Position numbers and translations under genes: made by a program
Shown: positions 1 to 64,000 of the stretch, one piece after another
Position numbering within the stretch: the first letter of the stretch is position 1
Layout of the letters: each line of letters starts with the position of its first letter
Notes under the pieces: model-generated
Databases searched by the model: none
Told to the model about the DNA's origin: nothing
What the model saw: the letters and a program-made list of their open reading frames with translations, nothing else
Source of the DNA: Kutzneria buriramensis
GTDB lineage: Bacteria > Actinomycetota > Actinomycetes > Mycobacteriales > Pseudonocardiaceae
Direction of reading: 5' to 3'
NCBI RefSeq assembly: GCF_003387475.1
Contig: NZ_QUNO01000030.1
Location: 1 to 64,000, forward strand
DNA length: 64,000 nt

Positions 1-92
1 AGGACCTGGACGGAGCGGGCAAGAGGGGGACGTCCGGTCTGCACAACACACCACCTGACTCAGACGGGGTGTTGCAACAACCACCTGACTTC

Positions 93-132
93 AAGGGGCT
101 TTCCCTGCGTTGAATGCAGGGAAAGCCCCCTT
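93..132. terminator. Long hairpin, GCAGGGAA family
   Basis: Inverted repeat: AAGGGGCTTTCCCTGC at 93-108 pairs with the complement at 116-132, with one bulged C and a 7-base loop. There is no clear T tract. It shares its loop (CGTTGA) and CAGGGAAAG arms with hairpins at 11343, 13954 and 27301. Probably a terminator or transcript-end structure near the end of the DUF1501 gene. Confidence 0.6.
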
Positions 133-149
133 CCATGCGTGGAGCCTGA

Positions 150-197
150 GCGGGCGGGGCTTGCTCGGGGCTGAGGGGCCGGGCAAGCGCCGCCCGC
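150..197 (-). terminator. Hairpin downstream of DUF1501 gene
   Basis: GCGGGCGGGGCTTGC (150-164) pairs with GCAAGCGCCGCCCGC (183-197) with one mismatch. It lies 20 bases past the stop of the minus-strand gene. It is a likely terminator, but lacks a T tract. Confidence 0.5.
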
Positions 198-217
198 GGT
201 CTAGGCGGCCAAGAGGG

Positions 218-1429
218 TCATGTGGCCAGCAGGCCGCTGACGGTGTTGTCGTGGCCGGACAGGACCTTGCCGGGGTCCTCGCCCAGGACGTCCCGCAGCA
301 TGGTGGCGTAGACGTCGCGGAAGTCCGTGCTCTCCTTGAGGTCCCCGTTGTCCAGGTCGGTGAGGCTGGGCTGCTCCCCGAAGAAGAAGCCGCCCTTGAC
401 CGAGCTGCCGATGACGAAGACCGGCCCGGCGGTGCCGTGATCGGTGCCGTCGCTGGCGTTCGCGCCGACCCGCCGCCCGAACTCGGAGTACACGAGCACC
501 ACGACCTGCTTGCCCCGGTCGGTCTTGCTCATCCGGTCCACGAACGCCGACAGCGCCTGGTCGAGCTCGGTGAGCAGCCGCTGCTGCGTGCCCTTCTCGT
601 CGGCATGGGTGTCGAATCCGCCCAGTGACACCGAGTACGCCCGCGTCGGCGCGCCCGCCTCGACCAGCCCGCCGACGACGTCCAGCTGCGCCGCCAACTG
701 CCCGGTGTTGCCCGCCTTGGCGTTGTCGGGCTTCATGTCCGGCCCCAGCTTGGTGGCGGTGGTGTGCAGGTCGGCGATGGACCGAGCGACCCTCGCCTGG
801 TCCGGCAGCTCCCCCGACTGTGGTTGCCCCATCAGGGAGAACGACTTGCCGAGCGCGCCGGTCGGCAGCTTGAGACCGGCCACGGGCAGCGTCGCGCCGG
901 CGGCCCGCTGCCCGGCCATCAGCGGCGGCAGCACGGGTTCGATCGCCACGGCCCGCAGCGGGTCGTCGCCGGTCACGTCCAGCCACCGCCCCAGCCACCC
1001 GGTCTGCTGCGGGGTGTCCGGCGACGCGGTCTGCCAGATCGCCATGGACCGGAAGTGGCTGTGGTCGGGCTTGGGGTAGCCGACCCCGCGCACGATGGCC
1101 AGCCGCTTGTCGTCCCAGAGGTTCTTCAGCCCCTTCATACCGGGGTTGAGGCCCAGCCCGTCGCCGAGATCCAGCACCTCGTGCGGCTGGTACGCCAGAT
1201 CCGGCCGCGCCTTCTGGTACGCCGGATCCGAGGCCGGGATCACGGTGTTCAGGCCGTCGTTGCCGCCGTAGAGCGTGCACACGACCAGCACGCCGGCGTC
1301 CGGGCGCAGCGGGTTCTGGGCGGCGGCGGTCATCAGGTCGGACCAGGTGACTGCGGTGGCCCCGCCGGCCAGCGCGCCCGCGCCGACGACGCCGCTGGCG
1401 ATGATGAAGCCGCGTCGGCTGATTCTCAT
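218..1429 (-). CDS. DUF1501 family secreted protein
   Basis: 403 residues. The N-terminus has a Tat-type signal, SRRGFI at residues 4-9, followed by a Gly/Ala-rich hydrophobic stretch, so export in folded form is expected. The body has DUF1501 hallmarks: YGGNDGLNT early and GGFDTH, YSEFGRR and DHGTAGP later. These proteins belong to the alkaline-phosphatase-like/sulfatase-like superfamily; the substrate is unknown. The ATG overlaps the stop of the upstream DUF1800 gene (ATGA), so the two are co-translated, the usual pairing of these families. The family identity is clear; the function is not known. Confidence 0.85.
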   Translation of the reverse strand: MRISRRGFIIASGVVGAGALAGGATAVTWSDLMTAAAQNPLRPDAGVLVVCTLYGGNDGLNTVIPASDPAYQKARPDLAYQPHEVLDLGDGLGLNPGMKGLKNLWDDKRLAIVRGVGYPKPDHSHFRSMAIWQTASPDTPQQTGWLGRWLDVTGDDPLRAVAIEPVLPPLMAGQRAAGATLPVAGLKLPTGALGKSFSLMGQPQSGELPDQARVARSIADLHTTATKLGPDMKPDNAKAGNTGQLAAQLDVVGGLVEAGAPTRAYSVSLGGFDTHADEKGTQQRLLTELDQALSAFVDRMSKTDRGKQVVVLVYSEFGRRVGANASDGTDHGTAGPVFVIGSSVKGGFFFGEQPSLTDLDNGDLKESTDFRDVYATMLRDVLGEDPGKVLSGHDNTVSGLLAT

Positions 1430-2706
1430 TGGCTCACCACGTATTCCGGCGCGCAGGCCGCCATCGCGACCAGCTGCGCCCCTTGGATGCCGGCCAGCGC
1501 CGCGGTGCTCCGCTGACTCCACGTGTCGACGCCGAGCGCCTGCCCGGCGGCCGCGGCGGTGGTGACGTGCGCCACGTCGGCGTGCTCGGCGATCAGCTGC
1601 GCCAGGTGCAGCCGGGCCAGCCCGGCCGACGTGGTCAGCCAGGACTGGGCCGCCGGCCAGCCGCCCACACTCGGCGGCTCGAACGGCACCTGTCCCAAGC
1701 CGCGCAGGCCCGCCTCCAACTGCGTGACCGGCAGCTTGGACGGCTGCACGCCCAGCACCCGCATCAGGCCGACCGCCCACTCCACCGGCTGCTTGACCAG
1801 TGTCGTCGCCGGGTCCCGGAACGCCGGTTCGGCCAGCACGGCCCGCAGCAGCCCCCCGATGGACCGCTGCGGACCGTAGCCCGCGACCAGCCGGTCCAGC
1901 GCGTCCGCCGGCGGCGGGGTGGCGCTCACCAACCGGAACCACATCCGGCCCGCCACGAAACGCGGCGAGTCCGGACGATTCAGCACGATGTCGACAAATC
2001 CATCGGCGTCGAGATTTCCCGTGATTCCCAACACGGTCTTGCTGCCGTTGTCGTGTCGTTTGGGTACCAACGAGGCCACGCCGGTGGTGCGGTTCACCGT
2101 CCAGCCGGTGAGCGCCCGGGCGGCCTCGCGCACGTCGGTCTCGGTGTAGCGGTCCACGCCGAGCGTGAACAGCTCCATGAACTCCCTGGCCAGGTTCTCG
2201 TTGGCCGCGCCCACCTTGTTCTGCTCGCCGTCCAGCCACACCAGCATGGCCGGGTCGACGATCATCGCCTTGGCCAGCGGGGTGAAGTCCCCGCCGCCCA
2301 TGCTCCGGAACGATTGGTTCTGGCGCAGCATCAGGTGGGCGCTGTGCACCTTCTGCACGCTGGTGGCGAAATGCCCGTGCCAGAACCAGGTCAGGCGCTC
2401 GGGCAGCGCGGACGCGGTGCCGGCCATCCGGTCCAGCCACCACTGGGCGGCCGCAACCTGCTGCTGGCGCAACGTCTTCTGCCGCTGCTTGCGCTCGGCG
2501 GTGCTGGCTTTCTGTTTGCCGCCAACGGGTGCGGGTTCCGCGCCCAGGTCCGGCAGCGGCGTGGTGTCCGGCGTCTGGGCCAGCACGTGCTCGCACGCCG
2601 CCGCAAACCCGCCGGCAGCGAGCGTGTCCAGCTCGCCCGGTCGGGGACCGAACCCGAAGCGGTCCAGCAGTCGCCGGGTGGCGGCTCGGTCGTCTAATTG
2701 CGGCAC
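1426..2706 (-). CDS. DUF1800 family protein
   Basis: 426 residues. It begins near RRLLDRFGFGP, the typical start of DUF1800 proteins, and contains LTWFWHGHF and NENLAREFMELFTLG, which are characteristic of the family. DUF1800 genes usually precede a DUF1501 gene, as here with a four-base overlap. The function is unknown; a role with the exported DUF1501 partner is inferred. The proposed start is GTG at 2706, with no obvious Shine-Dalgarno, so the true start could be slightly internal. No signal peptide is visible from this start. Confidence 0.85.
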   Translation of the reverse strand: MPQLDDRAATRRLLDRFGFGPRPGELDTLAAGGFAAACEHVLAQTPDTTPLPDLGAEPAPVGGKQKASTAERKQRQKTLRQQQVAAAQWWLDRMAGTASALPERLTWFWHGHFATSVQKVHSAHLMLRQNQSFRSMGGGDFTPLAKAMIVDPAMLVWLDGEQNKVGAANENLAREFMELFTLGVDRYTETDVREAARALTGWTVNRTTGVASLVPKRHDNGSKTVLGITGNLDADGFVDIVLNRPDSPRFVAGRMWFRLVSATPPPADALDRLVAGYGPQRSIGGLLRAVLAEPAFRDPATTLVKQPVEWAVGLMRVLGVQPSKLPVTQLEAGLRGLGQVPFEPPSVGGWPAAQSWLTTSAGLARLHLAQLIAEHADVAHVTTAAAAGQALGVDTWSQRSTAALAGIQGAQLVAMAACAPEYVVSQ

Positions 2707-2724
2707 ACGGAGATCGTGCGCGAA

Positions 2725-2755
2725 AACGGCCCCGGACAGAATGCCCGGGGCCGTT
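2725..2755 (-). terminator. Terminator hairpin
   Basis: Perfect 11-bp stem, AACGGCCCCGG (2725-2735) with its complement (2745-2755), 9-base loop. On the minus strand it is followed by TT then CG, so it is oriented to end the ctaC-ctaF transcript before the DUF1800 gene. Confidence 0.6.
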
Positions 2756-2803
2756 CGCTCAGTAGGTCTTCAGGTGCGGCCACGCCGGTGCCTGGACCGC
2801 AGG

Positions 2804-2840
2804 CTCATGTCGATCGAGTCTGTTCATCGATCGACATGAG
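2804..2840. repeat. Perfect 14-bp dyad
   Basis: CTCATGTCGATCGA (2804-2817) and its exact complement (2827-2840) flank 9 bases. It lies 62 bases beyond the ctaF stop. No T tract follows, so it may be a second transcript-end structure or a protein-binding dyad. Confidence 0.5.
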
Positions 2841-2902
2841 ACAAGGGAAGGCAGCGGCGCGGCCGCACCCCGCGCAGAACGCGCGGGGACAAGCACAGCT
2901 TC

Positions 2903-3301
2903 TCACTCGTGGTTGGGACCGGTGTGGTACTCGAACACCAGACCGCCCACGGAGATCAGGATCAGCACCACCATGATCACGATCATCCACACCTGGAAGA
3001 ACGCCAGCGACAGCGCGCCGATCGCGGCGGACAGCGCGATGGCGAACGGCCAGTAGCTGCCCGGGCTGAAGAAGCCCAGCTCGCCGGCGCCGTCGCTGAT
3101 CTCCGCCTCGGTGTCGTCCTCCGGACGCTCCGGGATGCGGCGGGCCACGAACCGGAAGTAGGTGCCGGTGATCAGGCACAGGCCGCCGGTCAGGGTGAGC
3201 GCGACGATGCCGACCGGCTCCTTGGCCCACACGCCGTAGACCACGGCCATGATGAAGCAGAAGCCCGCGACGATCTCGAAGATCCTGGATTCAATCTTCA
3301 T
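2903..3301 (-). CDS. ctaF: Cytochrome c oxidase subunit IV (actinobacterial)
   Basis: 132 residues with two hydrophobic hairpins: about residues 8-55 (two helices) and about 86-125 (two helices), separated by an acidic loop (RPEDDTEAEISDGAG). This is the small four-helix subunit IV typical of actinobacterial aa3 oxidase, part of the bc1-aa3 supercomplex in the plasma membrane. The start ATG at 3301 is chosen because MKIESRIFE is the conserved N-terminus and GAGGAACC lies upstream. It follows ctaC by 10 bases, so the two form one operon. Confidence 0.88.
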   Translation of the reverse strand: MKIESRIFEIVAGFCFIMAVVYGVWAKEPVGIVALTLTGGLCLITGTYFRFVARRIPERPEDDTEAEISDGAGELGFFSPGSYWPFAIALSAAIGALSLAFFQVWMIVIMVVLILISVGGLVFEYHTGPNHE

Positions 3302-3311
3302 CGGTGGTTCC

Positions 3312-4226
3312 TCAGCTTCCGGTCCGCGAGGTGCGGTCCGTGTTGAACGGGTGCGTGGTCGTGGCCTGCGGGGCGCACAGGTCGCCACAGTTCATCTCGG
3401 CCAGCGCCTCGGCCGCGGTGTACGGCTTGCCCGTCTTGGCGTTCAGCTTGGTCCGCAGCTGCATGTACTGCTGGAACTCCTCGTCCGGCAGCGCCCGCAC
3501 CTCGAAGTTCATGCCCGAGTGGTACGCGCCGCACAGCTCGGCGCAGTGGCCCACGAACGCGCCGGTCTGGTCGATCGTGTTCTGGAAGGACGAGTCCTGG
3601 TTGTTCTTGTCCGGGTCCGGGAACACGTCCCGCTTGAAGTTGAACGCCGGCACCCAGAACGAGTGGATGACGTCCGTCGACAGCAGGTTGTACTGGATCC
3701 ACTTGTTCGTGGGCAGCACCAGCAGCGGGATCTCGCTGCTCGACCCGACCGTGGACACCGGGTTGCCGTCCGGGGTCTTGTAGTCGTCGTACTTGAACTC
3801 CCAGTTCCACTGGAAGCCGATGACCTCGACCGTGACGTCCGGCTTGTGGCTCTTGTCCGTGACGTAGTTCTCGGTGGTGGCGGTGAAGTAGAACAGCACC
3901 GCGACGATGACCACCGGGATGACCGTGTAGACGATCTCCAGCGGGTGGTTGTACTGCAGCTGCTTGGGCAGCTCCTCGCCGCGCTTGCGGTGGAAGACCA
4001 CCGGCCACAGGATCAGGATCGCGACGATCAGGCCGACGACGAGCGCGGCGATCACCGACCCGGTCCACAGGTCGCGCATCGAATCGGCCTGCGGCGTGAT
4101 GCCCTGCGGCCAACCGAAGCGAAGGACCTCGTCGGTCGAACAGCCGCTTGCGGCAACCGCGACCAGGCCGGCAAGCCCGGCGAGTTTGGCGACCCGTGCT
4201 TTCCGGGAGCCCTCCATCAGGCGCAC
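3312..4226 (-). CDS. ctaC: Cytochrome c oxidase subunit II
   Basis: 304 residues. An N-terminal lipoprotein signal ends at a lipobox with Cys29 (VAASGC). Two TM helices (about 55-77 and 98-117) precede the extracytoplasmic cupredoxin domain. The CuA ligands are all visible: His188 (VIHSFW), Cys228, Cys232, His236 and Met239 (CAELCGAYHSGM). It accepts electrons from cytochrome c/cc in the bc1-aa3 branch. The start is GTG at 4226, because GAGGAGG lies 9 bases before it; an ATG three codons later is possible. It is transcribed away from asnB across a 289-base divergent region (4227-4515) in which I see no further gene. Confidence 0.93.
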   Translation of the reverse strand: MRLMEGSRKARVAKLAGLAGLVAVAASGCSTDEVLRFGWPQGITPQADSMRDLWTGSVIAALVVGLIVAILILWPVVFHRKRGEELPKQLQYNHPLEIVYTVIPVVIVAVLFYFTATTENYVTDKSHKPDVTVEVIGFQWNWEFKYDDYKTPDGNPVSTVGSSSEIPLLVLPTNKWIQYNLLSTDVIHSFWVPAFNFKRDVFPDPDKNNQDSSFQNTIDQTGAFVGHCAELCGAYHSGMNFEVRALPDEEFQQYMQLRTKLNAKTGKPYTAAEALAEMNCGDLCAPQATTTHPFNTDRTSRTGS

Positions 4227-4515
4227 TGCTCGCTGCCTCCTCGGTGACGGGCCTCTGGCGTGATCCCACGCCAGCCGCTGCTCAGCAGCGGTGACGGCAC
4301 CCCGCCGTCAGTCAGACCGGAGCCTAACCCAGGCGGTTCTCGGCCACCGTTCGGGGGTGATCGCAACGGGGTCGCCGGGCAACGACCGGCCGGGCTGCGT
4401 CGTCCACCAAGCGGTAACGGCACGATGCGCCGGTCGGCCGCCGGGCCGCCATGGGCATACTGGGCGGCGACCCCCGGTGCGGTAGTGCCCTGTCGATGAG
4501 AGGTGCGTTCAGGAC

Positions 4516-6444
4516 GTGTGCGGGCTGCTTGGACTGATCTGTCCCACTGAGAGCGCGGCCGCGGCCGCGCGTCCGGCGCTGACCGGGGCCCTGCGCTGCC
4601 AGCGGCACCGCGGCCCGGACGAGGTCGCCACCTGGCAGGGCGGCGAGGTCGTGTTCGGCTTCAACCGGCTGGCCATCATCGACCTGGAGCACTCCCACCA
4701 GCCGCTGCTGTGGGGCCCGCCCGGGCAGGAGAACCGCTACGCGCTGGCCTTCAACGGCGAGATCTACAACTACATCGAGCTGCGGGCGGAGCTGATCGAG
4801 CGGTTCGGCGCCCAGTTCCACACCGACGGCGACAGCGAGGTGATCGTCGCCGCGTACCACTTCCTGGGCCCGGCGGCGGTGTCCCGGCTGCGCGGCATGT
4901 TCGCGTTCATGATCTGGGACAGCGAGCGCCGGACCATCTTCGGCGCGCGCGACCCGTTCGGCATCAAGCCGCTGTACTACGCGTCCGGCCCCGGTGGCAT
5001 CGCCATGTCCAGCGAGAAGAAGAGCCTGCTGGAGCTGGCCGACACCCTGGGCATCGAGCCCAAGCTGGACCGCCGGGCGCTGCAGCACTACCTGATCCTG
5101 CAGTACGTGCCCGAGCCCGAGTCGCTGAACACGCACATCCGGCGCATCGAGTCCGGCACGTCGTTCACCTTCTCCCCCGGCGGCGAGATCGTCACCGAGC
5201 GGTACTTCACGCCGAAGTTCCGCCCGCGCGTGATGCACGGCCCGGCCGACGCCACCAAGCTGTACGCCGACATCGCCGACGCGCTGCGCGACTCGGTGGC
5301 CAAGCACATGCGCGCGGACGTGACCGTCGGCTCGTTCCTGTCCGGCGGCATCGACTCCACCGTGATCGCGGCGCTGGCCAAGGAGCACAACCCGGACCTG
5401 ATCGCCTTCACCACCGGCTTCGAGCGGGCCGGATTCTCCGAGGTGGACGTGGCCGCCGAGTCGGCCGCGGCGATCGGAGTGAAGCACGTGGTCCGGACCG
5501 TGTCGGCGGCCGAGATGATGGAGGCCGTGCCGCTGATCACCTGGTATCTGGACGATCCGGTGGCCGACCCGGCGCTGGTGCCGCTGTGGTTCATCGCCCG
5601 CGAGGCCCGCCAGCACGTGAAGGTGGTGCTGTCCGGCGAGGGCGCGGACGAGCTGTTCGGCGGGTACACGATCTACCGCGAGCCGCTGTCGCTGGCGCCG
5701 TTCGAGAAGGTGCCGGGCGCGCTGCGCAAGGCCATGGGCCGGGTCTCCACCCGTATCCCCGAGGGCGTGCGCGGCAAGGACCTGCTGCGCCGCGGCGCGC
5801 TGACGCTGGAGCAGCGCTACTACGGTAACGCGCGCATCTTCCGCGACGACCAGCTGCGGTCGGTGCTGCGGACGTACAGCTCGTCGGTGACGCACGCCGA
5901 CGCCACCGCCAAGCCGTACCGCGAGTCGGTGGACTGGGACCCGGTGAGCCGGATGCAGCACGTGGACCTGTTCACCTGGCTGCGCGGCGACATCCTGGTC
6001 AAGGCCGACAAGATGACCATGGCCAACTCGCTGGAGCTGCGGGTGCCGTTCCTGGACCACGAGGTCTTCAAGATCGCCTCACAGGTTCCGATGGAGCAGA
6101 AGATCACCCGCGAGACCACCAAGTTCGCGCTGCGGCGGGCCATCGCCGACATCATCCCGGCGCACGTGATCAACCGGCGCAAGCTGGGCTTCCCGGTGCC
6201 GATCCGGCACTGGCTGCGCGAGGACATGCACCCCTGGGCGCTGGACATCGTGCGCCAGTCGCAGACCGACCACCTGATCGACAAGCAGGCGGTGCTGGCG
6301 ATGATCGAGGAGCACCGGACCGGCGGCATGGACCACAGCCGCCGCATCTGGGCGCTGCTGATGTTCATGATCTGGCACGGCATCTTCACCGAGGGCCGGA
6401 TCAAGCCGGTCATCCCGGAGCCGCAGTACCCGGTCCGCCTGTGA
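4516..6444 (+). CDS. asnB: Asparagine synthase (glutamine-hydrolysing)
   Basis: 642 residues. The protein begins MCGLLG, so Cys2 is the N-terminal nucleophile of the class II glutaminase domain (about residues 1-220, with RHRGPDE and FNGEIYNY). The C-terminal synthetase domain holds the ATP-pyrophosphatase loop SGGIDST and the aspartate-binding region SGEGADELFGGY. It makes asparagine from aspartate, glutamine and ATP in the cytosol. The start is GTG at 4516 because Cys must be residue 2. It is a single gene between ctaC and adoK, as in mycobacteria, and ends at strong hairpins at 6502 and 6583. Confidence 0.93.
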   Translation: MCGLLGLICPTESAAAAARPALTGALRCQRHRGPDEVATWQGGEVVFGFNRLAIIDLEHSHQPLLWGPPGQENRYALAFNGEIYNYIELRAELIERFGAQFHTDGDSEVIVAAYHFLGPAAVSRLRGMFAFMIWDSERRTIFGARDPFGIKPLYYASGPGGIAMSSEKKSLLELADTLGIEPKLDRRALQHYLILQYVPEPESLNTHIRRIESGTSFTFSPGGEIVTERYFTPKFRPRVMHGPADATKLYADIADALRDSVAKHMRADVTVGSFLSGGIDSTVIAALAKEHNPDLIAFTTGFERAGFSEVDVAAESAAAIGVKHVVRTVSAAEMMEAVPLITWYLDDPVADPALVPLWFIAREARQHVKVVLSGEGADELFGGYTIYREPLSLAPFEKVPGALRKAMGRVSTRIPEGVRGKDLLRRGALTLEQRYYGNARIFRDDQLRSVLRTYSSSVTHADATAKPYRESVDWDPVSRMQHVDLFTWLRGDILVKADKMTMANSLELRVPFLDHEVFKIASQVPMEQKITRETTKFALRRAIADIIPAHVINRRKLGFPVPIRHWLREDMHPWALDIVRQSQTDHLIDKQAVLAMIEEHRTGGMDHSRRIWALLMFMIWHGIFTEGRIKPVIPEPQYPVRL

Positions 6445-6467
6445 CTTTGCCGCGCGTTCCGCGCGGG

Positions 6468-6567
6468 GCGAGGTCGCTCTGATCCGGCCTCTTCGCCTAG
6501 TCCGGGAAAATCGCTGAAAAGACGCGATTTTCCCGGCCCGCGACTCCAGAGACCGGCGCGACCTCGC
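6468..6567. terminator. Compound hairpin with TGAAAAGAC loop
   Basis: The inner stem is perfect over 13 bp: CCGGGAAAATCGC (6502-6514) with 6524-6536, loop TGAAAAGAC. An outer 10-bp stem pairs GCGAGGTCGC (6468-6477) with 6558-6567. A similar two-tier structure with loop TGGAAAGAC lies after lipA (34068-34157). Confidence 0.5.
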
Positions 6568-6582
6568 GGCCCTGCCGGCCTG

Positions 6583-6615
6583 AAAAGGCCCCGTCCAGGT
6601 GGACGGGGCCTTTTT
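6583..6615. terminator. Bidirectional intrinsic terminator (asnB/adoK)
   Basis: AAAAGGCCCCGTCC (6583-6596) pairs with GGACGGGGCCTTTT, 4-base loop, followed by a run of T on the plus strand and T from the A run on the minus strand. It is a classic terminator between the convergent asnB and adoK genes. Confidence 0.85.
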
Positions 6616-6664
6616 CTGCCTGAAACCTACATTCGGTGTGTCTGTGAGCGCGACTCGCGGGGGC
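6616..6664 (-). repeat. 3'-end repeat element, copy 1
   Basis: In the sense of adoK it starts directly after the stop codon with CCCCCGCGAGTCGCGCTCAC and ends near ACACCGAATGTAGG followed by TTTCAGGCAG. It is nearly identical to the copy at 47857-47908. See findings for the family. Confidence 0.75.
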
Positions 6665-7642
6665 TCAGGCGGGGAGGATGGCGGCGACCTCGGTGGCGGC
6701 CTCGGGGCCGAAGGCGTCGGAGAGGCGGCTCAGGGCCTTGACGCGGTCGAAGGCCCACTCCTGGGGGCCGTTGACCTCCAGGACGTGCACGGCGACCAGC
6801 GCGCCGAGCTGGGCGGCACGCTCCAGGCCCAGGCCGCAGGACACGGCGGCCAGGAAGCCGGCGCGGAAGCCGTCGCCGACGCCGGTGGGGTCGACCTTGG
6901 CCAGCTCGGGCACGGCCGGCACCTGGAGCGCGCCGACCTCGCGGCCGACGATCTCCACGCCCTTCTCGCCGAGGGTGGTGACGCGCATCTCCACCTTGTC
7001 CAGGATCTCGGCCTCGGTCCAGCCGGTCTTGCGGAGCACCAGCTCCCACTCGTAGTCGTTGCTGAACAGGTACTTCGCCCCGACGACGAAGCGGCGCACC
7101 TGGTCGCCGTCCATCCGGGCCAGCTGCTGCGACGGGTCGACGGCGAAGGCCAGGCCGCGCTGCCGGCACTCGTCGGCGTGCTGGATCATCGCGTCGGGGT
7201 CGGTGGGGCTGAGCAGCACCAGGTCCAGGCCGCCGACGCGGTCGGCGATGGCGCCGATCTCGACCATGCCGGTCTCGGCCATCGCGCCCGTGTAGAACGA
7301 GGCGATCTGGTTCATGTCGTCGTCGGTGGTGCACATGAACCGGGCGGTGTGCTTCAGGTCGGACACGTAGACGGACTGGCAGTCCACGCCGTGCCGCTCC
7401 AGCCAGGCGCGGTAGTCGTCGAAGTCCTTGCCGACGGCGCCGCCCAGGACCGGCCGCTGCCCCAGCACACCCATGCCGAACGCGATGTTCGCGCCGACGC
7501 CGCCCCGGCGCACCACCAGGTCGTCGACCAGGAAGCTCAGCGACACGCGGTCCAGCCGCTCGGCCACCAGCTGCTCGGTGAACTTGCCCGGGAAGTGCAT
7601 GAGGTGGTCGGCGGCGATACTGCCGATGACAGCGACGGGCAC
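6665..7642 (-). CDS. adoK: Adenosine kinase, PfkB family
   Basis: 325 residues. It is a ribokinase/PfkB-fold sugar kinase closely resembling mycobacterial AdoK: GSIAADHLMHFPG at the N-terminus, the GG substrate motif at RRGGVGANIAFG, and the C-terminal DPTGVGDGFRAGF containing the catalytic Asp and anion hole. It phosphorylates adenosine to AMP (purine salvage) in the cytosol. The start is GTG at 7642: GGGGAG lies 7 bases upstream and the family begins at the first strand (VAVIGS); a GTG 11 codons earlier is less likely. The position between asnB and the HesB gene matches mycobacterial order. Confidence 0.88.
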   Translation of the reverse strand: MPVAVIGSIAADHLMHFPGKFTEQLVAERLDRVSLSFLVDDLVVRRGGVGANIAFGMGVLGQRPVLGGAVGKDFDDYRAWLERHGVDCQSVYVSDLKHTARFMCTTDDDMNQIASFYTGAMAETGMVEIGAIADRVGGLDLVLLSPTDPDAMIQHADECRQRGLAFAVDPSQQLARMDGDQVRRFVVGAKYLFSNDYEWELVLRKTGWTEAEILDKVEMRVTTLGEKGVEIVGREVGALQVPAVPELAKVDPTGVGDGFRAGFLAAVSCGLGLERAAQLGALVAVHVLEVNGPQEWAFDRVKALSRLSDAFGPEAATEVAAILPA

Positions 7643-7760
7643 TGTGGTTCTCCCCGATCTCGACTGGTCGGCCACCCGGTCGGGTGGACTGTTCCGGGTT
7701 CGAAAGACTACCGATTGGTAACGGATACCGATGGGGTGTCCCTCGACCTACGGTCTTGTC

Positions 7761-7928
7761 GTGACCACCCCAGAACCCGTTTCACTGGATCAGCTCATCG
7801 ACGACTGCGCCGACATCCCGGGCGCGCTCCGGCAGCTGGTCCGCCCGCTGCCGTCCCCGCGCCAGGCCGCCCCGTGGCGGGTCGACGAGACGTGCGTCGC
7901 CCAGGTCAGCGGCCTCGACGACTACTGA
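7761..7928 (+). CDS. Small conserved-looking protein, 55 aa
   Basis: 55 residues, acidic, from GTG at 7761. The sequence ends APWRVDETCVAQVSGLDDY. I do not recognise the family. Support for a real gene: a divergent position from adoK with its own upstream space, normal codon use for the window, and a strong intrinsic terminator 9 bases after the stop. No clear Shine-Dalgarno, so the transcript may be leaderless. No membrane segment or known motif; one cysteine. Confidence 0.55.
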   Translation: MTTPEPVSLDQLIDDCADIPGALRQLVRPLPSPRQAAPWRVDETCVAQVSGLDDY

Positions 7929-7936
7929 CACGCGAG

Positions 7937-7965
7937 AAGGGCCGCCTCCGAGGGAGGCGGCCCTT
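7937..7965 (+). terminator. Intrinsic terminator
   Basis: AAGGGCCGCCTCC (7937-7949) pairs with GGAGGCGGCCCTT (7953-7965), with T/A runs on both sides. It can serve the small gene on the left and the HesB gene transcribed towards it. Confidence 0.8.
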
Positions 7966-8004
7966 TCAGCCCAAGGGGCTCGTTCAGACTCCAAGCTCGT
8001 TCGA

Positions 8005-8379
8005 TCAGTGGAACGAGTCGCCGCAGGCGCACGAGCCGCCCGCGTTCGGGTTGTCGATCGTGAAGCCCTGCTTCTCGATGGTGTCCACGAAGTCGATCGT
8101 GGCGCCCTGGAGGTACGGCGCGCTCATCCGGTCCACGGCCACCTTCAGGCCGTTGAAGTCGCGGAGCAGGTCGCCGTCGAGGCTGCGCTCGTCGAAGAAC
8201 AGCTGGTAGCGCAGACCCGCACAGCCACCGGGCTGGACGGCGATGCGCAGGTGCATGTCATCGCGCCCCTCCTGCTCGAGCAGCGCCTTGGCCTTGCTGG
8301 CAGCGGTGTCGGTGAGCTCGACGCCGTGCGTCTGCTCCTCGACCGGCGTGCCCTGCGAGGCGGTGTCCTGGACGGTCAT
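8005..8379 (-). CDS. erpA: Iron-sulfur carrier, HesB/IscA/ErpA family
   Basis: 124 residues. It has the A-type carrier fold with the three conserved cysteines: one in PGGCAGLRY and two in GGSCACGDSFH at the C-terminus. These bind a 2Fe-2S or 4Fe-4S cluster and pass it to apo-proteins. The start is ATG at 8379 with GAGGGAGA just upstream. LipA further along needs Fe-S clusters, so a carrier in this block makes sense, but the link is only positional. The symbol is by family; the exact paralogue (ErpA or another A-type carrier) is not certain. Confidence 0.88.
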   Translation of the reverse strand: MTVQDTASQGTPVEEQTHGVELTDTAASKAKALLEQEGRDDMHLRIAVQPGGCAGLRYQLFFDERSLDGDLLRDFNGLKVAVDRMSAPYLQGATIDFVDTIEKQGFTIDNPNAGGSCACGDSFH

Positions 8380-8469
8380 GGCTCTCCCTCGACGTCCTGC
8401 GTAGTCCTGTCCTTCACGGTCCAACGCAGAACGGGTCGACGTTCATTCCTCACCCCATGGTGACACAGG

Positions 8470-9576
8470 TCAGCGGGCATTTGCTCCGGACCACTGCGCC
8501 GCCACGTCCGCCGCAAGGGCGGCCAGCGTGCCGGCCGGGTCGGCCATCGCCGCCGGCACCGAGCCCGCGTGCTCGGCGACGGCGTAGGACTGCTCGACGC
8601 CGACCGCGCCGGCCTCGCGGCGGCCCACGCTGACCTGGCCGGCCAGCACCAGGCAGGGGATGCCCCGCTCGGCCGCGCCGGCGGCCACCGCGGTGATCAG
8701 CTTCCCGCGCAGCGACTGCCAGTCGAAGCTGCCCTCGCCGGTGATCGCCAGCCGGGCCCGGTCCAACGCCTCGTCCAGCCTCGTCAGCGTCCTGACCAGC
8801 GAGGATCCGGACGTGAACTCGGCGCCCAGCGCCAGCAGCCCGGCCCCCAGGCCGCCGGCGGCGCCCGCGCCGGGCCGGTCGCGCACATCACGTCCGGCGG
8901 CCGCGAGCACGTCCGCCCACCGGGTCAGGCCGGCCTCCAGCCGGTCCACCGCGGCCGGGTCGGCCCCCTTCTGCGGACCGAACGTGTTCGCCGCCCCGTG
9001 CCGTCCGAGCAGCGGGTTCTCCACGTCGGACGCCGCGACGAGGGCGATCCCGACCTCCGGCAGCTCGGCGTCGGCCGCCCGCGCCAGGTCGGTGCCGCCG
9101 GGCCCGATCGGGGCTCCTGTGTCATCGCTCACGTGCCCGCCGAGGGCCCTGATCAGACCCGCGCCGCCGTCGGTGGTGCCGGAGCCGCCGAGCCCGACGA
9201 CCGCCGTGCGCATGCCGGCGTCCCGGGCGGCGACGATCAGCTCGCCGACGCCGTACGTGGTGGACGTCTCCGGGTCGCGGCGCTGCGTGAGGTGCAGACC
9301 ACACGCCTGCGCCGATTCGATGTAGGCGGTGCCGTCGTGGGCGAGCCACTGCGCGTGCACCGGCTGCCCGAGCGGACCGGTCACCCGCGCCTCGTGCAGT
9401 TCGCCGCCGAGAGCGCCGTGCAGCACCTCGACGAAGCCGGGTCCGCCGTCGGCGAGCGGGCGCAACAGGAGTTCGTCGGACGGCGCGGTCCGGCGCCAGC
9501 CGGCGGCGATGGCCTCCGCGGCCTCGCGGGCGGTCAGCGTGCCGCCGAAGCAGTCCGGTGCGACGAGTACGCGCAT
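8470..9576 (-). CDS. Glycerate kinase
   Basis: 368 residues, the size of the GlxK/GarK-type glycerate kinase. It starts MRVLVAPDCFGGTLTA, close to the family's APDSFKGSLTA signature, and contains ADGGPGFVEV and GLGGSGTTDGGAGL. It phosphorylates D-glycerate (usually to the 2-phosphate in this family). The serine/lysine usual in APDSFKGS is replaced here (CFGG), so specificity should be treated with care. It lies upstream of the HesB gene on the same strand and diverges from the DUF3043 gene across 42 bases. Confidence 0.85.
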   Translation of the reverse strand: MRVLVAPDCFGGTLTAREAAEAIAAGWRRTAPSDELLLRPLADGGPGFVEVLHGALGGELHEARVTGPLGQPVHAQWLAHDGTAYIESAQACGLHLTQRRDPETSTTYGVGELIVAARDAGMRTAVVGLGGSGTTDGGAGLIRALGGHVSDDTGAPIGPGGTDLARAADAELPEVGIALVAASDVENPLLGRHGAANTFGPQKGADPAAVDRLEAGLTRWADVLAAAGRDVRDRPGAGAAGGLGAGLLALGAEFTSGSSLVRTLTRLDEALDRARLAITGEGSFDWQSLRGKLITAVAAGAAERGIPCLVLAGQVSVGRREAGAVGVEQSYAVAEHAGSVPAAMADPAGTLAALAADVAAQWSGANAR

Positions 9577-9618
9577 GGCGCTGAAACTACCTCTGGTGGC
9601 CTGGCTTACCCTGGTGAC

Positions 9619-10284
9619 GTGAGGTTCTTGCGCCGCAATTCAGCCGACGACGCCGCCGCTCAGGACGAGGCGGTGGACATCGCCACGGAATCCGACCTGG
9701 CGAAGGGGCAGACCGCGCGCAAGGGCCGTCCGACGCCGAAGCGGATCGAGGCCGAGGGCCGCCGCCGCGGCCCGGTGCCGCCGCCGCCCCGCACCCAGCG
9801 CGAGGCGATGAAGCGCAACCGCGACCTGCGGCCGAAGCTGACCCGCGAGGAGCGCGGCAAGGCGCAGAACGAGCGGCGCGAGCGCATGATGGCCGGCGAC
9901 GACGCGTACCTGATGCCCAAGGACCGTGGCCCGGTCAAGGCGTTCGTCCGGGACGTGATCGACTCGCGGCGCAACTTCATGGGCCTGTTCATGCCGATGG
10001 CGATCCTGGTGCTGGTGTCGTACTTCGCACAGGTGGCGGTGCCGGCGATGGGCCTGGTGCTCCAGGAGTACGTGATGCTGGCCTGCCTGGTGTTCCTGCT
10101 GGCGATGGTCGTCGAGGCGATCATGCTCGGCCGGCTGGCGACGCGGCTGGCCCGAACCAAGTTCCCCAAGGAGACCATCGGCACCGCCAGCATGGTCTGG
10201 TACACGTTCACCCGGGCCAGCCAGGTGCGCCGGCTGCGGGTGCCGCGGCCGCGGGTGCGGCCGGGCGAGACCGTCTCGGTCTGA
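9619..10284 (+). CDS. DUF3043 membrane protein
   Basis: 221 residues. A long, highly charged N-terminus (GRPTPKRIEAEGRRRGPVPP, then KLTREERGKAQNERRERMM) precedes DAYLMPKDRGPVKAFVRD and two TM helices at about 130-150 and 155-175. This layout is the actinobacterial DUF3043 family (mycobacterial Rv2206 type). The function is unknown; the cytoplasmic basic arm suggests contact with nucleic acid or ribosomes, but that is speculation. GTG at 9619 sits close to the likely promoter and has no Shine-Dalgarno, suggesting a leaderless message. Confidence 0.82.
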   Translation: MRFLRRNSADDAAAQDEAVDIATESDLAKGQTARKGRPTPKRIEAEGRRRGPVPPPPRTQREAMKRNRDLRPKLTREERGKAQNERRERMMAGDDAYLMPKDRGPVKAFVRDVIDSRRNFMGLFMPMAILVLVSYFAQVAVPAMGLVLQEYVMLACLVFLLAMVVEAIMLGRLATRLARTKFPKETIGTASMVWYTFTRASQVRRLRVPRPRVRPGETVSV

Positions 10285-10311
10285 GATCCCGCCCCACGAG
10301 ATCCGGGGCCA

Positions 10312-10332
10312 TTAATTAGCTGATCTAACTAA
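10312..10332. promoter_or_regulatory. Operator-like dyad before aldo/keto reductase
   Basis: TTAATTAG-CTGAT-CTAACTAA: an inverted repeat of the form TTAnTTAG-N5-CTAAnTAA, 20 bases before the ATG at 10353. It is AT-rich in a GC-rich region. It resembles a TetR- or MarR-type operator; no regulator gene is adjacent. Confidence 0.45.
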
Positions 10333-10352
10333 CGACGTCTAGGCTTCGGGAC

Positions 10353-11339
10353 ATGGAGTTTCGTCGCCTGGGCCGCAGCGGCCTGTCGGTAAGTGAGATC
10401 TCGTACGGCAACTGGATCACCCACGGCTCCCAGATCGAGCAGGATCAGGCCGTCAAGTGCGTGCACGCCGCGCTCGACGCCGGCATCACCACGTTCGACA
10501 CGGCCGACGTGTACGCCAACACCAAGGCCGAGTCGGTGCTCGGCGAGGCGCTCAAGGGCCAGCGCCGGGAGAGCCTGGAGATCCTCACCAAGGTCTTCTG
10601 GCCGACCGGTCCCGGCGGCCCCAACGACCGCGGCCTCGGCCGCAAGCACGTGCTGGAGTCGATCAACGGCTCGCTGAAGCGGCTGGGCACCGACTACGTC
10701 GACGTGTACCAGGCGCACCGGTTCGACCGGACCGTGCCGCTGGAGGAGACCTTCCTCGCCTTCGCCGACATCGTGCGGCAGGGCAAGGCGCTCTACATCG
10801 GCGTCTCCGAGTGGAACGCCGACCAGATCACCCGCGGCGCGGCCGTCGCCCGCGAGCTGAAGGTGCCGTTCATCTCCAACCAGCCGCAGTACAACATGCT
10901 GCACCGGGTCATCGAGCCGCAGGTCATCCCGACCAGCGAGCGGGAGGGCCTGTCGCAGATCGTGTTCTCGCCGATCGCGCAGGGCGTGCTCACCGGCAAG
11001 TACCTGCCGGGCCAGCCGGTGCCGGAGGGCTCGCGGGCCACCGACGCCAGCGGCAAGAACTTCATCTCCCGGCTGCTGCTCGACGAGGTGCTGGAGAAGG
11101 TCCAGCAGCTCAAGCCGATCGCCGCCGACGTGAACCTGTCGCTGGCCCAGCTGGCGGTGGCCTGGGTGCTGCAGAACCCGAACGTCGCCTCGGCGATCAT
11201 CGGCGCCAGCCGGCCGGAGCAGGTGGCGGAGAACGTCAAGGCCGCCGGCGTGAAGCTGGACGCGGAGATCCTGGAGCGGATCGACAAGGTCCTGGAGGGC
11301 ACGGTCCGCACCGACCCGATGCTGACGCAGTCTCCGTGA
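10353..11339 (+). CDS. Aldo/keto reductase
   Basis: 328 residues, an NADP-dependent (alpha/beta)8 barrel enzyme. The family tetrad is present: Asp and Tyr in FDTADVYANTKAE, Lys in ILTKVFW, His in VYQAHRFD. The sequence resembles the KCNAB/YghZ group (AKR6/AKR14-like; GVSEWNADQI, GASRPEQVAENVKA). It reduces aldehydes or ketones; the substrate is not predictable. It is a single gene, preceded by an operator-like dyad at 10312 and followed by the hairpin at 11343. It is not part of the mycobacterial order, so it is probably an insertion into this block. Confidence 0.85.
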   Translation: MEFRRLGRSGLSVSEISYGNWITHGSQIEQDQAVKCVHAALDAGITTFDTADVYANTKAESVLGEALKGQRRESLEILTKVFWPTGPGGPNDRGLGRKHVLESINGSLKRLGTDYVDVYQAHRFDRTVPLEETFLAFADIVRQGKALYIGVSEWNADQITRGAAVARELKVPFISNQPQYNMLHRVIEPQVIPTSEREGLSQIVFSPIAQGVLTGKYLPGQPVPEGSRATDASGKNFISRLLLDEVLEKVQQLKPIAADVNLSLAQLAVAWVLQNPNVASAIIGASRPEQVAENVKAAGVKLDAEILERIDKVLEGTVRTDPMLTQSP

Positions 11340-11342
11340 TTC

Positions 11343-11396
11343 GCAGGGAAGGGGGCTTTCCCTGCGCTCGATGCGGGGAAAGCCCCCCTTCCCTGC
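11343..11396. terminator. Long hairpin, GCAGGGAA family
   Basis: GCAGGGAAGGGGGCTTTCCC (11343-11362) pairs with the complementary stretch ending at 11396, with one extra C. It lies between the convergent aldo/keto reductase and the small gene at 11405, so it can end both transcripts. No T tract. Confidence 0.65.
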
Positions 11397-11404
11397 ATCG
11401 AGGG

Positions 11405-11599
11405 TCAGGGCTTGAGGCTCATAGGCCCGTAGACGACCTCGTCGCCGTCGAGGAGCGTGACCTGGGTGACGTCGATCTCCGCGAGGTCGGTCCAGGTGGC
11501 GCTGAGCCAGTCCTCGGCGGCGGCCTGGTCGTCGAACGCGACGTCCGGGCCGGTCACGTCGAGGCCGTCGTCGTCCTGGTAGTGCCATCGCAGCGCCAT
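11405..11599 (-). CDS. Small hypothetical protein, 64 aa
   Basis: 64 residues from ATG at 11599 (MALRWHYQDDDG). It is acidic and probably a single small beta/alpha domain: FDDQAAAEDWLSATW looks amphipathic, and the sequence ends VVYGPMSLKP. No signal peptide or TM segment. Similar short proteins are, from memory, found beside cobU in related actinobacteria, but I cannot name a function. It diverges from cobU with only 23 bases between the start codons, so the two promoters must overlap the opposite gene. Confidence 0.65.
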   Translation of the reverse strand: MALRWHYQDDDGLDVTGPDVAFDDQAAAEDWLSATWTDLAEIDVTQVTLLDGDEVVYGPMSLKP

Positions 11600-11622
11600 G
11601 CGCAGACGGTAACGTCCGGCCG

Positions 11623-12138
11623 GTGACGTCACGGACACTGGTGCTCGGCGGCGCCCGCTCGGGCAAGTCGGCGCACGCCGAGGGGCTCGCGGGGGACGTC
11701 GTCACCTACGTGGCGACGGCGCGGCGCGACCCGTCGGACGCCGAGTGGCAGGCGCGGATCGCCGCGCACGTGGCCCGCCGGCCGGCCGCGTGGTCGACGG
11801 TGGAGACCACGGATCTGCCCGAAATACTGGGGAAAGTCCCGGAAACGGTGCTCGTCGACGACCTCGCGACGTGGCTGACGGGCGTGCTGGACGACACCGG
11901 CGGCTGGGATGGCCCGGTGGACGGGGCCCGCGCCCGGTGTGACGAACTCGTCGAAGCGGTGGCGCGACGCCACTGGCCGCTGGTACTTGTGTCCGCCGAG
12001 GTCGGGCTGGGAGTGGTGCCCGCGACCCGCTCTGGCAGGCTGTTCCGCGACGAACTGGGCTCGCTGAACGCGAGGCTGGCGCAGGTGTGCGACGAGGTGC
12101 TGCTGCTCGTGGCCGGCCTGCCGCTCCGGCTGAAGTGA
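11623..12138 (+). CDS. cobU: Adenosylcobinamide kinase / guanylyltransferase
   Basis: 171 residues. The P-loop GGARSGKS at residues 9-16 is the CobU signature; YVATARRD and a later region ending near [13 protein letters not shown] are also typical. The enzyme phosphorylates adenosylcobinamide and then transfers GMP to form AdoCbi-GDP in nucleotide-loop assembly. It starts with GTG at 11623 and is first in a cobU-cobT-cobS operon; cobT follows after 13 bases. Confidence 0.92.
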
Positions 12139-12151
12139 AAGGACGCCGAAG

Positions 12152-13222
12152 GTGACGACCATCGAGTTCCCCGCCGTCGAACCGCCGGACCCGGCCGCGC
12201 AGCGGGAGGCGTCCGCCCGCCACGAGCGGCTGACCAAGCCCGCCGGCTCGCTGGGCCGGCTGGAGGAGCTCGGCGTGTGGATCGCCGCGTGCCAGGGCAA
12301 GTGCCCGCCGCGGCCGTTCACCCGGGCCCGGGTGGTGGTGTTCGCCGGCGACCACGGCATCGCCCGCCACGGCGTGTCCGCGTTCCCGCCCGAGGTCACG
12401 GGCCAGATGGTGGCCAACTTCATGACCGGCGGCGCCGCGATCAACGTCCTGTCCGGGGTGTCGGGGGCGACCGTGCGGGTTGTCGACATGGCCGTCGACG
12501 CCGACACCCCCGAGCAGGTCGGCAAGTTCAAGGTGCGGCGGTCGTCCGGCTCCATCGACCGCGAGGACGCCCTCACCGAGGACGAGGTGCGGCAGGCCGT
12601 CGCCGCCGGCATGGCCATCGCCGACGAGGAGGTCGACGGCGGGGCGGACCTGCTCATCGCCGGCGACATGGGCATCGGCAACACGACGCCGTCGGCGGTG
12701 ATCGTGGCCGCGCTGACCGGCGAGGAGCCGGTGGCGGTCGTGGGGCGCGGCACCGGCATCGACGACAGCGCGTGGATGCGCAAGACCGCCGCGATCCGGG
12801 ACGCGCTGCGCCGGGCCCGCAAGGTCACCGGCGATCCGCTGGCCCTGCTGCGCACGGTCGGCGGCGCGGATCTCGCCGCCATGGCCGGATTCCTGGCGCA
12901 GGCCGCCGTCCGCAAGACCCCGGTGCTGCTGGACGGCCTGGTCGTCGGGGCCGCGGCGATGGTCGCCGAGGACCTCGCGCCGGGCGCGCGGCACTGGTGG
13001 GTCGCCGGGCACCGGTCGGTCGAACCCGCGCACGGTTTCGTGTTGGGGCACCTGGGTTTGACGCCGATCATCGACCTGGGCATGCGGCTGGGCGAGGGGT
13101 CGGGGGCGGCCGCCGCGCTGCCGCTGCTGACCATGTCCGCGCGCATCCTCACCGAGATGGCCACCTTCGGCGACGCCGGGGTTTCCGAGCGGTCCGAGGA
13201 CACCGCGAGCACACCGTCGTAA
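12152..13222 (+). CDS. cobT: Nicotinate-nucleotide:dimethylbenzimidazole phosphoribosyltransferase
   Basis: 356 residues. [33 protein letters not shown] and GDMGIGNTT are hallmark CobT motifs; the general-base Glu lies in [11 protein letters not shown] near the C-terminus. It activates the lower-ligand base of cobamides as the alpha-ribazole phosphate. GTG start at 12152 with AAAGGA upstream. A short tail ([13 protein letters not shown]) follows the catalytic region. Confidence 0.93.
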
Positions 13223-13224
13223 CC

Positions 13225-13953
13225 GTGGACGGGCTGCGGCTCGCCGTGTCGTGGCTGACGGTGCTGCCCGTGCCGTCGCCGTCCGTCGACCGGCGGGTCG
13301 CCGCCCGCGCCATCTCCGTCGCGCCGGTCGTCGGCCTGCTGCTGGGGATTCTCGCCGCCGCCGTGTCGTGGGGCGTGGTGCGGCTTGGCGCTCCGCCACT
13401 GCTGGCCGGGCTGCTTGTCGTTGCACTGCTGGCGTTGCTGACCCGCGGCATGCACCTGGACGGGCTCGCCGACACTGCCGACGGCCTCGGCTGTTACGGG
13501 CCGCCGGAGCGGGCGCTGGAGGTCATGAAGTCCGGCGGGGCCGGGCCGTTCGCTGTAGTGGTTCTCGTTGTGGGACTGGGGATTCAGGCCGTCGGCTTCG
13601 GGGTGGAGCCGTGGCCGGCGGTGCTGTTGGCGGTGGTGGTCGGGCGGGTCGCGTTCACCTGGTGCTGCCTGCGATCGGTGCCGGCGGCGAGGCCGGAAGG
13701 CCTGGGGGCGTTGGTTTCCGGCAGCCAGACCGTGATCGTCCCTCTGTTGTGGACAGTCGCCGCCGTGGCCGGCGGGGTTTTCGCGGTGCCGGATCGCCCC
13801 TGGCTGGGACCGGTTGCGGTGGTGCTGGCCACCGGGCTGGTGCTGGTGCTGGTCCGGCACGTGCGCAAGCGCTTCGGCGGCATCACCGGCGATGTGCTGG
13901 GGGCGGCCTGCGAGCTCGCCACGACGGTCGTGCTGACGGTGTGCGCGTTCTGA
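13225..13953 (+). CDS. cobS: Cobalamin synthase (adenosylcobinamide-GDP ribazoletransferase)
   Basis: 242 residues, a polytopic membrane enzyme with about six hydrophobic segments. HLDGLADTADGLG is the Asp-rich active-site motif that binds Mg and the substrates. It joins AdoCbi-GDP to alpha-ribazole (phosphate), completing the coenzyme. GTG at 13225 lies two bases after the cobT stop, so translation is probably coupled. This closes the cobUTS operon, which ends at the hairpin at 13954. Confidence 0.92.
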   Translation: MDGLRLAVSWLTVLPVPSPSVDRRVAARAISVAPVVGLLLGILAAAVSWGVVRLGAPPLLAGLLVVALLALLTRGMHLDGLADTADGLGCYGPPERALEVMKSGGAGPFAVVVLVVGLGIQAVGFGVEPWPAVLLAVVVGRVAFTWCCLRSVPAARPEGLGALVSGSQTVIVPLLWTVAAVAGGVFAVPDRPWLGPVAVVLATGLVLVLVRHVRKRFGGITGDVLGAACELATTVVLTVCAF

Positions 13954-14007
13954 CGCAGGGAAGGACGCCTTACCTGCGTTGAACGAGGGTAAGGCGTCCT
14001 TCCCCGC
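13954..14007. terminator. Long hairpin, GCAGGGAAGGACGCC family
   Basis: GCAGGGAAGGACGCCTTACC (13955-13974) pairs with GGGTAAGGCGTCCTTCCCCGC (13987-14007), loop containing TGCGTTGAAC. It starts at the cobS stop. Sequence and loop are almost the same as the hairpin at 27301-27355. Confidence 0.7.
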
Positions 14008-14020
14008 ATCAGGATCTGCC

Positions 14021-14057
14021 TACATTCGGTGTGTTTGTGAGCGCGACTCGCGGGGGG
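14021..14057 (-). repeat. 3'-end repeat element, copy 2
   Basis: Read on the minus strand it follows the TAA of the P450 gene immediately: CCCCCCGCGAGTCGCGCTCA, ending ACACCGAATGTA. It is the same family as 6616-6664. Confidence 0.75.
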
Positions 14058-15185
14058 TTACAAGACCACCGGGAGGGATTTCAACGCGTGCGACCGGAAC
14101 GATGCTCGCCACGGCAGCTCCGCCGCCGGCACGGCTAGGCGCAGGTCGGGGTGCCGCGCGAACAGAACCTCCAGGGCCAGGCGGATCTCCAGACGGGCCA
14201 AGGGGGCGCCCAGGCAGTAGTGGACGCCGTGGCCGAAGGTGAAGTGCTGGCGGTCCAGCGCCGGATCGCGGTTGGCGGAGGCCATGCCGAGCAGCACGGT
14301 GTCGCCGGCGGGAATGGTGACGCCGCCGACGGAGATGTCCTCCACGGGGAACCGGCGGATCGCATAGTGGGCCGGCACGGCGAGCCGGAGCAGCTCCTCG
14401 ACGTCGACCGGCTGCCCGGGGTTCTCCAGCTGCGACAGCACGCCGGCGGCGATGACGTGGCCGGTGTTCTCGACGCCGGCGAGCAGCAGCAGGAAGGCCA
14501 GCGACACCAGCTCGTTCTCGCTCATCCGGTCCTGCTCGTCGCGGGCCTGGATGATCGCGGACAGCAGGTCGTCGCCGGGCTCGGAGCGCCGCGCGCCGAC
14601 CAGCTCGACGAGGAACTTCTGCATGTTGGCGATGCCGTCGGCGGCGTCGCCGGCGCTGGCCGGCGCGAACATGGCCGCGGTCCAGGCGGCGAAGCCAGCG
14701 CGGTCGGCCACGGGCACGCCGATCAGGTCGCCGATCACCTTCAGCGGCAACGGCGCCGTGTACGCGGTGACGAGGTCGACGGTCGGGACCCCCAAACTGT
14801 CGATCGGCGCGAACCGGTCGATCAGCTCCTCGGCGTCGGCCCGGATGTCGTCGGCCATCTGCTCGACCCGGCGGGCGGTGAAGGCGCGGGAGACGATACG
14901 GCGCAGCCGCTGGTGGTCGTCGCCGTCCATGTTCATCATGTTGGCGTCGAGCTCCGGCGGCAGCGAGAAGCCGGCGTAGCCGGTGCGGGAGTTGGCCTTG
15001 TCCACGGACAGCCGCGGGTCGCCGAACAGCGCGGCGACGTCGGCGGCGCGCGTGACGATCCACGCGGGCGTGCCGTCGGGCGTGGCGAGGTGATGCACAG
15101 GACCGGCCTCACGCAGCCGTCGGTGGAAGTCGTACGGGTCGGCGAAGAACGCGGCGTCGAACGGCATGGACAGCTGGTCGCTCAC
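14058..15185 (-). CDS. Cytochrome P450
   Basis: 375 residues, short for a bacterial P450 but complete at the C-terminus. The heme loop FGHGVHYCLGAPLAR puts the ligand at about Cys324; the K-helix ExxR is EELLR. The I-helix reads LLLLAGVENTGH, where the usual acidic-Thr pair (ET/DT) is replaced by Glu-Asn-Thr. The start is GTG at 15185, which overlaps the stop of the upstream membrane-protein gene (GTGA), with AAAGGGAAA upstream. It is the last gene of the XRE-ImmA-TM-P450 cassette. The substrate is unknown; no ferredoxin is adjacent. Confidence 0.9.
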   Translation of the reverse strand: MSDQLSMPFDAAFFADPYDFHRRLREAGPVHHLATPDGTPAWIVTRAADVAALFGDPRLSVDKANSRTGYAGFSLPPELDANMMNMDGDDHQRLRRIVSRAFTARRVEQMADDIRADAEELIDRFAPIDSLGVPTVDLVTAYTAPLPLKVIGDLIGVPVADRAGFAAWTAAMFAPASAGDAADGIANMQKFLVELVGARRSEPGDDLLSAIIQARDEQDRMSENELVSLAFLLLLAGVENTGHVIAAGVLSQLENPGQPVDVEELLRLAVPAHYAIRRFPVEDISVGGVTIPAGDTVLLGMASANRDPALDRQHFTFGHGVHYCLGAPLARLEIRLALEVLFARHPDLRLAVPAAELPWRASFRSHALKSLPVVL

Positions 15186-16354
15186 GCGATTTCCCTTTCC
15201 GCGGAACGGTTTTCCCGCGCCACGGCGTCGACTATAGGCGAGCGGCGGAACGCCCTGGCCACCGCCCGCTGGTGCGCGAGCTCGCCGGCGAGGTCGCCGG
15301 GCGCGGCGACGGTGGTGGCCTCGATCGACTCCCGTTTGGGCGCGCCGGATTCGACGGCTTCCAGCGCCACGCGTAACTGGGCCGCCTCGATCACCGCGGC
15401 CGCCGCGTCGTCGGCCAGCCCGGCGGCGCGGCACTGGTCGGTGACGGCCGAGCTCATCCACGGCTGCAACGCCCGCTGGCCGTCCCGGATCTCGATGAGC
15501 ATCCGGTACAGCCTGGTGTCCACGGGCGTGCCGGCCTCCAGGGGCAGCCGGACCTCGGGCGTGACGGCGACGATCCGGGCATGCAGGGGCGCCAGCTGAC
15601 GCAGGGCGAAGACCCTGCCGACCCAGGCGGAAGCGTTGGTGAGGTGGTGCCCCCACGAGGGAATGGTCCACGCGATGGGCCGCAGGATCGCACTCGTCAC
15701 GGCGGCGATCTGCACCACCGGTTCCCACGCGACGCCGGAGGAGCCGAACATGGCGACCGCGATGTCGCCGAGACGGCCGGCGGCGTACACGAAGTCGGCG
15801 CCGCAGCCGGTGGCCGTCAGCAGAAGGCCGCGGCGCAGCCAGGTGTCGGTGACCTTCCGGGCGCACTGGAGGCAGATCCGCAGCGTGCTGCCCTGCGCCA
15901 CACAGAACGACAGCACGTACACCGTGAGGTACCACGGGAACTGACCGGCCTTGGCCAGCGCGAAGTCGTTGGGGTTCTCCCCCTTGGACATGCTGTCGAA
16001 GAACAGCACGGCCATCGCCACCAGCACCGCCGCGAAGGCCAGCAGCCGCAACCGGAGCTTCCGCCACGCGGTCGCCGAGTCGTGCACCCACAGCAGCACC
16101 AGCACCTGCTGGAGCGCGGCCAGCACGATCACCAGGCTCTGCGTGATCAGCCCGGAGATGTTGGTGATGCCCAGCGCGGCGCTGACCTTGGGCCAGATCG
16201 TCGGCGACGACAGCGTGAACAGCACGGTGGTGCCGGCGAAGACCAGCCACAGCACGACGTGCACCGGGGTGCGGCGGGTCCACAGCGTCGGCAGCCGCCA
16301 CAGCGTGACGATGCCGACGATGATCGCGCACGCCGGATACAGGTAGGCGTTCAT
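15182..16354 (-). CDS. Multi-TM protein, MAB_1171c-like
   Basis: 390 residues. The N-terminal two-thirds is membrane: about seven hydrophobic segments, beginning MNAYLYPACAIIVGIVTLWR. The C-terminal third (from about residue 250: ALRQLAPLHARIVAVTPE, then LYRMLIEIRDGQRALQPW) is soluble and alpha-helical. This architecture matches the actinobacterial MAB_1171c family, loosely annotated as putative transporters, usually beside XRE and ImmA genes. Both ends overlap neighbours by four bases (ATGA, GTGA). I would call it a membrane sensor or transporter of unknown substrate. Confidence 0.75.
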   Translation of the reverse strand: MNAYLYPACAIIVGIVTLWRLPTLWTRRTPVHVVLWLVFAGTTVLFTLSSPTIWPKVSAALGITNISGLITQSLVIVLAALQQVLVLLWVHDSATAWRKLRLRLLAFAAVLVAMAVLFFDSMSKGENPNDFALAKAGQFPWYLTVYVLSFCVAQGSTLRICLQCARKVTDTWLRRGLLLTATGCGADFVYAAGRLGDIAVAMFGSSGVAWEPVVQIAAVTSAILRPIAWTIPSWGHHLTNASAWVGRVFALRQLAPLHARIVAVTPEVRLPLEAGTPVDTRLYRMLIEIRDGQRALQPWMSSAVTDQCRAAGLADDAAAAVIEAAQLRVALEAVESGAPKRESIEATTVAAPGDLAGELAHQRAVARAFRRSPIVDAVARENRSAEREIA

Positions 16355-16911
16355 CTCGTCCCAGGGTGATCGGCGCGCCCCAGGGCGCGCACCAGCCGCT
16401 CCACCAGTTCCCGGTCCTCCGGCACCACGTCCCACGCGCGGTCCGGCGTCCACGGGCTGATCCGCTGTCCCATCATCGAGGCGAGCAGTTCCGCCTCCTG
16501 TTCGGCCACGCTGTTGGTGTGCTCGCGGCCGAGCACCCGCTGCACCATCGCCGGGTCCAGCGACGGCATCATCATCGCGATCGCGTCCTCGGCCAGCACC
16601 GTCTCGGTCTCGTGCTGGAACACCAGGTGCGCGACCTCGTGCAGCACGATCTGGCGCTGGTAGAGCGGCACGGCCCGGCGCTCGAAGACGATGAAGTCCT
16701 CGTCGTGGGTGGCGATGAGGAAGCCCTCCGGCGCGGCCACCGGCAGGTCGAACGGCACCAGCCGGACCGGCCGGCCGCGGCGCTGCCCGATGTGGTCGAT
16801 GACGTCCTGGATCTCCGCGCCGGCGCGGAGATCCAGGGTTTCCAGCTCGTTCTGGCAGCGCCGGCGCAGGGAGCCGGGCACCGCGCGGCGGCTCCAACGG
16901 GCGACCATCAC
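16351..16911 (-). CDS. ImmA/IrrE family metallo-endopeptidase
   Basis: 186 residues. The HExxH zinc motif is HEVAH at about residues 91-95, after the typical IVLHEVAHLVFQHE helix; a later acidic helix (VAEQEAELLASMMG) supplies the third ligand region. ImmA/IrrE proteases usually cleave an XRE-type repressor encoded next door, here the gene just upstream. The junction reads GTGATG, so either GTG at 16911 (overlap GTGA) or ATG at 16908 could start it. It is part of a four-gene overlapping operon. Confidence 0.82.
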   Translation of the reverse strand: MMVARWSRRAVPGSLRRRCQNELETLDLRAGAEIQDVIDHIGQRRGRPVRLVPFDLPVAAPEGFLIATHDEDFIVFERRAVPLYQRQIVLHEVAHLVFQHETETVLAEDAIAMMMPSLDPAMVQRVLGREHTNSVAEQEAELLASMMGQRISPWTPDRAWDVVPEDRELVERLVRALGRADHPGTR

Positions 16912-17405
16912 GGCGACTCACCGCTCCCCGGCTCCGATGTCTCCGTGCGCAGCCGACCCTTGGCCTGCCGGGCCGCGCCGACGATGGCGTCGAGCAGGTT
17001 GTTGAGCGTGCTGGCGGCGTCGTCGGAGATGCCGGTGGAGTTGCGCAGCAGCACGGCCTCCACGCCCGCGTCCCGGGCCTCCCGCAGCTGCCTGGACAGC
17101 GCCAACTCCTGGTTGACCTGCTCGAAGACGTCCGCGTCCAGCAGGTACGCCACGCGCCGGATGCCCAGGCTGTGGGTGAGCTTGATCAGGGTGTCGACCT
17201 GCACGTTGGCGCCGTCGGAGGATTCGAGCGCGGCGATGGTGCGCATCGACACCCCCGACCGCTCCGCGAGCTCGGCGCGGGTCAGCGGTCCCTCGGGGTG
17301 GTGCTCGCGGATGTGGCGCAGCCGCTCCCCCACGGCCGATCGGGTGAGATTCAGGCCCTCTTCCACCTCGTCCGCGCCGGACCCGGCACCGTGGATGTCA
17401 CTCAC
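16908..17405 (-). CDS. XRE-family transcriptional regulator
   Basis: 165 residues. The HTH lies at about residues 20-75: GERLRHIREHHPEG, then LTRAELAERSGVSMRTIAAL. A C-terminal helical region contains RNSTGISDDAAST, as in regulators paired with ImmA. The start is GTG at 17405 because GGGGGAG is 6 bases upstream; longer frames lack a ribosome site. It heads the cassette; a 35-bp dyad lies 31 bases upstream (17436-17470), so autoregulation, relieved by ImmA cleavage, is likely but inferred. Confidence 0.82.
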   Translation of the reverse strand: MSDIHGAGSGADEVEEGLNLTRSAVGERLRHIREHHPEGPLTRAELAERSGVSMRTIAALESSDGANVQVDTLIKLTHSLGIRRVAYLLDADVFEQVNQELALSRQLREARDAGVEAVLLRNSTGISDDAASTLNNLLDAIVGAARQAKGRLRTETSEPGSGESP

Positions 17406-17435
17406 CCTGCGCTCCCCCGCCGAATCGACCCTACG

Positions 17436-17470
17436 TGCAATATAATGCACATGGCATGCAGAGTATTGCA
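17436..17470. promoter_or_regulatory. Operator dyad of the XRE cassette
   Basis: Two nested inverted repeats share one centre (17453): outer TGCAATA (17436-17442) with TATTGCA (17464-17470), inner TGCA (17446-17449) with TGCA (17457-17460). It is AT-rich, directly before the XRE gene and probably overlaps its promoter. Confidence 0.55.
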
Positions 17471-17628
17471 ATGCCCCGGGCGCGCTCTCTATCGTTGAAC
17501 AACGTGACCAGCACACACCGCGCCGACGGCTGAGGGGACCGCCGGACGGGGGTCATGCACTGTGGGGTCGGATCCTCACCTTGATCGATGGCTCAGCGGT
17601 GGGGAGCGCGTCATCGATCGAAGTGGAA

Positions 17629-17681
17629 GCAGGGAAGGTCGCCTCGCCCGCCCTCCACGCGGGTAAGCCGACCTTCCCTGC
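17629..17681. terminator. Hairpin after ilvE, GCAGGGAAGG family
   Basis: GCAGGGAAGGTCG (17629-17641) pairs with CGACCTTCCCTGC (17669-17681); inside, CCCGC and GCGGG form a further stem. It lies 11 bases after the ilvE stop on the minus strand. A second, weaker dyad (TTGATCGATG with CATCGATCGAA, 17581-17622) follows. I see no gene in 17471-17691. Confidence 0.6.
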
Positions 17682-17691
17682 GCGCAATCGG

Positions 17692-18789
17692 TTACGCGAA
17701 GGTGCGCATCCAGCCGCGCACGTCCTCGCCGCCGCGCTGGATCGCGGTCAGCTCCTGGCGCAGCTTCATGGTCACCTCGCCGGCCTCGCCGCCGTTGACC
17801 AGGAACTCGCCGCCGGCGTGCTTGACCCGGCCGACCGGCGTGATCACGGCCGCGGTGCCGCAGGCGAAGACCTCGGTGAGCTCGCCGGTGCCGACCTTCT
17901 TCTCCCACTCCTCGGTGGACAGCTTGCGCTCCTCGACCGCGTGGCCGAGGTCGGCGGCGACCTTGAGGATGGAGTCGCGGGTGATGCCGGGCAGCAGCGC
18001 GCCGGACAGCTCCGGCGTGACCACCTTCGCGTCGGCCCCGGAGCCGAACACGAAGAACAGGTTCATGCCGCCCATCTCCTCGACCCAGTGCCGCTCCATG
18101 GCGTCCAGCCACACGACCTGGTCGCAGCCCTGCTCGGCCGCCTGGGCCTGGGCCTGCAGCGACGCGGCGTAGTTGCCGGCGCACTTGGCCGCGCCGGTGC
18201 CGCCGGGCGCGGCCCGCACGAACTCGGTGCACAGCCACACGCTGACCGGCTTGAGGCCGCCGCTGAAGTAGGACCCGGCGGGCGAGGCGATCAGCGCGTA
18301 GACGTACTCCTTGGCCGGCCGCACCCCCAGCCCCTTCTCCGTGGAGATCATGAAGGGCCGCAGGTACAGCGACTCCTCGTCCTGCTCGGGCACCCAGCGG
18401 CCGTCGACCTTGAGCAGCTCGGCGATCGATCCGAGGAACAGCTCGTCCGGCAGCTCCGGCATGGCCAGCCGGCGCGCCGAGGAGCGGAACCGCTCCGCGT
18501 TGGCCTCCGGCCGGAAGGACTTCAGCGAGCCGTCGGGCTGCCGGTAGACCTTGAGCCCCTCGAAGATCGCCTGCCCGTAGTGCAGCACCATCGCCGCCGG
18601 ATCGAGCTCCAGCGGCCGGTAGGGCTGCACGACCGCGTCGTGCCAGCCCCGCTCCGGGTTCCAGCGAATCGTCACCATGTGGTCGGTGAAGTGCTGTCCG
18701 AAGCCTGGCGAAGCCAGTACCCGCGCTACCTGCTCCGGGGTCGCCGGTGCCGGGTGCGGGACATGGCTGAAGTGGGTGCCTGGCGTCAT
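17692..18789 (-). CDS. ilvE: Branched-chain amino acid aminotransferase
   Basis: 365 residues, fold type IV PLP enzyme. The Schiff-base lysine is Lys202 in [26 protein letters not shown] and the C-terminal [12 protein letters not shown], which holds the PLP phosphate region, are typical. It performs the last step of leucine, isoleucine and valine synthesis and the first of their breakdown. ATG start at 18789. It is a single gene ending in the hairpin at 17629. Confidence 0.93.
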
Positions 18790-18855
18790 GTGAGCAGGTT
18801 AACGCCTACTTGCCGGTGAGAAAATCGTGGTCCCAAATGTCGGACATCCAACCAA

Positions 18856-19080
18856 TCACCGCCACACCCGCCGCGGGCAGCGCCGGCGCAGGCCAGTCCG
18901 GGTCCGGACGGATCACCAGTCACGCGCCACGGACAGCGCCGATGCCGGCCGGACCGATCCCGGCAGGTCACCAGTCGCCCGCCGCGGGCAGCACCGGCGC
19001 AGGCCAGTTCGGGTCCCGGCGGATCACCAGTCGCCCGGCGCGGGCAGCGCCGGGGCCGGCCACTCCGGGTCCGGGCGGAA
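18856..19080. repeat. Tandem array of about four 56-bp units
   Basis: Units begin with TCACCAGTC or a variant at 18856, 18913, 18968 and 19024 (spacing 57, 55 and 56 bases) and carry GCGGGCAGCRCCGG, then GGCCAG or GGCCACTC and GGGTCC. The rightmost unit is the 3' end and stop codon of the DUF402 gene; the other three lie downstream of it. Unit lengths are not multiples of three. Confidence 0.65.
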
Positions 19081-19659
19081 GTCCGTCCACGTGCCGTCGA
19101 ACGGAAACCGGCCGGTCTCGGCCAGCGCGATCACCCGCTCGCCCTCGGCCCGCAGCAGCCCCAGCTGCTCCACCGACAGCCGGCCGACCCGCACGCACTC
19201 CTGCGCCTCGTCCTCGTCCTTCCACGCCCAGCTCCGGTCGGGCTCGATCCACACGTCCAGCGCGCCGTCGACGCGGTCCACAGTGGACGCGGTGCGGCCC
19301 ATCGGGATCTCCAGGTTCACGTACCAGCCCTGGAACTCCCAGTCCCGGCTGAAGAACCACCAGGTGCTCGACCAGCGGTCCTCCTCGATCAGCCGCAGGT
19401 TGGCCGAGGTGTGCCAGACGTGCGGGAACCGCTCCCGCGGCCGGGTGAACCGCTCCGCCAGCGGCACCTCGCGGGGATCCCCGCCGCCGGCCAGCCGGGT
19501 GCCGACGATCGGCGTGTCCGCGGGCAGCCAGCCGACCAGCGCCCGCCCGTCGTCGGACAGCACGCTCAGCGGATGCACCTGCCCGAGCGTCCCGTCGAGA
19601 CGCCGAAACCGCACCAGCGCAGTGGAACCGGGAGCCCAGACCGCGGATACGTCCGTCAC
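19024..19659 (-). CDS. DUF402 domain protein
   Basis: 211 residues. The central region (about 95-175) carries the DUF402 pattern: WWFFSRDWEFQGWYVNLEIP, then DGALDVWIEPDRSWAWKDEDE. Members related to the FomD/YjjG-like group are Mn-dependent nucleotide phosphatases; I infer a similar hydrolase activity but cannot show it. The start is GTG at 19659, overlapping the permease stop (GTGA), so it is coupled to the permease. The last 15 residues (PEWPAPALPAPGDW) lie in a 56-bp tandem repeat that continues past the stop. Confidence 0.75.
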   Translation of the reverse strand: MTDVSAVWAPGSTALVRFRRLDGTLGQVHPLSVLSDDGRALVGWLPADTPIVGTRLAGGGDPREVPLAERFTRPRERFPHVWHTSANLRLIEEDRWSSTWWFFSRDWEFQGWYVNLEIPMGRTASTVDRVDGALDVWIEPDRSWAWKDEDEAQECVRVGRLSVEQLGLLRAEGERVIALAETGRFPFDGTWTDFRPDPEWPAPALPAPGDW

Positions 19660-20867
19660 ATCATCCGACGGTACAGAGACATACCGACAGAACCGAGCAG
19701 AACGACGGCGACCGTCGCCCCGAGGAGCAAGGGCGGCATGGTCATGCCGTACAGCACCGACAGCCCGAGCCCGAAGCAGGCGGTCCGCATCGGCCACGTG
19801 CGGTCCTCCCTGAGCAGGATCCGCGCCGAGGCGTTGGTGAACGCGTAGTACGCCAACATCGCGCAGGCGGCGAAGGTGATCGCCGTCGAGACGTCCAGGG
19901 TCAGCACCAGCACCGCGATCACCGCACCGCCGGCCCAGCCGGCCACCCGGTCCACGCCGAACACCGCGGGCAGGTTCTTGTCCTTGGCAATGGCGACCAC
20001 CGTGCGCCGGGCGTCACCCAGCACCGTCAGCAGCCCGGCGACGGCCGCCACGGCGGCGCCGGCCGCGATCAGCGGCACGATCGGCTGGCCCCCGGCGGAG
20101 ATCACGGCGTCCAGCAGCGGCGTCGGCGACAGCGACAGGCGGGTCGGCCCCAGCTGCCGGAACACGGCCGTGCCGACGGCGAGGTAGACGCCGAGCACGC
20201 CCACCAGCGCCACCGGGATCGCCAGGTGCAGGCGGCGGGCGGTGAAGGTGGCGCCGCCGTGGCCGGGGGCGGTGATCCGCTCGAAGCCGAGGTACGCGAA
20301 GACCAGGATGCCAGTGGACGTGAGCAGCCCCAGCGGCTGGTCGGCGTCCGGGGCGTTGGTGATCACCGGCGGCGGCACGGCGAAACAGGCCGCCACGACG
20401 ATCGCCAGCACCGCGACGACAACCGCCACCACGACCCGGTTCAGCTTGGGGTTGAGCCGAAAACCGACCACGTCCAGCGCGGCGGCGACGGCCAGCACGC
20501 CCAGCGCGCCGAGCAGCGGCCGCGCCGGCGTGACGTACGCGCCGAAGGTGCCGGCGATGGCGGCCGCGGCGGCGAAGCGGCCGGCGACGGACGCGCTGCC
20601 GGCCATCCGGCCGGGCCAGGCGCCGAGCAGCCGCGTCGTGTACATGTAGCCGGCACCGTCGCCGGGGAAAGCACGGGCCTGATCCGCCGTGGAGAAGGCG
20701 CTGCACGCCGCGAGGAGGGACGCCAGCACGACGCCCACCAGCGCATACGTGCCGGCCACGGAGGACGCGGGGGTGAACACCGCGAACACGCCGGCCCCTA
20801 GCATGCCGCCGACACCGAGCAACACTGCGTCGGCTGCCGGCAGCTGTCGACGCAGCGTGCGGGTCAC
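19656..20867 (-). CDS. APC-superfamily permease
   Basis: 403 residues, with about eleven to twelve TM segments. The first helix region GVGGMLGAGVFAVFTPAS has the GxGxGxF pattern of APC transporters, and FAYLGFERI matches TM6 of amino acid permeases. It probably takes up an amino acid or amine by cation symport; the substrate is unknown. GTG at 20867 is preferred because AAGG is 8 bases upstream; GTG at 20876 is an alternative. It forms a two-gene unit with the DUF402 gene and diverges from pepA. Confidence 0.85.
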   Translation of the reverse strand: MTRTLRRQLPAADAVLLGVGGMLGAGVFAVFTPASSVAGTYALVGVVLASLLAACSAFSTADQARAFPGDGAGYMYTTRLLGAWPGRMAGSASVAGRFAAAAAIAGTFGAYVTPARPLLGALGVLAVAAALDVVGFRLNPKLNRVVVAVVVAVLAIVVAACFAVPPPVITNAPDADQPLGLLTSTGILVFAYLGFERITAPGHGGATFTARRLHLAIPVALVGVLGVYLAVGTAVFRQLGPTRLSLSPTPLLDAVISAGGQPIVPLIAAGAAVAAVAGLLTVLGDARRTVVAIAKDKNLPAVFGVDRVAGWAGGAVIAVLVLTLDVSTAITFAACAMLAYYAFTNASARILLREDRTWPMRTACFGLGLSVLYGMTMPPLLLGATVAVVLLGSVGMSLYRRMM

Positions 20868-20987
20868 GCTCCCCACCTTCTCAGATGCGCCCCGTGATCG
20901 GCAGCCACCTGTCGAATGACGCTCACGGGGCGGTAGTTAGCATCGGTTTACCAAGATGTTCATGCAGCAGCAGTCGAGGAGCCAAAT

Positions 20988-22472
20988 GTGACCGCGCCGA
21001 AGCTAGCACTGACCGACAGCGACCTGGTCGCCCTGGCCGTGGACGTGGTCGTCGTCGGCACAGTCCAGGGGCCCGACGGCCTGGAGCTGGCCCCCGGGTC
21101 GGACGCCGTCGCCGCGGCCTTCGACGGCGAGCTGCTGAAGACGCTCGCCGTGCTGGGCGCGACCGGCAAGGCCGAGGAGGTCGTGAAGGCCCCCACCGGC
21201 GGCAAGCTGGCGGCCCCGCTGCTGGTGGCGGTCGGCCTGGGCAAGCCCGAGCCGACCGGCGAGCAGGTCCGCCGCGCGGCCGGCGCCGCCGCACGTGCCC
21301 TGGGCAAGGCGAAGAAGGCGGCGAGCACGCTGTCCGCCGTGGACCTGGGCGCGGCCGTCGAGGGCACGCTGCTCGGCTCGTACACCTTCACCCGGTACAA
21401 GTCCGAGGCGAGCGAGTCCACGCTGGCCAAGGTCGAGTTCGTGTCCCCGGCCGAGGGCGCCGCCAAGGAGCACAAGGCCGCCCTCAAGGCGCACACCGCC
21501 ATCGCCGAGTCCGTGATCATCACCCGCGACCTGGTGAACACGCCGCCGAACGACCTGTTCCCGGCCAGCTTCGCGGAGCGGGCGGTCGAGCTGGCCGAGG
21601 CCAACGGCATCACCGTCGAGGTGCTCGACGAGAAGGCGCTGCGCAAGGGCGGCTACGGCGGCATCCTCGGCGTCGGCGGCGGCTCCGCCCGCCAGCCGCG
21701 GCTGGTTCGCCTGTCGTACAAGGGCCCGAAGGCGCGCAAGAAGGTCGCGCTGGTCGGCAAGGGCATCACCTTCGACACCGGCGGCATCTCCATCAAGCCG
21801 GCGGCCGGCATGGACGAGATGACCTCCGACATGGGCGGCGCCGCGGCGATGGTGGCCAGCGTCGTGCTGGCGGCCAAGCTCAAGTACCCGCTCGAGGTCG
21901 TCGCGACCGTGCCGATGGCCGAGAACATGCCCTCCGGCGACGCCTACCGCCCCGGCGACGTGCTCACCCAGTACGGCGGCAAGACCGTCGAGGTGCTCAA
22001 CACCGACGCCGAGGGCCGGCTGATCCTGGCCGACGCCATCGTGCGGGCCTGCGAGGACAACCCGGACTACCTGATCGACACCGCCACCCTGACCGGCGCG
22101 GCCGTCGTGGCGCTGGGCAAGCGCACCGCCGGCGTGATGGGCACCGAGGAGTTCCGGGACCGGGTCGCCGAGCTGGGCAACGCCGTCGGCGAGGGCGCGT
22201 GGGCCATGCCGCTGCCCGAGGAACTGCGCTCCGACCTCGACTCGCGGCTGGCCGACCTGGCCAACGTCACCGGCCACCGCTGGGGCGGCATGCTCGCCGC
22301 GGGCCTGTTCCTGAAGGAGTTCGTGCCGGACGGCCTGCCGTGGGCGCACATCGACGTCGCCGGCCCGGCCTACAACACCGGCGGCCCGTTCGGCTACACC
22401 ACCAAGGGCGGCACCGGCGTCCCGGTCCGCACCATCGCCGCCGTCCTGGCCGACATCGCCGCCAACGGCTGA
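20988..22472 (+). CDS. pepA: Leucyl aminopeptidase (M17)
   Basis: 494 residues. M17 signatures: metal- and substrate-binding Lys/Asp in [16 protein letters not shown], the NTDAEGRL octapeptide, and [10 protein letters not shown] variable N-terminal domain (about 1-165) precedes the catalytic domain. It is a cytosolic di-metal exopeptidase, hexameric in the family. GTG at 20988 with GAGGAG 6 bases upstream. Followed by a perfect 18-bp terminator hairpin. Confidence 0.92.
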
Positions 22473-22487
22473 TCATCTCGGTGTCCG

Positions 22488-22530
22488 GAAAGGACCATTC
22501 CTGACGTTCAAGGTCAGGAATGGTCCTTTC
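22488..22530. terminator. Perfect 18-bp hairpin (pepA/GNAT)
   Basis: GAAAGGACCATTCCTGAC (22488-22505), loop GTTCAAG, exact complement (22513-22530). It lies between the convergent pepA and acetyltransferase genes and overlaps the first two bases of the latter's stop codon. AAAG/CTTT ends give short A/T tracts both ways. Confidence 0.75.
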
Positions 22531-23098
22531 ACAGCGTTGAGGCCTTGAACGAGTGCAGGTCGGCGGCGGAGAGGGTCTGCTCGGCGTCGTACGCCTCGTA
22601 GGTCCGGACCGGCCGGAAGCCCAGGCGGGCGGCCAGGCGCAGCGAACGCGTGTTGGCGGTCTGGGTCCGCAGGATGACGGGCTGGTCGGGCAGCTCGGCC
22701 GCGGCGGCCCGCAGGACGGCGGTGGCGGCCTCGAAGGCGAATCCGGCGCCCCAGGCGTCGCGGTGCAGCAGGTAGCCCAGCTCCAGCTCTTCGGCGCCCT
22801 CGGTGAGATGACCGGGCTCGTCGGCGGCGGTCCGCATGAGCTGCATCGTGCCGAGGAAGACGTCGGTGGCCTTGTCGGCGATGGCGAACAGGCCCGGCGC
22901 CTTGGTCAGGTTGGCCATGCCGACCTCGTCGATGCGCTTCTCGACGGCCGCCCGCTCGCTCGGACCGCCGATGTACGCGCCGACCTCGGGATCGGTCCGC
23001 AGCTCGATGAGCCGATCCCGATCGGCCTCGCACGACCCCCGCAGCACCACCCTTTCCGCCTCGATCCGGACGGCGGACAGCGTCGGCAATTCGCTCAC
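22529..23098 (-). CDS. GNAT-family N-acetyltransferase
   Basis: 189 residues, RimJ/RimL-like. It starts with the substrate strand TERVVLRG-like region (AERVVLRGSCEADRDRLIEL) and contains ELGYLLHRDAWGAGFAFEA, the V/R-x-x-Q/G-x-G/A-type acetyl-CoA segment in relaxed form, then NTRSLRLAARLGFRPV. It probably acetylates a protein N-terminus or small amine. GTG at 23098; it diverges from the OsmC gene across 49 bases. Confidence 0.8.
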   Translation of the reverse strand: MSELPTLSAVRIEAERVVLRGSCEADRDRLIELRTDPEVGAYIGGPSERAAVEKRIDEVGMANLTKAPGLFAIADKATDVFLGTMQLMRTAADEPGHLTEGAEELELGYLLHRDAWGAGFAFEAATAVLRAAAAELPDQPVILRTQTANTRSLRLAARLGFRPVRTYEAYDAEQTLSAADLHSFKASTL

Positions 23099-23147
23099 AT
23101 TTCCGGTGACGCCCCCGAGCCGCGCCCGTTGCCTGTATACAAGACGT

Positions 23148-23597
23148 ATGCGAGAACACGGGTACGAGGTGGAAGTCGGCTGGACCGGGGCGACGACGAG
23201 CTACCGGGAGTACACCCGGGCCCACGAGGTGACGGCCGGCGGCAAGACGCCGATCCCCGGCTCGGCCGACCCGGCCTTCCGCGGCGACCGCGACCGGTAC
23301 AACCCGGAGGAGCTGCTGGTGGCCTCGCTGTCCCAGTGCCACATGCTCTGGTTCCTGCACCTGGCCGCGAACGCCGGCATCGTCGTCACGTCCTATCGCG
23401 ACCGCGCCGTCGGCACGATGGTCGAGGACGGCGGCGGCCGGTTCACCGGCGTGACCCTACGGCCGGAGGTGACCGTCCACAGTGGCCGCGAGAAGCTGAC
23501 CGAACTGCACGATCGGGCGCATCACCTGTGCTTCATCGCCAACTCGGTGAACTTTCCGGTGACGATCGAGCCCGGGACCGTTCAGTCCGTCGACTGA
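23148..23597 (+). CDS. OsmC-family peroxiredoxin-like protein
   Basis: 149 residues. The two redox cysteines of the OsmC/Ohr fold are present: one in LVASLSQCHMLWFLH and one in AHHLCFIANSVNFPV. NPEELLVAS is the usual helix start. These reduce organic hydroperoxides using a lipoylated or thiol partner; in Ohr-type proteins lipoylated E2/Lpd can supply electrons, and lpd and E2 lie 0.5-2 kb away, though any link is only suggested by position. ATG at 23148; TATACAAG just upstream looks like a -10 box, so the message may be nearly leaderless. Confidence 0.82.
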   Translation: MREHGYEVEVGWTGATTSYREYTRAHEVTAGGKTPIPGSADPAFRGDRDRYNPEELLVASLSQCHMLWFLHLAANAGIVVTSYRDRAVGTMVEDGGGRFTGVTLRPEVTVHSGREKLTELHDRAHHLCFIANSVNFPVTIEPGTVQSVD

Positions 23598-23920
23598 CGG
23601 CGCGACTGCGCCCGCTGGCGGGCGGTGTACTCACGCATCCGCTTCGGGTAGCCGACCTTGGCGATCTCGTACACGGGGATGCCCAGCTTGTGGCCGAGGC
23701 GGAACGCCGCCTGCTCGTCGCCGATGCGCCGACGGGTCCACTCGCCGTCGTGAGCGACCAACACCACAGTGGTTTCCGTCACCGTGGTCCGCGGCTCGAC
23801 GAACGCCTCCACTCCCCGGTGCGACGCGGCCCAGGACTCCAGGTGGGAGGTGTCGCGCGAGGTCGAACCCCGGGTCACGCCAGGACGCCCGCGCTTGCGA
23901 AATCTGTCGAACAAGCCCAC
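23582..23920 (-). CDS. Conserved hypothetical protein, 112 aa
   Basis: 112 residues. A short basic N-terminus (MGLFDRFRKRG) leads to a small alpha/beta domain with TTVVLVAHDGEWTRRRIGD and a basic C-terminus (PKRMREYTARQRAQ). I do not recognise the family beyond seeing it as an actinobacterial type. GTG at 23920 has a strong ribosome site (GGAGGAGG, 5 bases away). The 3' end overlaps the convergent OsmC gene by 16 bases. Confidence 0.7.
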   Translation of the reverse strand: MGLFDRFRKRGRPGVTRGSTSRDTSHLESWAASHRGVEAFVEPRTTVTETTVVLVAHDGEWTRRRIGDEQAAFRLGHKLGIPVYEIAKVGYPKRMREYTARQRAQSRRQSTD

Positions 23921-24117
23921 CGGCGCCTCCTCCCGTATCGCACGTCTGCCTCAATCGTGCCAGCCGTGGCCGTCGAAGAGTGTGAAACCCCCTCGATCCC
24001 TCCCCCGGTCAGGGCAGCCGGGACCGCTAAGTGACAAGATGGCCTAGTTGACGCGCGCGTACACGCGCGCGGACCCACAGACCACGAATTGCCACTGTTG
24101 CCAGTCGAGGAGATCCC

Positions 24118-25488
24118 GTGACCGACACCTCCGCCGACCTTGTGATCCTGGGCGGCGGCTCGGGCGGCTACGCCTGCGCCTTCCGCGCGGCCGAGCTCGG
24201 CCTGTCCGTCGTACTGGTCGAGAAGGACAAGCTGGGCGGCACCTGCCTGCACCGCGGCTGCATCCCGACCAAGGCGCTGCTGCACGCGGCGGAGGTCGCC
24301 GACGCCGCCCGCGAGGGCGACAAGTTCGGCGTGAAGAGCTCGCTCGAGGGCATCGACATGGCCGGCGTCAACTCGTACAAGGACGGCGTGATCAGCGGCC
24401 TGTACAAGGGGCTGCAGGGCCTGGTCAAGGCCAACAAGGTCACCCTCGTCGAGGGCGCCGGCACCTTCCAGGGGCCCAACACCGTCGTCGTCGGCGACGA
24501 CCGCTACATCGGCAAGAACGTGGTGCTGGCCACCGGCTCGTACGCCCGCAGCCTGCCCGGCCTGGAGATCAGCGGCCGGATCATCACCAGCGACCAGGCC
24601 CTGAACATGGACTGGATCCCGGAGAAGGTCGTCGTGCTCGGCGGCGGCGTCATCGGCGTCGAGTTCGCCAGCGTGTGGAGCTCCTTCGGGGCCGACGTGA
24701 CCATCGTCGAGGCGCTGCCGCGGCTGGTGCCGGCCGAGGACGAGTGGGCCTCCAAGCAGCTGGAACGCGCCTTCCGCAAGCGCGGCATCAAGTTCAAGAC
24801 CGGCGTGAAGTTCACCGGCGCCACCCAGAACGAGTCCGGCGTGTCGGTCAGCCTGGAGAACGGCGACGTGCTCGACGCCGACCTGCTGCTGGTCGCCGTC
24901 GGCCGCGGCCCCAACACCGCCGGCCACGGCTACGAGGAGGCCGGCGTGACGATGGAGCGCGGCTTCGTCCTCACCGACGAGCGGCTGCGCACCAACCTGC
25001 CCGGCGTGTACGCCGTCGGCGACATCGTGCCCGGCCTCCAGCTCGCGCACCGCGGCTTCCAGCAGGGCATCTTCGTGGCCGAGGACATCGCCGGCCAGAA
25101 CCCGCGGGTCATCGACGAGGCCGGCATCCCGCGCGTGACCTACTGCAACCCCGAGGTCGCCTCGGTCGGCCTGACCGAGGCCGCGGCCAAGGAGAAGTAC
25201 GGCTCCGCCACCACCTACCTGTACAGCCTGGCCGGCAACGGCAAGAGCCAGATCCTCAAGACCAGCGGCGGCGTGAAGCTGGTCAAGGCGCCGGACGGCC
25301 CGGTCGTCGGCATCACCCTCGTCGGCGAGCGCGTCGGCGAGCTGATCGGCGAGGCCCAACTGGTCTACAACTGGGAGGCGTTCCCCGAGGACGTCGCCCC
25401 GCTGATCCACGCGCACCCCACCCAGACAGAAGCCCTCGGCGAGGCGTTCCTCGCCCTGGCCGGCAAGCCGCTGCACGTGCACGGCTGA
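24118..25488 (+). CDS. lpd: Dihydrolipoyl dehydrogenase
   Basis: 456 residues. FAD-binding GGGSGGY at residues 12-18; redox disulfide Cys43-Cys48 in GGTCLHRGCIPTK; NAD-binding GGGVIGVEFAS; C-terminal His-Glu pair in HAHPTQTEAL. It is the E3 component that reoxidises dihydrolipoyl groups of pyruvate and 2-oxoglutarate dehydrogenase complexes. GTG at 24118 with GAGGAG upstream. A GC-only dyad (GCGCGCGT-AC-ACGCGCGC, 24053-24070) lies in the leader. It is immediately upstream of the E2 gene, and lipB/lipA follow within 9 kb. Confidence 0.93.
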   Translation: MTDTSADLVILGGGSGGYACAFRAAELGLSVVLVEKDKLGGTCLHRGCIPTKALLHAAEVADAAREGDKFGVKSSLEGIDMAGVNSYKDGVISGLYKGLQGLVKANKVTLVEGAGTFQGPNTVVVGDDRYIGKNVVLATGSYARSLPGLEISGRIITSDQALNMDWIPEKVVVLGGGVIGVEFASVWSSFGADVTIVEALPRLVPAEDEWASKQLERAFRKRGIKFKTGVKFTGATQNESGVSVSLENGDVLDADLLLVAVGRGPNTAGHGYEEAGVTMERGFVLTDERLRTNLPGVYAVGDIVPGLQLAHRGFQQGIFVAEDIAGQNPRVIDEAGIPRVTYCNPEVASVGLTEAAAKEKYGSATTYLYSLAGNGKSQILKTSGGVKLVKAPDGPVVGITLVGERVGELIGEAQLVYNWEAFPEDVAPLIHAHPTQTEALGEAFLALAGKPLHVHG

Positions 25489-25542
25489 CCCGTGCGCACC
25501 CAGTCAGCCACGCGAGCAACGAGCACGAGGAGTCACTAACCC

Positions 25543-27285
25543 ATGGCCTTCTCCGTCCAGATGCCGGCACTCGGTGAGAGTGTCACGGAGGGCACCGTCA
25601 CCCGCTGGCTCAAGAACGAGGGTGAGCGGGTCGAGGTCGACGAGCCCTTGCTGGAGGTCTCCACCGACAAGGTCGACACCGAGATCCCGTCGCCGGCCGC
25701 CGGTGTGCTTCAGCGCATCGTCGTCAAGGAGGACGAGACCGTCGAGGTCGGCGCCGAGCTCGCCGTCATCGGCGACGGCGCGTCGGCCCCCGCGCCGGCC
25801 GCCCCGGCTCCGGCCGCCGAGGCCCCGGCCGCTCCCGCCCCCGTCGCCGAGGCGCCCGCCGCGCCGGCTCCGGTCGCCGAGGCTCCGGCCGCGGCTCCGG
25901 CCCCGTCGGCCGGTCCGGCCCAGGGCACCGAGATCACCATGCCGGCGCTCGGCGAGAGCGTCACCGAGGGCACCGTCACCCGCTGGCTCAAGCAGGTCGG
26001 CGACCACGTGGACGTGGACGAGCCGCTGCTGGAGGTGTCCACCGACAAGGTCGACACCGAGATCCCGTCGCCGGTCGCCGGCACGCTGCTGGAGATCTCC
26101 GCCGGCGAGGACGCCACCGTCGAGGTCGGCGGCAAGCTGGCCGTCATCGGCGACGGCGCGTCGGCCCCGGCCCCGGCCGCTGCCCCGGCCCCCGCGCCGG
26201 CCGCCCCGGCTCCGGCCCCGGCTGCTCCCGCGCCCGCGCCGGCTCCCGCTCCGGTTGCCGCCGCCCCGGCGGCTCCCGCGGCTCCGGCGCCGGCCGCCGC
26301 TGCCCCGGCGCCGGCGCAGTCGTCGGACGACACCAACGGCGCGCCGTACGTGACGCCGCTGGTGCGCAAGCTGGCGTCGGAGAACGGCATCGACCTGAAC
26401 GCGCTCAAGGGCACCGGCGTCGGTGGCCGGATCCGCAAGCAGGACGTGCTGGCCGCCGTGGAGGCCAAGAAGGCCCCCGCCCCGGCGCCGGCCGCCCCCG
26501 CGGCCCCGGCCGCGGCCGCACCGGCCGCCGCCTCTGCCGCGCCGTCGCCCGAGGCCCAGGCCCTGCGCGGCACCACGCAGAAGATGCCGCGGATCCGGCA
26601 GACCATCGCCCGGCGCATGGTGGAGTCGCTCCAGATCTCCGCGCAGCTCACCACCGTGATCGAGGTCGACATCACCCGGATCGCGCGGCTGCGGGACCGG
26701 GCCAAGCGCGGCTTCGAGGCGCGCGAGGGCGTGAAGCTGTCCTTCCTGCCGTTCTTCGCCAAGGCCGCCGTCGAGGCGCTCAAGCAGCACCCGCAGGTCA
26801 ACGCCTCCATCAACGACGAGACGATGGAGGTCACCTACCACGGTGCCGAGCACCTGGGCATCGCCGTGGACGCGCCGCGCGGCCTGATGGTGCCGGTGAT
26901 CCACAACGCCGGCGACCTCAACATCGCCGGGATCGCCCGCAAGATCGCCGACCTGGCCGAGCGCACCCGCAACAACAAGATCAAGCCGGACGAGCTGTCG
27001 GGCGGCACCTTCACGCTGACCAACACCGGCAGCCGCGGCGCCCTGTTCGACACGCCGATCCTGAACCAGCCGCAGGTCGGCATGCTCGGCACCGGCGCCG
27101 TCGTGAAGCGCCCGGTCGTCGTGGCCGACGAGGCCGGCGGCGACACCATCGCCATCCGGTCGATGGTGTACCTGGCCCTGTCCTACGACCACCGCCTGGT
27201 GGACGGCGCGGACGCGGCCCGCTTCCTCACGACGATCAAGCACCGCCTGGAGGAAGGCGCCTTCGAGGCCGACCTCGGTCTCTGA
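25543..27285 (+). CDS. sucB: Dihydrolipoamide acyltransferase (E2), two lipoyl domains
   Basis: 580 residues. Two nearly identical lipoyl domains (about 3-76 and 129-206), each with the target Lys in VSTDKVDTE (Lys43 and about Lys173); long Ala/Pro linkers; peripheral-subunit-binding domain ([18 protein letters not shown]); and the catalytic domain with the active His in [14 protein letters not shown] near the C-terminus. In actinobacteria this protein (DlaT/SucB) serves pyruvate dehydrogenase and, with Lpd, peroxide defence. ATG with GAGGAG upstream, 54 bases after lpd. The E2 for 2-oxoglutarate is usually fused elsewhere, so the substrate is probably pyruvate. Confidence 0.92.
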
Positions 27286-27300
27286 GCACCTCCTTTTTGA

Positions 27301-27355
27301 TGCAGGGAAGGACGCCTTACCCGCGTTGAGCGCGGGTAAGGCGTCCTTCCCTGCA
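27301..27355. terminator. Perfect 24-bp hairpin, GCAGGGAAGGACGCC family
   Basis: The arm from TGCAGGGAAGG (27301) to 27324 pairs without mismatch with 27332-27355; loop GTTGAGC. It lies 15 bases after the E2 stop. Nearly the same sequence occurs after cobS. No T tract follows. Confidence 0.75.
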
Positions 27356-27408
27356 TTCGGGGGACCCCCGGTGCTGCGGGCCGCGGGTGCGCGGGGGACG
27401 ATCGGGAC

Positions 27409-28305
27409 ATGCGCATCGTGGTGGCCGGGTCGTCCGGCTTGATCGGTTCCGCACTGCTGCCGGTGCTCCGGCACGCCGGGCACGAGGTGCTGCGCCTGGT
27501 GCGACGGCCGGCGGCGGCTCGCGACGAGCGCAGCTGGGACCCGCCGGCGGGCCGCATCCAGGACGGCACGCTGGACGGCGTGGACGCGGTGCTGAACCTG
27601 TGCGGCGCGGGCATCGGCGACAAGCGCTGGAGCCAGGCCCGCAAGCAGGCGCTGCTGGACTCCCGGATCGAGCCGACGGAGGTGCTGGCGGCGGCGGTCG
27701 CCGAGCACAAGATCCCGGTGCTGGTGAACGCCTCCGCGGTCGGCTTCTACGGCGACACCGGCGACCAGGCCGTCGACGAGTCGGGGCCGAAGGGCCAGGG
27801 CTTCCTCGCGGACCTGGTGCACGAGTGGGAATCGGCGACGCGGCCGGCCCGCGACGGCGGCGCGCGGGTGGTGCTGCTGCGCACCGGCCTGGTGCTCGCC
27901 GAGTCTGGCGGCCTGCTGGGCAAGCTCAAGCCGCTGGTCACGTTCATGCTCGGCGGCAAGTTGGGCGACGGCCGCCAGTACTGGCCGTGGATCTCCATGG
28001 ACGACGAGCTGGCGGCGATCCGGTTCGTGCTGGAGCACGACGACATCGCCGGTCCGGTCAACCTGTGCGCGCCGGAGCAGCTGACCAACGCCGAGCTGAC
28101 CCGGCAGATGGGCGAGGCGCTGGGCCGCCCGACGCCGTGGACGGTGCCGGGTTTCGCGCTCCGGCTGGTGCTGGGCGAGTTCGCCGACGAGGGCGTGCTG
28201 ATCGGCCAGCGCGTGACCCCGAAGGCGCTGCTGGACCACGGCTTCGAGTTCCAACACGAGAGCCTGGCCCCAGCGCTCGCGGACGTCGTCGGCACGCGGG
28301 CGTAA
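27409..28305 (+). CDS. TIGR01777 family NAD(P)-binding protein
   Basis: 298 residues, extended-SDR-like fold. GSSGLIGSALL is the nucleotide-binding motif; FYGDTGDQAVDES and NLCAPEQLTNAE are typical of the TIGR01777/YfcH (SulA-like cell-division nucleoside-diphosphate-sugar epimerase) family. The activity is not established. It sits 9 bases upstream of lipB, as in mycobacteria, so the two are probably co-transcribed. Confidence 0.85.
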   Translation: MRIVVAGSSGLIGSALLPVLRHAGHEVLRLVRRPAAARDERSWDPPAGRIQDGTLDGVDAVLNLCGAGIGDKRWSQARKQALLDSRIEPTEVLAAAVAEHKIPVLVNASAVGFYGDTGDQAVDESGPKGQGFLADLVHEWESATRPARDGGARVVLLRTGLVLAESGGLLGKLKPLVTFMLGGKLGDGRQYWPWISMDDELAAIRFVLEHDDIAGPVNLCAPEQLTNAELTRQMGEALGRPTPWTVPGFALRLVLGEFADEGVLIGQRVTPKALLDHGFEFQHESLAPALADVVGTRA

Positions 28306-28314
28306 GGTCTTTTC

Positions 28315-29046
28315 GTGACGAGTTCCTCCTGCCGTGCCGGCGGCGATCCCGTGCAGGTCCGGTCCCTGGGCACCATCGACTACCTCGAGGCCTGGGAGCT
28401 CCAGCGCCGCGTGCTGGAAGCCCGCGCCGACGGCGAGGGCCCGGACACGCTGCTGCTGCTGGAGCACCCGTCGGTCTACACCGCCGGCAAGCGCACCGAG
28501 CCGGCCGACCGGCCGCAGGACGGCACGCCGGTGATCGACGTGGACCGCGGCGGCAAGATCACCTGGCACGGGCCCGGCCAGCTGGTGGGCTACCCGGTCG
28601 TCAAGCTGTCCGACCCGGTGGACGTGGTCGACTACGTGCGCCGCATCGAGCAGGCCCTGATCCACGTGTGCGACGCGTTCGGCCTGGCCACCGGCCGGGT
28701 CGAGGGCCGCAGCGGCGTGTGGCTGGCCGCCGACGGCGACCGCCCCGAGCGCAAGATCGCGGCGATCGGCATCCGCGTGCAGCGCGGCGTCACCATGCAC
28801 GGCCTGGAGATCAACTGCAATGCCGACCTGGACGCCTTCTCGAAGATCATCCCGTGCGGCATCCGCGACGCCGGCGTCACCTCGCTGTCGGCCGAGCTGG
28901 GCCGGAACGTCACCGTCGCCGAGGTGCAGCCGCTGGTCGAGGCGGCCGTGCTGGCCGCGATCGAGGGCACGCTGCCAGTGAGCAAGCGGGACATCGAGCG
29001 CAGCCAGCCGACCGCTCCGGGAGTGACGTTCTCGCTGTCGTCCTGA
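28315..29046 (+). CDS. lipB: Octanoyltransferase
   Basis: 243 residues. [18 protein letters not shown] is the LipB signature; the catalytic Lys and Cys are in [15 protein letters not shown] and [12 protein letters not shown]. It moves the octanoyl group from acyl carrier protein to lipoyl-domain lysines, supplying LipA. GTG at 28315; GTG at 28351 (VQVRSLG) is a plausible shorter start, since the first 12 residues look unconserved. It converges on the hydrolase gene with one base between stops. Confidence 0.92.
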
Positions 29047-29047
29047 G

Positions 29048-29848
29048 TCAGACCTGCCCGAGATCTACATTCGGTGTGTCCGTCAGCGCGACTCGCGGAA
29101 GGAAAGCGGCGAGCAACTCCGCCGCCCTGGTCGGGTCCTCGGCCGGGAAGAGGTGGCCGGCGCCGGGTTCGATCACCAGCTCCGAGTCGGGGACGCACGC
29201 CGCCAAGGTTGTCACCGCGTCGACGGGGGCTATGCCGTCGCGGGTGCCGGTGACGACGAGGGTGGGCACGGTGATGGACGCCGCCAACTCGCCGAACTTG
29301 GTGTCGAAGTAGCTGAGGAAGGCCTCGACCATCGCCGGCACGCTGGCGTTGCGGTAGTTCTCGTAGTCCATGTCGAGGATCCACCGCCGCCGCGCCCTGT
29401 CCTTGGTGACGATGACGAAGGCGTCGGCGAGGTACACCGCCGGCTTGCTGCACAGCCAGAACCGGGCCGCCCGCGGCGGCAGCCACGAGCCGATCCGGTA
29501 GTACAGCTTGCCCAGCCACGCCGTGAGACCGGTGGCCTCCGAGACGGGGTTGAGCAGCACCAGGCCGTCCAGCGCGGACCCGTAGCGGGCGGCGTAGACC
29601 AGCGAGATCGACGCCCCCAGCGAGTGCCCGGCCAGCACGAACCGCTCCAGCCCCAGCGACAGCCGCAGCCGCTCGATCTCGGCGGCGTAGTTCTCCAACG
29701 TGTGCGGCACGGCCAGCGGCGGCGACGCGCCGTAGCCCGGCAGGTCCGGCACGACGACCTCGACTCCGTCGAGCGCGTCGGCCAGTTCCCGCAGGCCACG
29801 GCGGTCGCCGCCCAGGCCGTGCAGCAGCAGGACCGTCAGCTTGTCCAC
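29048..29848 (-). CDS. Alpha/beta hydrolase
   Basis: 266 residues. Oxyanion LLLHGLGGDRRG near the start, nucleophile elbow AGHSLGAS (about Ser89), acid Asp in GTRDGIAPVD and His in GAGHLFPAED. The substrate is unknown. GTG at 29848 lies inside the end of the upstream LLM gene (13-base overlap). The last 16 or so residues (PRVALTDTPNVDLGQV) are translated from a copy of the dispersed 3'-end repeat, so the original stop seems to have been lost or displaced. Confidence 0.82.
   Translation of the reverse strand: MDKLTVLLLHGLGGDRRGLRELADALDGVEVVVPDLPGYGASPPLAVPHTLENYAAEIERLRLSLGLERFVLAGHSLGASISLVYAARYGSALDGLVLLNPVSEATGLTAWLGKLYYRIGSWLPPRAARFWLCSKPAVYLADAFVIVTKDRARRRWILDMDYENYRNASVPAMVEAFLSYFDTKFGELAASITVPTLVVTGTRDGIAPVDAVTTLAACVPDSELVIEPGAGHLFPAEDPTRAAELLAAFLPRVALTDTPNVDLGQV
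29066..29098 (-). repeat. 3'-end repeat element, copy 3 (inside a CDS end)
   Basis: On the minus strand: CCGCGAGTCGCGCTGACGG then ACACACCGAATGTA. It lies in the last codons of the hydrolase gene rather than after its stop. Confidence 0.75.
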
Positions 29849-30780
29849 TTGGCGGCGACCTCGGCCGCGAAGAGGTCCACGTGGTCCAGGTCGGACAGGT
29901 CCAGCAGCTGGAGGTAGACCCGCCGCACGCCGGTCGCCTCGTGCCAGGCGCCGATGCGGTCCAGCACCTCGGCCGGCGTGCCGGCGAAGCCGTTCTGCTT
30001 CAGCTCGGTCACGTCCCGGCCGATGTTCGCCGCCCGGCGGGCGACCTCGGCGTCGTCGCGGCCGACGACCACCGGCTGCGCGACCGACCGGATCATGGTC
30101 GACGGGTCGCGGCCGATGGCCCGGCAGGCCGCGTCGACGCCGGCGAAGATCTCCTTCGCCTTGTCGATCGGCGCGAACGGGATGTTGAACTCGTCGGCGA
30201 ACTTCGCGGCCAGCCGGGGCGTGCGCCTGGCCCCGCCGCCGCCGATCAGGATCGGCGGGCGCGGGCTCTGCGCCGGCTTGGGCAGCGCCGGCGAGTCGGT
30301 GAGCTGGTAGTGCTTGCCGGCGAACGAGTACGTCTCGCCCACCGGCGTGCCCCACAGCCCGGCGATGATCGCGACCTGCTCCTCGTACTGGTCGAAGCGC
30401 TCGCCCAGCCCCGGGAACGGGATGCCGTAGGCCCGGTGCTCGGCCTCGAACCAGCCGCTGCCGATGCCCAGCTCCACGCGGCCGCCGGACATCTGGTCGA
30501 CCTGCGCGACCGAGATCGCCAGCGGACCGGGGTGACGGAAGGTGATCGCCGTCATCAGGGTGCCCAGCCGCAGCCGGGACGTCTCGCGGGCCAGGCCGGC
30601 CAGCGTGATCCAGGCGTCGGTCGGGCCGGGCAGCCCGTCCGCGTCACCCATCCTCAGATAATGGTCGGAACGGAAAAAGGCGTCGTAACCGGCGTCCTCG
30701 GCGGCCTTGGCCACCCGGAGCAGGTCCTCGTAACTGGCCCCCTGCTGGGGTTCGGTGAAGATCCGAAAGTCCACGAGCAC
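29836..30780 (-). CDS. LLM-class oxidoreductase (probably F420-dependent)
   Basis: 314 residues, luciferase-like (alpha/beta)8 barrel. Typical motifs: EDAGYDAFFRSDHYLRM, RLRLGTLMTAITFRHP, GGRVELGIGSGWFEAEH, and a late PPILIGGGGARRT. In actinobacteria such proteins mostly use coenzyme F420; FMN is the alternative. GTG at 30780. It overlaps the hydrolase gene downstream and diverges from a LysR gene, which may control it through the dyad at 30819. Confidence 0.85.
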   Translation of the reverse strand: MLVDFRIFTEPQQGASYEDLLRVAKAAEDAGYDAFFRSDHYLRMGDADGLPGPTDAWITLAGLARETSRLRLGTLMTAITFRHPGPLAISVAQVDQMSGGRVELGIGSGWFEAEHRAYGIPFPGLGERFDQYEEQVAIIAGLWGTPVGETYSFAGKHYQLTDSPALPKPAQSPRPPILIGGGGARRTPRLAAKFADEFNIPFAPIDKAKEIFAGVDAACRAIGRDPSTMIRSVAQPVVVGRDDAEVARRAANIGRDVTELKQNGFAGTPAEVLDRIGAWHEATGVRRVYLQLLDLSDLDHVDLFAAEVAAKWTS

Positions 30781-30818
30781 AACCTAGCCACCCCGCGCCA
30801 GTGGAGCCGTTCGGCACT

Positions 30819-30837
30819 AATGAATCCATCAGTCATT
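30819..30837. promoter_or_regulatory. LysR-type box
   Basis: AATGA-N9-TCATT (30819-30837), containing the T-N11-A pattern, lies between the divergent LLM and LysR genes. This is the classic position for LysR-family autoregulation and target control. Confidence 0.45.
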
Positions 30838-30924
30838 GCCTGACACCCCCGTCACGGATCTATGGTCATCGGTGACGCCGCGTGCTGTTGCCCGCCAAAT
30901 ACCGCCGAGAACCAGGTGATCAGC

Positions 30925-31872
30925 ATGGAGTTGCGCCAGTTGTCGCATTTCGTCGCCGTAGCGGAGGAATGCCACTTCACCAGGGCGGCCCGCCGACTGC
31001 ACATCGCCCAGTCCAGCCTGTCCGCCTCGATCCAGACGCTCGAGCGGGAGCTGGGCGCCCAGCTGTTCGTCCGGGACAAGCGCCAGGTCCGGCTGACCGA
31101 CGCCGGCCGGGCGCTGCTCGTGGAGGCGCGCCGGGCGCTGAGCACGGTGACCGCCGCCCGCGAGGCCGTCGCCGCCGTGCAGGGCGGCCTGCGCGGCCGG
31201 GTCAGCGTCGGGCTGGCCCGGGCCGTCGACCACGGGCACCTGATGGCCGCGCTGGCCCGGTTCCACCGGGCCCACCCGGACGTGGAGGTGGTCATCTGCC
31301 ACGACCACTCGGCGCGGCTGCTCGACCAGGTCCGGGATGGGAGGCTGGACCTGGCCCTGCTGCTGATGCCGGCGAACCGGCTGGCCGGGTCCGCACTGGC
31401 CAACGGGACTCTGGGTGGCGACGGCCTCACCGTCACGCCGATACGGCCGGAGCGGCCGGTGGTGGCCTGCGGGCCGGAGCACCGGTTCGCCCAGCGCAAC
31501 TCCGTGGGCCTGGGCGAACTGCGGGCCGAGACGCTGGTGGAGTTCCCCGGCAGCGGCAACGAGTTCGGCGGCAAGGTCGCGTTCCACGCCGACGACGTGC
31601 AGACCATGCTGGACGTGGTCGCCGCCGGGCTGGCGGTCGCGGTGCTGCCGCGGACCACCGCCCGCGGCCGGACCGGCGTGCGGTTCGTGGAGTTGCAGGG
31701 CGAGACGCCGGCGTGGGAGCTGATGCTGGCGCACCCGGAGCGCTCGAACGCGGCGGCCGGCGCCCTGTTGGCCGCGGTGCTGGCTAGCGGCGACGACGCC
31801 GCGAAGCCGATCGATCGCCCGGTTCCGCCGGCGCGTCAGCACCTGCTGCTACCGGTCGGCGCAGTCCGCTGA
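30925..31872 (+). CDS. LysR-family transcriptional regulator
   Basis: 315 residues. N-terminal winged HTH MELRQLSHFVAVAEE, then FTRAARRLHIAQSSLSASIQ, followed by the periplasmic-binding-like effector domain. ATG at 30925 is the conserved family start; the open frame upstream is not conserved-looking. It is divergent from the LLM/hydrolase unit, its likely target. Its 3' end overlaps the convergent TetR gene by 89 bases, so the final 29 residues (rich in Pro/Arg) are probably an extension. Confidence 0.88.
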   Translation: MELRQLSHFVAVAEECHFTRAARRLHIAQSSLSASIQTLERELGAQLFVRDKRQVRLTDAGRALLVEARRALSTVTAAREAVAAVQGGLRGRVSVGLARAVDHGHLMAALARFHRAHPDVEVVICHDHSARLLDQVRDGRLDLALLLMPANRLAGSALANGTLGGDGLTVTPIRPERPVVACGPEHRFAQRNSVGLGELRAETLVEFPGSGNEFGGKVAFHADDVQTMLDVVAAGLAVAVLPRTTARGRTGVRFVELQGETPAWELMLAHPERSNAAAGALLAAVLASGDDAAKPIDRPVPPARQHLLLPVGAVR

Positions 31873-32470
31873 CCACCCTCGTGATCGACCAGGCCACCTC
31901 CTCGCTGGCCTTGCGCGGGTCGGCGGCGCCGGCGATGAGGCTGGCGCCCGCCGACAGCGCGCCGTACAGCAGCCGGGACATCACCTCGACCGGCACGTCC
32001 TCGATCTCGCCGGAGGACACCAGCGCCGCGACGGACTCGCGGATCATGCCGTAGCTGAAGTGCTCCTCGGCCTCGCGCCAGCGGGCCCAGCCCATCACCA
32101 CCGGGCCCTCGTGCACCACGATGCGCTGGAACGCCGGGTCGAGGCAGACCCGCACGTACGCGCGCAGGCCGGCCATGGCCGTCTCCCACGGGTGGCCGGG
32201 ACCGCTCACGATCTCGCCGAGGCGGCGCATCGCCTTGGTCTCGACGGTGTCGAAGGCCGCCTCGAACAGCGCCTGCTTGCCGCTGAAGTGGTGATACAGC
32301 GCGCCCTTGGTGACGCGAGCCCGCTTGGCCACCTCGTCCAGCGAGGTGCCCGCGTATCCCCGTTTGGTGAACAGCTCCACGGCGCTGTCCACCAGGGCGT
32401 CCCTGGTGGATTCCGAGTATTCGAGCCGTCTCGACCGCACTGTCGCCACGCTCACAACTCTATCGGCCAT
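31784..32470 (-). CDS. TetR-family transcriptional regulator
   Basis: 228 residues. HTH in VDSAVELFTKRGYAGTSLDE and KRARVTKGALYHHFSGK; helical ligand-binding domain after that. The ATG at 32470 lies inside a 30-bp dyad (32467-32496), so the protein probably represses its own gene and the divergent 151-aa gene. A later in-frame GTG would leave the dyad upstream. The C-terminal tail is Ala/Pro then SRRRRR, and lies within the 89-base overlap with LysR. Confidence 0.87.
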   Translation of the reverse strand: MADRVVSVATVRSRRLEYSESTRDALVDSAVELFTKRGYAGTSLDEVAKRARVTKGALYHHFSGKQALFEAAFDTVETKAMRRLGEIVSGPGHPWETAMAGLRAYVRVCLDPAFQRIVVHEGPVVMGWARWREAEEHFSYGMIRESVAALVSSGEIEDVPVEVMSRLLYGALSAGASLIAGAADPRKASEEVAWSITRVVSGLRRPVAAGADAPAEPGDRSASRRRRR

Positions 32471-32496
32471 ACCGTCGGTACGTACCCATGGTATGG
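32467..32496. promoter_or_regulatory. TetR operator, main dyad
   Basis: CCATACC (32467-32473) and GGTATGG (32490-32496) share a centre with the inner palindrome GGTACGTACC (32477-32486). It covers the tetR start codon. Confidence 0.65.
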
Positions 32497-32509
32497 TCGA
32501 CGTGTCGGA

Positions 32510-32524
32510 CATACCGCGAGTATG
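32510..32524. promoter_or_regulatory. TetR operator, second site
   Basis: CATAC-N5-GTATG, the same half-site as the main dyad (ACATACC against CCATACC), 13 bases further toward the 151-aa gene and just before its ribosome site. Confidence 0.5.
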
Positions 32525-32545
32525 CCGAAGACCGGAGGTACGACG

Positions 32546-33001
32546 ATGAGTTGGAACGACTACTACCGTCGCCGGGACGTCATCGACGCCGTACTGGCCC
32601 ACCCCGGCGCCATCGGGGAGACCTTCACCCAGGTCCCCGACGCGGCCGCCGTGTTCGCCGACACCGACGAGCTCCTGCTGGCCCTGGACCACAAGTGGAC
32701 GCAGCAGCTGACCGCCCGCATCGGGCTGGCCCTGTCGGAGATCGATCGGCCGGACACCGAGGGCGACCGGGTGGACGCCGTGTCCGCCGCGTGGCGCCGG
32801 GCCGTCGCCGAGAACCCCGCCCTGCGCCGGATCCTGGACGAGAACTCTGGCGGCGTGCTGGCAGATGCCACCGCCCGCGAGCACCGCATGCTGGCGCTGG
32901 CCGCCGGGCTGGCCGAGTTCACCGAGCCGAACGAGGTGCTCGAGCGCGTGGGCGGCGCCTTCGCGGCGCTGCTCAGGGGCCGGGTGCCGGCCGCCGCGTG
33001 A
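32546..33001 (+). CDS. Uncharacterised actinobacterial protein, 151 aa
   Basis: 151 residues, all-alpha in appearance. It begins MSWNDYYRRRDVIDAVLAH and contains LLLALDHKWTQQLTARIGLAL and ATAREHRMLALAAGLAEF. I know similar proteins only as uncharacterised. No signal peptide or membrane segment. ATG at 32546 with GGAGG 7 bases upstream. It is divergent from tetR with two shared operator-like dyads, so it is probably induced when TetR binds its ligand. The stop is 36 bases before lipA. Confidence 0.75.
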   Translation: MSWNDYYRRRDVIDAVLAHPGAIGETFTQVPDAAAVFADTDELLLALDHKWTQQLTARIGLALSEIDRPDTEGDRVDAVSAAWRRAVAENPALRRILDENSGGVLADATAREHRMLALAAGLAEFTEPNEVLERVGGAFAALLRGRVPAAA

Positions 33002-33037
33002 CCCCGGCCACTACGGCCGGAAGCGTAAGGTGAGCGT

Positions 33038-34042
33038 GTGACAGAGGTGCTCCCCGAGGGTCGGAAGTTGCTGCGCCTTGAGGTGCGCAACAGCCAGACC
33101 CCCATCGAGAAGAAGCCGTCCTGGATCAAGACGAAGGCCCGGATGGGCCCCGAGTACCAGGAGCTCAAGGGGCTGGTCCGCCGCGAGGGCCTGCACACGG
33201 TATGCGAGGAAGCCGGCTGTCCCAACATCTACGAGTGCTGGGAAGACCGCGAGGCGACCTTCCTCATCGGCGGCGACCAGTGCACCCGGCGCTGCGACTT
33301 CTGCCAGATCGACACCGGCAAGCCCGCCGAGTTCGACCGCGAGGAGCCGCGCCGGGTCGCCGAGTCCGTGCAGGCCATGGGCCTGCGCTACTCCACCGTC
33401 ACCGGGGTCGCCCGCGACGACCTGCCCGACGGCGGGGCCTGGCTGTACGCCGAGACCGTGCGCCAGATCCACGCCATGAACCCGGGGACCGGCGTCGAGC
33501 TGCTGATCCCCGACTTCAACGCCGACCCCGACCAGCTGGCCGAGGTCTTCTCGTCGCGGCCCGAGGTGCTCGCGCACAACCTGGAGACCGTGCCGCGCAT
33601 CTTCAAGCGGATCCGGCCGGCGTTCCGCTACGAGCGGTCGCTACAGGTGATCACCGAGGCCCGGGCGGCCGGGCTGGTCACCAAGTCCAACCTGATCCTC
33701 GGCATGGGCGAGACCCCCGAGGAGGTCACCGAGGCGCTGCGCGACCTGCACGAGGCCGGCTGCGAGATCGTGACGATCACCCAGTACCTGCGGCCCAGCG
33801 TGCGGCACCACCCGATCGAGCGGTGGGTCAAGCCGGAGGAGTTCGTCGCCCACTCCGCCGACGCCGAGAAGATGGGCTTCTCCGGCGTGATGGCCGGGCC
33901 GCTGGTGCGGTCCTCGTACCGGGCCGGGCGGCTGTACGCGCAGGCCGTGCACAAGCGGGGCGAGGAGCTGCCGGCGAACCTGGAGCATTTGCTCAAGGCC
34001 GGCACCGCCGCCCAGGAGGCCAGTTCGCTGCTGGCGCGGTAA
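33038..34042 (+). CDS. lipA: Lipoyl synthase
   Basis: 334 residues. Auxiliary cluster cysteines 56, 61 and 67 ([12 protein letters not shown]) and radical-SAM cysteines 82, 86 and 89 (CTRRCDFC). The conserved C-terminal Ser for the auxiliary cluster is in PLVRSSYRA. It inserts two sulfurs into octanoyl groups made by LipB. GTG at 33038. Its product modifies the E2 encoded 6 kb upstream. It is followed by a compound hairpin. Confidence 0.95.
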
Positions 34043-34067
34043 TTTTCCGCGCGGGCTCGGCCGCCCA

Positions 34068-34157
34068 CGAGGCCGGTGCCTTCCCTTGGCATTTTTCGAT
34101 CACTGGAAAGACGTGATCGAAAAGTGCCCGCGGTCCAGGCACCGGCGGCGGCCTCGC
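34068..34157. terminator. Compound hairpin with TGGAAAGAC loop
   Basis: Inner 16-bp stem with one G-T pair: 34088-34103 with 34113-34128, loop TGGAAAGAC. Outer stem: CCGGTGCC (34073-34080) with GGCACCGG (34138-34145), flanked by GAGG/CCTC. It lies between the convergent lipA and reductase genes; the same architecture follows asnB. Confidence 0.6.
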
Positions 34158-34169
34158 GACCTGAGCGGA

Positions 34170-35204
34170 CTATGCGATCGGTGACAGGTGCACGTCGTCG
34201 AGGGTGGCGACGAAGTCGGGGCCCAGGGCCGTCGACGGGGTGTGCGAGCCCGGCTCGGCCTCGCCGGCGATGAGCCGCACCGTGGCGCGGACCGCGGAGT
34301 CGGCGGTCAGCTGGTACGGGTTCGGGCCGGTCAGGGTCATCGACAGCTCCCGGCCGGCGGCGTTGCGGACCAGGCCCCACACCTCGCACGTGCTGCCGTC
34401 GCGGGTCCGCGAGCTGGGCCCGGGCAGCAGGCCGATGACCCGCTTGGTCACCTCTTGCGCGACGGCGGCCCGCATCAACGGCGCGAGCAGGCTCTGCGCG
34501 GTGGCGGCGAACTCCGGCACGACCGTGTAGGTGGTGATGGTGGGAATGCCGGTGGAACGAAAGGCGGTGCTCAGATCGCCCCACGGCACGGAGCCGACCC
34601 GCCGCGGACGTGAGGCGAACTCGACGGTGCGGCTGCGGTGCCCGACCGGCACGGTGACCAGCTCGCCGTCGATCCGCGCGCGGCCGCCGGTGGTGATGCC
34701 CTCGACGGTGGTCTTCATGGTGCCGGGGCTCATGCCGCCGCCGGCGAGGAACGCCAGCTCCAGTTCGACGGCGTCGGGGAGCTCCCGGGCCAGCCGGGCG
34801 GCGACGCCGTCGGTGGGCACGACGTCGAAGCCGGCTCCCGGCAGCAGCACGACACCGGCGCGACGAGCCTCGCCGTCGCGGGCGAAGATCCGTTCGAAGA
34901 CGTCGATCTCGCCGGTGATGTCGACGTAGTGGGTCTTGGTGGCCAGACAGGCGTCGACCATCGGCTCGGAGGTCTGCGAGAACGGGCCGGCGGCGTGCAC
35001 GACGGCGTCGACGTCGCCGAGGGCCTCGCACAGCCGGTCCTGGTCGTCCAGGCCGACGACCCGGTGCTCCAGCCCCAGCTCACGGGCGAGCGGCTCCAGC
35101 TTCTCGGCCGAGCGGCCGGCGAGCACGGGACGCTCGCCGCGGCCGGCGGCGAGCCGCGCGATGAGCCGACCGGTATAGCCGTTGGCGCCGTAGACCATCC
35201 ACAT
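34170..35204 (-). CDS. Saccharopine-dehydrogenase-like NAD(P)-binding protein
   Basis: 344 residues. N-terminal Rossmann motif VYGANGYTGRLIAR; then GRSAEKLEPLARELG, HAAGPFSQTSEP and YVDITGE, all typical of the saccharopine reductase-like / trans-acting enoyl reductase group. The activity is probably NADPH-dependent reduction of an unknown substrate. The start is ATG at 35204 (MWMVYGANG). It is a single gene on the minus strand. Confidence 0.8.
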   Translation of the reverse strand: MWMVYGANGYTGRLIARLAAGRGERPVLAGRSAEKLEPLARELGLEHRVVGLDDQDRLCEALGDVDAVVHAAGPFSQTSEPMVDACLATKTHYVDITGEIDVFERIFARDGEARRAGVVLLPGAGFDVVPTDGVAARLARELPDAVELELAFLAGGGMSPGTMKTTVEGITTGGRARIDGELVTVPVGHRSRTVEFASRPRRVGSVPWGDLSTAFRSTGIPTITTYTVVPEFAATAQSLLAPLMRAAVAQEVTKRVIGLLPGPSSRTRDGSTCEVWGLVRNAAGRELSMTLTGPNPYQLTADSAVRATVRLIAGEAEPGSHTPSTALGPDFVATLDDVHLSPIA

Positions 35205-35226
35205 GCCCCGAGTATGCCCAGCCGGA

Positions 35227-35261
35227 GCCGCCGTTGCTGCTCCCACCTCAACAACGGCGGC
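35227..35261 (-). terminator. Hairpin after M48 peptidase gene
   Basis: GCCGCCGTTG (35227-35236) with CAACGGCGGC (35252-35261), 15-base loop, between the M48 gene and the reductase gene on the same strand. No T tract. Confidence 0.45.
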
Positions 35262-35333
35262 CCGCAGCACCACTGTGCGCCGGGCGTCGTCGGCCTCACC
35301 AGGACAGATGGGGCAAGCCGGTCAGGAGATAGG

Positions 35334-36143
35334 TCAATCCTTGGGGCCGAACCAGCCGGTCATCCGCTCCGGGTCGAGCACGGCGTTGCGGCGCAACGAC
35401 ATCGGCGGGTGGCTGAACGCGCCCCACAGCCGCCGCAGCGGGTTGCGCACCCGCCACTTGGTGAACGCGTCCATCGCGGCGACACCGGACCGCTGCCCGG
35501 CGCAGCGGGACGCTATCCGGTCGCACTCCAACTCCCGCATCCAGGTGTACGTCACGGCCAGCGCGAGGGCGATTCCCGCCACACCCGCGGCGACCTGCCA
35601 CGGCAGCACCCAGAGCGACAGCGCGGAAATGGTCAGCAGGTACACGGCGACGACGGTCTGCCGCAGGGTGTCGTGCCGGGCGAGGTGGGCCAGCTCGTGT
35701 GCGACGACGAAAGTGGTTGCCAGCGGGATGCGGTCCAGCAACGTGTCGTTCAGCAGCACGACGCCGTGCCGGCCGGCCCGGTACGAGCTGCCGACCGATC
35801 GCGAGCCGACGCGGACCCGCACGTCCGGCACGCCGGCAAGCGCTATCCCGGCGGCGAGCTGGGGCGCCAGCAGCGCGGGCCGCAGCCGGGTCCGCCGCTG
35901 CAACTGGCGTAACCGGGTGACCCGGACCAGCACGGCGCCGGCCAGCACCGCCATCGGCACGTCGACGACGTAACCCAGCACCCGCAAGGCATCGTCGCCG
36001 GCGAGCAGCACCAGCACCAGCGCGCAGGCCAGGTAGCAGGCGCCGACCGTCAGCAGCCACCGGACGAGGTCTCGGTCCTTGGGCAGCACGGAGCCGACCA
36101 CCTGTTCGTCAGCCGGAACCGGCTGGCCCTCCACCGAAGACAC
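35334..36143 (-). CDS. M48-type membrane metallopeptidase
   Basis: 269 residues from GTG at 36143. Zinc motif HELAH (about residues 149-153), with the third-ligand Glu in WMRELECDRIA. TM segments at about 30-49, 55-75 and a pair at 160-200. This is the HtpX/M56-like arrangement with the active site facing the cytosol. It ends RRNAVLDPERMTGWFG. The start is uncertain; the frame is open to 36278, but the extra part looks unconserved. A similar mycobacterial peptidase pairs with a BlaI regulator; none is seen here. Confidence 0.78.
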   Translation of the reverse strand: MSSVEGQPVPADEQVVGSVLPKDRDLVRWLLTVGACYLACALVLVLLAGDDALRVLGYVVDVPMAVLAGAVLVRVTRLRQLQRRTRLRPALLAPQLAAGIALAGVPDVRVRVGSRSVGSSYRAGRHGVVLLNDTLLDRIPLATTFVVAHELAHLARHDTLRQTVVAVYLLTISALSLWVLPWQVAAGVAGIALALAVTYTWMRELECDRIASRCAGQRSGVAAMDAFTKWRVRNPLRRLWGAFSHPPMSLRRNAVLDPERMTGWFGPKD

Positions 36144-36767
36144 GAGCGCACTGTACTTCCGTTCGGTCCGCAGTGGACCTCCGAGGACAGACGTTATGAA
36201 GTCGATTCGCGACGGAGCGTGAACTATGCGCCACGACCGCACAAAACCGACACCGACCATCGTGGGCGCGCGGCCCACCGGGCATGACCTTCGACCGGCG
36301 ACTCTGTCAGGTCGCCGCCGGCCGTACGCGGCGACCCGTTGTCGGCGGCCGTGCTGATGTCATGACAGCCCTCCACGTCTGACCCGTCCGCCGCCGACCG
36401 AAGTTGATCGGGACACCCAACTGTTTCAACCGAAGCACCGCGTCGGCAACCGCTTGCCGCAGTCCGCTTCCGGCAGTTTTGCCGGCATTCGGCGTCACCA
36501 CCGGATGATTCGGGTCGAACGGGGCCGTTATCCGCCTCGTTCGAGCATGGTGGAGGTTCTACCCGGCCGGTCGTCACCGCGGCGTCACGGCGGCGTTCGC
36601 CAATGTGAACCCGCCCACCGTGCGATTCCGGACCTGGTCACGACGACACCACCGTCCACTGTGGACCGTCGTGGCTCCGGTTCGGACAGACGCCGACCAG
36701 CGGCGTGCTCGGTCGCATCGCAGGCTCCCTCGACGTCGGTCGGTCACCGAGAGTACCAGCGCGTGCG
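36144..36767. other. 624-base region without a confident gene
   Basis: It holds a 9-bp stem, GGTCGCCGC (36310-36318) with GCGGCGACC (36328-36336), and one copy of the CCACTGTGG 9-mer (36656-36664). A 64-codon frame on the minus strand (36307-36501, beginning VVTPNAGKTAGSGLRQAV) reads like a protein fragment but has mixed codon use; it may be a decayed gene. No terminator or promoter is clear. Confidence 0.4.
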
Positions 36768-37190
36768 TCACCAGTGATGACCCCCGCCACCCCCGGAGCC
36801 GCCGCAGCCGTAGCAGTACGTCGGATTTCCCGGCCCGATGACGATGACCGTGCCGGAAATGGTGATACGGGTGGGGTTCGTGGTCGTCGTGGTGGTGGTC
36901 GTGGCCGGCGGCGCGGTCGTCGTGATGCCGACCACGCGGCGAGTGGTGGTGCTGGGCGGCGCGACGGTCGTGGCGGTGGTCGGCGACTCGACCGTCGTGG
37001 TCGACGTCGGCGTGTCCACCCCCCGGTACGGCTGCGGTACCGGTTCCGGGGTCGCGGCCGGGGCGCTCGCCGAGTGCGGGCCGAAGCCGATCAGCGCCGC
37101 CAGGATGAGCAGCACTCCCAGCGCGGCGAGGGCGAACACGTACCAGGGCGGCCGACTCCCGGGACCCGCCATTCGGCCGTCTCCACTCAT
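36768..37190 (-). CDS. Membrane-anchored Thr/Pro-rich protein
   Basis: 140 residues. A single TM segment (about 16-36, WYVFALAALGVLLILAALIG) follows a short cytoplasmic N-terminus, so the rest is outside. The external part is rich in Thr (TTTAPPATTTTTTTT) and ends in GGSGGGGGHHW, a possible metal-binding tail, with two Cys in TYCYGCG. The ATG at 37190 has a GGGGG ribosome site. The function is unknown; it may be a cell-wall-spanning protein. Divergent from the secreted peptidase gene. Confidence 0.65.
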   Translation of the reverse strand: MSGDGRMAGPGSRPPWYVFALAALGVLLILAALIGFGPHSASAPAATPEPVPQPYRGVDTPTSTTTVESPTTATTVAPPSTTTRRVVGITTTAPPATTTTTTTTNPTRITISGTVIVIGPGNPTYCYGCGGSGGGGGHHW

Positions 37191-37226
37191 CCGAACCCCC
37201 TTGACCGATCGAGTGCGCAGAGGCTA

Positions 37227-37265
37227 GTTCGGAAGCTTGATCGGCTCAACCCCCTTGATCCGAAC
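37227..37265. promoter_or_regulatory. Spaced inverted repeat between divergent genes
   Basis: GTTCGGA (37227-37233) and TCCGAAC (37259-37265), 25 bases apart, upstream of both the TM protein and the secreted peptidase. A possible operator, weak evidence. Confidence 0.25.
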
Positions 37266-37409
37266 GGCAGATCCACTGTGGAGGCGAGCACCGCTCGATG
37301 ATTCCCGTTGGGGTGCGGAACGTTTGCGATCCGGTAACGCCGGGTGGGGCAACGGGCTCACGACGTTCAGCGGACGCGACGGCCCTCCCCCCGTTCGAGA
37401 ATTGCGACC

Positions 37410-38891
37410 GTGAAACGTCTTGTCCTGGCCATGGTGACGCTGCTGGCCGCGACCGTCCTCGCTCCTGCCGCCCGAGCCGAGTCCGCGCCCGTCGCCTGGG
37501 GCCCGTGCCACGACTTCATCCTGATCATCTCCGGGGCCAAGTGCGGCCTGCTCACGGTGCCGCTGGACCACGGCGACCCCACCGGTCCCACCGTTCAGCT
37601 CGCGCTCGCCCGCGTGCTGCACAAGGTGCCGGACAGCCAGTACCAAGGACTGCTCATCACGGCGCCGGGCGGCCCCGGCGGCTCCGGGCTGGACCTCGCC
37701 GCGACCGGCGCGCGGCTGCCCAACCACGCCGGCGACGCGTACGACTGGATCGGCTTCGATCCGCGCGGAGTCGGCTCCAGCGTGCCGAAACTCACGTGCC
37801 AGGCCGACTACATGGATTTCAACCGGCCGTCGTACCTGCCGCTCAACGCCACCCAGACGCAGGCGTGGCTGGACCGCGCGCAGACCTACGCCGACGCCTG
37901 TGCGGCCGCGAATCCCGCGCTGATCCAGCACATGCGGACCGAGGACACGGCGCGTGACATGGACAGCATCCGAGCGGCCCTCGGTGGCGCGACCACCAGC
38001 CTGTACGGCTTCTCGTACGGCACATACCTCGCACAGGTGTACAGCAGCCTGTTCCCGCAACGGGTGCGGCGCATGGTGCTGGACAGCTCGGTCGACCCGC
38101 GCGGCGTCTTCTACCAGGACAACCTCGACCAAGATCTCGCTTTCGACCGGAACCTCCGGCTGTGGTTCGGCTGGCTGGCCGAGCACGACGCCGTCTACCA
38201 CCTCGGCGCGACGGACAAGGCCGTCGAGAAGGTTTTCAACGACCAGCTCCTGAAAACCGCGCAGGCGCCGGCCGGCGGCGTGATCGGGCCGGACGAGCTG
38301 ATGGACGTGGTGCAGCAGTCGGCCTACTACCAGCTGAGCTGGCTGACGCTGGGCAACGCGCTGTCGAAGTTCGTCAACCAGGGCGACTGGCAGACGATGA
38401 AGTCCCTGTTCGCCTCGATCGACGGCGTCGGCGACGACAACGGCTACGCGGTGTACCTGGCGGTGCAGTGCACCGACGTGCAGTGGCCGACCAGTTGGCA
38501 GCAGTGGCAGTCCGACGCGTGGCAGACCTTCAAGCAGGCGCCGTACTTCGCGTGGGGCAACGCGTGGCTGAACGCACCGTGTGTGTTCTGGCACGCCAAG
38601 GCCGGCAAGCCCGTGCCGGTGGACGGGCGGCGCGTCGGCGGGGTGCTCATGATCGACGAGACGCTGGACGCGGCGACGCCCTTCACCGGCAGCCTCGAGG
38701 TGCGCCGGCGCTACCCCGGGGCGTCGTTGATCGCGGAGCCCGGCGGCACCTCGCACGCCGTCACGCCGCGTGGCGATGCCTGTGTGGACAACCGGATCGC
38801 CGCCTACCTCGGCACCGGCGCGCTGCCGCCGCGCAAGCACGGTGACGGACCCGACCTGGCATGCCAACCCTTGCCCCGACCGGTGCCGTGA
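37410..38891 (+). CDS. Secreted tripeptidyl aminopeptidase-like hydrolase (S33)
   Basis: 493 residues. N-terminal signal peptide (KRLVLAMVTLLAATVLAPAARA, cleavage after about residue 22). Oxyanion GGPGGSG; nucleophile Ser in YGFSYGTYLAQ; Asp in IDETLDAATP; His in GGTSHAV. The C-terminal TAP-like domain is typical of Streptomyces Tap/SlpD. It removes tripeptides or single residues from peptides outside the cell. GTG at 37410; the upstream open frame is not used, because the signal peptide begins here. Confidence 0.88.
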   Translation: MKRLVLAMVTLLAATVLAPAARAESAPVAWGPCHDFILIISGAKCGLLTVPLDHGDPTGPTVQLALARVLHKVPDSQYQGLLITAPGGPGGSGLDLAATGARLPNHAGDAYDWIGFDPRGVGSSVPKLTCQADYMDFNRPSYLPLNATQTQAWLDRAQTYADACAAANPALIQHMRTEDTARDMDSIRAALGGATTSLYGFSYGTYLAQVYSSLFPQRVRRMVLDSSVDPRGVFYQDNLDQDLAFDRNLRLWFGWLAEHDAVYHLGATDKAVEKVFNDQLLKTAQAPAGGVIGPDELMDVVQQSAYYQLSWLTLGNALSKFVNQGDWQTMKSLFASIDGVGDDNGYAVYLAVQCTDVQWPTSWQQWQSDAWQTFKQAPYFAWGNAWLNAPCVFWHAKAGKPVPVDGRRVGGVLMIDETLDAATPFTGSLEVRRRYPGASLIAEPGGTSHAVTPRGDACVDNRIAAYLGTGALPPRKHGDGPDLACQPLPRPVP

Positions 38892-38966
38892 CAAGCGGGT
38901 GACCGGTGCGTGTCGGTTGGTCGAATGCCGGCACGCCCGGTCAGGGCCATGAGGTATCTTGAATTC

Positions 38967-40250
38967 ATGATGAAGCTCGCTTCGCGCATTACGTCGTGGT
39001 TCGTGCGCAGGCAGATCGCGAAGACGGGGCAGGACGGATTCAATCTGTCGCGTATCCCCTTCATTCCCGATTCCGCGCTCATGCCGCTGGCGCGCGAGGG
39101 CGTGCACCCGGTCGACGACATGCGCCGGGTGCGCGAGTCCGAGCCGGTCACACGGTTGAAGCTGCCGCTGGGCTTCCGCGCCTGGCTGGTCACCGGCTAC
39201 GAGGAGTCCCGAGCCGTGCTCGGCTCCGTCGACAACTTCAGCAACGACTTCGCCAATCTCGCCGGCAATTTCGGCATCACCGCCGAGCAGAATCCGGGTG
39301 GCCTCGGTTTCTCCGACCCGCCGCTGCACACGAAGCTCCGTAAGGTGCTCACGCCGGAATTCACGATCCGCCGGCTGAGCCGGCTCACGCCGCGGATCGA
39401 GACCATCGTCGCCGACGCGCTGGACAGCATCGAGGCCAGCGCCGAGGACGGCCCGGTGGACCTGATGCAGACCTTCGCGCTGCCGATTCCGTGCCTGACG
39501 ATCTGCGAGCTGCTGGGCGTGGACTACGAGGACCGCGACGACTTCCAGCGCCTGGGCGCGGCCCGCTTCGACCTGTTCGGCGGCGCGAGCGCGTCGCTCG
39601 GCGCGATCTCCGAGTCGCTGGTGTACCTGCGCGGCGTGGTGGCCAAGCAGCGCAAGAATCCCGGCGACGACCTGTTGGGCCAGATCATCAAGGAGCACGG
39701 CGACACCATCGACGACGAGGAACTGGCCAGCATCGCCGACGGCCTGCTCACCGGCGGCTTCGAGACCACCACGTCGATGCTGGCTCTGGGCACCATCGTG
39801 CTGCTCCAGGACCCGGCGGCGTTCGAGCGGCTGCGCACCGACGACGACGCGATCAACGCGTTCGTCGAGGAGCTGCTGCGGCTGCTGACCGTGGTGCAGG
39901 TGGCGTTCCCGCGCTTCGCCCGGAAGGACATGGTGCTGGGCGGACAGGAGATCAAGGCCGGCGACGTGGTGATCTGCTCGCTGTCCGGGGCGAACCGGGA
40001 CGCGGTGCTCGGCCCGGACATGGAGGACTTCGACCCGGACCGGCCGACCTCGTCCTCGCACCTGGCGTTCGGGCACGGCATCCACCGCTGCATCGGCGCC
40101 GAGCTGGCCAAGATGGAGCTGCGCATCGCCTATCCCGCGCTGGTGCGGCGGTTCCCGAAGCTGCGGCTGGCCGTCAGCCCCGAGGAGCTGGCGTACCGGC
40201 AGGTGTCCATTGTGTACGGTGTGGATTCGCTGCCGGTGCTGGTGGACTGA
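38967..40250 (+). CDS. Cytochrome P450
   Basis: 427 residues. The I-helix LLTGGFETTTSML has the usual Glu-Thr pair; K-helix EELLR; heme loop FGHGIHRCIGAELAK with the ligand at about Cys375. It has an N-terminal extension (MKLASRITSWFVRRQI) that is amphipathic, perhaps membrane-associating. ATG at 38967 or 38970; an in-frame ATG at 38949 is possible. The gene converges on, and overlaps by 77 bases, a 3Fe-4S ferredoxin gene that is a plausible electron donor. Confidence 0.9.
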   Translation: MMKLASRITSWFVRRQIAKTGQDGFNLSRIPFIPDSALMPLAREGVHPVDDMRRVRESEPVTRLKLPLGFRAWLVTGYEESRAVLGSVDNFSNDFANLAGNFGITAEQNPGGLGFSDPPLHTKLRKVLTPEFTIRRLSRLTPRIETIVADALDSIEASAEDGPVDLMQTFALPIPCLTICELLGVDYEDRDDFQRLGAARFDLFGGASASLGAISESLVYLRGVVAKQRKNPGDDLLGQIIKEHGDTIDDEELASIADGLLTGGFETTTSMLALGTIVLLQDPAAFERLRTDDDAINAFVEELLRLLTVVQVAFPRFARKDMVLGGQEIKAGDVVICSLSGANRDAVLGPDMEDFDPDRPTSSSHLAFGHGIHRCIGAELAKMELRIAYPALVRRFPKLRLAVSPEELAYRQVSIVYGVDSLPVLVD

Positions 40251-40443
40251 CGGCTCGGAGGCTTATCGCGAGGCGGGGGCACAGGCGTGCCGCCCGCCTC
40301 GCGTGTTCTTCGAGGTGCTGCGGCACGTGTTTGTCGGCGATCAGCGGATAGCCCCAGGGATCGGTGGCCACCAGTTCCGGCAACAGTTCCGCGCACATTC
40401 CGCGCCCGTCGCAGGCCGTCCAGTCGATGTGCAGTTCGCTCAC
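40174..40443 (-). CDS. 3Fe-4S ferredoxin
   Basis: 89 residues. Cluster ligands Cys11 and Cys17 (CDGRGMC) and Cys55 (LCPRLAISL), spaced as in P450-type 3Fe-4S ferredoxins. The core ends near residue 62, the usual length; the remaining 27 residues are Pro/Arg-rich and antisense to the end of the P450 gene. GTG at 40443 overlaps the stop of the NuoF-like gene (GTGA). It is the last gene of the redox operon; it may feed the P450 or link the NuoF-like protein to the membrane protein. Confidence 0.82.
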   Translation of the reverse strand: MSELHIDWTACDGRGMCAELLPELVATDPWGYPLIADKHVPQHLEEHARRAARLCPRLAISLRAVSPPAPAANPHRTQWTPAGTPAPRG

Positions 40444-41456
40444 CGCAACCACTCCTCCTCGAACGCGTCGATACTGCTGCGGACGAGCCGGGCGACGCCG
40501 TCCGGGTGGTGGCACGCGCCGCGGCCGTCCACCAGGCCGGCGAGTCGCGCCGCCTGCGGCAGATTCCGCTGCGCGACCGCGTCGGCAAGCGCCGGCAGGC
40601 CGAATCGGCAGGGGCCGCACTGTTTTGTGCTCTGTGACGCCAGGTAGCGGACGATCCCGGCGGTCTTCTGGAGCCCGCTCTCGTTGCCGTGCAAGGCGAT
40701 CGCCACACCGGCGCCGGGGTCGGCGATGACGTCGTCCGGCTTCAGCCAGGTGCCGTGGTAGCCGCCGACGAGCACCGCCCTGGTCGGCTCGATGCCGCCG
40801 GCGAGGTCGAGAAGTCGGTGCACGGCAACGGTTCGGTCCACCTCGTACACGCCGGGTCGTCGCACGGCGCCGGAGATCGTCGCCAGGAACGTGTCGTGCT
40901 GACGGAACCACCTCGGGCCGTAGCGGGCGATCTGCGCGATGCGGGCCAGGGTCTCGACGTTCTGCACCAGCATGTCGTCCCGGGAGGCGTCCCGGGGTCT
41001 GGGTTTGCGCCCCTCGACGGCGGCCATCACCGCGGAGGACTCCCCCGCCGTGAACGTGTCCGGCGCCTCGACGTAGACGATCGGGAACCGGTCGGATTTG
41101 CGTTGCGGGACAACCGTGCCCTTCGGTCCGTACAGGTAGACCTTGCTGGCGCCGACGGCCTCGGCGGCCAGTTGCAGGCCGTCCAGCACGAGGTGCGGGC
41201 AGTGCGCGAACAGCACTTTGTCCTTGTTGCTGGCCGGTTCGCCCTCGGCGGCGTTGGCGATCACCACCGGACGGTCGGTGACCGAGGTGCGGGCGAGTTT
41301 GCGCCAGGTCGGGAAGTTCGCGCCGCCGCGGCCGGTGAGGCCGGCTTCTTGGAGTGCGCCGATGAGCGCGCCGGGCGTGCGCTGCCAGGGCAGCGGGCCG
41401 TTGCGGGCGATGTGCTCGTCCTCGTCCCGCGCGGCGGCGTCGAGCAGCGGCCTCAT
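40440..41456 (-). CDS. NuoF-like flavin/iron-sulfur oxidoreductase
   Basis: 338 residues. The FMN/NADH region of the Nqo1/NuoF family is recognisable: GLTGRGGANFPTWRK, ANAAEGEPASNKDK, ETLARIAQIARYGP; then an SLBB-type segment (ISGAVRRPGVYEVD) and an Fe-S region. The family's usual CGxCxPCR is shortened to CGPCR, with another Cys in GACHHPDG, so the cluster site is unusual. It probably oxidises NAD(P)H and passes electrons to the neighbouring ferredoxin or membrane protein. Overlaps both neighbours by four bases. Confidence 0.78.
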   Translation of the reverse strand: MRPLLDAAARDEDEHIARNGPLPWQRTPGALIGALQEAGLTGRGGANFPTWRKLARTSVTDRPVVIANAAEGEPASNKDKVLFAHCPHLVLDGLQLAAEAVGASKVYLYGPKGTVVPQRKSDRFPIVYVEAPDTFTAGESSAVMAAVEGRKPRPRDASRDDMLVQNVETLARIAQIARYGPRWFRQHDTFLATISGAVRRPGVYEVDRTVAVHRLLDLAGGIEPTRAVLVGGYHGTWLKPDDVIADPGAGVAIALHGNESGLQKTAGIVRYLASQSTKQCGPCRFGLPALADAVAQRNLPQAARLAGLVDGRGACHHPDGVARLVRSSIDAFEEEWLR

Positions 41457-41959
41457 GTGACGAACCTCCAGGTTGCGGTGGCGGCGACGGCGGTGGCGCA
41501 GGCGATGGCCAGCGCGCCCATCCAGACCTGGGCGGCGTCGGTGCCGGTGCCCAGGCCGTGCGCGAGGGCGATCGGCCAGAGGGCGTAGGAGGCCCAGTGC
41601 ACGGCCTTCCAGGCGCGCAGGCCGAGCCGCGCCCGGTTCAGGCTGGTGATCATGATCAGCAGGAGCAGGTCGAACGCGAGTGTGCCGAGGCCGAGCCAGA
41701 ACGGCCGGTAGGAGCCGACGAACGGGACCACCAGGTCGATCGGGTTCAGGTTGGCGTAGGTGTCGAACAGCAGCGTCGACACATGCACGACCACCAGGCC
41801 GAGGCCGATCAGGCTGGCGTTGCGGTGCACGGTGGCGATCGCGAACCGGGGCAGGCCGGCCAGGGGTTTCCCTTGCCTGGTGGCGATGCCCAGCATCACC
41901 GACAGCGTCAGCATGAACAGCGCCATCACGCCGGCGCCGCGCGCGATGTACCAGATCAC
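41453..41959 (-). CDS. Ferric-reductase-like transmembrane protein
   Basis: 168 residues, about five TM segments. Four histidines on two helices are spaced as b-heme ligands: His45 and His59, His121 and His134. It probably carries electrons across the membrane from cytosolic donors. It resembles the FRD/MsrQ-type membrane domain without a flavin domain; the NuoF-like protein and an ApbE-made flavoprotein could replace that. GTG at 41959 overlaps the apbE stop (GTGA). Confidence 0.78.
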   Translation of the reverse strand: MIWYIARGAGVMALFMLTLSVMLGIATRQGKPLAGLPRFAIATVHRNASLIGLGLVVVHVSTLLFDTYANLNPIDLVVPFVGSYRPFWLGLGTLAFDLLLLIMITSLNRARLGLRAWKAVHWASYALWPIALAHGLGTGTDAAQVWMGALAIACATAVAATATWRFVT

Positions 41960-42831
41960 GGCCAACCGCCCAGCGTCCGGACGGATCCGTCGGCGGCGAC
42001 CAGCCTGGCCGGGACGTTGCGCTCCCGGAGCATGGGGACGGCATCGTCGCCGCGTACCAGGGCGGCGGTGGTCAGGGTGTTCGCGTCGGTGCAGTGGTCG
42101 GCGACCACCGTGACGCTGCGCCAGGTTCGCTGCGCGGGCAGGCACGTTCGCGGGTCGAGGATGTGGTGCAGCACGCGGTCGCCGCGCCGCCACTGGCGGC
42201 TTCGGGTGCTGGAGGTGGCGATCGCCCTGCCGGCCGGCATCTTCAGCACGCAGGACGGGTCGTCCGGCTGGTCCTGCACGAGGACCTGCCAGCCCCGGGC
42301 CGGCGCGGGGCCGGCGGTGGCGATGTCGCCGCCGAGGCTGACCAGCACGCCGGTGTCGAGGGCGTCGGCGACCAGCCGAGCGCAGCAGTCCGCCGCGAAG
42401 GCCTTCGCCGTCGCGCCGAGATCCAAGACGACACCCTTGGGTATGGTCAAGGTGTTGCCGGTCAACTTGACGCTGCGCCAGCCTTTTATCGTCACCTGAA
42501 TTGCCGTGCCGTCAACGTCTATTGTGGACAGGTCGCGGTCGTAGCCCAGCGCGCAGAGCGCGCTGCCGACGGTCGGGTCGACGTCGCCGCCGCTGTCCTC
42601 CGCGGCCCTCAACGCCACCTCGACCAGCGTCGCCAGCAGCGGGCTGACCCGCACCGGACCGCTGCTGCGGCCGACCGCCACCAGCTCCGAGTCGGGGCGG
42701 AACCGACTGCACGCCAGGTCGATCTCGGCCAGCATCGACTCGACCAGCACGCGGGCGGTCGGCAGTGCGCTCGGCTCCGTGACGACGAGGCGGGCCGTGG
42801 TGCTCCAGACCGGCCACTCCTCGGCGTTCAC
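41956..42831 (-). CDS. apbE: FAD:protein FMN transferase
   Basis: 291 residues. ApbE motifs: DVDPTVGSAL, DLGATAKAFAAD, LVSLGGDIAT and HILDPRT. It attaches FMN to Ser/Thr of target proteins using FAD and Mg. No signal peptide is seen, so it may act in the cytosol or be exported in another way. No FMN-binding-domain target lies beside it; the only candidate in the operon is the 63-aa membrane peptide directly upstream. GTG at 42831 overlaps that gene's stop. Confidence 0.85.
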   Translation of the reverse strand: MNAEEWPVWSTTARLVVTEPSALPTARVLVESMLAEIDLACSRFRPDSELVAVGRSSGPVRVSPLLATLVEVALRAAEDSGGDVDPTVGSALCALGYDRDLSTIDVDGTAIQVTIKGWRSVKLTGNTLTIPKGVVLDLGATAKAFAADCCARLVADALDTGVLVSLGGDIATAGPAPARGWQVLVQDQPDDPSCVLKMPAGRAIATSSTRSRQWRRGDRVLHHILDPRTCLPAQRTWRSVTVVADHCTDANTLTTAALVRGDDAVPMLRERNVPARLVAADGSVRTLGGWP

Positions 42832-43019
42832 GATCCCCCCGTTCTCGCCATCGGCTCGGTGCCGGTGGACAGGTCGGAGTTGCTCGTGGTCGACGTGGTG
42901 GTGGCGCTGTCGGAGTGGCTGACGACGGCGGCGACCGCCACCGCGCCGCCGACACCCACCAGCGCGAGCGCCGCGGTGACCACGGCGGCGCTGCGAAGTC
43001 CCTGCTCCCGTGCGTTCAT
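42828..43019 (-). CDS. Small single-pass membrane peptide, 63 aa
   Basis: 63 residues: MNAREQGL, then one TM helix (about 10-33, Ala/Val/Gly-rich) and a Ser/Thr-rich outer tail (SATTTSTTSNSDLSTGTEP). It heads the redox operon; its stop overlaps the apbE start (GTGA), which argues that it is real. The tail contains DLSTGT, distantly like the Dxx(S/T)GAT site flavinylated by ApbE, but lacking the Ala and final Thr. I do not recognise a family. Confidence 0.6.
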   Translation of the reverse strand: MNAREQGLRSAAVVTAALALVGVGGAVAVAAVVSHSDSATTTSTTSNSDLSTGTEPMARTGGS

Positions 43020-43077
43020 GCGGTCAACACTGCGCCGCCGAGCTGTGGGCCAGCTGAGGACGGGCTGTGCCATCTCC

Positions 43078-43106
43078 TTGACCGTGACCGGGTGGCCACC
43101 TAGGGT
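43078..43106 (+). promoter_or_regulatory. Sigma-70-type promoter of GH9 gene
   Basis: TTGACC (43078-43083), 17-base spacer, TAGGGT (43101-43106), matching TTGACN-N17-TANNNT. Transcription would start about 22 bases before the ATG, just ahead of an AAAGGAGG ribosome site. Confidence 0.6.
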
Positions 43107-43134
43107 GACAAATCGTAAAGGAGGTTTACAAATA

Positions 43135-44967
43135 ATGTCTGAGTCCGTTCCGGAGCAGTCACCTTCCCGCCGCCGCTTCCTCCTCGGCACCGCCGCCGTC
43201 GCCGGCTCCGCCGCGCTCCCCGCGCCCAGCCCCGCCGGCGGCCCGAAAGTCCTGGTACTGGCCAACAACGTCGGCTACGAGCCGACCGCCGCCAAGCGGG
43301 TGGTGATCGCCTCGGCCAAGCCCGGCGGCGCGCCCAAGCCGTACCAGGTGGTCGACAACACCACCGGCCAGGTCGTCTCCCGCGGCCTGGCGCGCTACGT
43401 CGGCCCGGTCAAGGACTGGCTCGCCGACCAGGTGCCGGCCGTGCCCAGCTACTACTGGGTCGCCGACCTCGCCTCGGTCACCACGCTCGGCCAGTACGTG
43501 GTCACGGTGGACGGCTGGAGCTCGCAGCCGTTCTGGATCGAGCCGAACGTGCTGGAGCGGCGCACGATGTCGCACCTCGTGCACTACTTCAAGGACTCCC
43601 GCAGCTCCGGCCAGTACGACAAGGCCGACCGGGCGCTGCCGCTGAAGTCCGGCGGCACCTTCGACGCGCACGGCGGCTGGTACGACGCGGCCGCCGACTG
43701 GGGCAAGCACTTCACCCAGTTGTCCAACCTCTCTTACTTCAACACGCTGTCCATCCCGCTCACCGCGTGGGCGCTGGCGGCGTCGCACGACCAGCTGGCC
43801 AAGCGCAACAACACCGATCTCGTCGCGGCGCTGGGCTGGATCCAGGACGAGGCGCTGTTCGGCGCGGACTACCTGACCCGCGTGCACGTCAAGGGCGGCT
43901 CCTTCTACAGCTCCGTCGGCCAGCCCGAGGCCGACGATCTCGGCGCCGACCCGACCAAGCGCACCCTGAGCACCCGACAGGTGGACTTCCGCGAGGGTGG
44001 CGGCCTGGCCATCGCGGCGCTGGCCCGGTCGAGCACGTATCCGGTGTCGGGCGACTACTCGTCGGCCGAATATCTCGCCGCGGCGGAAGACGCCTTCGCT
44101 TATCTGCTCGTCAACAACGTGTCACTGCTGAATGACGGTAAGGAAAACATCCTCGACGACTTCAACGCGCTGCTGGCCGCGACGGAGTTGTTCAAGGCGA
44201 CCAAGAAGGACGCGTATCGCAGCGCCGCCGACGCCCGCGCGGCGAGTTTGTGCGGGCGGCTGGTGTCGTGGCAGGGCTATCGCGACTACTGGCGGGCCGA
44301 CGACGTCGACCGCCCGTTCTTCCACCCGTCCGACGCCGGGCTGCCGGTGGTCGGCCTGCTGACGTACCTGGACATCGTCACCGACGCGGCGGTGCGGGCC
44401 AAGGTGCTCGGCGTCGTGCAGCGAGCCATGCAGTTCGAGCTGACCGTCACCGCCGAGGTGCCCAACCCGTTCGGCTACGCGCGCCAGCTGGTGCAGGACA
44501 ACAAGGGCACCCGGTACAGCGCGTTCTTCTTCCCGCACAACGTCACCCCGCGCACCGACGACGCCTGGTGGCAGGGCGAGAACGCCCGGCTCGCCTCGCT
44601 GGCCTCGGCCGCGCGCCTGGCGGCGACCTTCTTCACCGGCGCTTTCGCCGCTTCGCTGCGGGCATACGCCCAGGACCAGCTGAACTGGATCGTCGGCTCG
44701 AACCCGTTCGACGTGTGCATGCTGGAGGGCACGGGCCGGGACCAGCCGCTGTACCTGGAATACGCGGACGGCCAGACCGTCGGCTCGTGGCGGTGGCTGC
44801 GCTCGGCCGGCGGCATCGTCAACGGCATCACCGGCAAGTCCGACGACGGCCGCGGCCTCGCGTGGGACCCGGGCGCGGCGTTCACCGGCCCGAACACCGA
44901 CTGGCGGTGGCTGGAGCAGTGGCTGCCGCACTCCACCTGGTTCCTCTACGCGGCATCGATCGGTTAG
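43135..44967 (+). CDS. Secreted glycoside hydrolase family 9 protein
   Basis: 610 residues. Tat signal SRRRFLLGTAA near the N-terminus. An Ig-like domain typical of GH9 (ANNVGYEPTAAKRVVIAS) precedes the catalytic barrel, with FDAHGGWYDAAADWGKH (variant of the DGGWYDAGD motif with the acidic residues) and LNWIVGSNPFDVCMLEG. The usual C-terminal Asn-Glu pair is not obvious; the nearest is TDWRWLEQW. Probably an endo-glucanase or related beta-glucan enzyme; cellulase activity is not certain because of these variations. Near-perfect ribosome site (AAAGGAGG). Confidence 0.82.
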   Translation: MSESVPEQSPSRRRFLLGTAAVAGSAALPAPSPAGGPKVLVLANNVGYEPTAAKRVVIASAKPGGAPKPYQVVDNTTGQVVSRGLARYVGPVKDWLADQVPAVPSYYWVADLASVTTLGQYVVTVDGWSSQPFWIEPNVLERRTMSHLVHYFKDSRSSGQYDKADRALPLKSGGTFDAHGGWYDAAADWGKHFTQLSNLSYFNTLSIPLTAWALAASHDQLAKRNNTDLVAALGWIQDEALFGADYLTRVHVKGGSFYSSVGQPEADDLGADPTKRTLSTRQVDFREGGGLAIAALARSSTYPVSGDYSSAEYLAAAEDAFAYLLVNNVSLLNDGKENILDDFNALLAATELFKATKKDAYRSAADARAASLCGRLVSWQGYRDYWRADDVDRPFFHPSDAGLPVVGLLTYLDIVTDAAVRAKVLGVVQRAMQFELTVTAEVPNPFGYARQLVQDNKGTRYSAFFFPHNVTPRTDDAWWQGENARLASLASAARLAATFFTGAFAASLRAYAQDQLNWIVGSNPFDVCMLEGTGRDQPLYLEYADGQTVGSWRWLRSAGGIVNGITGKSDDGRGLAWDPGAAFTGPNTDWRWLEQWLPHSTWFLYAASIG

Positions 44968-45004
44968 GGGGTCCATCGGATAGGACCGACGATCGGTTGA
45001 AGGG

Positions 45005-45032
45005 TAGGGCCGGGCAGCGATGTCCGGCCCTA
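45005..45032 (+). terminator. Hairpin after GH9 gene
   Basis: TAGGGCCGG (45005-45013) with CCGGCCCTA (45024-45032), 10-base loop, 38 bases after the stop. No T tract. The rest of 44968-45208 contains the leader of the LuxR gene and no other gene that I can see. Confidence 0.5.
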
Positions 45033-45208
45033 TGTCCTTGTCAGGGCCCTTTTCAGGGGAATTCCTAGTATTCGTTGACACTGTCCGACGGCGGTTGCTT
45101 GACTTGGCCCCAGGTGAGGCGGCAAGGAATCGCATTCTTCACATTTGTCACCGGCAGTCGCCCCGCGAATCAATCCCGCGCTGTTCGTCGATCCGACCGG
45201 GGGAGATC

Positions 45209-47785
45209 ATGAAGCGGCAGGTGCTGGCCCAGCGGACCCCCGACGACGGCCGGCGGCCGCTGCGGGGCCGCGACGCTCAGCTGGACCAGGTGCTGGACGC
45301 GTTGCGGGCGGCCGGCTCGGACGGTTCCCGCCGCACGCTGCTGCTGGCGGCGCCCGTGGGGGCGGGCAAGACGCGGCTGCTGCTGGAGGCCGCTTCGGTC
45401 GCCGAGTCCATCGACTTCTCTGTGGTAGACGGCATCGCGGACCTGCCCGTGGTTCGCCAGCCGCACGCCGTCGCTCCCGACGCGACCCGGTTGAGCTGGC
45501 TCACCGCGCAGTTCGAGCGGCAGGTGGAGACGCAGCTGCGGCACGGCCCCGTGCTGGTCGTCGTGGACGATCTGCACTGGGCGGACCCGCTGACCGTGAC
45601 GGCCTTGCGCAGTCTCATGACCCGGCTGGACGACAACCCGGTCGTGTGGATCTTCGCCATGCGGGCCGAGGACCTGGACTCCCCCAACGGCTTGCTGCTC
45701 GACGCGATGGCGACCGGGCCCCGCACGGAGTGGCTGCGGGAGCTCGAACCGCTGCGGGATGACGCCGTGACCGATGTGGTCACGGACCTGTTGGACGCGA
45801 CGCCGGACGCAGATGTCGCTTCGCTGTGCGAATGCATGGGCGGTAACCCGCGGGCAATCGTCGACCTGGTCCGCGGTCTACAGGCGGACGAGGCGCTGCG
45901 GATCGGCGGCGGCATCGTGCGGCTGGCCGACGGCCCGCTGCCGTCCAGCCTGGTGTCGACCGTGGCCATCGACACGGATTCCGGCCTGCCGCGACGCTTC
46001 CGGACAGCCGTTCGGGAGTTGCTCGACCGGCTCGACCCGTCGACAAGACAGGTGCTTCAAGTGGCGGCCGTGCTGGGGCGGTCGTTCAGTCCTCAGGACC
46101 TCGCCGCCATGCTGTCCACGCCGCCGGCGACGCTGCTGAAGCCGTTGCAGGAGGCTGCCGGATTCGTCGGCTGCCTTTCGGACGCCTTCGAGTTCCGGCG
46201 GGAGCCGGTGTGGCGGGCGGTGCTCGACACCGTGCCGCCGTTGATGCGTTCCCTGCTGCACAAGCAAGCTGCCGAACTGTCCTCCTCGGACGTTGCCGCC
46301 GTGCATTTGTTGCACTGCGGGCCGGCCAGCGACGAGCGGTCCATCTTCGCCATTCGCGCCGCCGCCGACCGGCTGCTCGGCCACTCCCCCGAGACCGCCG
46401 CCGCGCTGGCCGTCCGCGGTCTCGAGGTCGCCGATCAGGACCTGCCCTCGCGCGACGAACTCGCCCGCACGGCCGTCGCCGCGCTGACCCGCTCCGGATC
46501 GTTGGACCGGGCCGTGAGCCTGGCCCGGCCGGGGCAGGATCTGGCGGTTGCGTTGCTGCTCAAGGGAGAGGTGGCGCGGGCCGCGCGGATCGGCGCCGGG
46601 CAGGTGCGGCTCGCCGCGCTGGCGTACGGGAATCCCGCCGCGGCGGAGAAGGTCGCCGGCGGGTGGGACGGCGTGTCGCTGACCGTGCGGGCAATGGGGA
46701 TGTGGCGGCGAGGACGGGTCGAGGACGCCCTTGCCACAGCGCAGAAGGCGGGCACGCAGGAGTCCCCGTGGTACTTCGATCCACAGTGGACGCATGCCTG
46801 GATGCAGATCCGGTTGCGGCGGCTGGCCGAGGCGTCGGCGACGATTCGCGCCGTCGAGGACCGCGCCGACAGCGCCAAGGTGCTCGGCAGCGTGCCGCTC
46901 GCGCTGCGGTCGTGGGCGTCGTTCGCCCAGGGCAACATCGCCGAGGCGGAGTCCGAGGCGCTCGCCGGTGTGTCGGTCGCCGCCGACACGCAGATGCCTC
47001 TGTACGAACCGCATCTGCGGGCCGTGCTGGTGTTGACCGCGCTGCGGCGCGGCGACGTCGCCACCGCAGCCGACCGGTTGCAGTCGTTCGAGGGGCTGCC
47101 GTGGTCGTCGCTGCGGACCTGGGTCACCGCGCAGATCGCCGCCGCGCGTAGCGGCCCCGAGGCCGCCCTGGCCGTGCTGGCCGAGGTTCGCACCGATTCC
47201 GCCCGCCGGCGTGAGCTGCTATTGGAGGATCCCGCCGTCGCCGCGTGGTGTGTGCGCACCGCGATCGCCGCCGACGACGAGGCCTTCGCCCGCACGCTGC
47301 TTGCCTCCGCCGAGGAGCTCGGCATCGGCGCGCACGCCCGGGCCCTGTACTTCCGGGACGTGATGACGCTCGTCGCCGCCACCGAGCAGTACGAGGACCG
47401 GTGGGCCCGCGCGTCCGCCACCGAGGACCTCGGCGCGTTGCTCCGCGACTACGACCGTGACGAGGCCGTGTCCGCGTTGGACCGGGCCATGGAGTTCTAC
47501 GATTCCCTCGGCGCCGCTTGGGATTCCGCCCGGGTGCGCAGCCGCCTGCGCCGGCTCGGCGTGCGGCGCCGGCACTGGCACCAGGCGCCGCGGCCGGCGA
47601 CCGGCTGGGGTTCGCTCACCGGCACCGAGGAGAAGGTGGCGCGGCTGGTCGCCCACGGGCTGACCAACCGCCAGGTCGCCACCGAACTGTTCGTCTCCCC
47701 CCACACCGTCGGCTTCCACCTCCGCCAGATCTACCGCAAACTGGCCATCCAGTCCCGCGTAGACCTGGCCCGCATAGCCCCCTGA
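45209..47785 (+). CDS. Large LuxR-family regulator with AAA ATPase domain (LAL type)
   Basis: 858 residues. An N-terminal AAA region with Walker A PVGAGKTRLLLEA and Walker B VLVVVDDLHWAD (about residues 45-140), a long TPR-like helical middle, and a C-terminal LuxR HTH (LTGTEEKVARLVAHGLTNRQ, then VATELFVSPHTVGFHLRQIY). LAL regulators activate specialised-metabolism or carbohydrate genes after ATP/ligand sensing. The start is ATG at 45209 with GGGGGAG just upstream. Neighbouring targets may be the GH9 gene, but that is inferred. Confidence 0.88.
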   Translation: MKRQVLAQRTPDDGRRPLRGRDAQLDQVLDALRAAGSDGSRRTLLLAAPVGAGKTRLLLEAASVAESIDFSVVDGIADLPVVRQPHAVAPDATRLSWLTAQFERQVETQLRHGPVLVVVDDLHWADPLTVTALRSLMTRLDDNPVVWIFAMRAEDLDSPNGLLLDAMATGPRTEWLRELEPLRDDAVTDVVTDLLDATPDADVASLCECMGGNPRAIVDLVRGLQADEALRIGGGIVRLADGPLPSSLVSTVAIDTDSGLPRRFRTAVRELLDRLDPSTRQVLQVAAVLGRSFSPQDLAAMLSTPPATLLKPLQEAAGFVGCLSDAFEFRREPVWRAVLDTVPPLMRSLLHKQAAELSSSDVAAVHLLHCGPASDERSIFAIRAAADRLLGHSPETAAALAVRGLEVADQDLPSRDELARTAVAALTRSGSLDRAVSLARPGQDLAVALLLKGEVARAARIGAGQVRLAALAYGNPAAAEKVAGGWDGVSLTVRAMGMWRRGRVEDALATAQKAGTQESPWYFDPQWTHAWMQIRLRRLAEASATIRAVEDRADSAKVLGSVPLALRSWASFAQGNIAEAESEALAGVSVAADTQMPLYEPHLRAVLVLTALRRGDVATAADRLQSFEGLPWSSLRTWVTAQIAAARSGPEAALAVLAEVRTDSARRRELLLEDPAVAAWCVRTAIAADDEAFARTLLASAEELGIGAHARALYFRDVMTLVAATEQYEDRWARASATEDLGALLRDYDRDEAVSALDRAMEFYDSLGAAWDSARVRSRLRRLGVRRRHWHQAPRPATGWGSLTGTEEKVARLVAHGLTNRQVATELFVSPHTVGFHLRQIYRKLAIQSRVDLARIAP

Positions 47786-47788
47786 CCC

Positions 47789-47838
47789 ACCCCCGCGAGT
47801 CGCGCCCAGCACCAGACCGAATGTCGGTTTCGTGCAGA
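47789..47838 (+). repeat. 3'-end repeat element, copy 4
   Basis: It starts 3 bases after the LuxR stop: CCCCCGCGAGTCGCGCCCAG, then ACCGAATGTCGGTTTC. With copy 5 it forms an inverted pair filling the gap between the convergent LuxR and DsbA-like genes. Confidence 0.75.
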
Positions 47839-47856
47839 ACGGAGACCCGAGGCTCG

Positions 47857-47908
47857 TTTCTGCCTGAAACCGACATTCGGTGTGTCTGTGAGCGTGACTC
47901 GCGGGGGT
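47857..47908 (-). repeat. 3'-end repeat element, copy 5
   Basis: On the minus strand it directly follows the DsbA-like stop with AACCCCCGCGAGTCACGCTC and runs to ACACCGAATGTCGG and TTTCAGGCAG. Almost identical to copy 1. Confidence 0.75.
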
Positions 47909-48622
47909 TCAGGCGGCGCCGGTGAGGTGGGTGAGCCAGTCGGACTTGCTGATGTCGACCTGGTTGTCGCCGGACAGCACCGTCGGCGTGCCCTTGAAGT
48001 TGACGGAGTTCTGGGCGGCGTCGGTCTGCGACTTGATCTCGCTGTCGAAGGTGCCGGCCTTGACCTCGTCGGCGAACTGCCCGCCGGTGATGCCAGCCTT
48101 GCGGCCGATGTCCACGAGCTGGTCGTTGGTGTAGCCGGCCTGTCCCTCGGTCGGCTGCTGGGCGTAGAGGGCCTCGTGGAACTCGGCGAACCGGCCGGCC
48201 TTGGCCGCCGCGAGGGCGGCGTTGGCGGCCCGCAGCGAGTAGCCGGCGGGCGTGGTCTCGTTGTCCAGGAGGTCCAGCAGGTGGTAGTTGACGCGCAGCG
48301 AGCCGTCGGCGATCGCCTTGGTGACGGCTTTTCCGTACGGGATCTCCAGGTTGTGCTCGCAGTACGGGCAGAGGAAGTCCTCGTACACGTCCAGCGTGAC
48401 CTTGGCGCTCGCGCTGCCGGCGACCACGGTGCCGTCGGACCGCACGGTGGTGGCGTAGGTGCCGCCGGCCTGCGGTTTGTCGGCCAGGGCGCGGGTGTAG
48501 ACCACGCCCCCGATCACGGCGGCGGCGATGACCGCCACCGCCACCACGAAGATCAGGTTCCGCCGGCCGTTGGCGGTGCCGCGCGCCGCCGCCACGGCGT
48601 TCCTGGTTCTGGTTGCGCCCAC
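47909..48622 (-). CDS. Membrane-anchored DsbA-family thioredoxin-like protein
   Basis: 237 residues. An N-terminal TM anchor (about 20-42, LIFVVAVAVIAAAVIGGVVY) leads to an outer DsbA-like domain with the CPYC active site (YEDFLCPYCEHN) and a cis-Pro region KGTPTVL. It is probably a thiol-disulfide oxidoreductase outside the membrane. GTG at 48622 with GGGAGG 9 bases upstream. It follows the Clp-N gene on the same strand after 52 bases. Confidence 0.87.
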   Translation of the reverse strand: MGATRTRNAVAAARGTANGRRNLIFVVAVAVIAAAVIGGVVYTRALADKPQAGGTYATTVRSDGTVVAGSASAKVTLDVYEDFLCPYCEHNLEIPYGKAVTKAIADGSLRVNYHLLDLLDNETTPAGYSLRAANAALAAAKAGRFAEFHEALYAQQPTEGQAGYTNDQLVDIGRKAGITGGQFADEVKAGTFDSEIKSQTDAAQNSVNFKGTPTVLSGDNQVDISKSDWLTHLTGAA

Positions 48623-48674
48623 CGGAACACACCTCCCTGTCCGCCCACCACGACGGACGGGAGCCCGGATCGGT

Positions 48675-49211
48675 TCATTCGCCGAGGCGCGCCAGCACCG
48701 CGGGCTTGATCGAATCGACGTCGACGTCGAGATTGCGCAGCACGGTGAGCGCGACGCCCTGCCCCTCGGCGAGCATGCCGAGCAGGATGTGCTCGGTGCC
48801 GATGGTCGCGCTGCCCAGCTCGACCGAGGACCGCAGGGTGTATTCCAGCACCTTCTTGGCCCGGGGCGAGAACGGCGGCCGCGGGAAGTGGAACTTGCCC
48901 GGTCCGAACGTTTCGTCCGCCCTGCGCCGGATCTCCTCGACGTCGACGCCGATGGACGCCAGCGCCTCGGTCGCCGCCTGCGGACTCGCCGGCCGCACGC
49001 CGCTGTCGGCCAGCACTCTGGCGATCTCGTCGCGCAGGGACTGGGTGGTGACTCCCTTGTCGTGCAGCACTTCCCCGGCGACGGTGTCGCGCACGCCGGC
49101 CAGCCCGACCAGCACGTGCTCGGTGCCGATGAAGTCGTGCCCCTGCCGCATCGACTCGTCCTGGGCCAGCACGAGCACCCGCTTGGCGCGGTCGGTGAAC
49201 TTCTCGAACAC
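48675..49211 (-). CDS. Clp N-terminal domain protein
   Basis: 178 residues with two Clp-N repeats: MFEKFTDRAKRVLVLAQDES, DFIGTEHVLVGLAG, then PRAKKVLEYTLRSS and ATIGTEHILLGMLAEG. It lacks the AAA domains of ClpC, so it is a stand-alone adaptor-like Clp-N protein. It may bind Clp substrates or compete with ClpC. GTG at 49211, one base after the stop of the HTH gene, so the two are coupled and share the doubly operated promoter. Confidence 0.87.
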   Translation of the reverse strand: MFEKFTDRAKRVLVLAQDESMRQGHDFIGTEHVLVGLAGVRDTVAGEVLHDKGVTTQSLRDEIARVLADSGVRPASPQAATEALASIGVDVEEIRRRADETFGPGKFHFPRPPFSPRAKKVLEYTLRSSVELGSATIGTEHILLGMLAEGQGVALTVLRNLDVDVDSIKPAVLARLGE

Positions 49212-49212
49212 G

Positions 49213-49455
49213 TCAGGCCTCCTTGTTCGCTGCCTTGCGGCGGTTGGCGTGCTTCTCGTGCACGGACTGACGGCTCACGGCCAGCGCGGTGGCGATGTCC
49301 TGCCACGACCAGCCCTGCTCACGGGCGTTGTCCACGTGCAGCCGCTCGAGCTCCTCGAGGAGCCGGCGCAGCGCCACGACGGCCCGCAGCCCGACGGCGG
49401 GGTCCTTGTTGGTGATCTGCCCGGCCAGCTCGGCCGGCGTGTCCCGATCGGTCAT
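49213..49455 (-). CDS. Small HTH regulator next to Clp-N gene
   Basis: 80 residues. HTH: EQGWSWQDIATALAVSRQSV then HEKHANRR; N-terminal part helical. It is probably the repressor of its own operon with the Clp-N gene. ATG at 49455 has no Shine-Dalgarno; the -10 box ends 7 bases before it, so the transcript is probably leaderless. Two 18-bp dyads cover the promoter (49459-49502). Confidence 0.8.
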   Translation of the reverse strand: MTDRDTPAELAGQITNKDPAVGLRAVVALRRLLEELERLHVDNAREQGWSWQDIATALAVSRQSVHEKHANRRKAANKEA

Positions 49456-49458
49456 GGT

Positions 49459-49502
49459 TGTCAGGCTAACCTGACACGGGTCGTTGTCAAGACACCCTGA
49501 CA
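49459..49502 (-). promoter_or_regulatory. Promoter with two TGTCA-type operators (HTH/Clp-N)
   Basis: On the minus strand: -35 TTGACA (49485-49490), 16-base spacer, -10 TAGCCT (49463-49468). Two 18-bp dyads overlap them: TGTCAGG-N4-CCTGACA (49459-49476) over the -10, and TGTCA-N8-TGACA (49485-49502) over the -35. The predicted start of transcription falls at or near the ATG. Confidence 0.65.
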
Positions 49503-50365
49503 CCGCGGCCGATGACGGCGGTTTCGAAGCGGCGGGCGACGACGTCGGAGGGATTGGCGACCAGGCAGACGACATCCCGACCGAGCGGCGGATCCATCGG
49601 CACGGCCACGCCGGCGAAGCGGCCGTGGATCGCCGAGCGCGGCACGATGGCGACGCCGACCCCGGCGGCGGCCAGCTGCGCGGCGGTGACGGCCTGCCGG
49701 GTGCGCATCGCGACCGTCAGGACCACACCGTGGTGCGCCGCAACGGAATCCAGCCAGGCGGCGAGGCCGTTCTCGGGGTCGTAGTGCACGATCGGCTCGT
49801 TCTCGAGCTCCACGAACGTGATCGCCGGCCGGTCGGCGAGGGGATGCCCCTGGGGCAGCACGACCACCACCTCCTCGTAGCCGATCAGTCCACTGTGGCC
49901 TGTCCAGCGGGTCGGCCGCGGTCCGACGGCGAGGTCGGCCTGGCCGGATTCCAGCTGCCGCACAAGGGCGTCCGCCCTCGTCTCCTCGACCAGGGCGATG
50001 CGGATGTCCGGGTGACGACGACGCCACTGGCGCAGCACCGGGGCCAGCAGGCTCGCGGTCATGCTTTCGGCGCAGGCGATGCGGAGTTGACCGGCCCCGC
50101 CCCTGGCGACGGCACGACCGGTTTCGACGACCCGCTCCCCGGCGGCGAGCGCCACCCGGGCGTCCGCCTCGATCGCGCGACCGGCGACGGTGGCGCGGAC
50201 TCCCCTCGGCAACCGCTCGACCACCGCGACGCCGAGTTCCTTCTCCAGGGCGGCGAGCTGGTGCGACAGGGCCGGCTGGGACATGTGCAGCGCGGTGGCG
50301 GCGTCGGTGATCGAGCCGGCGTCGAGGACGGCGACGAGGCATTCCAGGGCGCGGAGCGTAGGCAT
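49487..50365 (-). CDS. LysR-family transcriptional regulator
   Basis: 292 residues. Winged HTH PTLRALECLVAVLDAGSITD and AATALHMSQPALSHQLAALE; typical effector domain ending near the C-terminus. ATG at 50365. It diverges from the SDR gene across 79 bases, a typical LysR/target arrangement. Its stop lies inside the second operator of the HTH/Clp-N promoter. Confidence 0.9.
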   Translation of the reverse strand: MPTLRALECLVAVLDAGSITDAATALHMSQPALSHQLAALEKELGVAVVERLPRGVRATVAGRAIEADARVALAAGERVVETGRAVARGGAGQLRIACAESMTASLLAPVLRQWRRRHPDIRIALVEETRADALVRQLESGQADLAVGPRPTRWTGHSGLIGYEEVVVVLPQGHPLADRPAITFVELENEPIVHYDPENGLAAWLDSVAAHHGVVLTVAMRTRQAVTAAQLAAAGVGVAIVPRSAIHGRFAGVAVPMDPPLGRDVVCLVANPSDVVARRFETAVIGRGVRVS

Positions 50366-50444
50366 TCGGAAAGTCTATGGCGATCGTCGAAAACCTTCAT
50401 GCTTTGACGGGATTTGTGCCGCTACCTGCTGCGTTGTCAGGGGC

Positions 50445-51107
50445 ATGGACCTCACTGACAAGAAGGTAGTGATCATCGGCGGCGGCTCGGGCATCGGCGC
50501 GCGGCTCGCCGCCGACCTGACGGCGGCCGGCGCGAAGGTGATCGTCGCCGGGCGCACGACGTCGCCGGCCGTGGACCTGACCGACGAGGACTCGATCCGG
50601 CGGCTGGCCGAGGAGGTGGGAGAGGCGGACCACCTGGTGTCGCTGGCCTCCGCGCCGGCCAACGGGCCGGTGGCGGAGCTGGACCGGGACGCCGTGCACA
50701 CCGCGTTCGACGCGAAGGTGATCGGCCCCATCCTGCTGGCCAAGCACTTCACCGGCCGGATCCGGCCCGGCGGCTCGATCCTGCTGTTCTCCGGCTTCAT
50801 CGGCTGGCGACCGAGCCCGGCGCGGGTGGTGATGGCCACCACCAACGTCGCGGTGGCCGCCCTGGCCGAGGCGCTGGCGGTCGAACTCGCGCCGGTGCGG
50901 GTGAACGCCGTGTCGCCGGGGATCATCGACTCCGGCGTGTGGGACGGCCCCGGCAAACAGGCCCTGTTCGAAGGGGTGGCCGCGAAGAACCCCGCCCGCC
51001 GCGTCGGTCAGCCCTCCGACGTCTCCGCCGCCGCCCTCCTCGCCCTCACCAACCCCTTCCTCACCGGCGCCACCCTCCACATCGACGGCGGTGCCCGCCT
51101 CGCCTGA
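50445..51107 (+). CDS. SDR-family protein lacking the catalytic Tyr/Lys
   Basis: 220 residues. The Rossmann motif GGGSGIGARLAADL and the C-terminal GATLHIDGGARLA are clear SDR features. The YxxxK motif is missing: the aligned segment after FSGFIGWRPSPA reads VVMATTNVAV. So it may be a non-reductive binding protein or use another mechanism; some SDR subfamilies have this change. ATG at 50445. Probably controlled by the divergent LysR protein. Confidence 0.82.
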   Translation: MDLTDKKVVIIGGGSGIGARLAADLTAAGAKVIVAGRTTSPAVDLTDEDSIRRLAEEVGEADHLVSLASAPANGPVAELDRDAVHTAFDAKVIGPILLAKHFTGRIRPGGSILLFSGFIGWRPSPARVVMATTNVAVAALAEALAVELAPVRVNAVSPGIIDSGVWDGPGKQALFEGVAAKNPARRVGQPSDVSAAALLALTNPFLTGATLHIDGGARLA

Positions 51108-51163
51108 CAACCCCGGCGAGTCGCGCTCACAGGCACCCCGAAATGCGGTTTCAGGCAGAAACG
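51108..51163 (+). repeat. 3'-end repeat element, copy 6
   Basis: It directly follows the SDR stop: CAACCCCGGCGAGTCGCGCT, then GCACCCCGAAATGCGG and TTTCAGGCAG. Confidence 0.7.
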
Positions 51164-51200
51164 AGCCGCGGGTCTCAGATCTGTGCGAAACCCGCATTTC

Positions 51201-51247
51201 CACGAAACCGCATTTCGGTGTGCCGCTGGGCGAGACTCGCCGGGGCG
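51201..51247 (-). repeat. 3'-end repeat element, copy 7
   Basis: On the minus strand CGCCCCGGCGAGTCTCGCCC, then GCACACCGAAATGCGG and TTTCGTG. It lies between copies 6 and 8 and is the only copy not next to a stop codon. Confidence 0.65.
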
Positions 51248-51260
51248 TTGTGTCTGAGAC

Positions 51261-51297
51261 TTACATTCGGTGTGCCCCAGAGCGCGACTCGCGGGGG
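51261..51297 (-). repeat. 3'-end repeat element, copy 8
   Basis: On the minus strand it directly follows the GH95 stop: CCCCCGCGAGTCGCGCTCTG, then CACACCGAATGTAA. Confidence 0.75.
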
Positions 51298-53643
51298 TTA
51301 GACGACCTTTTGGGAGGTGTTGGCGGGGATGGTGACGGTGCGTTGGCCGGCGGGGGTGCGGATCACCGCGGTGGTGCCGCCGGTGCTGTGCAGGGTCAGG
51401 GACGTGACCTTTCCGTTGCGCCACTCCAGGTCGACGGTGAAGCCGGCGCGGACGCCGACGCCGGTGACGCTGCCTCCCGGGGCCCACGCGGCCGGCAGCG
51501 CCGGCAGCAGGTCGATCAGGCCGGGCTTGGACTGCACGATCATCTCCAGCATGGCGGTCGGCGCGCCGAAGTTGGCGTCGATCTGGAAGATCGTCCGGTC
51601 GCCGAAGCTGTACATGTCGAACAGGTTGGCCGCGCTGCCGTTGCCGAAGTTGACCGACGGGGTCAGCACGGCCAGCAGCATCCGGTAGGCGTTCTCGCCG
51701 TCCCGCAGGTGCGCCCAGCACGCGGACCGCCAGGCGCAGCCCCAGCCGAAGCTCCGGAAACCCCGCGCGGTCAGCAGGTTCCGGACGCCGTCGACGAGTT
51801 CCTTGGGGCTGGTGTCGACCCGGATCCGGTCGCCGGGGAAGAACCCGATCAGCGGCGACAGGTGCCGGTGGGTGGTCTCGCCGAGGTTGTCCGGCGACAT
51901 CCACTCCTCCAGCCAGCCGCTCTTGGGGCTGACGACCGGCAGGTACAGCCTGTCCCGCATGGCGGTGATCGCCCTGCCGTAGTCCTGGTCCTGCCCCAGC
52001 ACGTCGGTCGCGGTGCGGTAGTGGGTGAACAGGTCCCACACCAGTTCCTGCGAGTACGTGTTGCCGATGCCGTCCTGCGGCCCGTGCTCGGGCGACCAGT
52101 CGTGGTCGTCGTAGAGCTTGCCGTCCCTCTCGATCAGGCGCGCCTCCCAGAACCGCACGGCGCCCTTGAGCAGCGGGTAGATCTTCGTCAGGTACGCCTT
52201 GTCCGGCGCGAACTCGTAGTGCTGCCACAGGTTGTTGCACAGCCAGGCGTTGCCAGAGGGGTGCCACCACCAGCCGCTGCCGCCGTAGGGGTTGGTGGAG
52301 AAGGCGACGGCCCAGCCGGCGATCTTGCCGCTGCTGTTGCGGAAACGGTTGCGGCTGTCGTTGAAGCCCTTCTGCGTGGTGGCGGTCCACGACGACAGCT
52401 GGGACACGCAGTAGTCCGCGAAGGCGTCGAAGCACTTGGACAGGCCGGCCCGGTCGGGCAGCCAGTAGTTCATCTGGACGTTGATGTCGGTGTGGTAGTC
52501 GGAATACCAGTCCGGGTTGTTGTTCGACACCCACAGGCCCTGGAGGTTCAGCGGCAGGCTGTCGCGGGAGCCGCAGATCACCAGGTACCGCCCGAACTGG
52601 AGGTACGAGGCCTCCAGCTCCGGGTCGGGATCGGCGTGCGGGGCGGCGCGGTCCCACAGCCGGCCCCAGGTGTCCTTGGACCGCTGCTTGGCCGACGACC
52701 GTCCCAGGTCGACGGTCATTCGGTTGTACAACGCCTGGTAGTCGGCGACATGCGTCGTCAGCAGCGTGTCGCCGGCGACGCCGACGGCCTTGGCTGCCTT
52801 CTGCCGTGCGACGGCCAGCGGGTCGACGGCGGCGTCCTTGAAGGCCGTCGCCGGCGTGGCGGCGTAGTTGGTGCCGCCGCAGACGACGATCAGCACCTCG
52901 CCGCACCCCGCGAAGGCAACCTTGTTTCCCTGCACGGAAACGCTGCCGCCCTTGGACTTCGCCGTGACGACGGTGGCGTACTTGAGGCCGTTGCCGAGCG
53001 TGCCGGCGAAGGAGATGTCGCTGCCGCCGGTGGTGGTCTCGCCGTGCGTGCCGGCCAGCGACACGGAACCGGTGTAGCTGCCGCCGCCCGACTGCGTCAG
53101 CCGGATCACCAGCACGTCGTCGGGGTGGCTGCTGTACACCTCCCGGCGGTAGTGCACGCCCTTGTACGTGTAGCTCGCGGCCACCACGCCGTTGCTGAGG
53201 TCGAGCCGCCGCTGGTAGTTCTGCACGCCGGCCAACGCGTGTGCCGGCACGTCCACGCCGACCCTGGCCAGCTGGCCATAGCTGCCGAAGTGGACATTGT
53301 CGTAGCGGAACTGCCCGTCGTCCTGGATCTCGTCGTTGACGTCGCCGGTCCACAGCGTGATGTCCGTGACGTACACGAAGTCGCTGCCCGGATCGCCGCC
53401 GACCAGGCCGCCGAGCCGCCCGTTGCCGACGGGCAGGCCCTGCTCGATGATCCGACCTTCGTCGGCCGGCGCCGGGTACCAGAGCACGGTGGCGCTGCCG
53501 TCGGGCACCACCGCGGCGTCGGCGGGCCGTACCGGGTCGGCCTGCGCCGCGAACGGTCGCAGGCCGGTTATCGCAGCTGCGACGCCCAATGCGCCGCCGA
53601 GGCGGAACGCGTCTCGTCGGGTGTGGCCAGCTGACTCGGTCAT
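51298..53643 (-). CDS. Secreted glycoside hydrolase family 95 (alpha-L-fucosidase-like)
   Basis: 781 residues. Twin-arginine signal near HTRRDAFRLGG. The GH95 plan is clear: N-terminal beta domain (LWYPAPADEGRIIEQGLPVG), then NPDWYSDYHTDINVQMNYW and the helical barrel, with FQIDANFGAPTAMLEM near the C-terminus; a final beta domain ends in TIPANTSQKVV. GH95 enzymes release fucose, and some galactose, from xyloglucan or glycans by inversion. ATG at 53643 with GGAGG upstream. With the GH9 protein it suggests plant cell-wall use. The upstream gap 53644-53907 has an AT-rich stretch near 53700-53730 that probably includes the promoter. Confidence 0.9.
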   Translation of the reverse strand: MTESAGHTRRDAFRLGGALGVAAAITGLRPFAAQADPVRPADAAVVPDGSATVLWYPAPADEGRIIEQGLPVGNGRLGGLVGGDPGSDFVYVTDITLWTGDVNDEIQDDGQFRYDNVHFGSYGQLARVGVDVPAHALAGVQNYQRRLDLSNGVVAASYTYKGVHYRREVYSSHPDDVLVIRLTQSGGGSYTGSVSLAGTHGETTTGGSDISFAGTLGNGLKYATVVTAKSKGGSVSVQGNKVAFAGCGEVLIVVCGGTNYAATPATAFKDAAVDPLAVARQKAAKAVGVAGDTLLTTHVADYQALYNRMTVDLGRSSAKQRSKDTWGRLWDRAAPHADPDPELEASYLQFGRYLVICGSRDSLPLNLQGLWVSNNNPDWYSDYHTDINVQMNYWLPDRAGLSKCFDAFADYCVSQLSSWTATTQKGFNDSRNRFRNSSGKIAGWAVAFSTNPYGGSGWWWHPSGNAWLCNNLWQHYEFAPDKAYLTKIYPLLKGAVRFWEARLIERDGKLYDDHDWSPEHGPQDGIGNTYSQELVWDLFTHYRTATDVLGQDQDYGRAITAMRDRLYLPVVSPKSGWLEEWMSPDNLGETTHRHLSPLIGFFPGDRIRVDTSPKELVDGVRNLLTARGFRSFGWGCAWRSACWAHLRDGENAYRMLLAVLTPSVNFGNGSAANLFDMYSFGDRTIFQIDANFGAPTAMLEMIVQSKPGLIDLLPALPAAWAPGGSVTGVGVRAGFTVDLEWRNGKVTSLTLHSTGGTTAVIRTPAGQRTVTIPANTSQKVV

Positions 53644-53907
53644 CGTCGACCTCCATTTGGCGAAACGGTGGCGCCTCGTACCCTGACCAAACATCCGATG
53701 AATGTCAATAATCACTAATAAATCCGGCCGCCGTCGTCCCATCAGGCAGGCCCGAACGGTCAGTCGGCCGCCGACCGGGGTAAACCGCCGCCGTTCGGCG
53801 TAGCGTCGGCCAGGCGGGCACCCGGCCACCGCGCCGGGTCGGGTGCCCCCAACAACTGCACCTAGGGACATTGTGGACGGCGCGAACCCGTCGCGATACT
53901 CGCCCGC

Positions 53908-54702
53908 ATGTCCCTGAAGTCCTTGGCCCACAAGTTTTTCGTCGCCGTGGCGGCGTTCGCGCTGATCGCCGTGGTCACGCCGGCGGCCCAGGCGTCGGTG
54001 CCCACCATCGACGGCAGCTACGCCTTCGACGGCAACGGCTGGGCCGGCACGCTGCTGGTGACCAACTCCGCCTCCGGCGCGCCCGCGATCACCATGCACT
54101 ACAACGAACTCGGCCGCGACGAGCAGCTCGCCGGCAACTGGTCGGCCGCGACCCACACGCTCTGGATCTACCGCCCGCTGCCGTGGAACAACAGCCAGAC
54201 CTACCTGCTCTACCTCGGCGACCACAAGCCGAACTCCCCGGTGTTCGGCGGCTACTTCACCCAGTCCGACGTGCCGGGCATGCACTACGGCGTGTACGCC
54301 AAGGACTATCTGCCGCTGGGCGCCGCGCGCCCAGCGAACGCCCTGCGCCCCAACGACTCCCTGCCGGACACGCTGCCCGGCTACTACGGCTTCAACGGCA
54401 ACGGCTGGACCGGCACCATGACCGTGCAGTTCACCGACTGCCGGGTCCCGGAGATCGAGCTGCGCTACGACGAGCTCGGCCGCACCGAGCCGATCGCCCA
54501 GCGCACCTGGGATCCCGCCACCAACACGCTGACCTTCGTGCGGCCGCTGAGCTTCGGCGGCGTCACGCAGACGTACACGATGTACTTCGCCAACCGCCTC
54601 CAGAGCACGCAGATGTTCGGCGGCTACTTCACCGAGTCGGACGTGCCGAACCAGCGCTTCGCCGCCTTCGCCTGGCTGATGCCCGGCGGGGTCGGCTGCT
54701 AG
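53908..54702 (+). CDS. Secreted protein with tandem duplicated domain
   Basis: 264 residues. Signal peptide to about residue 30 (AALIAVV-type core, PAAQA end). Two repeats of about 100 residues follow: the first begins GSYAFDGNGWAGTL, the second GYYGFNGNGWTGTM; shared blocks include YNELGR/YDELGR and FGGYFTQSDVP/FGGYFTESDVP. Likely a beta-rich domain. Cysteines at about 177 and the last residue could form a disulfide. I do not recognise the family; a carbohydrate-binding or inhibitor role is possible, given GH95 next door. The stop overlaps the convergent lyase gene by four bases. Confidence 0.75.
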   Translation: MSLKSLAHKFFVAVAAFALIAVVTPAAQASVPTIDGSYAFDGNGWAGTLLVTNSASGAPAITMHYNELGRDEQLAGNWSAATHTLWIYRPLPWNNSQTYLLYLGDHKPNSPVFGGYFTQSDVPGMHYGVYAKDYLPLGAARPANALRPNDSLPDTLPGYYGFNGNGWTGTMTVQFTDCRVPEIELRYDELGRTEPIAQRTWDPATNTLTFVRPLSFGGVTQTYTMYFANRLQSTQMFGGYFTESDVPNQRFAAFAWLMPGGVGC

Positions 54703-55640
54703 GCGAGCAGCTCCGCGAACCGCTCGGGGCCGATGTTGCCGCCTGAGAGGATCACACCGACCCGGCCGTCGAAGTCGCCCCGCAGCACGGCCGCCAGCGA
54801 CGTCGCGCCGCTGGGCTCCAGCACGATCTTCAACCGCTCGAAGGCGAACCGCATGGCCGCGCGGATCTCGTCGTCGGTGACCAGCGTGACGTCGTCGACC
54901 AGCCGCTGGTTCACCGAGAAGGTCAGCTCGCCGGGCGTCTCGGCGGCCTGCCCGTCGGCGATGGTCCGGGGCACCGGGATGGCCACCCGGTGCCCCGCGG
55001 CCAGCGAGAGCTTGGTGTCGTTGCCGAATTCCGGCTCCACGCCGACCACCCGGATCCGCCGGTCCAGCCCCTTGGCCGCCGTGGCGCTGCCGGCGATCAG
55101 CCCGCCGCCGCCGATCGGCACGACCAGGGTGTCCACCGCGCCGACCTCCTCGATCAGCTCCAGCGCGGCGGTGCCCTGCCCGGCCATCACGTGCGGATGC
55201 TCGTACGGCGGGATCAGCGCCAGGCCCCGGTCCTCGGCCAGCGCGTTGCCGATGGCGACCCGGTCGCCGGTGTACCGGTCGTAGGTGACGATCTCCGCGC
55301 CGTAGCCCCGCACGGCGTCCACTTTGGACTGCGGCGTGTCCGCCGGCATCAGGACCACCGCGCTACTGCCGAATTCGCTCGCCGCCAGCGCCACCGCCTG
55401 GGCGTGGTTGCCCGACGAGTACGCGGCGATACCCCGTTTCAGCTGCTCCGGCGACAGCCGCGACACCGCGTTGTACGCCCCGCGGATCTTGAACGCCCCG
55501 ATGCGCTGGAAGTTCTCGCACTTGAGGAAGACCTCGGCGCCGGCCCGCCCGTCCAGCGTGCGGGAGCGGTGCACCGGCGTGCGGTGCGCGACGCCCCTGA
55601 GCCGGGCGGCCGCGTCCTGGACGTCGTCAAGGGTGAGCAT
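54699..55640 (-). CDS. PLP-dependent threonine/serine dehydratase-like enzyme
   Basis: 313 residues, fold type II. PLP Lys in [10 protein letters not shown], phosphate-binding [16 protein letters not shown], and a serine/glycine-rich end ([10 protein letters not shown]). Length and lack of a C-terminal ACT domain point to catabolic threonine dehydratase, serine racemase or threo-3-hydroxyaspartate ammonia-lyase; I cannot choose. ATG at 55640. The upstream DJ-1 gene on the same strand overlaps its start by 14 bases, so they are coupled. Confidence 0.87.
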
Positions 55641-56301
55641 GCCCCGACACTATCCGGCGAATCGTCGTCAGCCGGCGACGCGTGACCGCCGCCATATCCG
55701 CCCGCGCCGCCTCGAGCACCACCGCCGGCGCGGTTTCCGGTGTGCCGGCGTCGAACGGCGGCTCCGGCGCGTACTGCATGTGCAGCTGAATTCCTTGCGC
55801 CACCTCGTCTCCGTGCAACCTCGCGGCGAGCGTCAGGGCCGCGTCGATGCCGGCCGTCACCCCGGCGGCGAAGACCCAGTCGCCGTCCACCACGACCCGC
55901 TGGTCGACGACTTCCGCGCCGAGTTCCGGCAACAGGTGCACGGACGCCCAGTGTGTGGTGGCGCGGCGGCCGGTCAACAGGCCGGCGGCGCCCAGCAGCA
56001 GCGCGCCGGTGCACACCGACAACACCACGTTCCCCGACTGCTTCCGCAGCCAGGCAAGGACTTCCTCGTTCTCCATGAGCACGTCCACGCCCTGCCCGCC
56101 GGGCACGTGCAGGACGTCCAGCGGCGGCGCGTCGGCGATGGCCGCGTCCGGCACGATCGTCAGGCCCCGAATGTCCCGCACCGGCGCGCCGGTCACGCCG
56201 TAGACGCGGTACGAGGAGCCCGGCAGGCGGGAGAGCACCTCGAACGGGCCGGTGAAGTCGATCTGGTCCATGTCGTCGAAGATCAGCGAGCCGATGTCCA
56301 T
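55627..56301 (-). CDS. DJ-1/PfpI-family protein (isonitrile hydratase-like)
   Basis: 224 residues. The nucleophile Cys lies in LSVCTGALLLGAAGLL, and LHVPGGQG is typical of the DJ-1/PfpI fold. It begins at ATG 56301 (MDIGSLIFDDMDQ). Closest known relatives are isonitrile hydratases and GlxA-type domains. It diverges from the GlxA-type regulator gene across 70 bases, which carries the same domain type. Possibly it acts on an isonitrile, but the substrate is not shown. Confidence 0.85.
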   Translation of the reverse strand: MDIGSLIFDDMDQIDFTGPFEVLSRLPGSSYRVYGVTGAPVRDIRGLTIVPDAAIADAPPLDVLHVPGGQGVDVLMENEEVLAWLRKQSGNVVLSVCTGALLLGAAGLLTGRRATTHWASVHLLPELGAEVVDQRVVVDGDWVFAAGVTAGIDAALTLAARLHGDEVAQGIQLHMQYAPEPPFDAGTPETAPAVVLEAARADMAAVTRRRLTTIRRIVSGHAHP

Positions 56302-56371
56302 GCGTCGATCCTGCGGCGGCTCGCCGCCGGACACGAGTGGCAGGACTGCCCCACTTCGCTAGGATCCTGCC

Positions 56372-57301
56372 ATGCACCGGATCGTCGTGCTGGCCCTGCC
56401 GGACGTGGTCGCCTTCGACCTGTCCGTGCCGGCGCAGGTCTTCGGGCACCGCGACGAGCGGGACCGCTACGACTTCGCGGTCTGCTCGCTGCGGGCCGGC
56501 CCGGTGCCCACGACCACCGGCTTCGCCATCGAGGCCACCGCCGGCATCGAGGCCGTGACCAGCGCGGACACCGTCATCGTGCCGGGTTTCTTCCCGCTGG
56601 ACGCGCCGCCGGAGCCGGTGCTCGACGCCCTGCGGAACACCACCGCCCGGATGGTCTCGGTCTGCACGGGAGCGTTCGCGCTGGCCGCCGCCGGCCTGCT
56701 CGACGGCCGCGCGGCGACCACCCACTGGCGGGACGCCGGCGACCTGGCGGCCCGGTTCCCGAAGATCGACGTCCGCCCGGACGTGCTGTACATCGACGGC
56801 GGCGAGGTGCTGACCAGCGCCGGCGTCGCCGCCTCGATCGACCTCTGCCTGCACCTGTTCCGCACCGATCACGGCGCAGCGGCGGCCGCCCGCGTGGCCC
56901 GCCGCATGGTGGTCGCCCCGCACCGCTCCGGCGGACAGGCGCAGTTCGTGGACCGGCCCCTGCCGGACGGGAACGGCCTCGCGCAGACCTGTTCGTGGAT
57001 CCTGGATCGACTCGGCGAACCGACCACTGTGGACGAGATGGCCCGTCATGCCGGATACGCGCCGAGGACTTTCGCCCGCCACTTCCGCGCCGAGACCGGC
57101 ATGACGCCGCTGCGCTGGCTCACCGCGCAACGCCTGCTGGAGGCCCGCCGGCTGTTGGAGGCGACCGAACTCGGCATCGACGAGGTGGCCCGCCGCTGCG
57201 GCCTCGGCACCGCCGCCAACCTGCGGCTGCACCTGGCGCGCGAGGCCGCGACCACGCCGTCCGCGTACCGCACGGCTTTTCGCGGCAGCACAATTCGCTG
57301 A
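56372..57301 (+). CDS. GlxA-family AraC-type transcriptional regulator
   Basis: 309 residues. N-terminal DJ-1/PfpI-like domain (about 1-175) with SVCTGAFALAAAGLL; C-terminal AraC HTH pair (HAGYAPRTFARHFRAETG and CGLGTAANLRLHLAREA). These regulators commonly control nitrogen, arginine or isonitrile pathways. It is divergent from a stand-alone DJ-1 gene and the lyase operon, which are likely targets. ATG at 56372. Confidence 0.88.
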   Translation: MHRIVVLALPDVVAFDLSVPAQVFGHRDERDRYDFAVCSLRAGPVPTTTGFAIEATAGIEAVTSADTVIVPGFFPLDAPPEPVLDALRNTTARMVSVCTGAFALAAAGLLDGRAATTHWRDAGDLAARFPKIDVRPDVLYIDGGEVLTSAGVAASIDLCLHLFRTDHGAAAAARVARRMVVAPHRSGGQAQFVDRPLPDGNGLAQTCSWILDRLGEPTTVDEMARHAGYAPRTFARHFRAETGMTPLRWLTAQRLLEARRLLEATELGIDEVARRCGLGTAANLRLHLAREAATTPSAYRTAFRGSTIR

Positions 57302-57335
57302 CAGGTTCCTCACAATCGCCTGCCATCGTGGCGGC

Positions 57336-57914
57336 ATGAGGTTCACGCTCTACGCCGGCGCGGCGCTGGCCCTGGCGACCCTGACCGCATGCGGGACACA
57401 GGTCCCGCCGCCACAGGTCGCGTCGCTGGCCACGCCCAACGCCACCGCGACCGCCGCACCGTCCACTTCGGACGACTCAAAACGGCCGCAGCTGCGGCTG
57501 GACAGCTCGGACGCGGACGTCGACGCCGCCTGGGCGGGCTACAAGGCCTGTCTGAAAGCCAACGGGCACAAGATGTTGACCGGCCGCGGCGACGAGCATG
57601 CCGGGCCCGCCGGCGCCCCCGGCGAGACGCCGGACATGAACGACGACAGCCCGCAGTCCGTCGCCGCGCGCAAGGCGTGCACGGACAAGCTCCCGTTGCA
57701 GCCGCCCGAGCTGGACCAGTCGCGCAATCCGCACTACCTCGACCAGTACCACGCGTACCTGACCTGCCTGACCACCCACGACCTCGCGGTGCACGCCACC
57801 GATCCCTTCGGCTCCGGCTGGACGTATGACGACGGCGTGACGCAGAAGCTGACCTCGTCGCAGCAGACCGAGGTCGACCACGACTGCCGGCTCGCGTCGT
57901 TCAAACTGGGCTAG
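57336..57914 (+). CDS. Putative secreted lipoprotein
   Basis: 192 residues. Lipoprotein signal with lipobox LTAC (Cys19) after AGAALALATLTA. A Pro/Thr/Ala-rich linker follows, then a helical region with four cysteines (KACLKANGH, RKACTDK, LTCLTTH, HDCRLAS) that could form two disulfides. Proteins of this form are common and uncharacterised in actinobacteria. ATG at 57336. Confidence 0.75.
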   Translation: MRFTLYAGAALALATLTACGTQVPPPQVASLATPNATATAAPSTSDDSKRPQLRLDSSDADVDAAWAGYKACLKANGHKMLTGRGDEHAGPAGAPGETPDMNDDSPQSVAARKACTDKLPLQPPELDQSRNPHYLDQYHAYLTCLTTHDLAVHATDPFGSGWTYDDGVTQKLTSSQQTEVDHDCRLASFKLG

Positions 57915-57926
57915 AGCTGGTCCGAC

Positions 57927-59189
57927 CTAGATCTGGGTGCCGCCGACGCCGTCGGAGTCCTCCAGCAGCCCGAGGTCCTGCGCGGCGGCCAGCGCCGCGG
58001 CCTTGCTGTGCACGCCGAGCTTGCGGAACAGGCTGCTCTGGAGGTTCTCCACGGTGCGCACGGAGATGCCCAGCAGCCGCGCGGTCTGCTTGGCGGAGTG
58101 GCCGCGGCCGATGGACGCGATGATCTCCTGTTCCCGGCGCGTCAACGAGAGCTGCCAGCGCCACCACGTCCGGTCCGCGCCGCGCCCGCTGCCGAGCATC
58201 GTCCGGGAGTGCGCCGCGTCGACCATCAGGTAGCCCTCGCTGGCCGCGCGCACAGCCGGCACGATCAGGCCGTCGACGCGGGCGGCGGGCAGCACCGCGA
58301 CGCCCGCGGAAAGCGCTTCCAGAGCGTGTTGCTGGGGCAGTTGTCTGGTAGCGACAATGACCGGGACCGACCGGCTGACCACAACCGCTTGCCAGTCCTC
58401 GGGTTCCGGATCGATCAGGACCTTCGCGGCGCCGGGCTCGTCCTCCCCGACCACCGGGATCTCGTGCTCGTCGAGGATCCTTCGCACCCGGTCCGCGACC
58501 AGGCAGCCGTCGGTCCGGGCGGTCACGCAGACCCGCACCAGGTCCCGCCGCCCGCCGCGGTCCTGCCGCGGCAACTCGATCACCGATGCCATGAGCCCCA
58601 GTCGGTTCGCGCTGGCCGCGGCGTGAGCCTGGTTGTGCACGTCCAGTTTCGCGAAGATCCGTTGCTTGTGGTGTTCCACGGTGTGCAGGCTGATGCCCAG
58701 CTCGTAGGCCACCTGGCGGGGCGCGTAGCCGGCGCTGATCAGGTACAGCACCTCGAGTTCCCGGGTCGTGAGGGCCTGTCTGGTTCCCTTGTCCAGCCGG
58801 GTGATCTCCACCGCCGCGGACGGCACCTTGATCGCCGCGACCAGCGCCTCCAGGCCGCGGGCGTAGGACACCAGCGCGCTGATTCCCGCCTCGTAGGCCC
58901 GTATCACGTACGCCGCGGGCAGCACCTCGTGCACGCCGACCATGCGCAACCGGCGGCCGGGCTCCAGCAGCAGCGACACCAGCCGCTCGTTGCTCCAGCG
59001 GGGGGTGTCCGCCTCGAACACGGCCACCTCGGGCCGGCACAGGTGACACAGTTGCACCAATTCCGGGGCCGACGCCACGGTGCCCGCCAGGCTGATGCCC
59101 GGCTCCCGCGTCAGGTGCGTCGCCATCAGTTCCCTGACCAGCCGGTTCTGATGCTGAAGGACGACATTCACCTGAGGATGTGCAAGCAT
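57927..59189 (-). CDS. LuxR-family regulator with two HTH domains
   Basis: 420 residues, built as a duplication. Residues about 1-135 resemble a receiver-like domain, followed by HTH 1 (LTTRELEVLYLISAGYAPRQ, then VAYELGISLHTVEHHK). Residues about 210-335 form a second, more degenerate receiver-like half, followed by HTH 2 (LTRREQEIIASIGRGHSAKQ, then TARLLGISVRTVENLQ). No clear phosphoacceptor Asp is visible in the first half. It may bind two DNA sites. ATG at 59189 fits (MLAHPQVNVV). It sits next to the LLM/methyltransferase pair. Confidence 0.82.
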   Translation of the reverse strand: MLAHPQVNVVLQHQNRLVRELMATHLTREPGISLAGTVASAPELVQLCHLCRPEVAVFEADTPRWSNERLVSLLLEPGRRLRMVGVHEVLPAAYVIRAYEAGISALVSYARGLEALVAAIKVPSAAVEITRLDKGTRQALTTRELEVLYLISAGYAPRQVAYELGISLHTVEHHKQRIFAKLDVHNQAHAAASANRLGLMASVIELPRQDRGGRRDLVRVCVTARTDGCLVADRVRRILDEHEIPVVGEDEPGAAKVLIDPEPEDWQAVVVSRSVPVIVATRQLPQQHALEALSAGVAVLPAARVDGLIVPAVRAASEGYLMVDAAHSRTMLGSGRGADRTWWRWQLSLTRREQEIIASIGRGHSAKQTARLLGISVRTVENLQSSLFRKLGVHSKAAALAAAQDLGLLEDSDGVGGTQI

Positions 59190-59689
59190 TGCCGATTCTC
59201 CCTCCGCCGTCCCCGACGAGGTATCCGCAGAAAACACCCACGATGTTGGCCGGTCAATACGACCAAAAGCACCATGCGTCGCTGACGTCCAGCCCAGCGA
59301 CGACCACAGGCCGACCGGTTCCGGTCAGCAAATGAAATCGATTGCACGGTGCACCTTCGCCATGGTTCCTCCAGAATCACCAGGAAAGGGGATGCATCAC
59401 GTGGACGTTGGTGGCGGTCAACGAGAACCCACTCGACGGCGGCCGAGTATGGCAGTGGTGCGTGCAGCCGGCAACAATTACCACTGCGATTACCTAGGTG
59501 TTCGTTCACCGTGGTGGCCGGCATTCGCCGACGCCATCCGTCGACCGGGTGATGCCACGGGGTCGAACGGCCGAGCTGGAACTCCGTGGCGTCAACCGGG
59601 TACTAGGGAGAACTCGCCATACCGGACATGTCGACGGCGGACCTAGCATTCGCCTCGACGGACCGGTCGTTCTCCTGCTGGGGGTGGCG
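59190..59689. other. 500-base region between LuxR and LLM genes; possible small peptide
   Basis: No confident gene. One short plus-strand frame with codon use like real genes runs from GTG 59411 to 59497 and encodes 28 residues, containing NENPLDGGRVWQW and a Thr/Cys-containing end. An AGGA-ATG start at 59392 in another frame gives an Arg-rich 84-residue protein with less convincing codon use. Confidence 0.3.
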
Positions 59690-60619
59690 ATGGGCGTGTT
59701 CGCGCCGACGCGGTTCCACTGGACGCTGCCCGCCGGCGGCGACGGAGTCCAGTTCTGCCGTGCGGCCGAGGACGGCGGCCTGGACCAGGTGCTGTTGCCG
59801 GCGGCATTCCACCGGCCGGATCCGGTCGCACTCGCCTCGAACCTCGCCGCCAACACCAAGAGCATCGGATTCATGATCTGTCCGCGCACCGACATGCAGT
59901 CGCCGACACACCTGGTGCGTCAGGTGAACACGGTGTCCGCGGTGGCCAACGGACGGGTGAGCGTGGTCGGCGGCTGCCCGTACGACGGCGATTTCCGGGC
60001 GCACGACGAGTTCTGGACCGTCTGCGACGCGTTGTGGCGGGACAGCGAATTCCGCCGTTTCGGCACCCCGTTCACGTCGGTGGAACGGGATCGGCCCGAA
60101 CTGTATTTCAGCGGGAGTTCGGGCGCGGCGTCCGACCTCGCGGTCAGGCACGGCGACGTGCTGCTGCTCCTCGGCGCCGCACCCGCCGTGGTGGTCGGGT
60201 GCGGCAGGCGGGTGCGCGCCGCCGGCCGCGAGGTCGGACTGCTGTTCTCCGTGGTGTGTCGGCCGACCCGCGCGGAGGCGGTGGACGCGGCGCTGGCGAT
60301 GACCGAGATCGCCGGCGAGAACGCTTACGCGGCAAGGGAGAAGTACCGGCTGCTGACCGCCGAGTCGGTGGCGCTGGCCGGCGGCTGGTGCGCGACGCCG
60401 GCGGAGGACGCCGACCACTGGCCCAGGCCGTACCTGTGGACCGGCGCGATGCCGTTCCTCGGTCCGCTGGGCCTGGCCCTGGTCGGCACGCCGGACGAGC
60501 TCGCGGCGGCGGTGCAGGAGTACCGGGAGGCCGGCGTCACCCAGTTCGTGTTCCACGGCGAGGGGATGTCCCAGTTCTGCCAAGAGGTTCTGCCCCGCGT
60601 CCGCGAGCGCGGCTGGTGA
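59690..60619 (+). CDS. LLM-class oxidoreductase
   Basis: 309 residues. Luciferase-like barrel elements: APTRFHWTLPAGGDGVQFCR, LASNLAANTKSIGFMI and TPTHLVRQVNTVSAVANGRVS. It is shorter than usual and has many cysteines; use of F420 or FMN is not shown. ATG at 59690 with GGGGG 5 bases upstream. Its stop overlaps the start of the methyltransferase gene (GTGA), so the two are coupled. Confidence 0.8.
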   Translation: MGVFAPTRFHWTLPAGGDGVQFCRAAEDGGLDQVLLPAAFHRPDPVALASNLAANTKSIGFMICPRTDMQSPTHLVRQVNTVSAVANGRVSVVGGCPYDGDFRAHDEFWTVCDALWRDSEFRRFGTPFTSVERDRPELYFSGSSGAASDLAVRHGDVLLLLGAAPAVVVGCGRRVRAAGREVGLLFSVVCRPTRAEAVDAALAMTEIAGENAYAAREKYRLLTAESVALAGGWCATPAEDADHWPRPYLWTGAMPFLGPLGLALVGTPDELAAAVQEYREAGVTQFVFHGEGMSQFCQEVLPRVRERGW

Positions 60620-61374
60620 CCACTGTGGACGGTGAGCTTTTCGGGCGGCTGTACGCGAGTTGGTACGACCGGTGGCACGACGGCAAGGACTACGCGGCGG
60701 AAGTGTCCCAGCTGTCGCAGATCATGTCCCGCGAGGCGCGTGTGGACCGTGTGCTGGATCTGGGCTGCGGCACCGGGCAGCATCTGGAGCTACTGGCCGA
60801 GGCCGGGCACACGGTGTTGGGTGTGGACCGGTCGCCGGTGATGGTGCAGCAGGCGCGGGCGCGGCTGGCCCGCTATCGCGGCCGGGCGTCAGTGCTGCAC
60901 GGCGATCTGCTCGACGTGCAGCCGGACGAGCCGTTCGACGCCGTGCTGATGATGTATTCCGTTCTCGGCTACCAGGTCGACAACGAGGCCCTGCTCGGCG
61001 CGCTCGCGGTGGTGCACCGCGCGGTGCGGCCGGCCGGGCTGTTCCTGTTCGACGTGCTCGACGCGATCCCGTTGCTGCGCCGGCGTCCGCGCGATGACGT
61101 GGGCATCGTGGACGATCTGGATCACCAGCTGTTGCGGGCCACCTCGTGCACCCTGCTCGCAGGGGAGCAGGCCTACGAGTTCGCGGTGCGCCTGTGGCTG
61201 CTGCGCGGCGGACGGCTGGTCGAGCACGCGGAGGAGCGCCACCGGGTGCGCTTCTTCCTGCGCCGGGAGTTGGAGCTGCTGTTGGCCATCAGCGGTTTCC
61301 GGCTGCTCGGCGCGGCCCCACTGGCCGGTTCGACGCGCGGGCCGAACCGGCTGGTGTGGGCCCGTCGGATCTAG
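60616..61374 (+). CDS. SAM-dependent methyltransferase
   Basis: 252 residues, class I fold. SAM-binding motif VLDLGCGTGQHLE, acidic end of strand 2 in GVDRSP. The N-terminus (LFGRLYASWYDRWHDGKDY) resembles small-molecule methyltransferases of natural-product clusters. GTG at 60616 overlaps the LLM stop. The substrate is unknown; with the LLM protein it may act in a small tailoring unit. Confidence 0.85.
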   Translation: MTTVDGELFGRLYASWYDRWHDGKDYAAEVSQLSQIMSREARVDRVLDLGCGTGQHLELLAEAGHTVLGVDRSPVMVQQARARLARYRGRASVLHGDLLDVQPDEPFDAVLMMYSVLGYQVDNEALLGALAVVHRAVRPAGLFLFDVLDAIPLLRRRPRDDVGIVDDLDHQLLRATSCTLLAGEQAYEFAVRLWLLRGGRLVEHAEERHRVRFFLRRELELLLAISGFRLLGAAPLAGSTRGPNRLVWARRI

Positions 61375-61387
61375 TTCGCCCGTGGTC

Positions 61388-62404
61388 TCAGCGGCTCGTG
61401 TCCAAGACGACGCGGAACCGGGCCGCGCCGGACATCATGTGCTCGTACGCCTTCGGCGCCTCGCTCAGCGGCAGCACCTCGACCATCGGCCGGATGCCTT
61501 GCGCCAGGCTGAAGGCGAGGTTGTCCTCGTTCTCGATGGCGCTGCCGGTCAGGCTGCCGGTCAGGCTGCGCGTGCCGAAGATCAGGTCGGAGGTCTGCAC
61601 GGTGATCGGGTCGGCGGAGGCGCCGACCACGAGCAGTTGGCCGCGCGGGGCCAGGCCGGGCACCAGCGGCGACATCGAGGAGCCGCTCGCCGCGGTGGCG
61701 ATGATCGCCGCCGCGCCGCCGAGTCGCTTCAGCGCCTTCCCCGGGTCCTCCGCCCTGGCGTCGACGTAGTGGTGGGCGCCCAGCTTCGCCGCCAGCTCCG
61801 CCTTGTCGGTGCCGCGGGCGATCGCCGCGACCTGGTAGCCCATCTTGTTGGCCTGCTGGACGGCCAGGTGCCCGAGGCCACCGATGCCCTGCACGGCAAC
61901 GAGTGCGCCGGGGCGGGCGTCGATCTGGCTCAGCGCCTGGAACGTCGTGATGCCGGCGCACAGCAGCGGGCCGGCGTCCACCGGGCTCAAACCGTCCGGC
62001 ACGCGCACCAGGCCGCTGGCGCGGGCGTAGGCCACCTCCGCGTAGCCGCCGTCCACGGCGGTGCCGGTGACCGGCTGGTCGGTGCAGTTGACGAAGTCGC
62101 CGCGGCGGCAGAAATCGCACACGCCGCAGTGGCCACCGAGGAAGCCGACGCCCACCCGGTCGCCGACCTGCCAGATCTTCACGCCGTCGCCGATCGCGTC
62201 GATCACGCCGACCAGTTCGTGGCCGGGCACGACCGGCGCACTGGGGTCGGCCCGCAGGCCCTCCACCGCGAGCATGTCCGAGTGGCAGACCCCGTTGGCC
62301 TCCACCCGGATCCGCACCTGGCCCGCCGGCGGCGCGACCAGTTCCCGTTCCACCAGCCGGAAGTTCCGCTTCCCGGTCACCTCGTACGCCCGATACGTCG
62401 CCAC
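61388..62404 (-). CDS. Zinc-dependent alcohol dehydrogenase
   Basis: 338 residues, MDR family. Catalytic zinc ligands: Cys in NGVCHSDML, His in GHELVG; structural zinc cysteines CGVCDFCRRGDFVNC; NAD(P)-binding GIGGLGHLA. It oxidises or reduces small alcohols/aldehydes. GTG at 62404 with AGAGGAG upstream. It converges on the methyltransferase gene with 13 bases between stops. Confidence 0.9.
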   Translation of the reverse strand: MATYRAYEVTGKRNFRLVERELVAPPAGQVRIRVEANGVCHSDMLAVEGLRADPSAPVVPGHELVGVIDAIGDGVKIWQVGDRVGVGFLGGHCGVCDFCRRGDFVNCTDQPVTGTAVDGGYAEVAYARASGLVRVPDGLSPVDAGPLLCAGITTFQALSQIDARPGALVAVQGIGGLGHLAVQQANKMGYQVAAIARGTDKAELAAKLGAHHYVDARAEDPGKALKRLGGAAAIIATAASGSSMSPLVPGLAPRGQLLVVGASADPITVQTSDLIFGTRSLTGSLTGSAIENEDNLAFSLAQGIRPMVEVLPLSEAPKAYEHMMSGAARFRVVLDTSR

Positions 62405-62569
62405 GGCCCGCTCCTCTGTCGTCGATGGTGAAAATGACCGGTCGTCTCAACTATGCACCATCGTGCACGAGTGTGCCAACGGTGACCCCGGTCACGACAA
62501 GGGGCAGACGTCTCGATCTTCGGTGCCACCACGAGGGCCGGCGCGCCACGCGCCGGCCCTCGTCCACCG

Positions 62570-63601
62570 CTACGGTCGCTGATCCTTCGGCACGTACTCG
62601 AAACTCGGTCCGGCCATCGTCTTGCCGTCGCCGGTCGGCATCGCCATCAGCGCCTGAGCCTTGGTCTTCACCGCGTACATCACCCGCACCGAGCTGCGAA
62701 TGTCCCCCGGGTTGCCGTTGAAGGCGTCCTCGAGCATCGCCAGCAGCAGGCAGTACGTGGCGTTGAAGTCCTGCTGTGCCACCCGAATCGGGCTCCCCTC
62801 CGGATGATCAGTCGTACGGGGATTCCTCCTCATCGGCCGCACGCCGCCGTGGTCGACCGCGATCACGTCCCCCGTCGGCCCACTCCGCGGCGTGTCCCCC
62901 GCCTGATAGCGCCGTCCGAACTTCAACTCCTGGAACCGGTAGTAGTGCGCGACCTCTTCCCGGTCCGGGTGGAACACGTCCTTCTCGCCGTCCCACACCT
63001 CGGTCAGCGCCGCCCCCTCCCCCTGCTCGATGATCTCCGTCAGCGCCGCCATCGCCGACTTCAGATCCGTCACCGGCACGACCCTGCCGCCGCCGCTGCG
63101 GAAGGCCATCTCCCCCACCTGCCGCGCCGGGTCGCCTGTGAACACCGCCTCTTCGCCGAGTTCCTCGCACAGCCTCCGCAGCCCACCCTCCACCGCCCCG
63201 TAGAACTGCCCGATGGTCGCGTACCCGTCCGCCTGCGGCCGCGCGCCCTTCGCCTCCGGCTGTTCGATCCGCAGAAACACCTCCAGCGCCTCCGCCCCGA
63301 ACGGGTTCAGGTCGATCCGCACCGACCCGTCGCTGTGCGGCAGCGTGTACGGGTAGGCCGGCAGCAACTCCGGCGCGTCCAACACCGGCTTCCCCCCGAC
63401 CGCGTTCAGCAGGTTCGCCGCCAGCGCCAGGTGCAGCATCTCCTCGTCCAGCACCCCGCCGATCACCTGCGCGGCCTCCGCATTCCGCTCCGCGTCCAGC
63501 GAATACAGCGCACACAGATACGGCGGAATCGTCGAATGCTCCAGCTCCACCGCCCACTGCAGATGCCGCCGCAGCTCCTCCACCGTCCCAATGCCATCCA
63601 T
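62570..63601 (-). CDS. Ferritin-like protein, VioB/RebD C-terminal type
   Basis: 343 residues. Ferritin-like diiron region at the start: VEELRRHLQWAVELEHSTIP, then EEMLHLALAANLLNAVGG, with the Glu and His residues expected for a metal site. The layout (PYTLPHSDGSVRIDLNPFG, HYYRFQELKFGRR, later FNATYCLLLAMLEDAF) matches the domain found at the end of VioB/RebD-type iminophenyl-pyruvate dimer synthases and in stand-alone homologues. Here it stands alone, so dimer synthase activity cannot be assumed. ATG at 63601 is chosen over GTG at 63607 because of AGGGG just before it. Confidence 0.8.
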   Translation of the reverse strand: MDGIGTVEELRRHLQWAVELEHSTIPPYLCALYSLDAERNAEAAQVIGGVLDEEMLHLALAANLLNAVGGKPVLDAPELLPAYPYTLPHSDGSVRIDLNPFGAEALEVFLRIEQPEAKGARPQADGYATIGQFYGAVEGGLRRLCEELGEEAVFTGDPARQVGEMAFRSGGGRVVPVTDLKSAMAALTEIIEQGEGAALTEVWDGEKDVFHPDREEVAHYYRFQELKFGRRYQAGDTPRSGPTGDVIAVDHGGVRPMRRNPRTTDHPEGSPIRVAQQDFNATYCLLLAMLEDAFNGNPGDIRSSVRVMYAVKTKAQALMAMPTGDGKTMAGPSFEYVPKDQRP

Positions 63602-63616
63602 CGCCACCCCTAGGTC

Positions 63617-64000
63617 TCAACTCGTGTGGCAGCTAAGACAGCAACCCCCGGCGACCTGTGACACAGGAGCACTCGGGCCGCGCCAGGGGCGACGCGAGTC
63701 GTCGCTCCTCGCCCGCGGGAGCGACAGCGAAGCCGCGCCCGCCTCGGGCAGCAGGAATTCGCCGATCGGGGCCGAAACATGGCCAGGCGGATTGTCGATC
63801 GCGAAGAACCGGTCCCCGTGCCACTCGACCCGCAACTGCTCCCGGCCGGTGACATCGTCGATGAGCTCCCGTATCTCCCGTACGGACGTGCCCGATGGCT
63901 CGGGCACGATCAGTGCACGCAGGGAGCGATGACCAGACGGCCGCACCAGTGCGACTAGCCGGTCGTCAAGGATCTCCACGTGATCCAGCAGCGAAATGCC
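63617..64000 (-). CDS. Hypothetical protein, truncated by window edge
   Basis: At least 127 codons; the frame is still open at the edge (ISLLDHVEILDDRLVALV), so the start lies outside. It contains a GTG at 63979 that could start a 120-residue form. Visible parts: GREQLRVEWHGDRFFAIDNPP and a C-terminus of SCHTS. No family recognised. It ends 15 bases before the ATG at 63601 of the ferritin-like gene and is probably in the same operon. Confidence 0.6.
   Translation of the reverse strand, partial: GISLLDHVEILDDRLVALVRPSGHRSLRALIVPEPSGTSVREIRELIDDVTGREQLRVEWHGDRFFAIDNPPGHVSAPIGEFLLPEAGAASLSLPRARSDDSRRPWRGPSAPVSQVAGGCCLSCHTS

Follow-up and report, generated by a model that had tools for sequence, protein, structure and literature searches.

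Bacterial MITEs are short inverted-repeat elements of 100 to 200 bp that are amplified within species, whereas the mycobacterial MIRU are interspersed units, longer and located in operons, that sit at DTGA stop sites. Plasmid replication iterons are direct repeats of ~22 bp with helical phasing. The REP/BIME sequences (GTAG- and CGTC-tagged families) are described as extragenic and dispersed; they form head-to-head dimers whose arms match imperfectly, and some lie ≤15 nt from stops (PMC3733652, PMC12306157). In E. coli, inverted repeats are enriched just downstream of stops, mostly as parts of intrinsic terminators and not as one sequence family (PMC6060812).

The repeat described here was recognized in a 64-kb Kutzneria window (the whole stretch of DNA analyzed) and appears to be a local version of a 22-letter repeat family that is dispersed over gene ends in several actinobacterial groups. 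Like REP/BIME, it is dispersed, extragenic, head-to-head with imperfect arms, and near stops; in contrast, its unit looks like a 22-bp iteron and not a 20- to 40-bp hairpin, it has no invariant GTAG/CGTC tag, no Y1 transposase was found, and it abuts the stop to within a base. It shares its location with the E. coli post-stop inverted repeats but forms one sequence family. The short, inverted-repeat structure (35 paired elements with terminal inverted repeats were tabulated) and amplification within species recall MITEs, from which it differs in that neither a target duplication nor a parent insertion sequence was found and the direct-array relatives carry no terminal inverted repeats. Placement at stop sites is a likeness to MIRU, which are, however, longer operon units without a 22-bp CGAGTC unit. 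CGAGTC arrays resemble plasmid iterons as helically phased direct repeats of ~22 bp but are scattered over chromosomes at gene ends. Our best reading, which we consider to have about an even chance of being correct, is a mobile, protein-recognized iteron-array family at gene ends, with the window element as its Kutzneria dialect.

Table 1. Elements and an adjoining hairpin in the 64-kb window
Feature	Position	Strand	Context
Solo half-element (one arm, ~two 22-bp units)	6616..6664	-	1 nt past the stop of adoK (PfkB-type kinase)
Hairpin GGCCCCGTCCA/TGGACGGGGCC + TTTT, resembling a conventional intrinsic terminator (read from sequence)	6582..6611	-	Adjoins the adoK half-element downstream
Solo half-element	14009..14057	-	P450 gene (14058-15185), 1 nt past its stop
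Half-element	about 29053..29101	-	Within the final codons of an alpha/beta-hydrolase gene (29048-29848)
Inverted pair (124-bp class)	47786..47908	.	Occupies the whole gap between two converging genes, LuxR-type (45209-47785) and thioredoxin/DsbA-like (47909-48595); distances of its ends to their stops, 4 and 1 nt
Three-arm composite; arm outer ends 51108 (+), 51248 (-), 51300 (-)	51108..51297	.	Occupies the whole gap between two converging genes, SDR (50445-51107) and glycoside hydrolase family 95 (51298-53511); distances of its ends to their stops, 3 and 0 nt; middle arm (51248) adjoins no stop

All eight copies listed in the original prediction were recovered in the window by a profile search, and CCCGCGAGTCGCGCTCAC with ≤3 mismatches gave 7 matches there against 0.65 expected, a number reached by 0 of 100 shuffles. 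These copies make up five elements, namely three solo arms, one inverted pair, and one three-arm composite (Table 1); a comparison of the window and five loci with Rfam was negative. In the whole genome, the core with ≤1 mismatch occurs at 151 places versus 3 for the reversed pattern, and a slightly different core pattern at 253 versus 1. Within 1.26 Mb of this genome, in stretches mostly chosen around copies, the profile search detected 132 arms (E < 0.005), and the reversed sequence gave one match (E 0.35). The predicted dispersed, non-paralogous nature of the element was thus borne out by copies across the genome and the genus, far above chance. Inverted pairs of 102 to 163 bp take in 70 of the 132 sampled arms and concentrate in convergent gaps. 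By the pairing rule used, 62 arms are partner-less; 54 of them are intergenic, with another arm ≤300 bp away in 21 cases and none in 33. The statement that copies always follow the sense of the gene is valid within the window but not as a general rule, as 45 of these 54 arms are in sense and 9 are not; for inverted pairs, the sense orientation is a consequence of their symmetry. The arms also vary, with GTAGG in many copies and GTCGG, GCAGG, or ATGCGG in others, and there is no invariant GTAG/CGTC tag beside the stem.

The position relative to stop codons is far stricter than chance would give, as had been predicted, and neither a lack of 3′-end bias nor a lack of copies elsewhere was seen. 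In tandem gaps of the window's genome, 13 of 25 elements start 0 to 1 nt past the stop (0.64 expected), and in convergent gaps 25 of 37 have an end at 0 to 1 nt (13.5 expected); among sense intergenic arms, 42 of 95 lie at this distance. Contiguous stretches of four relatives hold elements in 22/211 convergent, 14/644 tandem, and 3/207 divergent gaps; in these stretches, the excess of convergent elements that abut a stop is slight (14 of 21 versus 11.1 expected, p 0.042). One copy had been placed in the last codons of a gene, and the alpha/beta-hydrolase gene indeed runs over its arm, ending with ...FLPRVALTDTPNVDLGQV inside the half-element; a gene of the G109 genome (in L236) similarly ends with ...FLRRVTPTVTPNVDLG over a similar arm. 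The 41 abutted stops comprise 12 TAA, 29 TGA, and no TAG, compared with 72, 808, and 192, respectively, of 1072 genes; therefore, the stop and the element share bases. A stop-like triplet is present at 8 of 72 element edges away from stops, which is no excess by our estimate; such a triplet was rejected as the insertion target, and this weighs against our best reading. Selfish REP/BIME- or MITE-like repeats without a host role might be copied by an enzyme into gene ends, where insertions are harmless and the position is a by-product. Harmless insertion alone, however, predicts a spread across the gap and not the tandem-gap distances above, and we regard this explanation as possible yet somewhat unlikely.

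The suggestion of a REP-like hairpin was upheld for the gene-end, extragenic, and convergent location, but not for the transposase, the folding of the half-element, or the covariation of the arms. Y1 transposase (PF01797), the REP/RAYT kind, had 0 matches in the window's genome, while the same search was positive in 5 of 14 control genomes; a RAYT-type REP was consequently rejected. In RNA folding, the one half-element analyzed does not surpass its shuffles (z +0.94), and the same is true of five of the six direct arrays (z −1.5 to 0.1). In contrast, the folds of three paired elements are much better than those of shuffled sequences (z −12.7 for the inverted pair at 47786-47908, −17.5, and −16.5), so the hairpin belongs to pairs only, with no U tract after the element and no T run at the ends of paired elements. 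These folds, together with the concentration of pairs in convergent gaps and the other hairpins or palindromes at the same junctions in some relatives, would suit ordinary bidirectional transcription terminators, that is, strong post-stop RNA hairpins whose sequence is common through recent amplification. Such an explanation is nevertheless quite improbable, given the many partner-less arms, the unstructured half-element and direct arrays, the missing U tract, the arms that do not covary, and the separate conventional hairpin with a T run downstream of the adoK copy. A control at the level of translation, like that of E. coli REPs ≤15 nt from the stop, where structure by the stop stalls the terminating ribosome, agrees with the closeness of the elements to stops. 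It requires structure at the stop, however, and the solo arm and most folded direct arrays show none beyond shuffles, which makes it very improbable indeed.

Covariation was examined with 20 elements of 124 bp and 2000 swaps of arms between elements. Pairing in the outer part was 0.942 for own and 0.949 for swapped arms, and in the inner part 0.789 and 0.763, respectively, with 183 of 2000 swaps reaching the own value; own arms were worse in the 7-mer (0.579 versus 0.661) and in the centre (0.743 versus 0.803). Own arms thus pair no better than swapped ones, and arms as a co-evolving RNA helix were rejected. For selfish repeats, this is a favorable observation, since it recalls the REP heterodimers described previously (PMC3733652).

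In other genomes, the core forms direct arrays in which CGAGTC and 16 further nt repeat every 22 bp, with one dialect per species. These arrays often lie just past stops in the sense of the gene and are mostly without a hairpin. The self-complementary core, as noted originally, is not the conserved feature, as other genomes have mainly GCGAGTCCCGC, GCGAGTCACGC, or GCGAGTCGGGC. At loci chosen by the core alone, the interval is exactly 22 in 53 of 64 cases. In one genus (g5), 27 of the 62 genomes have two-unit arrays, with every reversed control at 0. Across 297 genomes from the family to which the window's genome belongs, 35 have three-unit arrays, and reversed controls are not all 0 (G088 22, G296 8, G158 5, G291 5, G001 4, several 1 to 2); in another family 9 of 394 genomes are positive, with reversed controls up to 5, and the signal is clear only in G838 (65) and G886 (12). 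Among sense tandem arrays of other genera, 13 of 32 lie ≤11 nt from the stop (3.55 expected; 0 of 5000 random placements), but sense exceeds antisense in tandem gaps by only 30 to 15 (p 0.036). The arrays are not CRISPRs with unique spacers, as CGAGTC recurs every 22 bp and the intervening 16 nt are alike within a species. A search of openly licensed papers found no description of 22-bp CGAGTC arrays.

The connection between the Kutzneria arms and these arrays deserves separate consideration. The self-correlation of the profile of 119 Kutzneria arms is best at a shift of 22 (5.63; next 2.59), that is, a weaker 22-bp period, with the first unit exact and the second a degenerate CGAGTC repeat. 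The three-unit pattern has 0 matches in 7/7 Kutzneria genomes, and the second Kutzneria unit scores modestly on the profile of other genera (z 1.87, the best offset after 0); therefore, the link may be convergence. An unrelated origin of the Kutzneria palindrome and the arrays, alike by chance or convergence, also fits letter-for-letter sharing of only GCGAGTC and a C-run after the stop. It concerns this link only and is compatible with the other readings. We consider it unlikely in view of the same core, a similar post-stop spacer, the inward-facing arrangement, and the 22-bp self-correlation.

Among 23 comparable orthologous junctions in four relatives, elements have been gained or lost with the stops unmoved, as at the uvrB and gcvP junctions, and in some relatives other hairpins or palindromes fill the same junctions. 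K. sp. CA-103260 also has an element behind adoK, but K. sp. 744 lacks it there, as does K. viridogrisea. Such presence and absence at orthologous sites, the patchy distribution, the species dialects, and the inverted-repeat ends speak for selfish repeats. Against them, besides the absence of a Y1 transposase, a comparison of filled and empty junctions gave no clean target-site duplication, many empty sites being themselves remodelled, and no insertion sequence with the same ends was recognized among the eight largest of 17 neighbor-protein clusters (2.9 Mb) or between widely spaced arms, where the genes are mixed. These eight clusters look like common families, and neither a reader protein nor a transposase was found among them. 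At the polA junction, G057 has CTAG-overlapping stops where the window's genome, G109, and G142 have a half-element, which suggested that the element inserts into overlapping CTAG stops with duplication of TA, in an IS630-like manner. This was rejected as a general rule, since the element-free sites at adoK and own_230 are TGA with no TA, and TA is rare at edges away from stops. A phage or plasmid origin was also rejected, the 47786-47908 element having no match; the three-unit pattern is found in 17 stretches among 2.9 million viral contigs.

In the proposed mobile, protein-recognized array family, each unit spans 22 bp, or roughly two helical turns; CGAGTC keeps a constant position in it, and the other 16 nt vary from species to species. 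A Kutzneria arm would correspond to two or three degenerate units, and facing arms would produce the 102- to 124-bp near-palindromes of convergent gaps. A sequence-specific protein may read the CGAGTC copies on a single face of the double helix, and a putative enzyme may copy the arrays to new sites within each lineage, which would explain both the dialects and the patchy presence. At gene ends, the arrays may act as a transcript end or be tolerated in its place, because other palindromes fill the same slot in relatives. More tentatively, and possible though doubtful, Actinobacteria might have an undescribed chromosomal iteron system, in which a putative protein reads CGAGTC every two helical turns in lineage-specific dialects, the arrays are sited at stops to within a base, and a phased protein array, in place of an RNA hairpin, marks the ends of genes. 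If so, the placing enzyme would recognize translation-stop sites or the surrounding DNA; we know of no other case of such targeting except MIRU.

Gene-end repeats are usually explained as RNA hairpins, whereas the feature shared across genera here is a six-base core at fixed spacing, mostly unstructured, and in the window's genome about half of the sampled tandem gaps have an element start ≤1 base from the stop. Therefore, two questions become testable in harmless soil bacteria: by what means convergent transcripts are ended in GC-rich actinobacteria, and whether stop codons can be the target of a mobile repeat.

All eight copies of the repeat proposed for the window in the original prediction were recovered by pattern and profile searches, and they group into five elements built of arms, i.e., half-elements of about two 22-bp units. 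The half-element at the window's adoK follows that gene (6665-7642), whose protein has Kutzneria sp. 744 (93%) and Kutzneria sp. CA-103260 (92%) as its closest named relatives.

Elements in the window
Element	Position
solo half-element	6616-6664
solo half-element	14009-14057
solo half-element	about 29053-29101
inverted pair, convergent gap	47786-47908
three-arm composite, convergent gap	51108-51297

Across the 12.0-Mb K. buriramensis genome, one pattern with at most one mismatch was found in 151 places versus 3 for its reversal, and a second in 253 versus 1. An arm profile, applied to the window plus 60 fetched stretches (L031-L090; 1,259,896 bases in total, mostly picked around known copies), detected 132 arms at E < 0.005, with one match in the reversed sequence (E 0.35). 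Inward-facing pairs hold 70 of the 132, and 124-bp pairs 40 of those 70; the other size classes seen are 102 bp (centre e.g. GCACATGTGC) and longer composites. By the pairing rule used, 62 of 132 arms are partnerless. With genes called by a custom codon-usage script rather than a standard gene finder, 11 of 132 arms lie within genes; partnerless intergenic arms stand behind a gene in sense in 45 of 54 cases, and 21 of the 54 were counted as parts of composites because another arm lies within 300 bp. The predominant core is GCGAGTCGCGC in K. buriramensis and GCGAGTCCCGC in the Kutzneria genomes G126, G057, and G019; many copies in two others, G109 and G142, carry GCGAGTCACGC. Arms 0.6-1.1 kb apart also flank small genes in stretches L262 and L263 (G057) and L060 (K. 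buriramensis), the last e.g. a DUF559 protein.

Hairpin formation alone does not characterise the Kutzneria elements. Folding far exceeds that of shuffles in three paired elements (z -12.7, -17.5, and -16.5), and the half-element at 6616 folds no better than shuffles (z +0.94). When arms were swapped 2000 times among 20 elements of 124 bp, arms of one element did not pair better than arms of different elements, at 0.942 (within) versus 0.949 (between) for the outer part and 0.789 versus 0.763 for the inner part, where 183 of 2000 swaps reached the within-element value; pairing was lower within than between for the 7-mer (0.579, 0.661) and the centre (0.743, 0.803). PF01797 had no match in the genome, and Rfam none in the window.

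Position was compared with uniform placement inside the same gap (5000 draws). In the K. buriramensis sample, 13 of 25 elements in tandem gaps lie 0-1 nt past the upstream stop versus 0.64 expected (maximum draw 5), and in convergent gaps one end lies 0-1 nt from a stop in 25 of 37 versus 13.5 expected; none of six in divergent gaps does so. The effect is weaker in contiguous stretches of four relatives: 4/13 versus 1.27 expected in tandem gaps (p 0.0016), 14/21 versus 11.1 in convergent gaps (p 0.042), and 0/3 in divergent gaps. Elements occupy 22/211 convergent, 14/644 tandem, and 3/207 divergent gaps there, and 5/43, 7/156, and 2/43, respectively, in K. buriramensis C5:1-280000. Among 95 intergenic arms behind a sense gene, 19 begin 0 nt and 23 begin 1 nt past the stop; 6 of 43 element-bearing convergent gaps are filled from stop to stop with both ends within 1 nt, and 10 within 5 nt. 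The 41 genes ending 0-1 nt before an element use TAA 12, TGA 29, and TAG 0 times versus 72, 808, and 192 in 1072 genes (TAA excess p 5.6e-6; TAG deficit p 5e-4). From this usage, the terminal A or AA of the element may be read as doubling as the closing base or bases of the stop codon. At edges that do not adjoin a stop, the element mostly reads CAACCCCC or CCACCCCC, with a stop-like triplet in 8 of 72.

Orthologous junctions were compared between K. buriramensis and G109, G126, G142, and G057; 23 are comparable and have the element in one species or more. In the cases inspected, the stop position is kept with or without it. At uvrB, the element is found in K. buriramensis only, the four others have a TAG stop, and the protein end is exactly kept, as it is for gcvP across the junctions compared and, to within one residue, for own_199. 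At other junctions the element extends into the gene end (coding tails e.g. TPASPA or GESRSAAHRM). The polA half-element is common to K. buriramensis, G109, and G142; in G126 a different sequence containing a small hairpin takes its place, and the G057 stops overlap (CTAG). Element-free junctions often have the slot taken by unrelated palindromes, and one lies behind gcvP in 4 of 6 other genus members.

At gene ends of these five genomes we also observed at least three more palindromic repeat types (GCAGGGAAGGACGCCTTACC/GGTAAGGCGTCCTTCCCTGC; AAGGGGCCCTTCCTGACGTTCAACGTCAGGAAGGGGCCCTT; GGAACGGACCATTCCTC/GAGGAATGGTCCGTTCC), sitting at junctions that carry the element in other species. Short ACCCCGGCGAGGGGTT (end of G142.B gene 34) and CACCTCCGCGGG (L260 junction) between flanks resemble remnants of deleted palindromes. 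The gene at K. buriramensis C5:223769-224935 ends in GESRSAAHRM, encoded by DNA matching the element, and its orthologues in four relatives have similar tails (SESRLAAHR, SETRLATHR, etc.) without element DNA; either an ancient insertion or conversion onto a fortuitous match would fit.

In the non-Kutzneria genera sampled, counts of the exact core are close to those of the control, except in several genomes of g5, another genus of the family (9 to 17 places), where it forms direct arrays. A two-unit pattern at 22-bp spacing was positive in 27 of 62 g5 genomes, the reversed control being 0 in all 62. Three CGAGTC cores at 22 bp occur in 35 of 297 family genomes, which represent 9 of the 46 genera (at most 207 places in one genome; reversed controls mostly 0, with G088 22, G296 8, G158 5, G291 5, G001 4, and several others 1-2), and in none of seven Kutzneria genomes. 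Across the class, 9 of 394 genomes had counts, and since controls reach 5, only G838 (65) and G886 (12) stand clear, both of a different actinobacterial family, f41; in L326, for example, TAG is directly followed by CGAGTCGGCGTGAATG units. At loci chosen solely for the core, spacing is exactly 22 bp in 53 of the 64 intervals shorter than 80 bp; among the loci listed, the 16 nt between cores vary among species and are similar within species. Of six direct arrays folded, five resemble shuffles and the one in L347 does better (z -4.0). Facing arrays are frequent, in the same arrangement as in Kutzneria.

Among 96 non-Kutzneria arrays, 4 fall within genes. Sense arrays in tandem gaps number 32, and 13 of them begin within 11 nt of the stop versus 3.55 expected (0/5000 draws); another 16 there are antisense, 4 of which have their end no more than 11 nt from a stop versus 1.83 expected (264/5000). 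A frequent stop-array junction is TGACCCCGCGAGTC, with TGAACCCCCGCGAGTC as its Kutzneria counterpart. In g5 (L270, L299, L300), an array also stands behind a kinase clustering with adoK.

Self-correlation of the profile of 119 K. buriramensis arms over shifts 5-45 was best at 22 (5.63; next 2.59 at 24), where the two units, GCGAGTCGCGCTCTCAGACACA then CCGAATGTAGGTTTCAGGCAGA, are alike in 13 of 22 letters by our count. A unit profile from other genera, placed on Kutzneria arms, ranked offset 22 second after offset 0 (z 1.87; next 1.15). These sequence likenesses are suggestive, not conclusive, of a link between Kutzneria arms and the 22-bp arrays of other genera; a resemblance by convergence is possible.

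Array structure, spacing, position, and turnover are direct observations. The abutment to within one base is accounted for by none of the explanations considered, the iteron-array reading included. From the observed features we infer a reader protein, a mover, and an effect on transcripts: the arrays would be iterons recognised by a putative protein, would be spread by a putative enzyme, and may have lodged at gene ends, where they would replace or accompany terminators.
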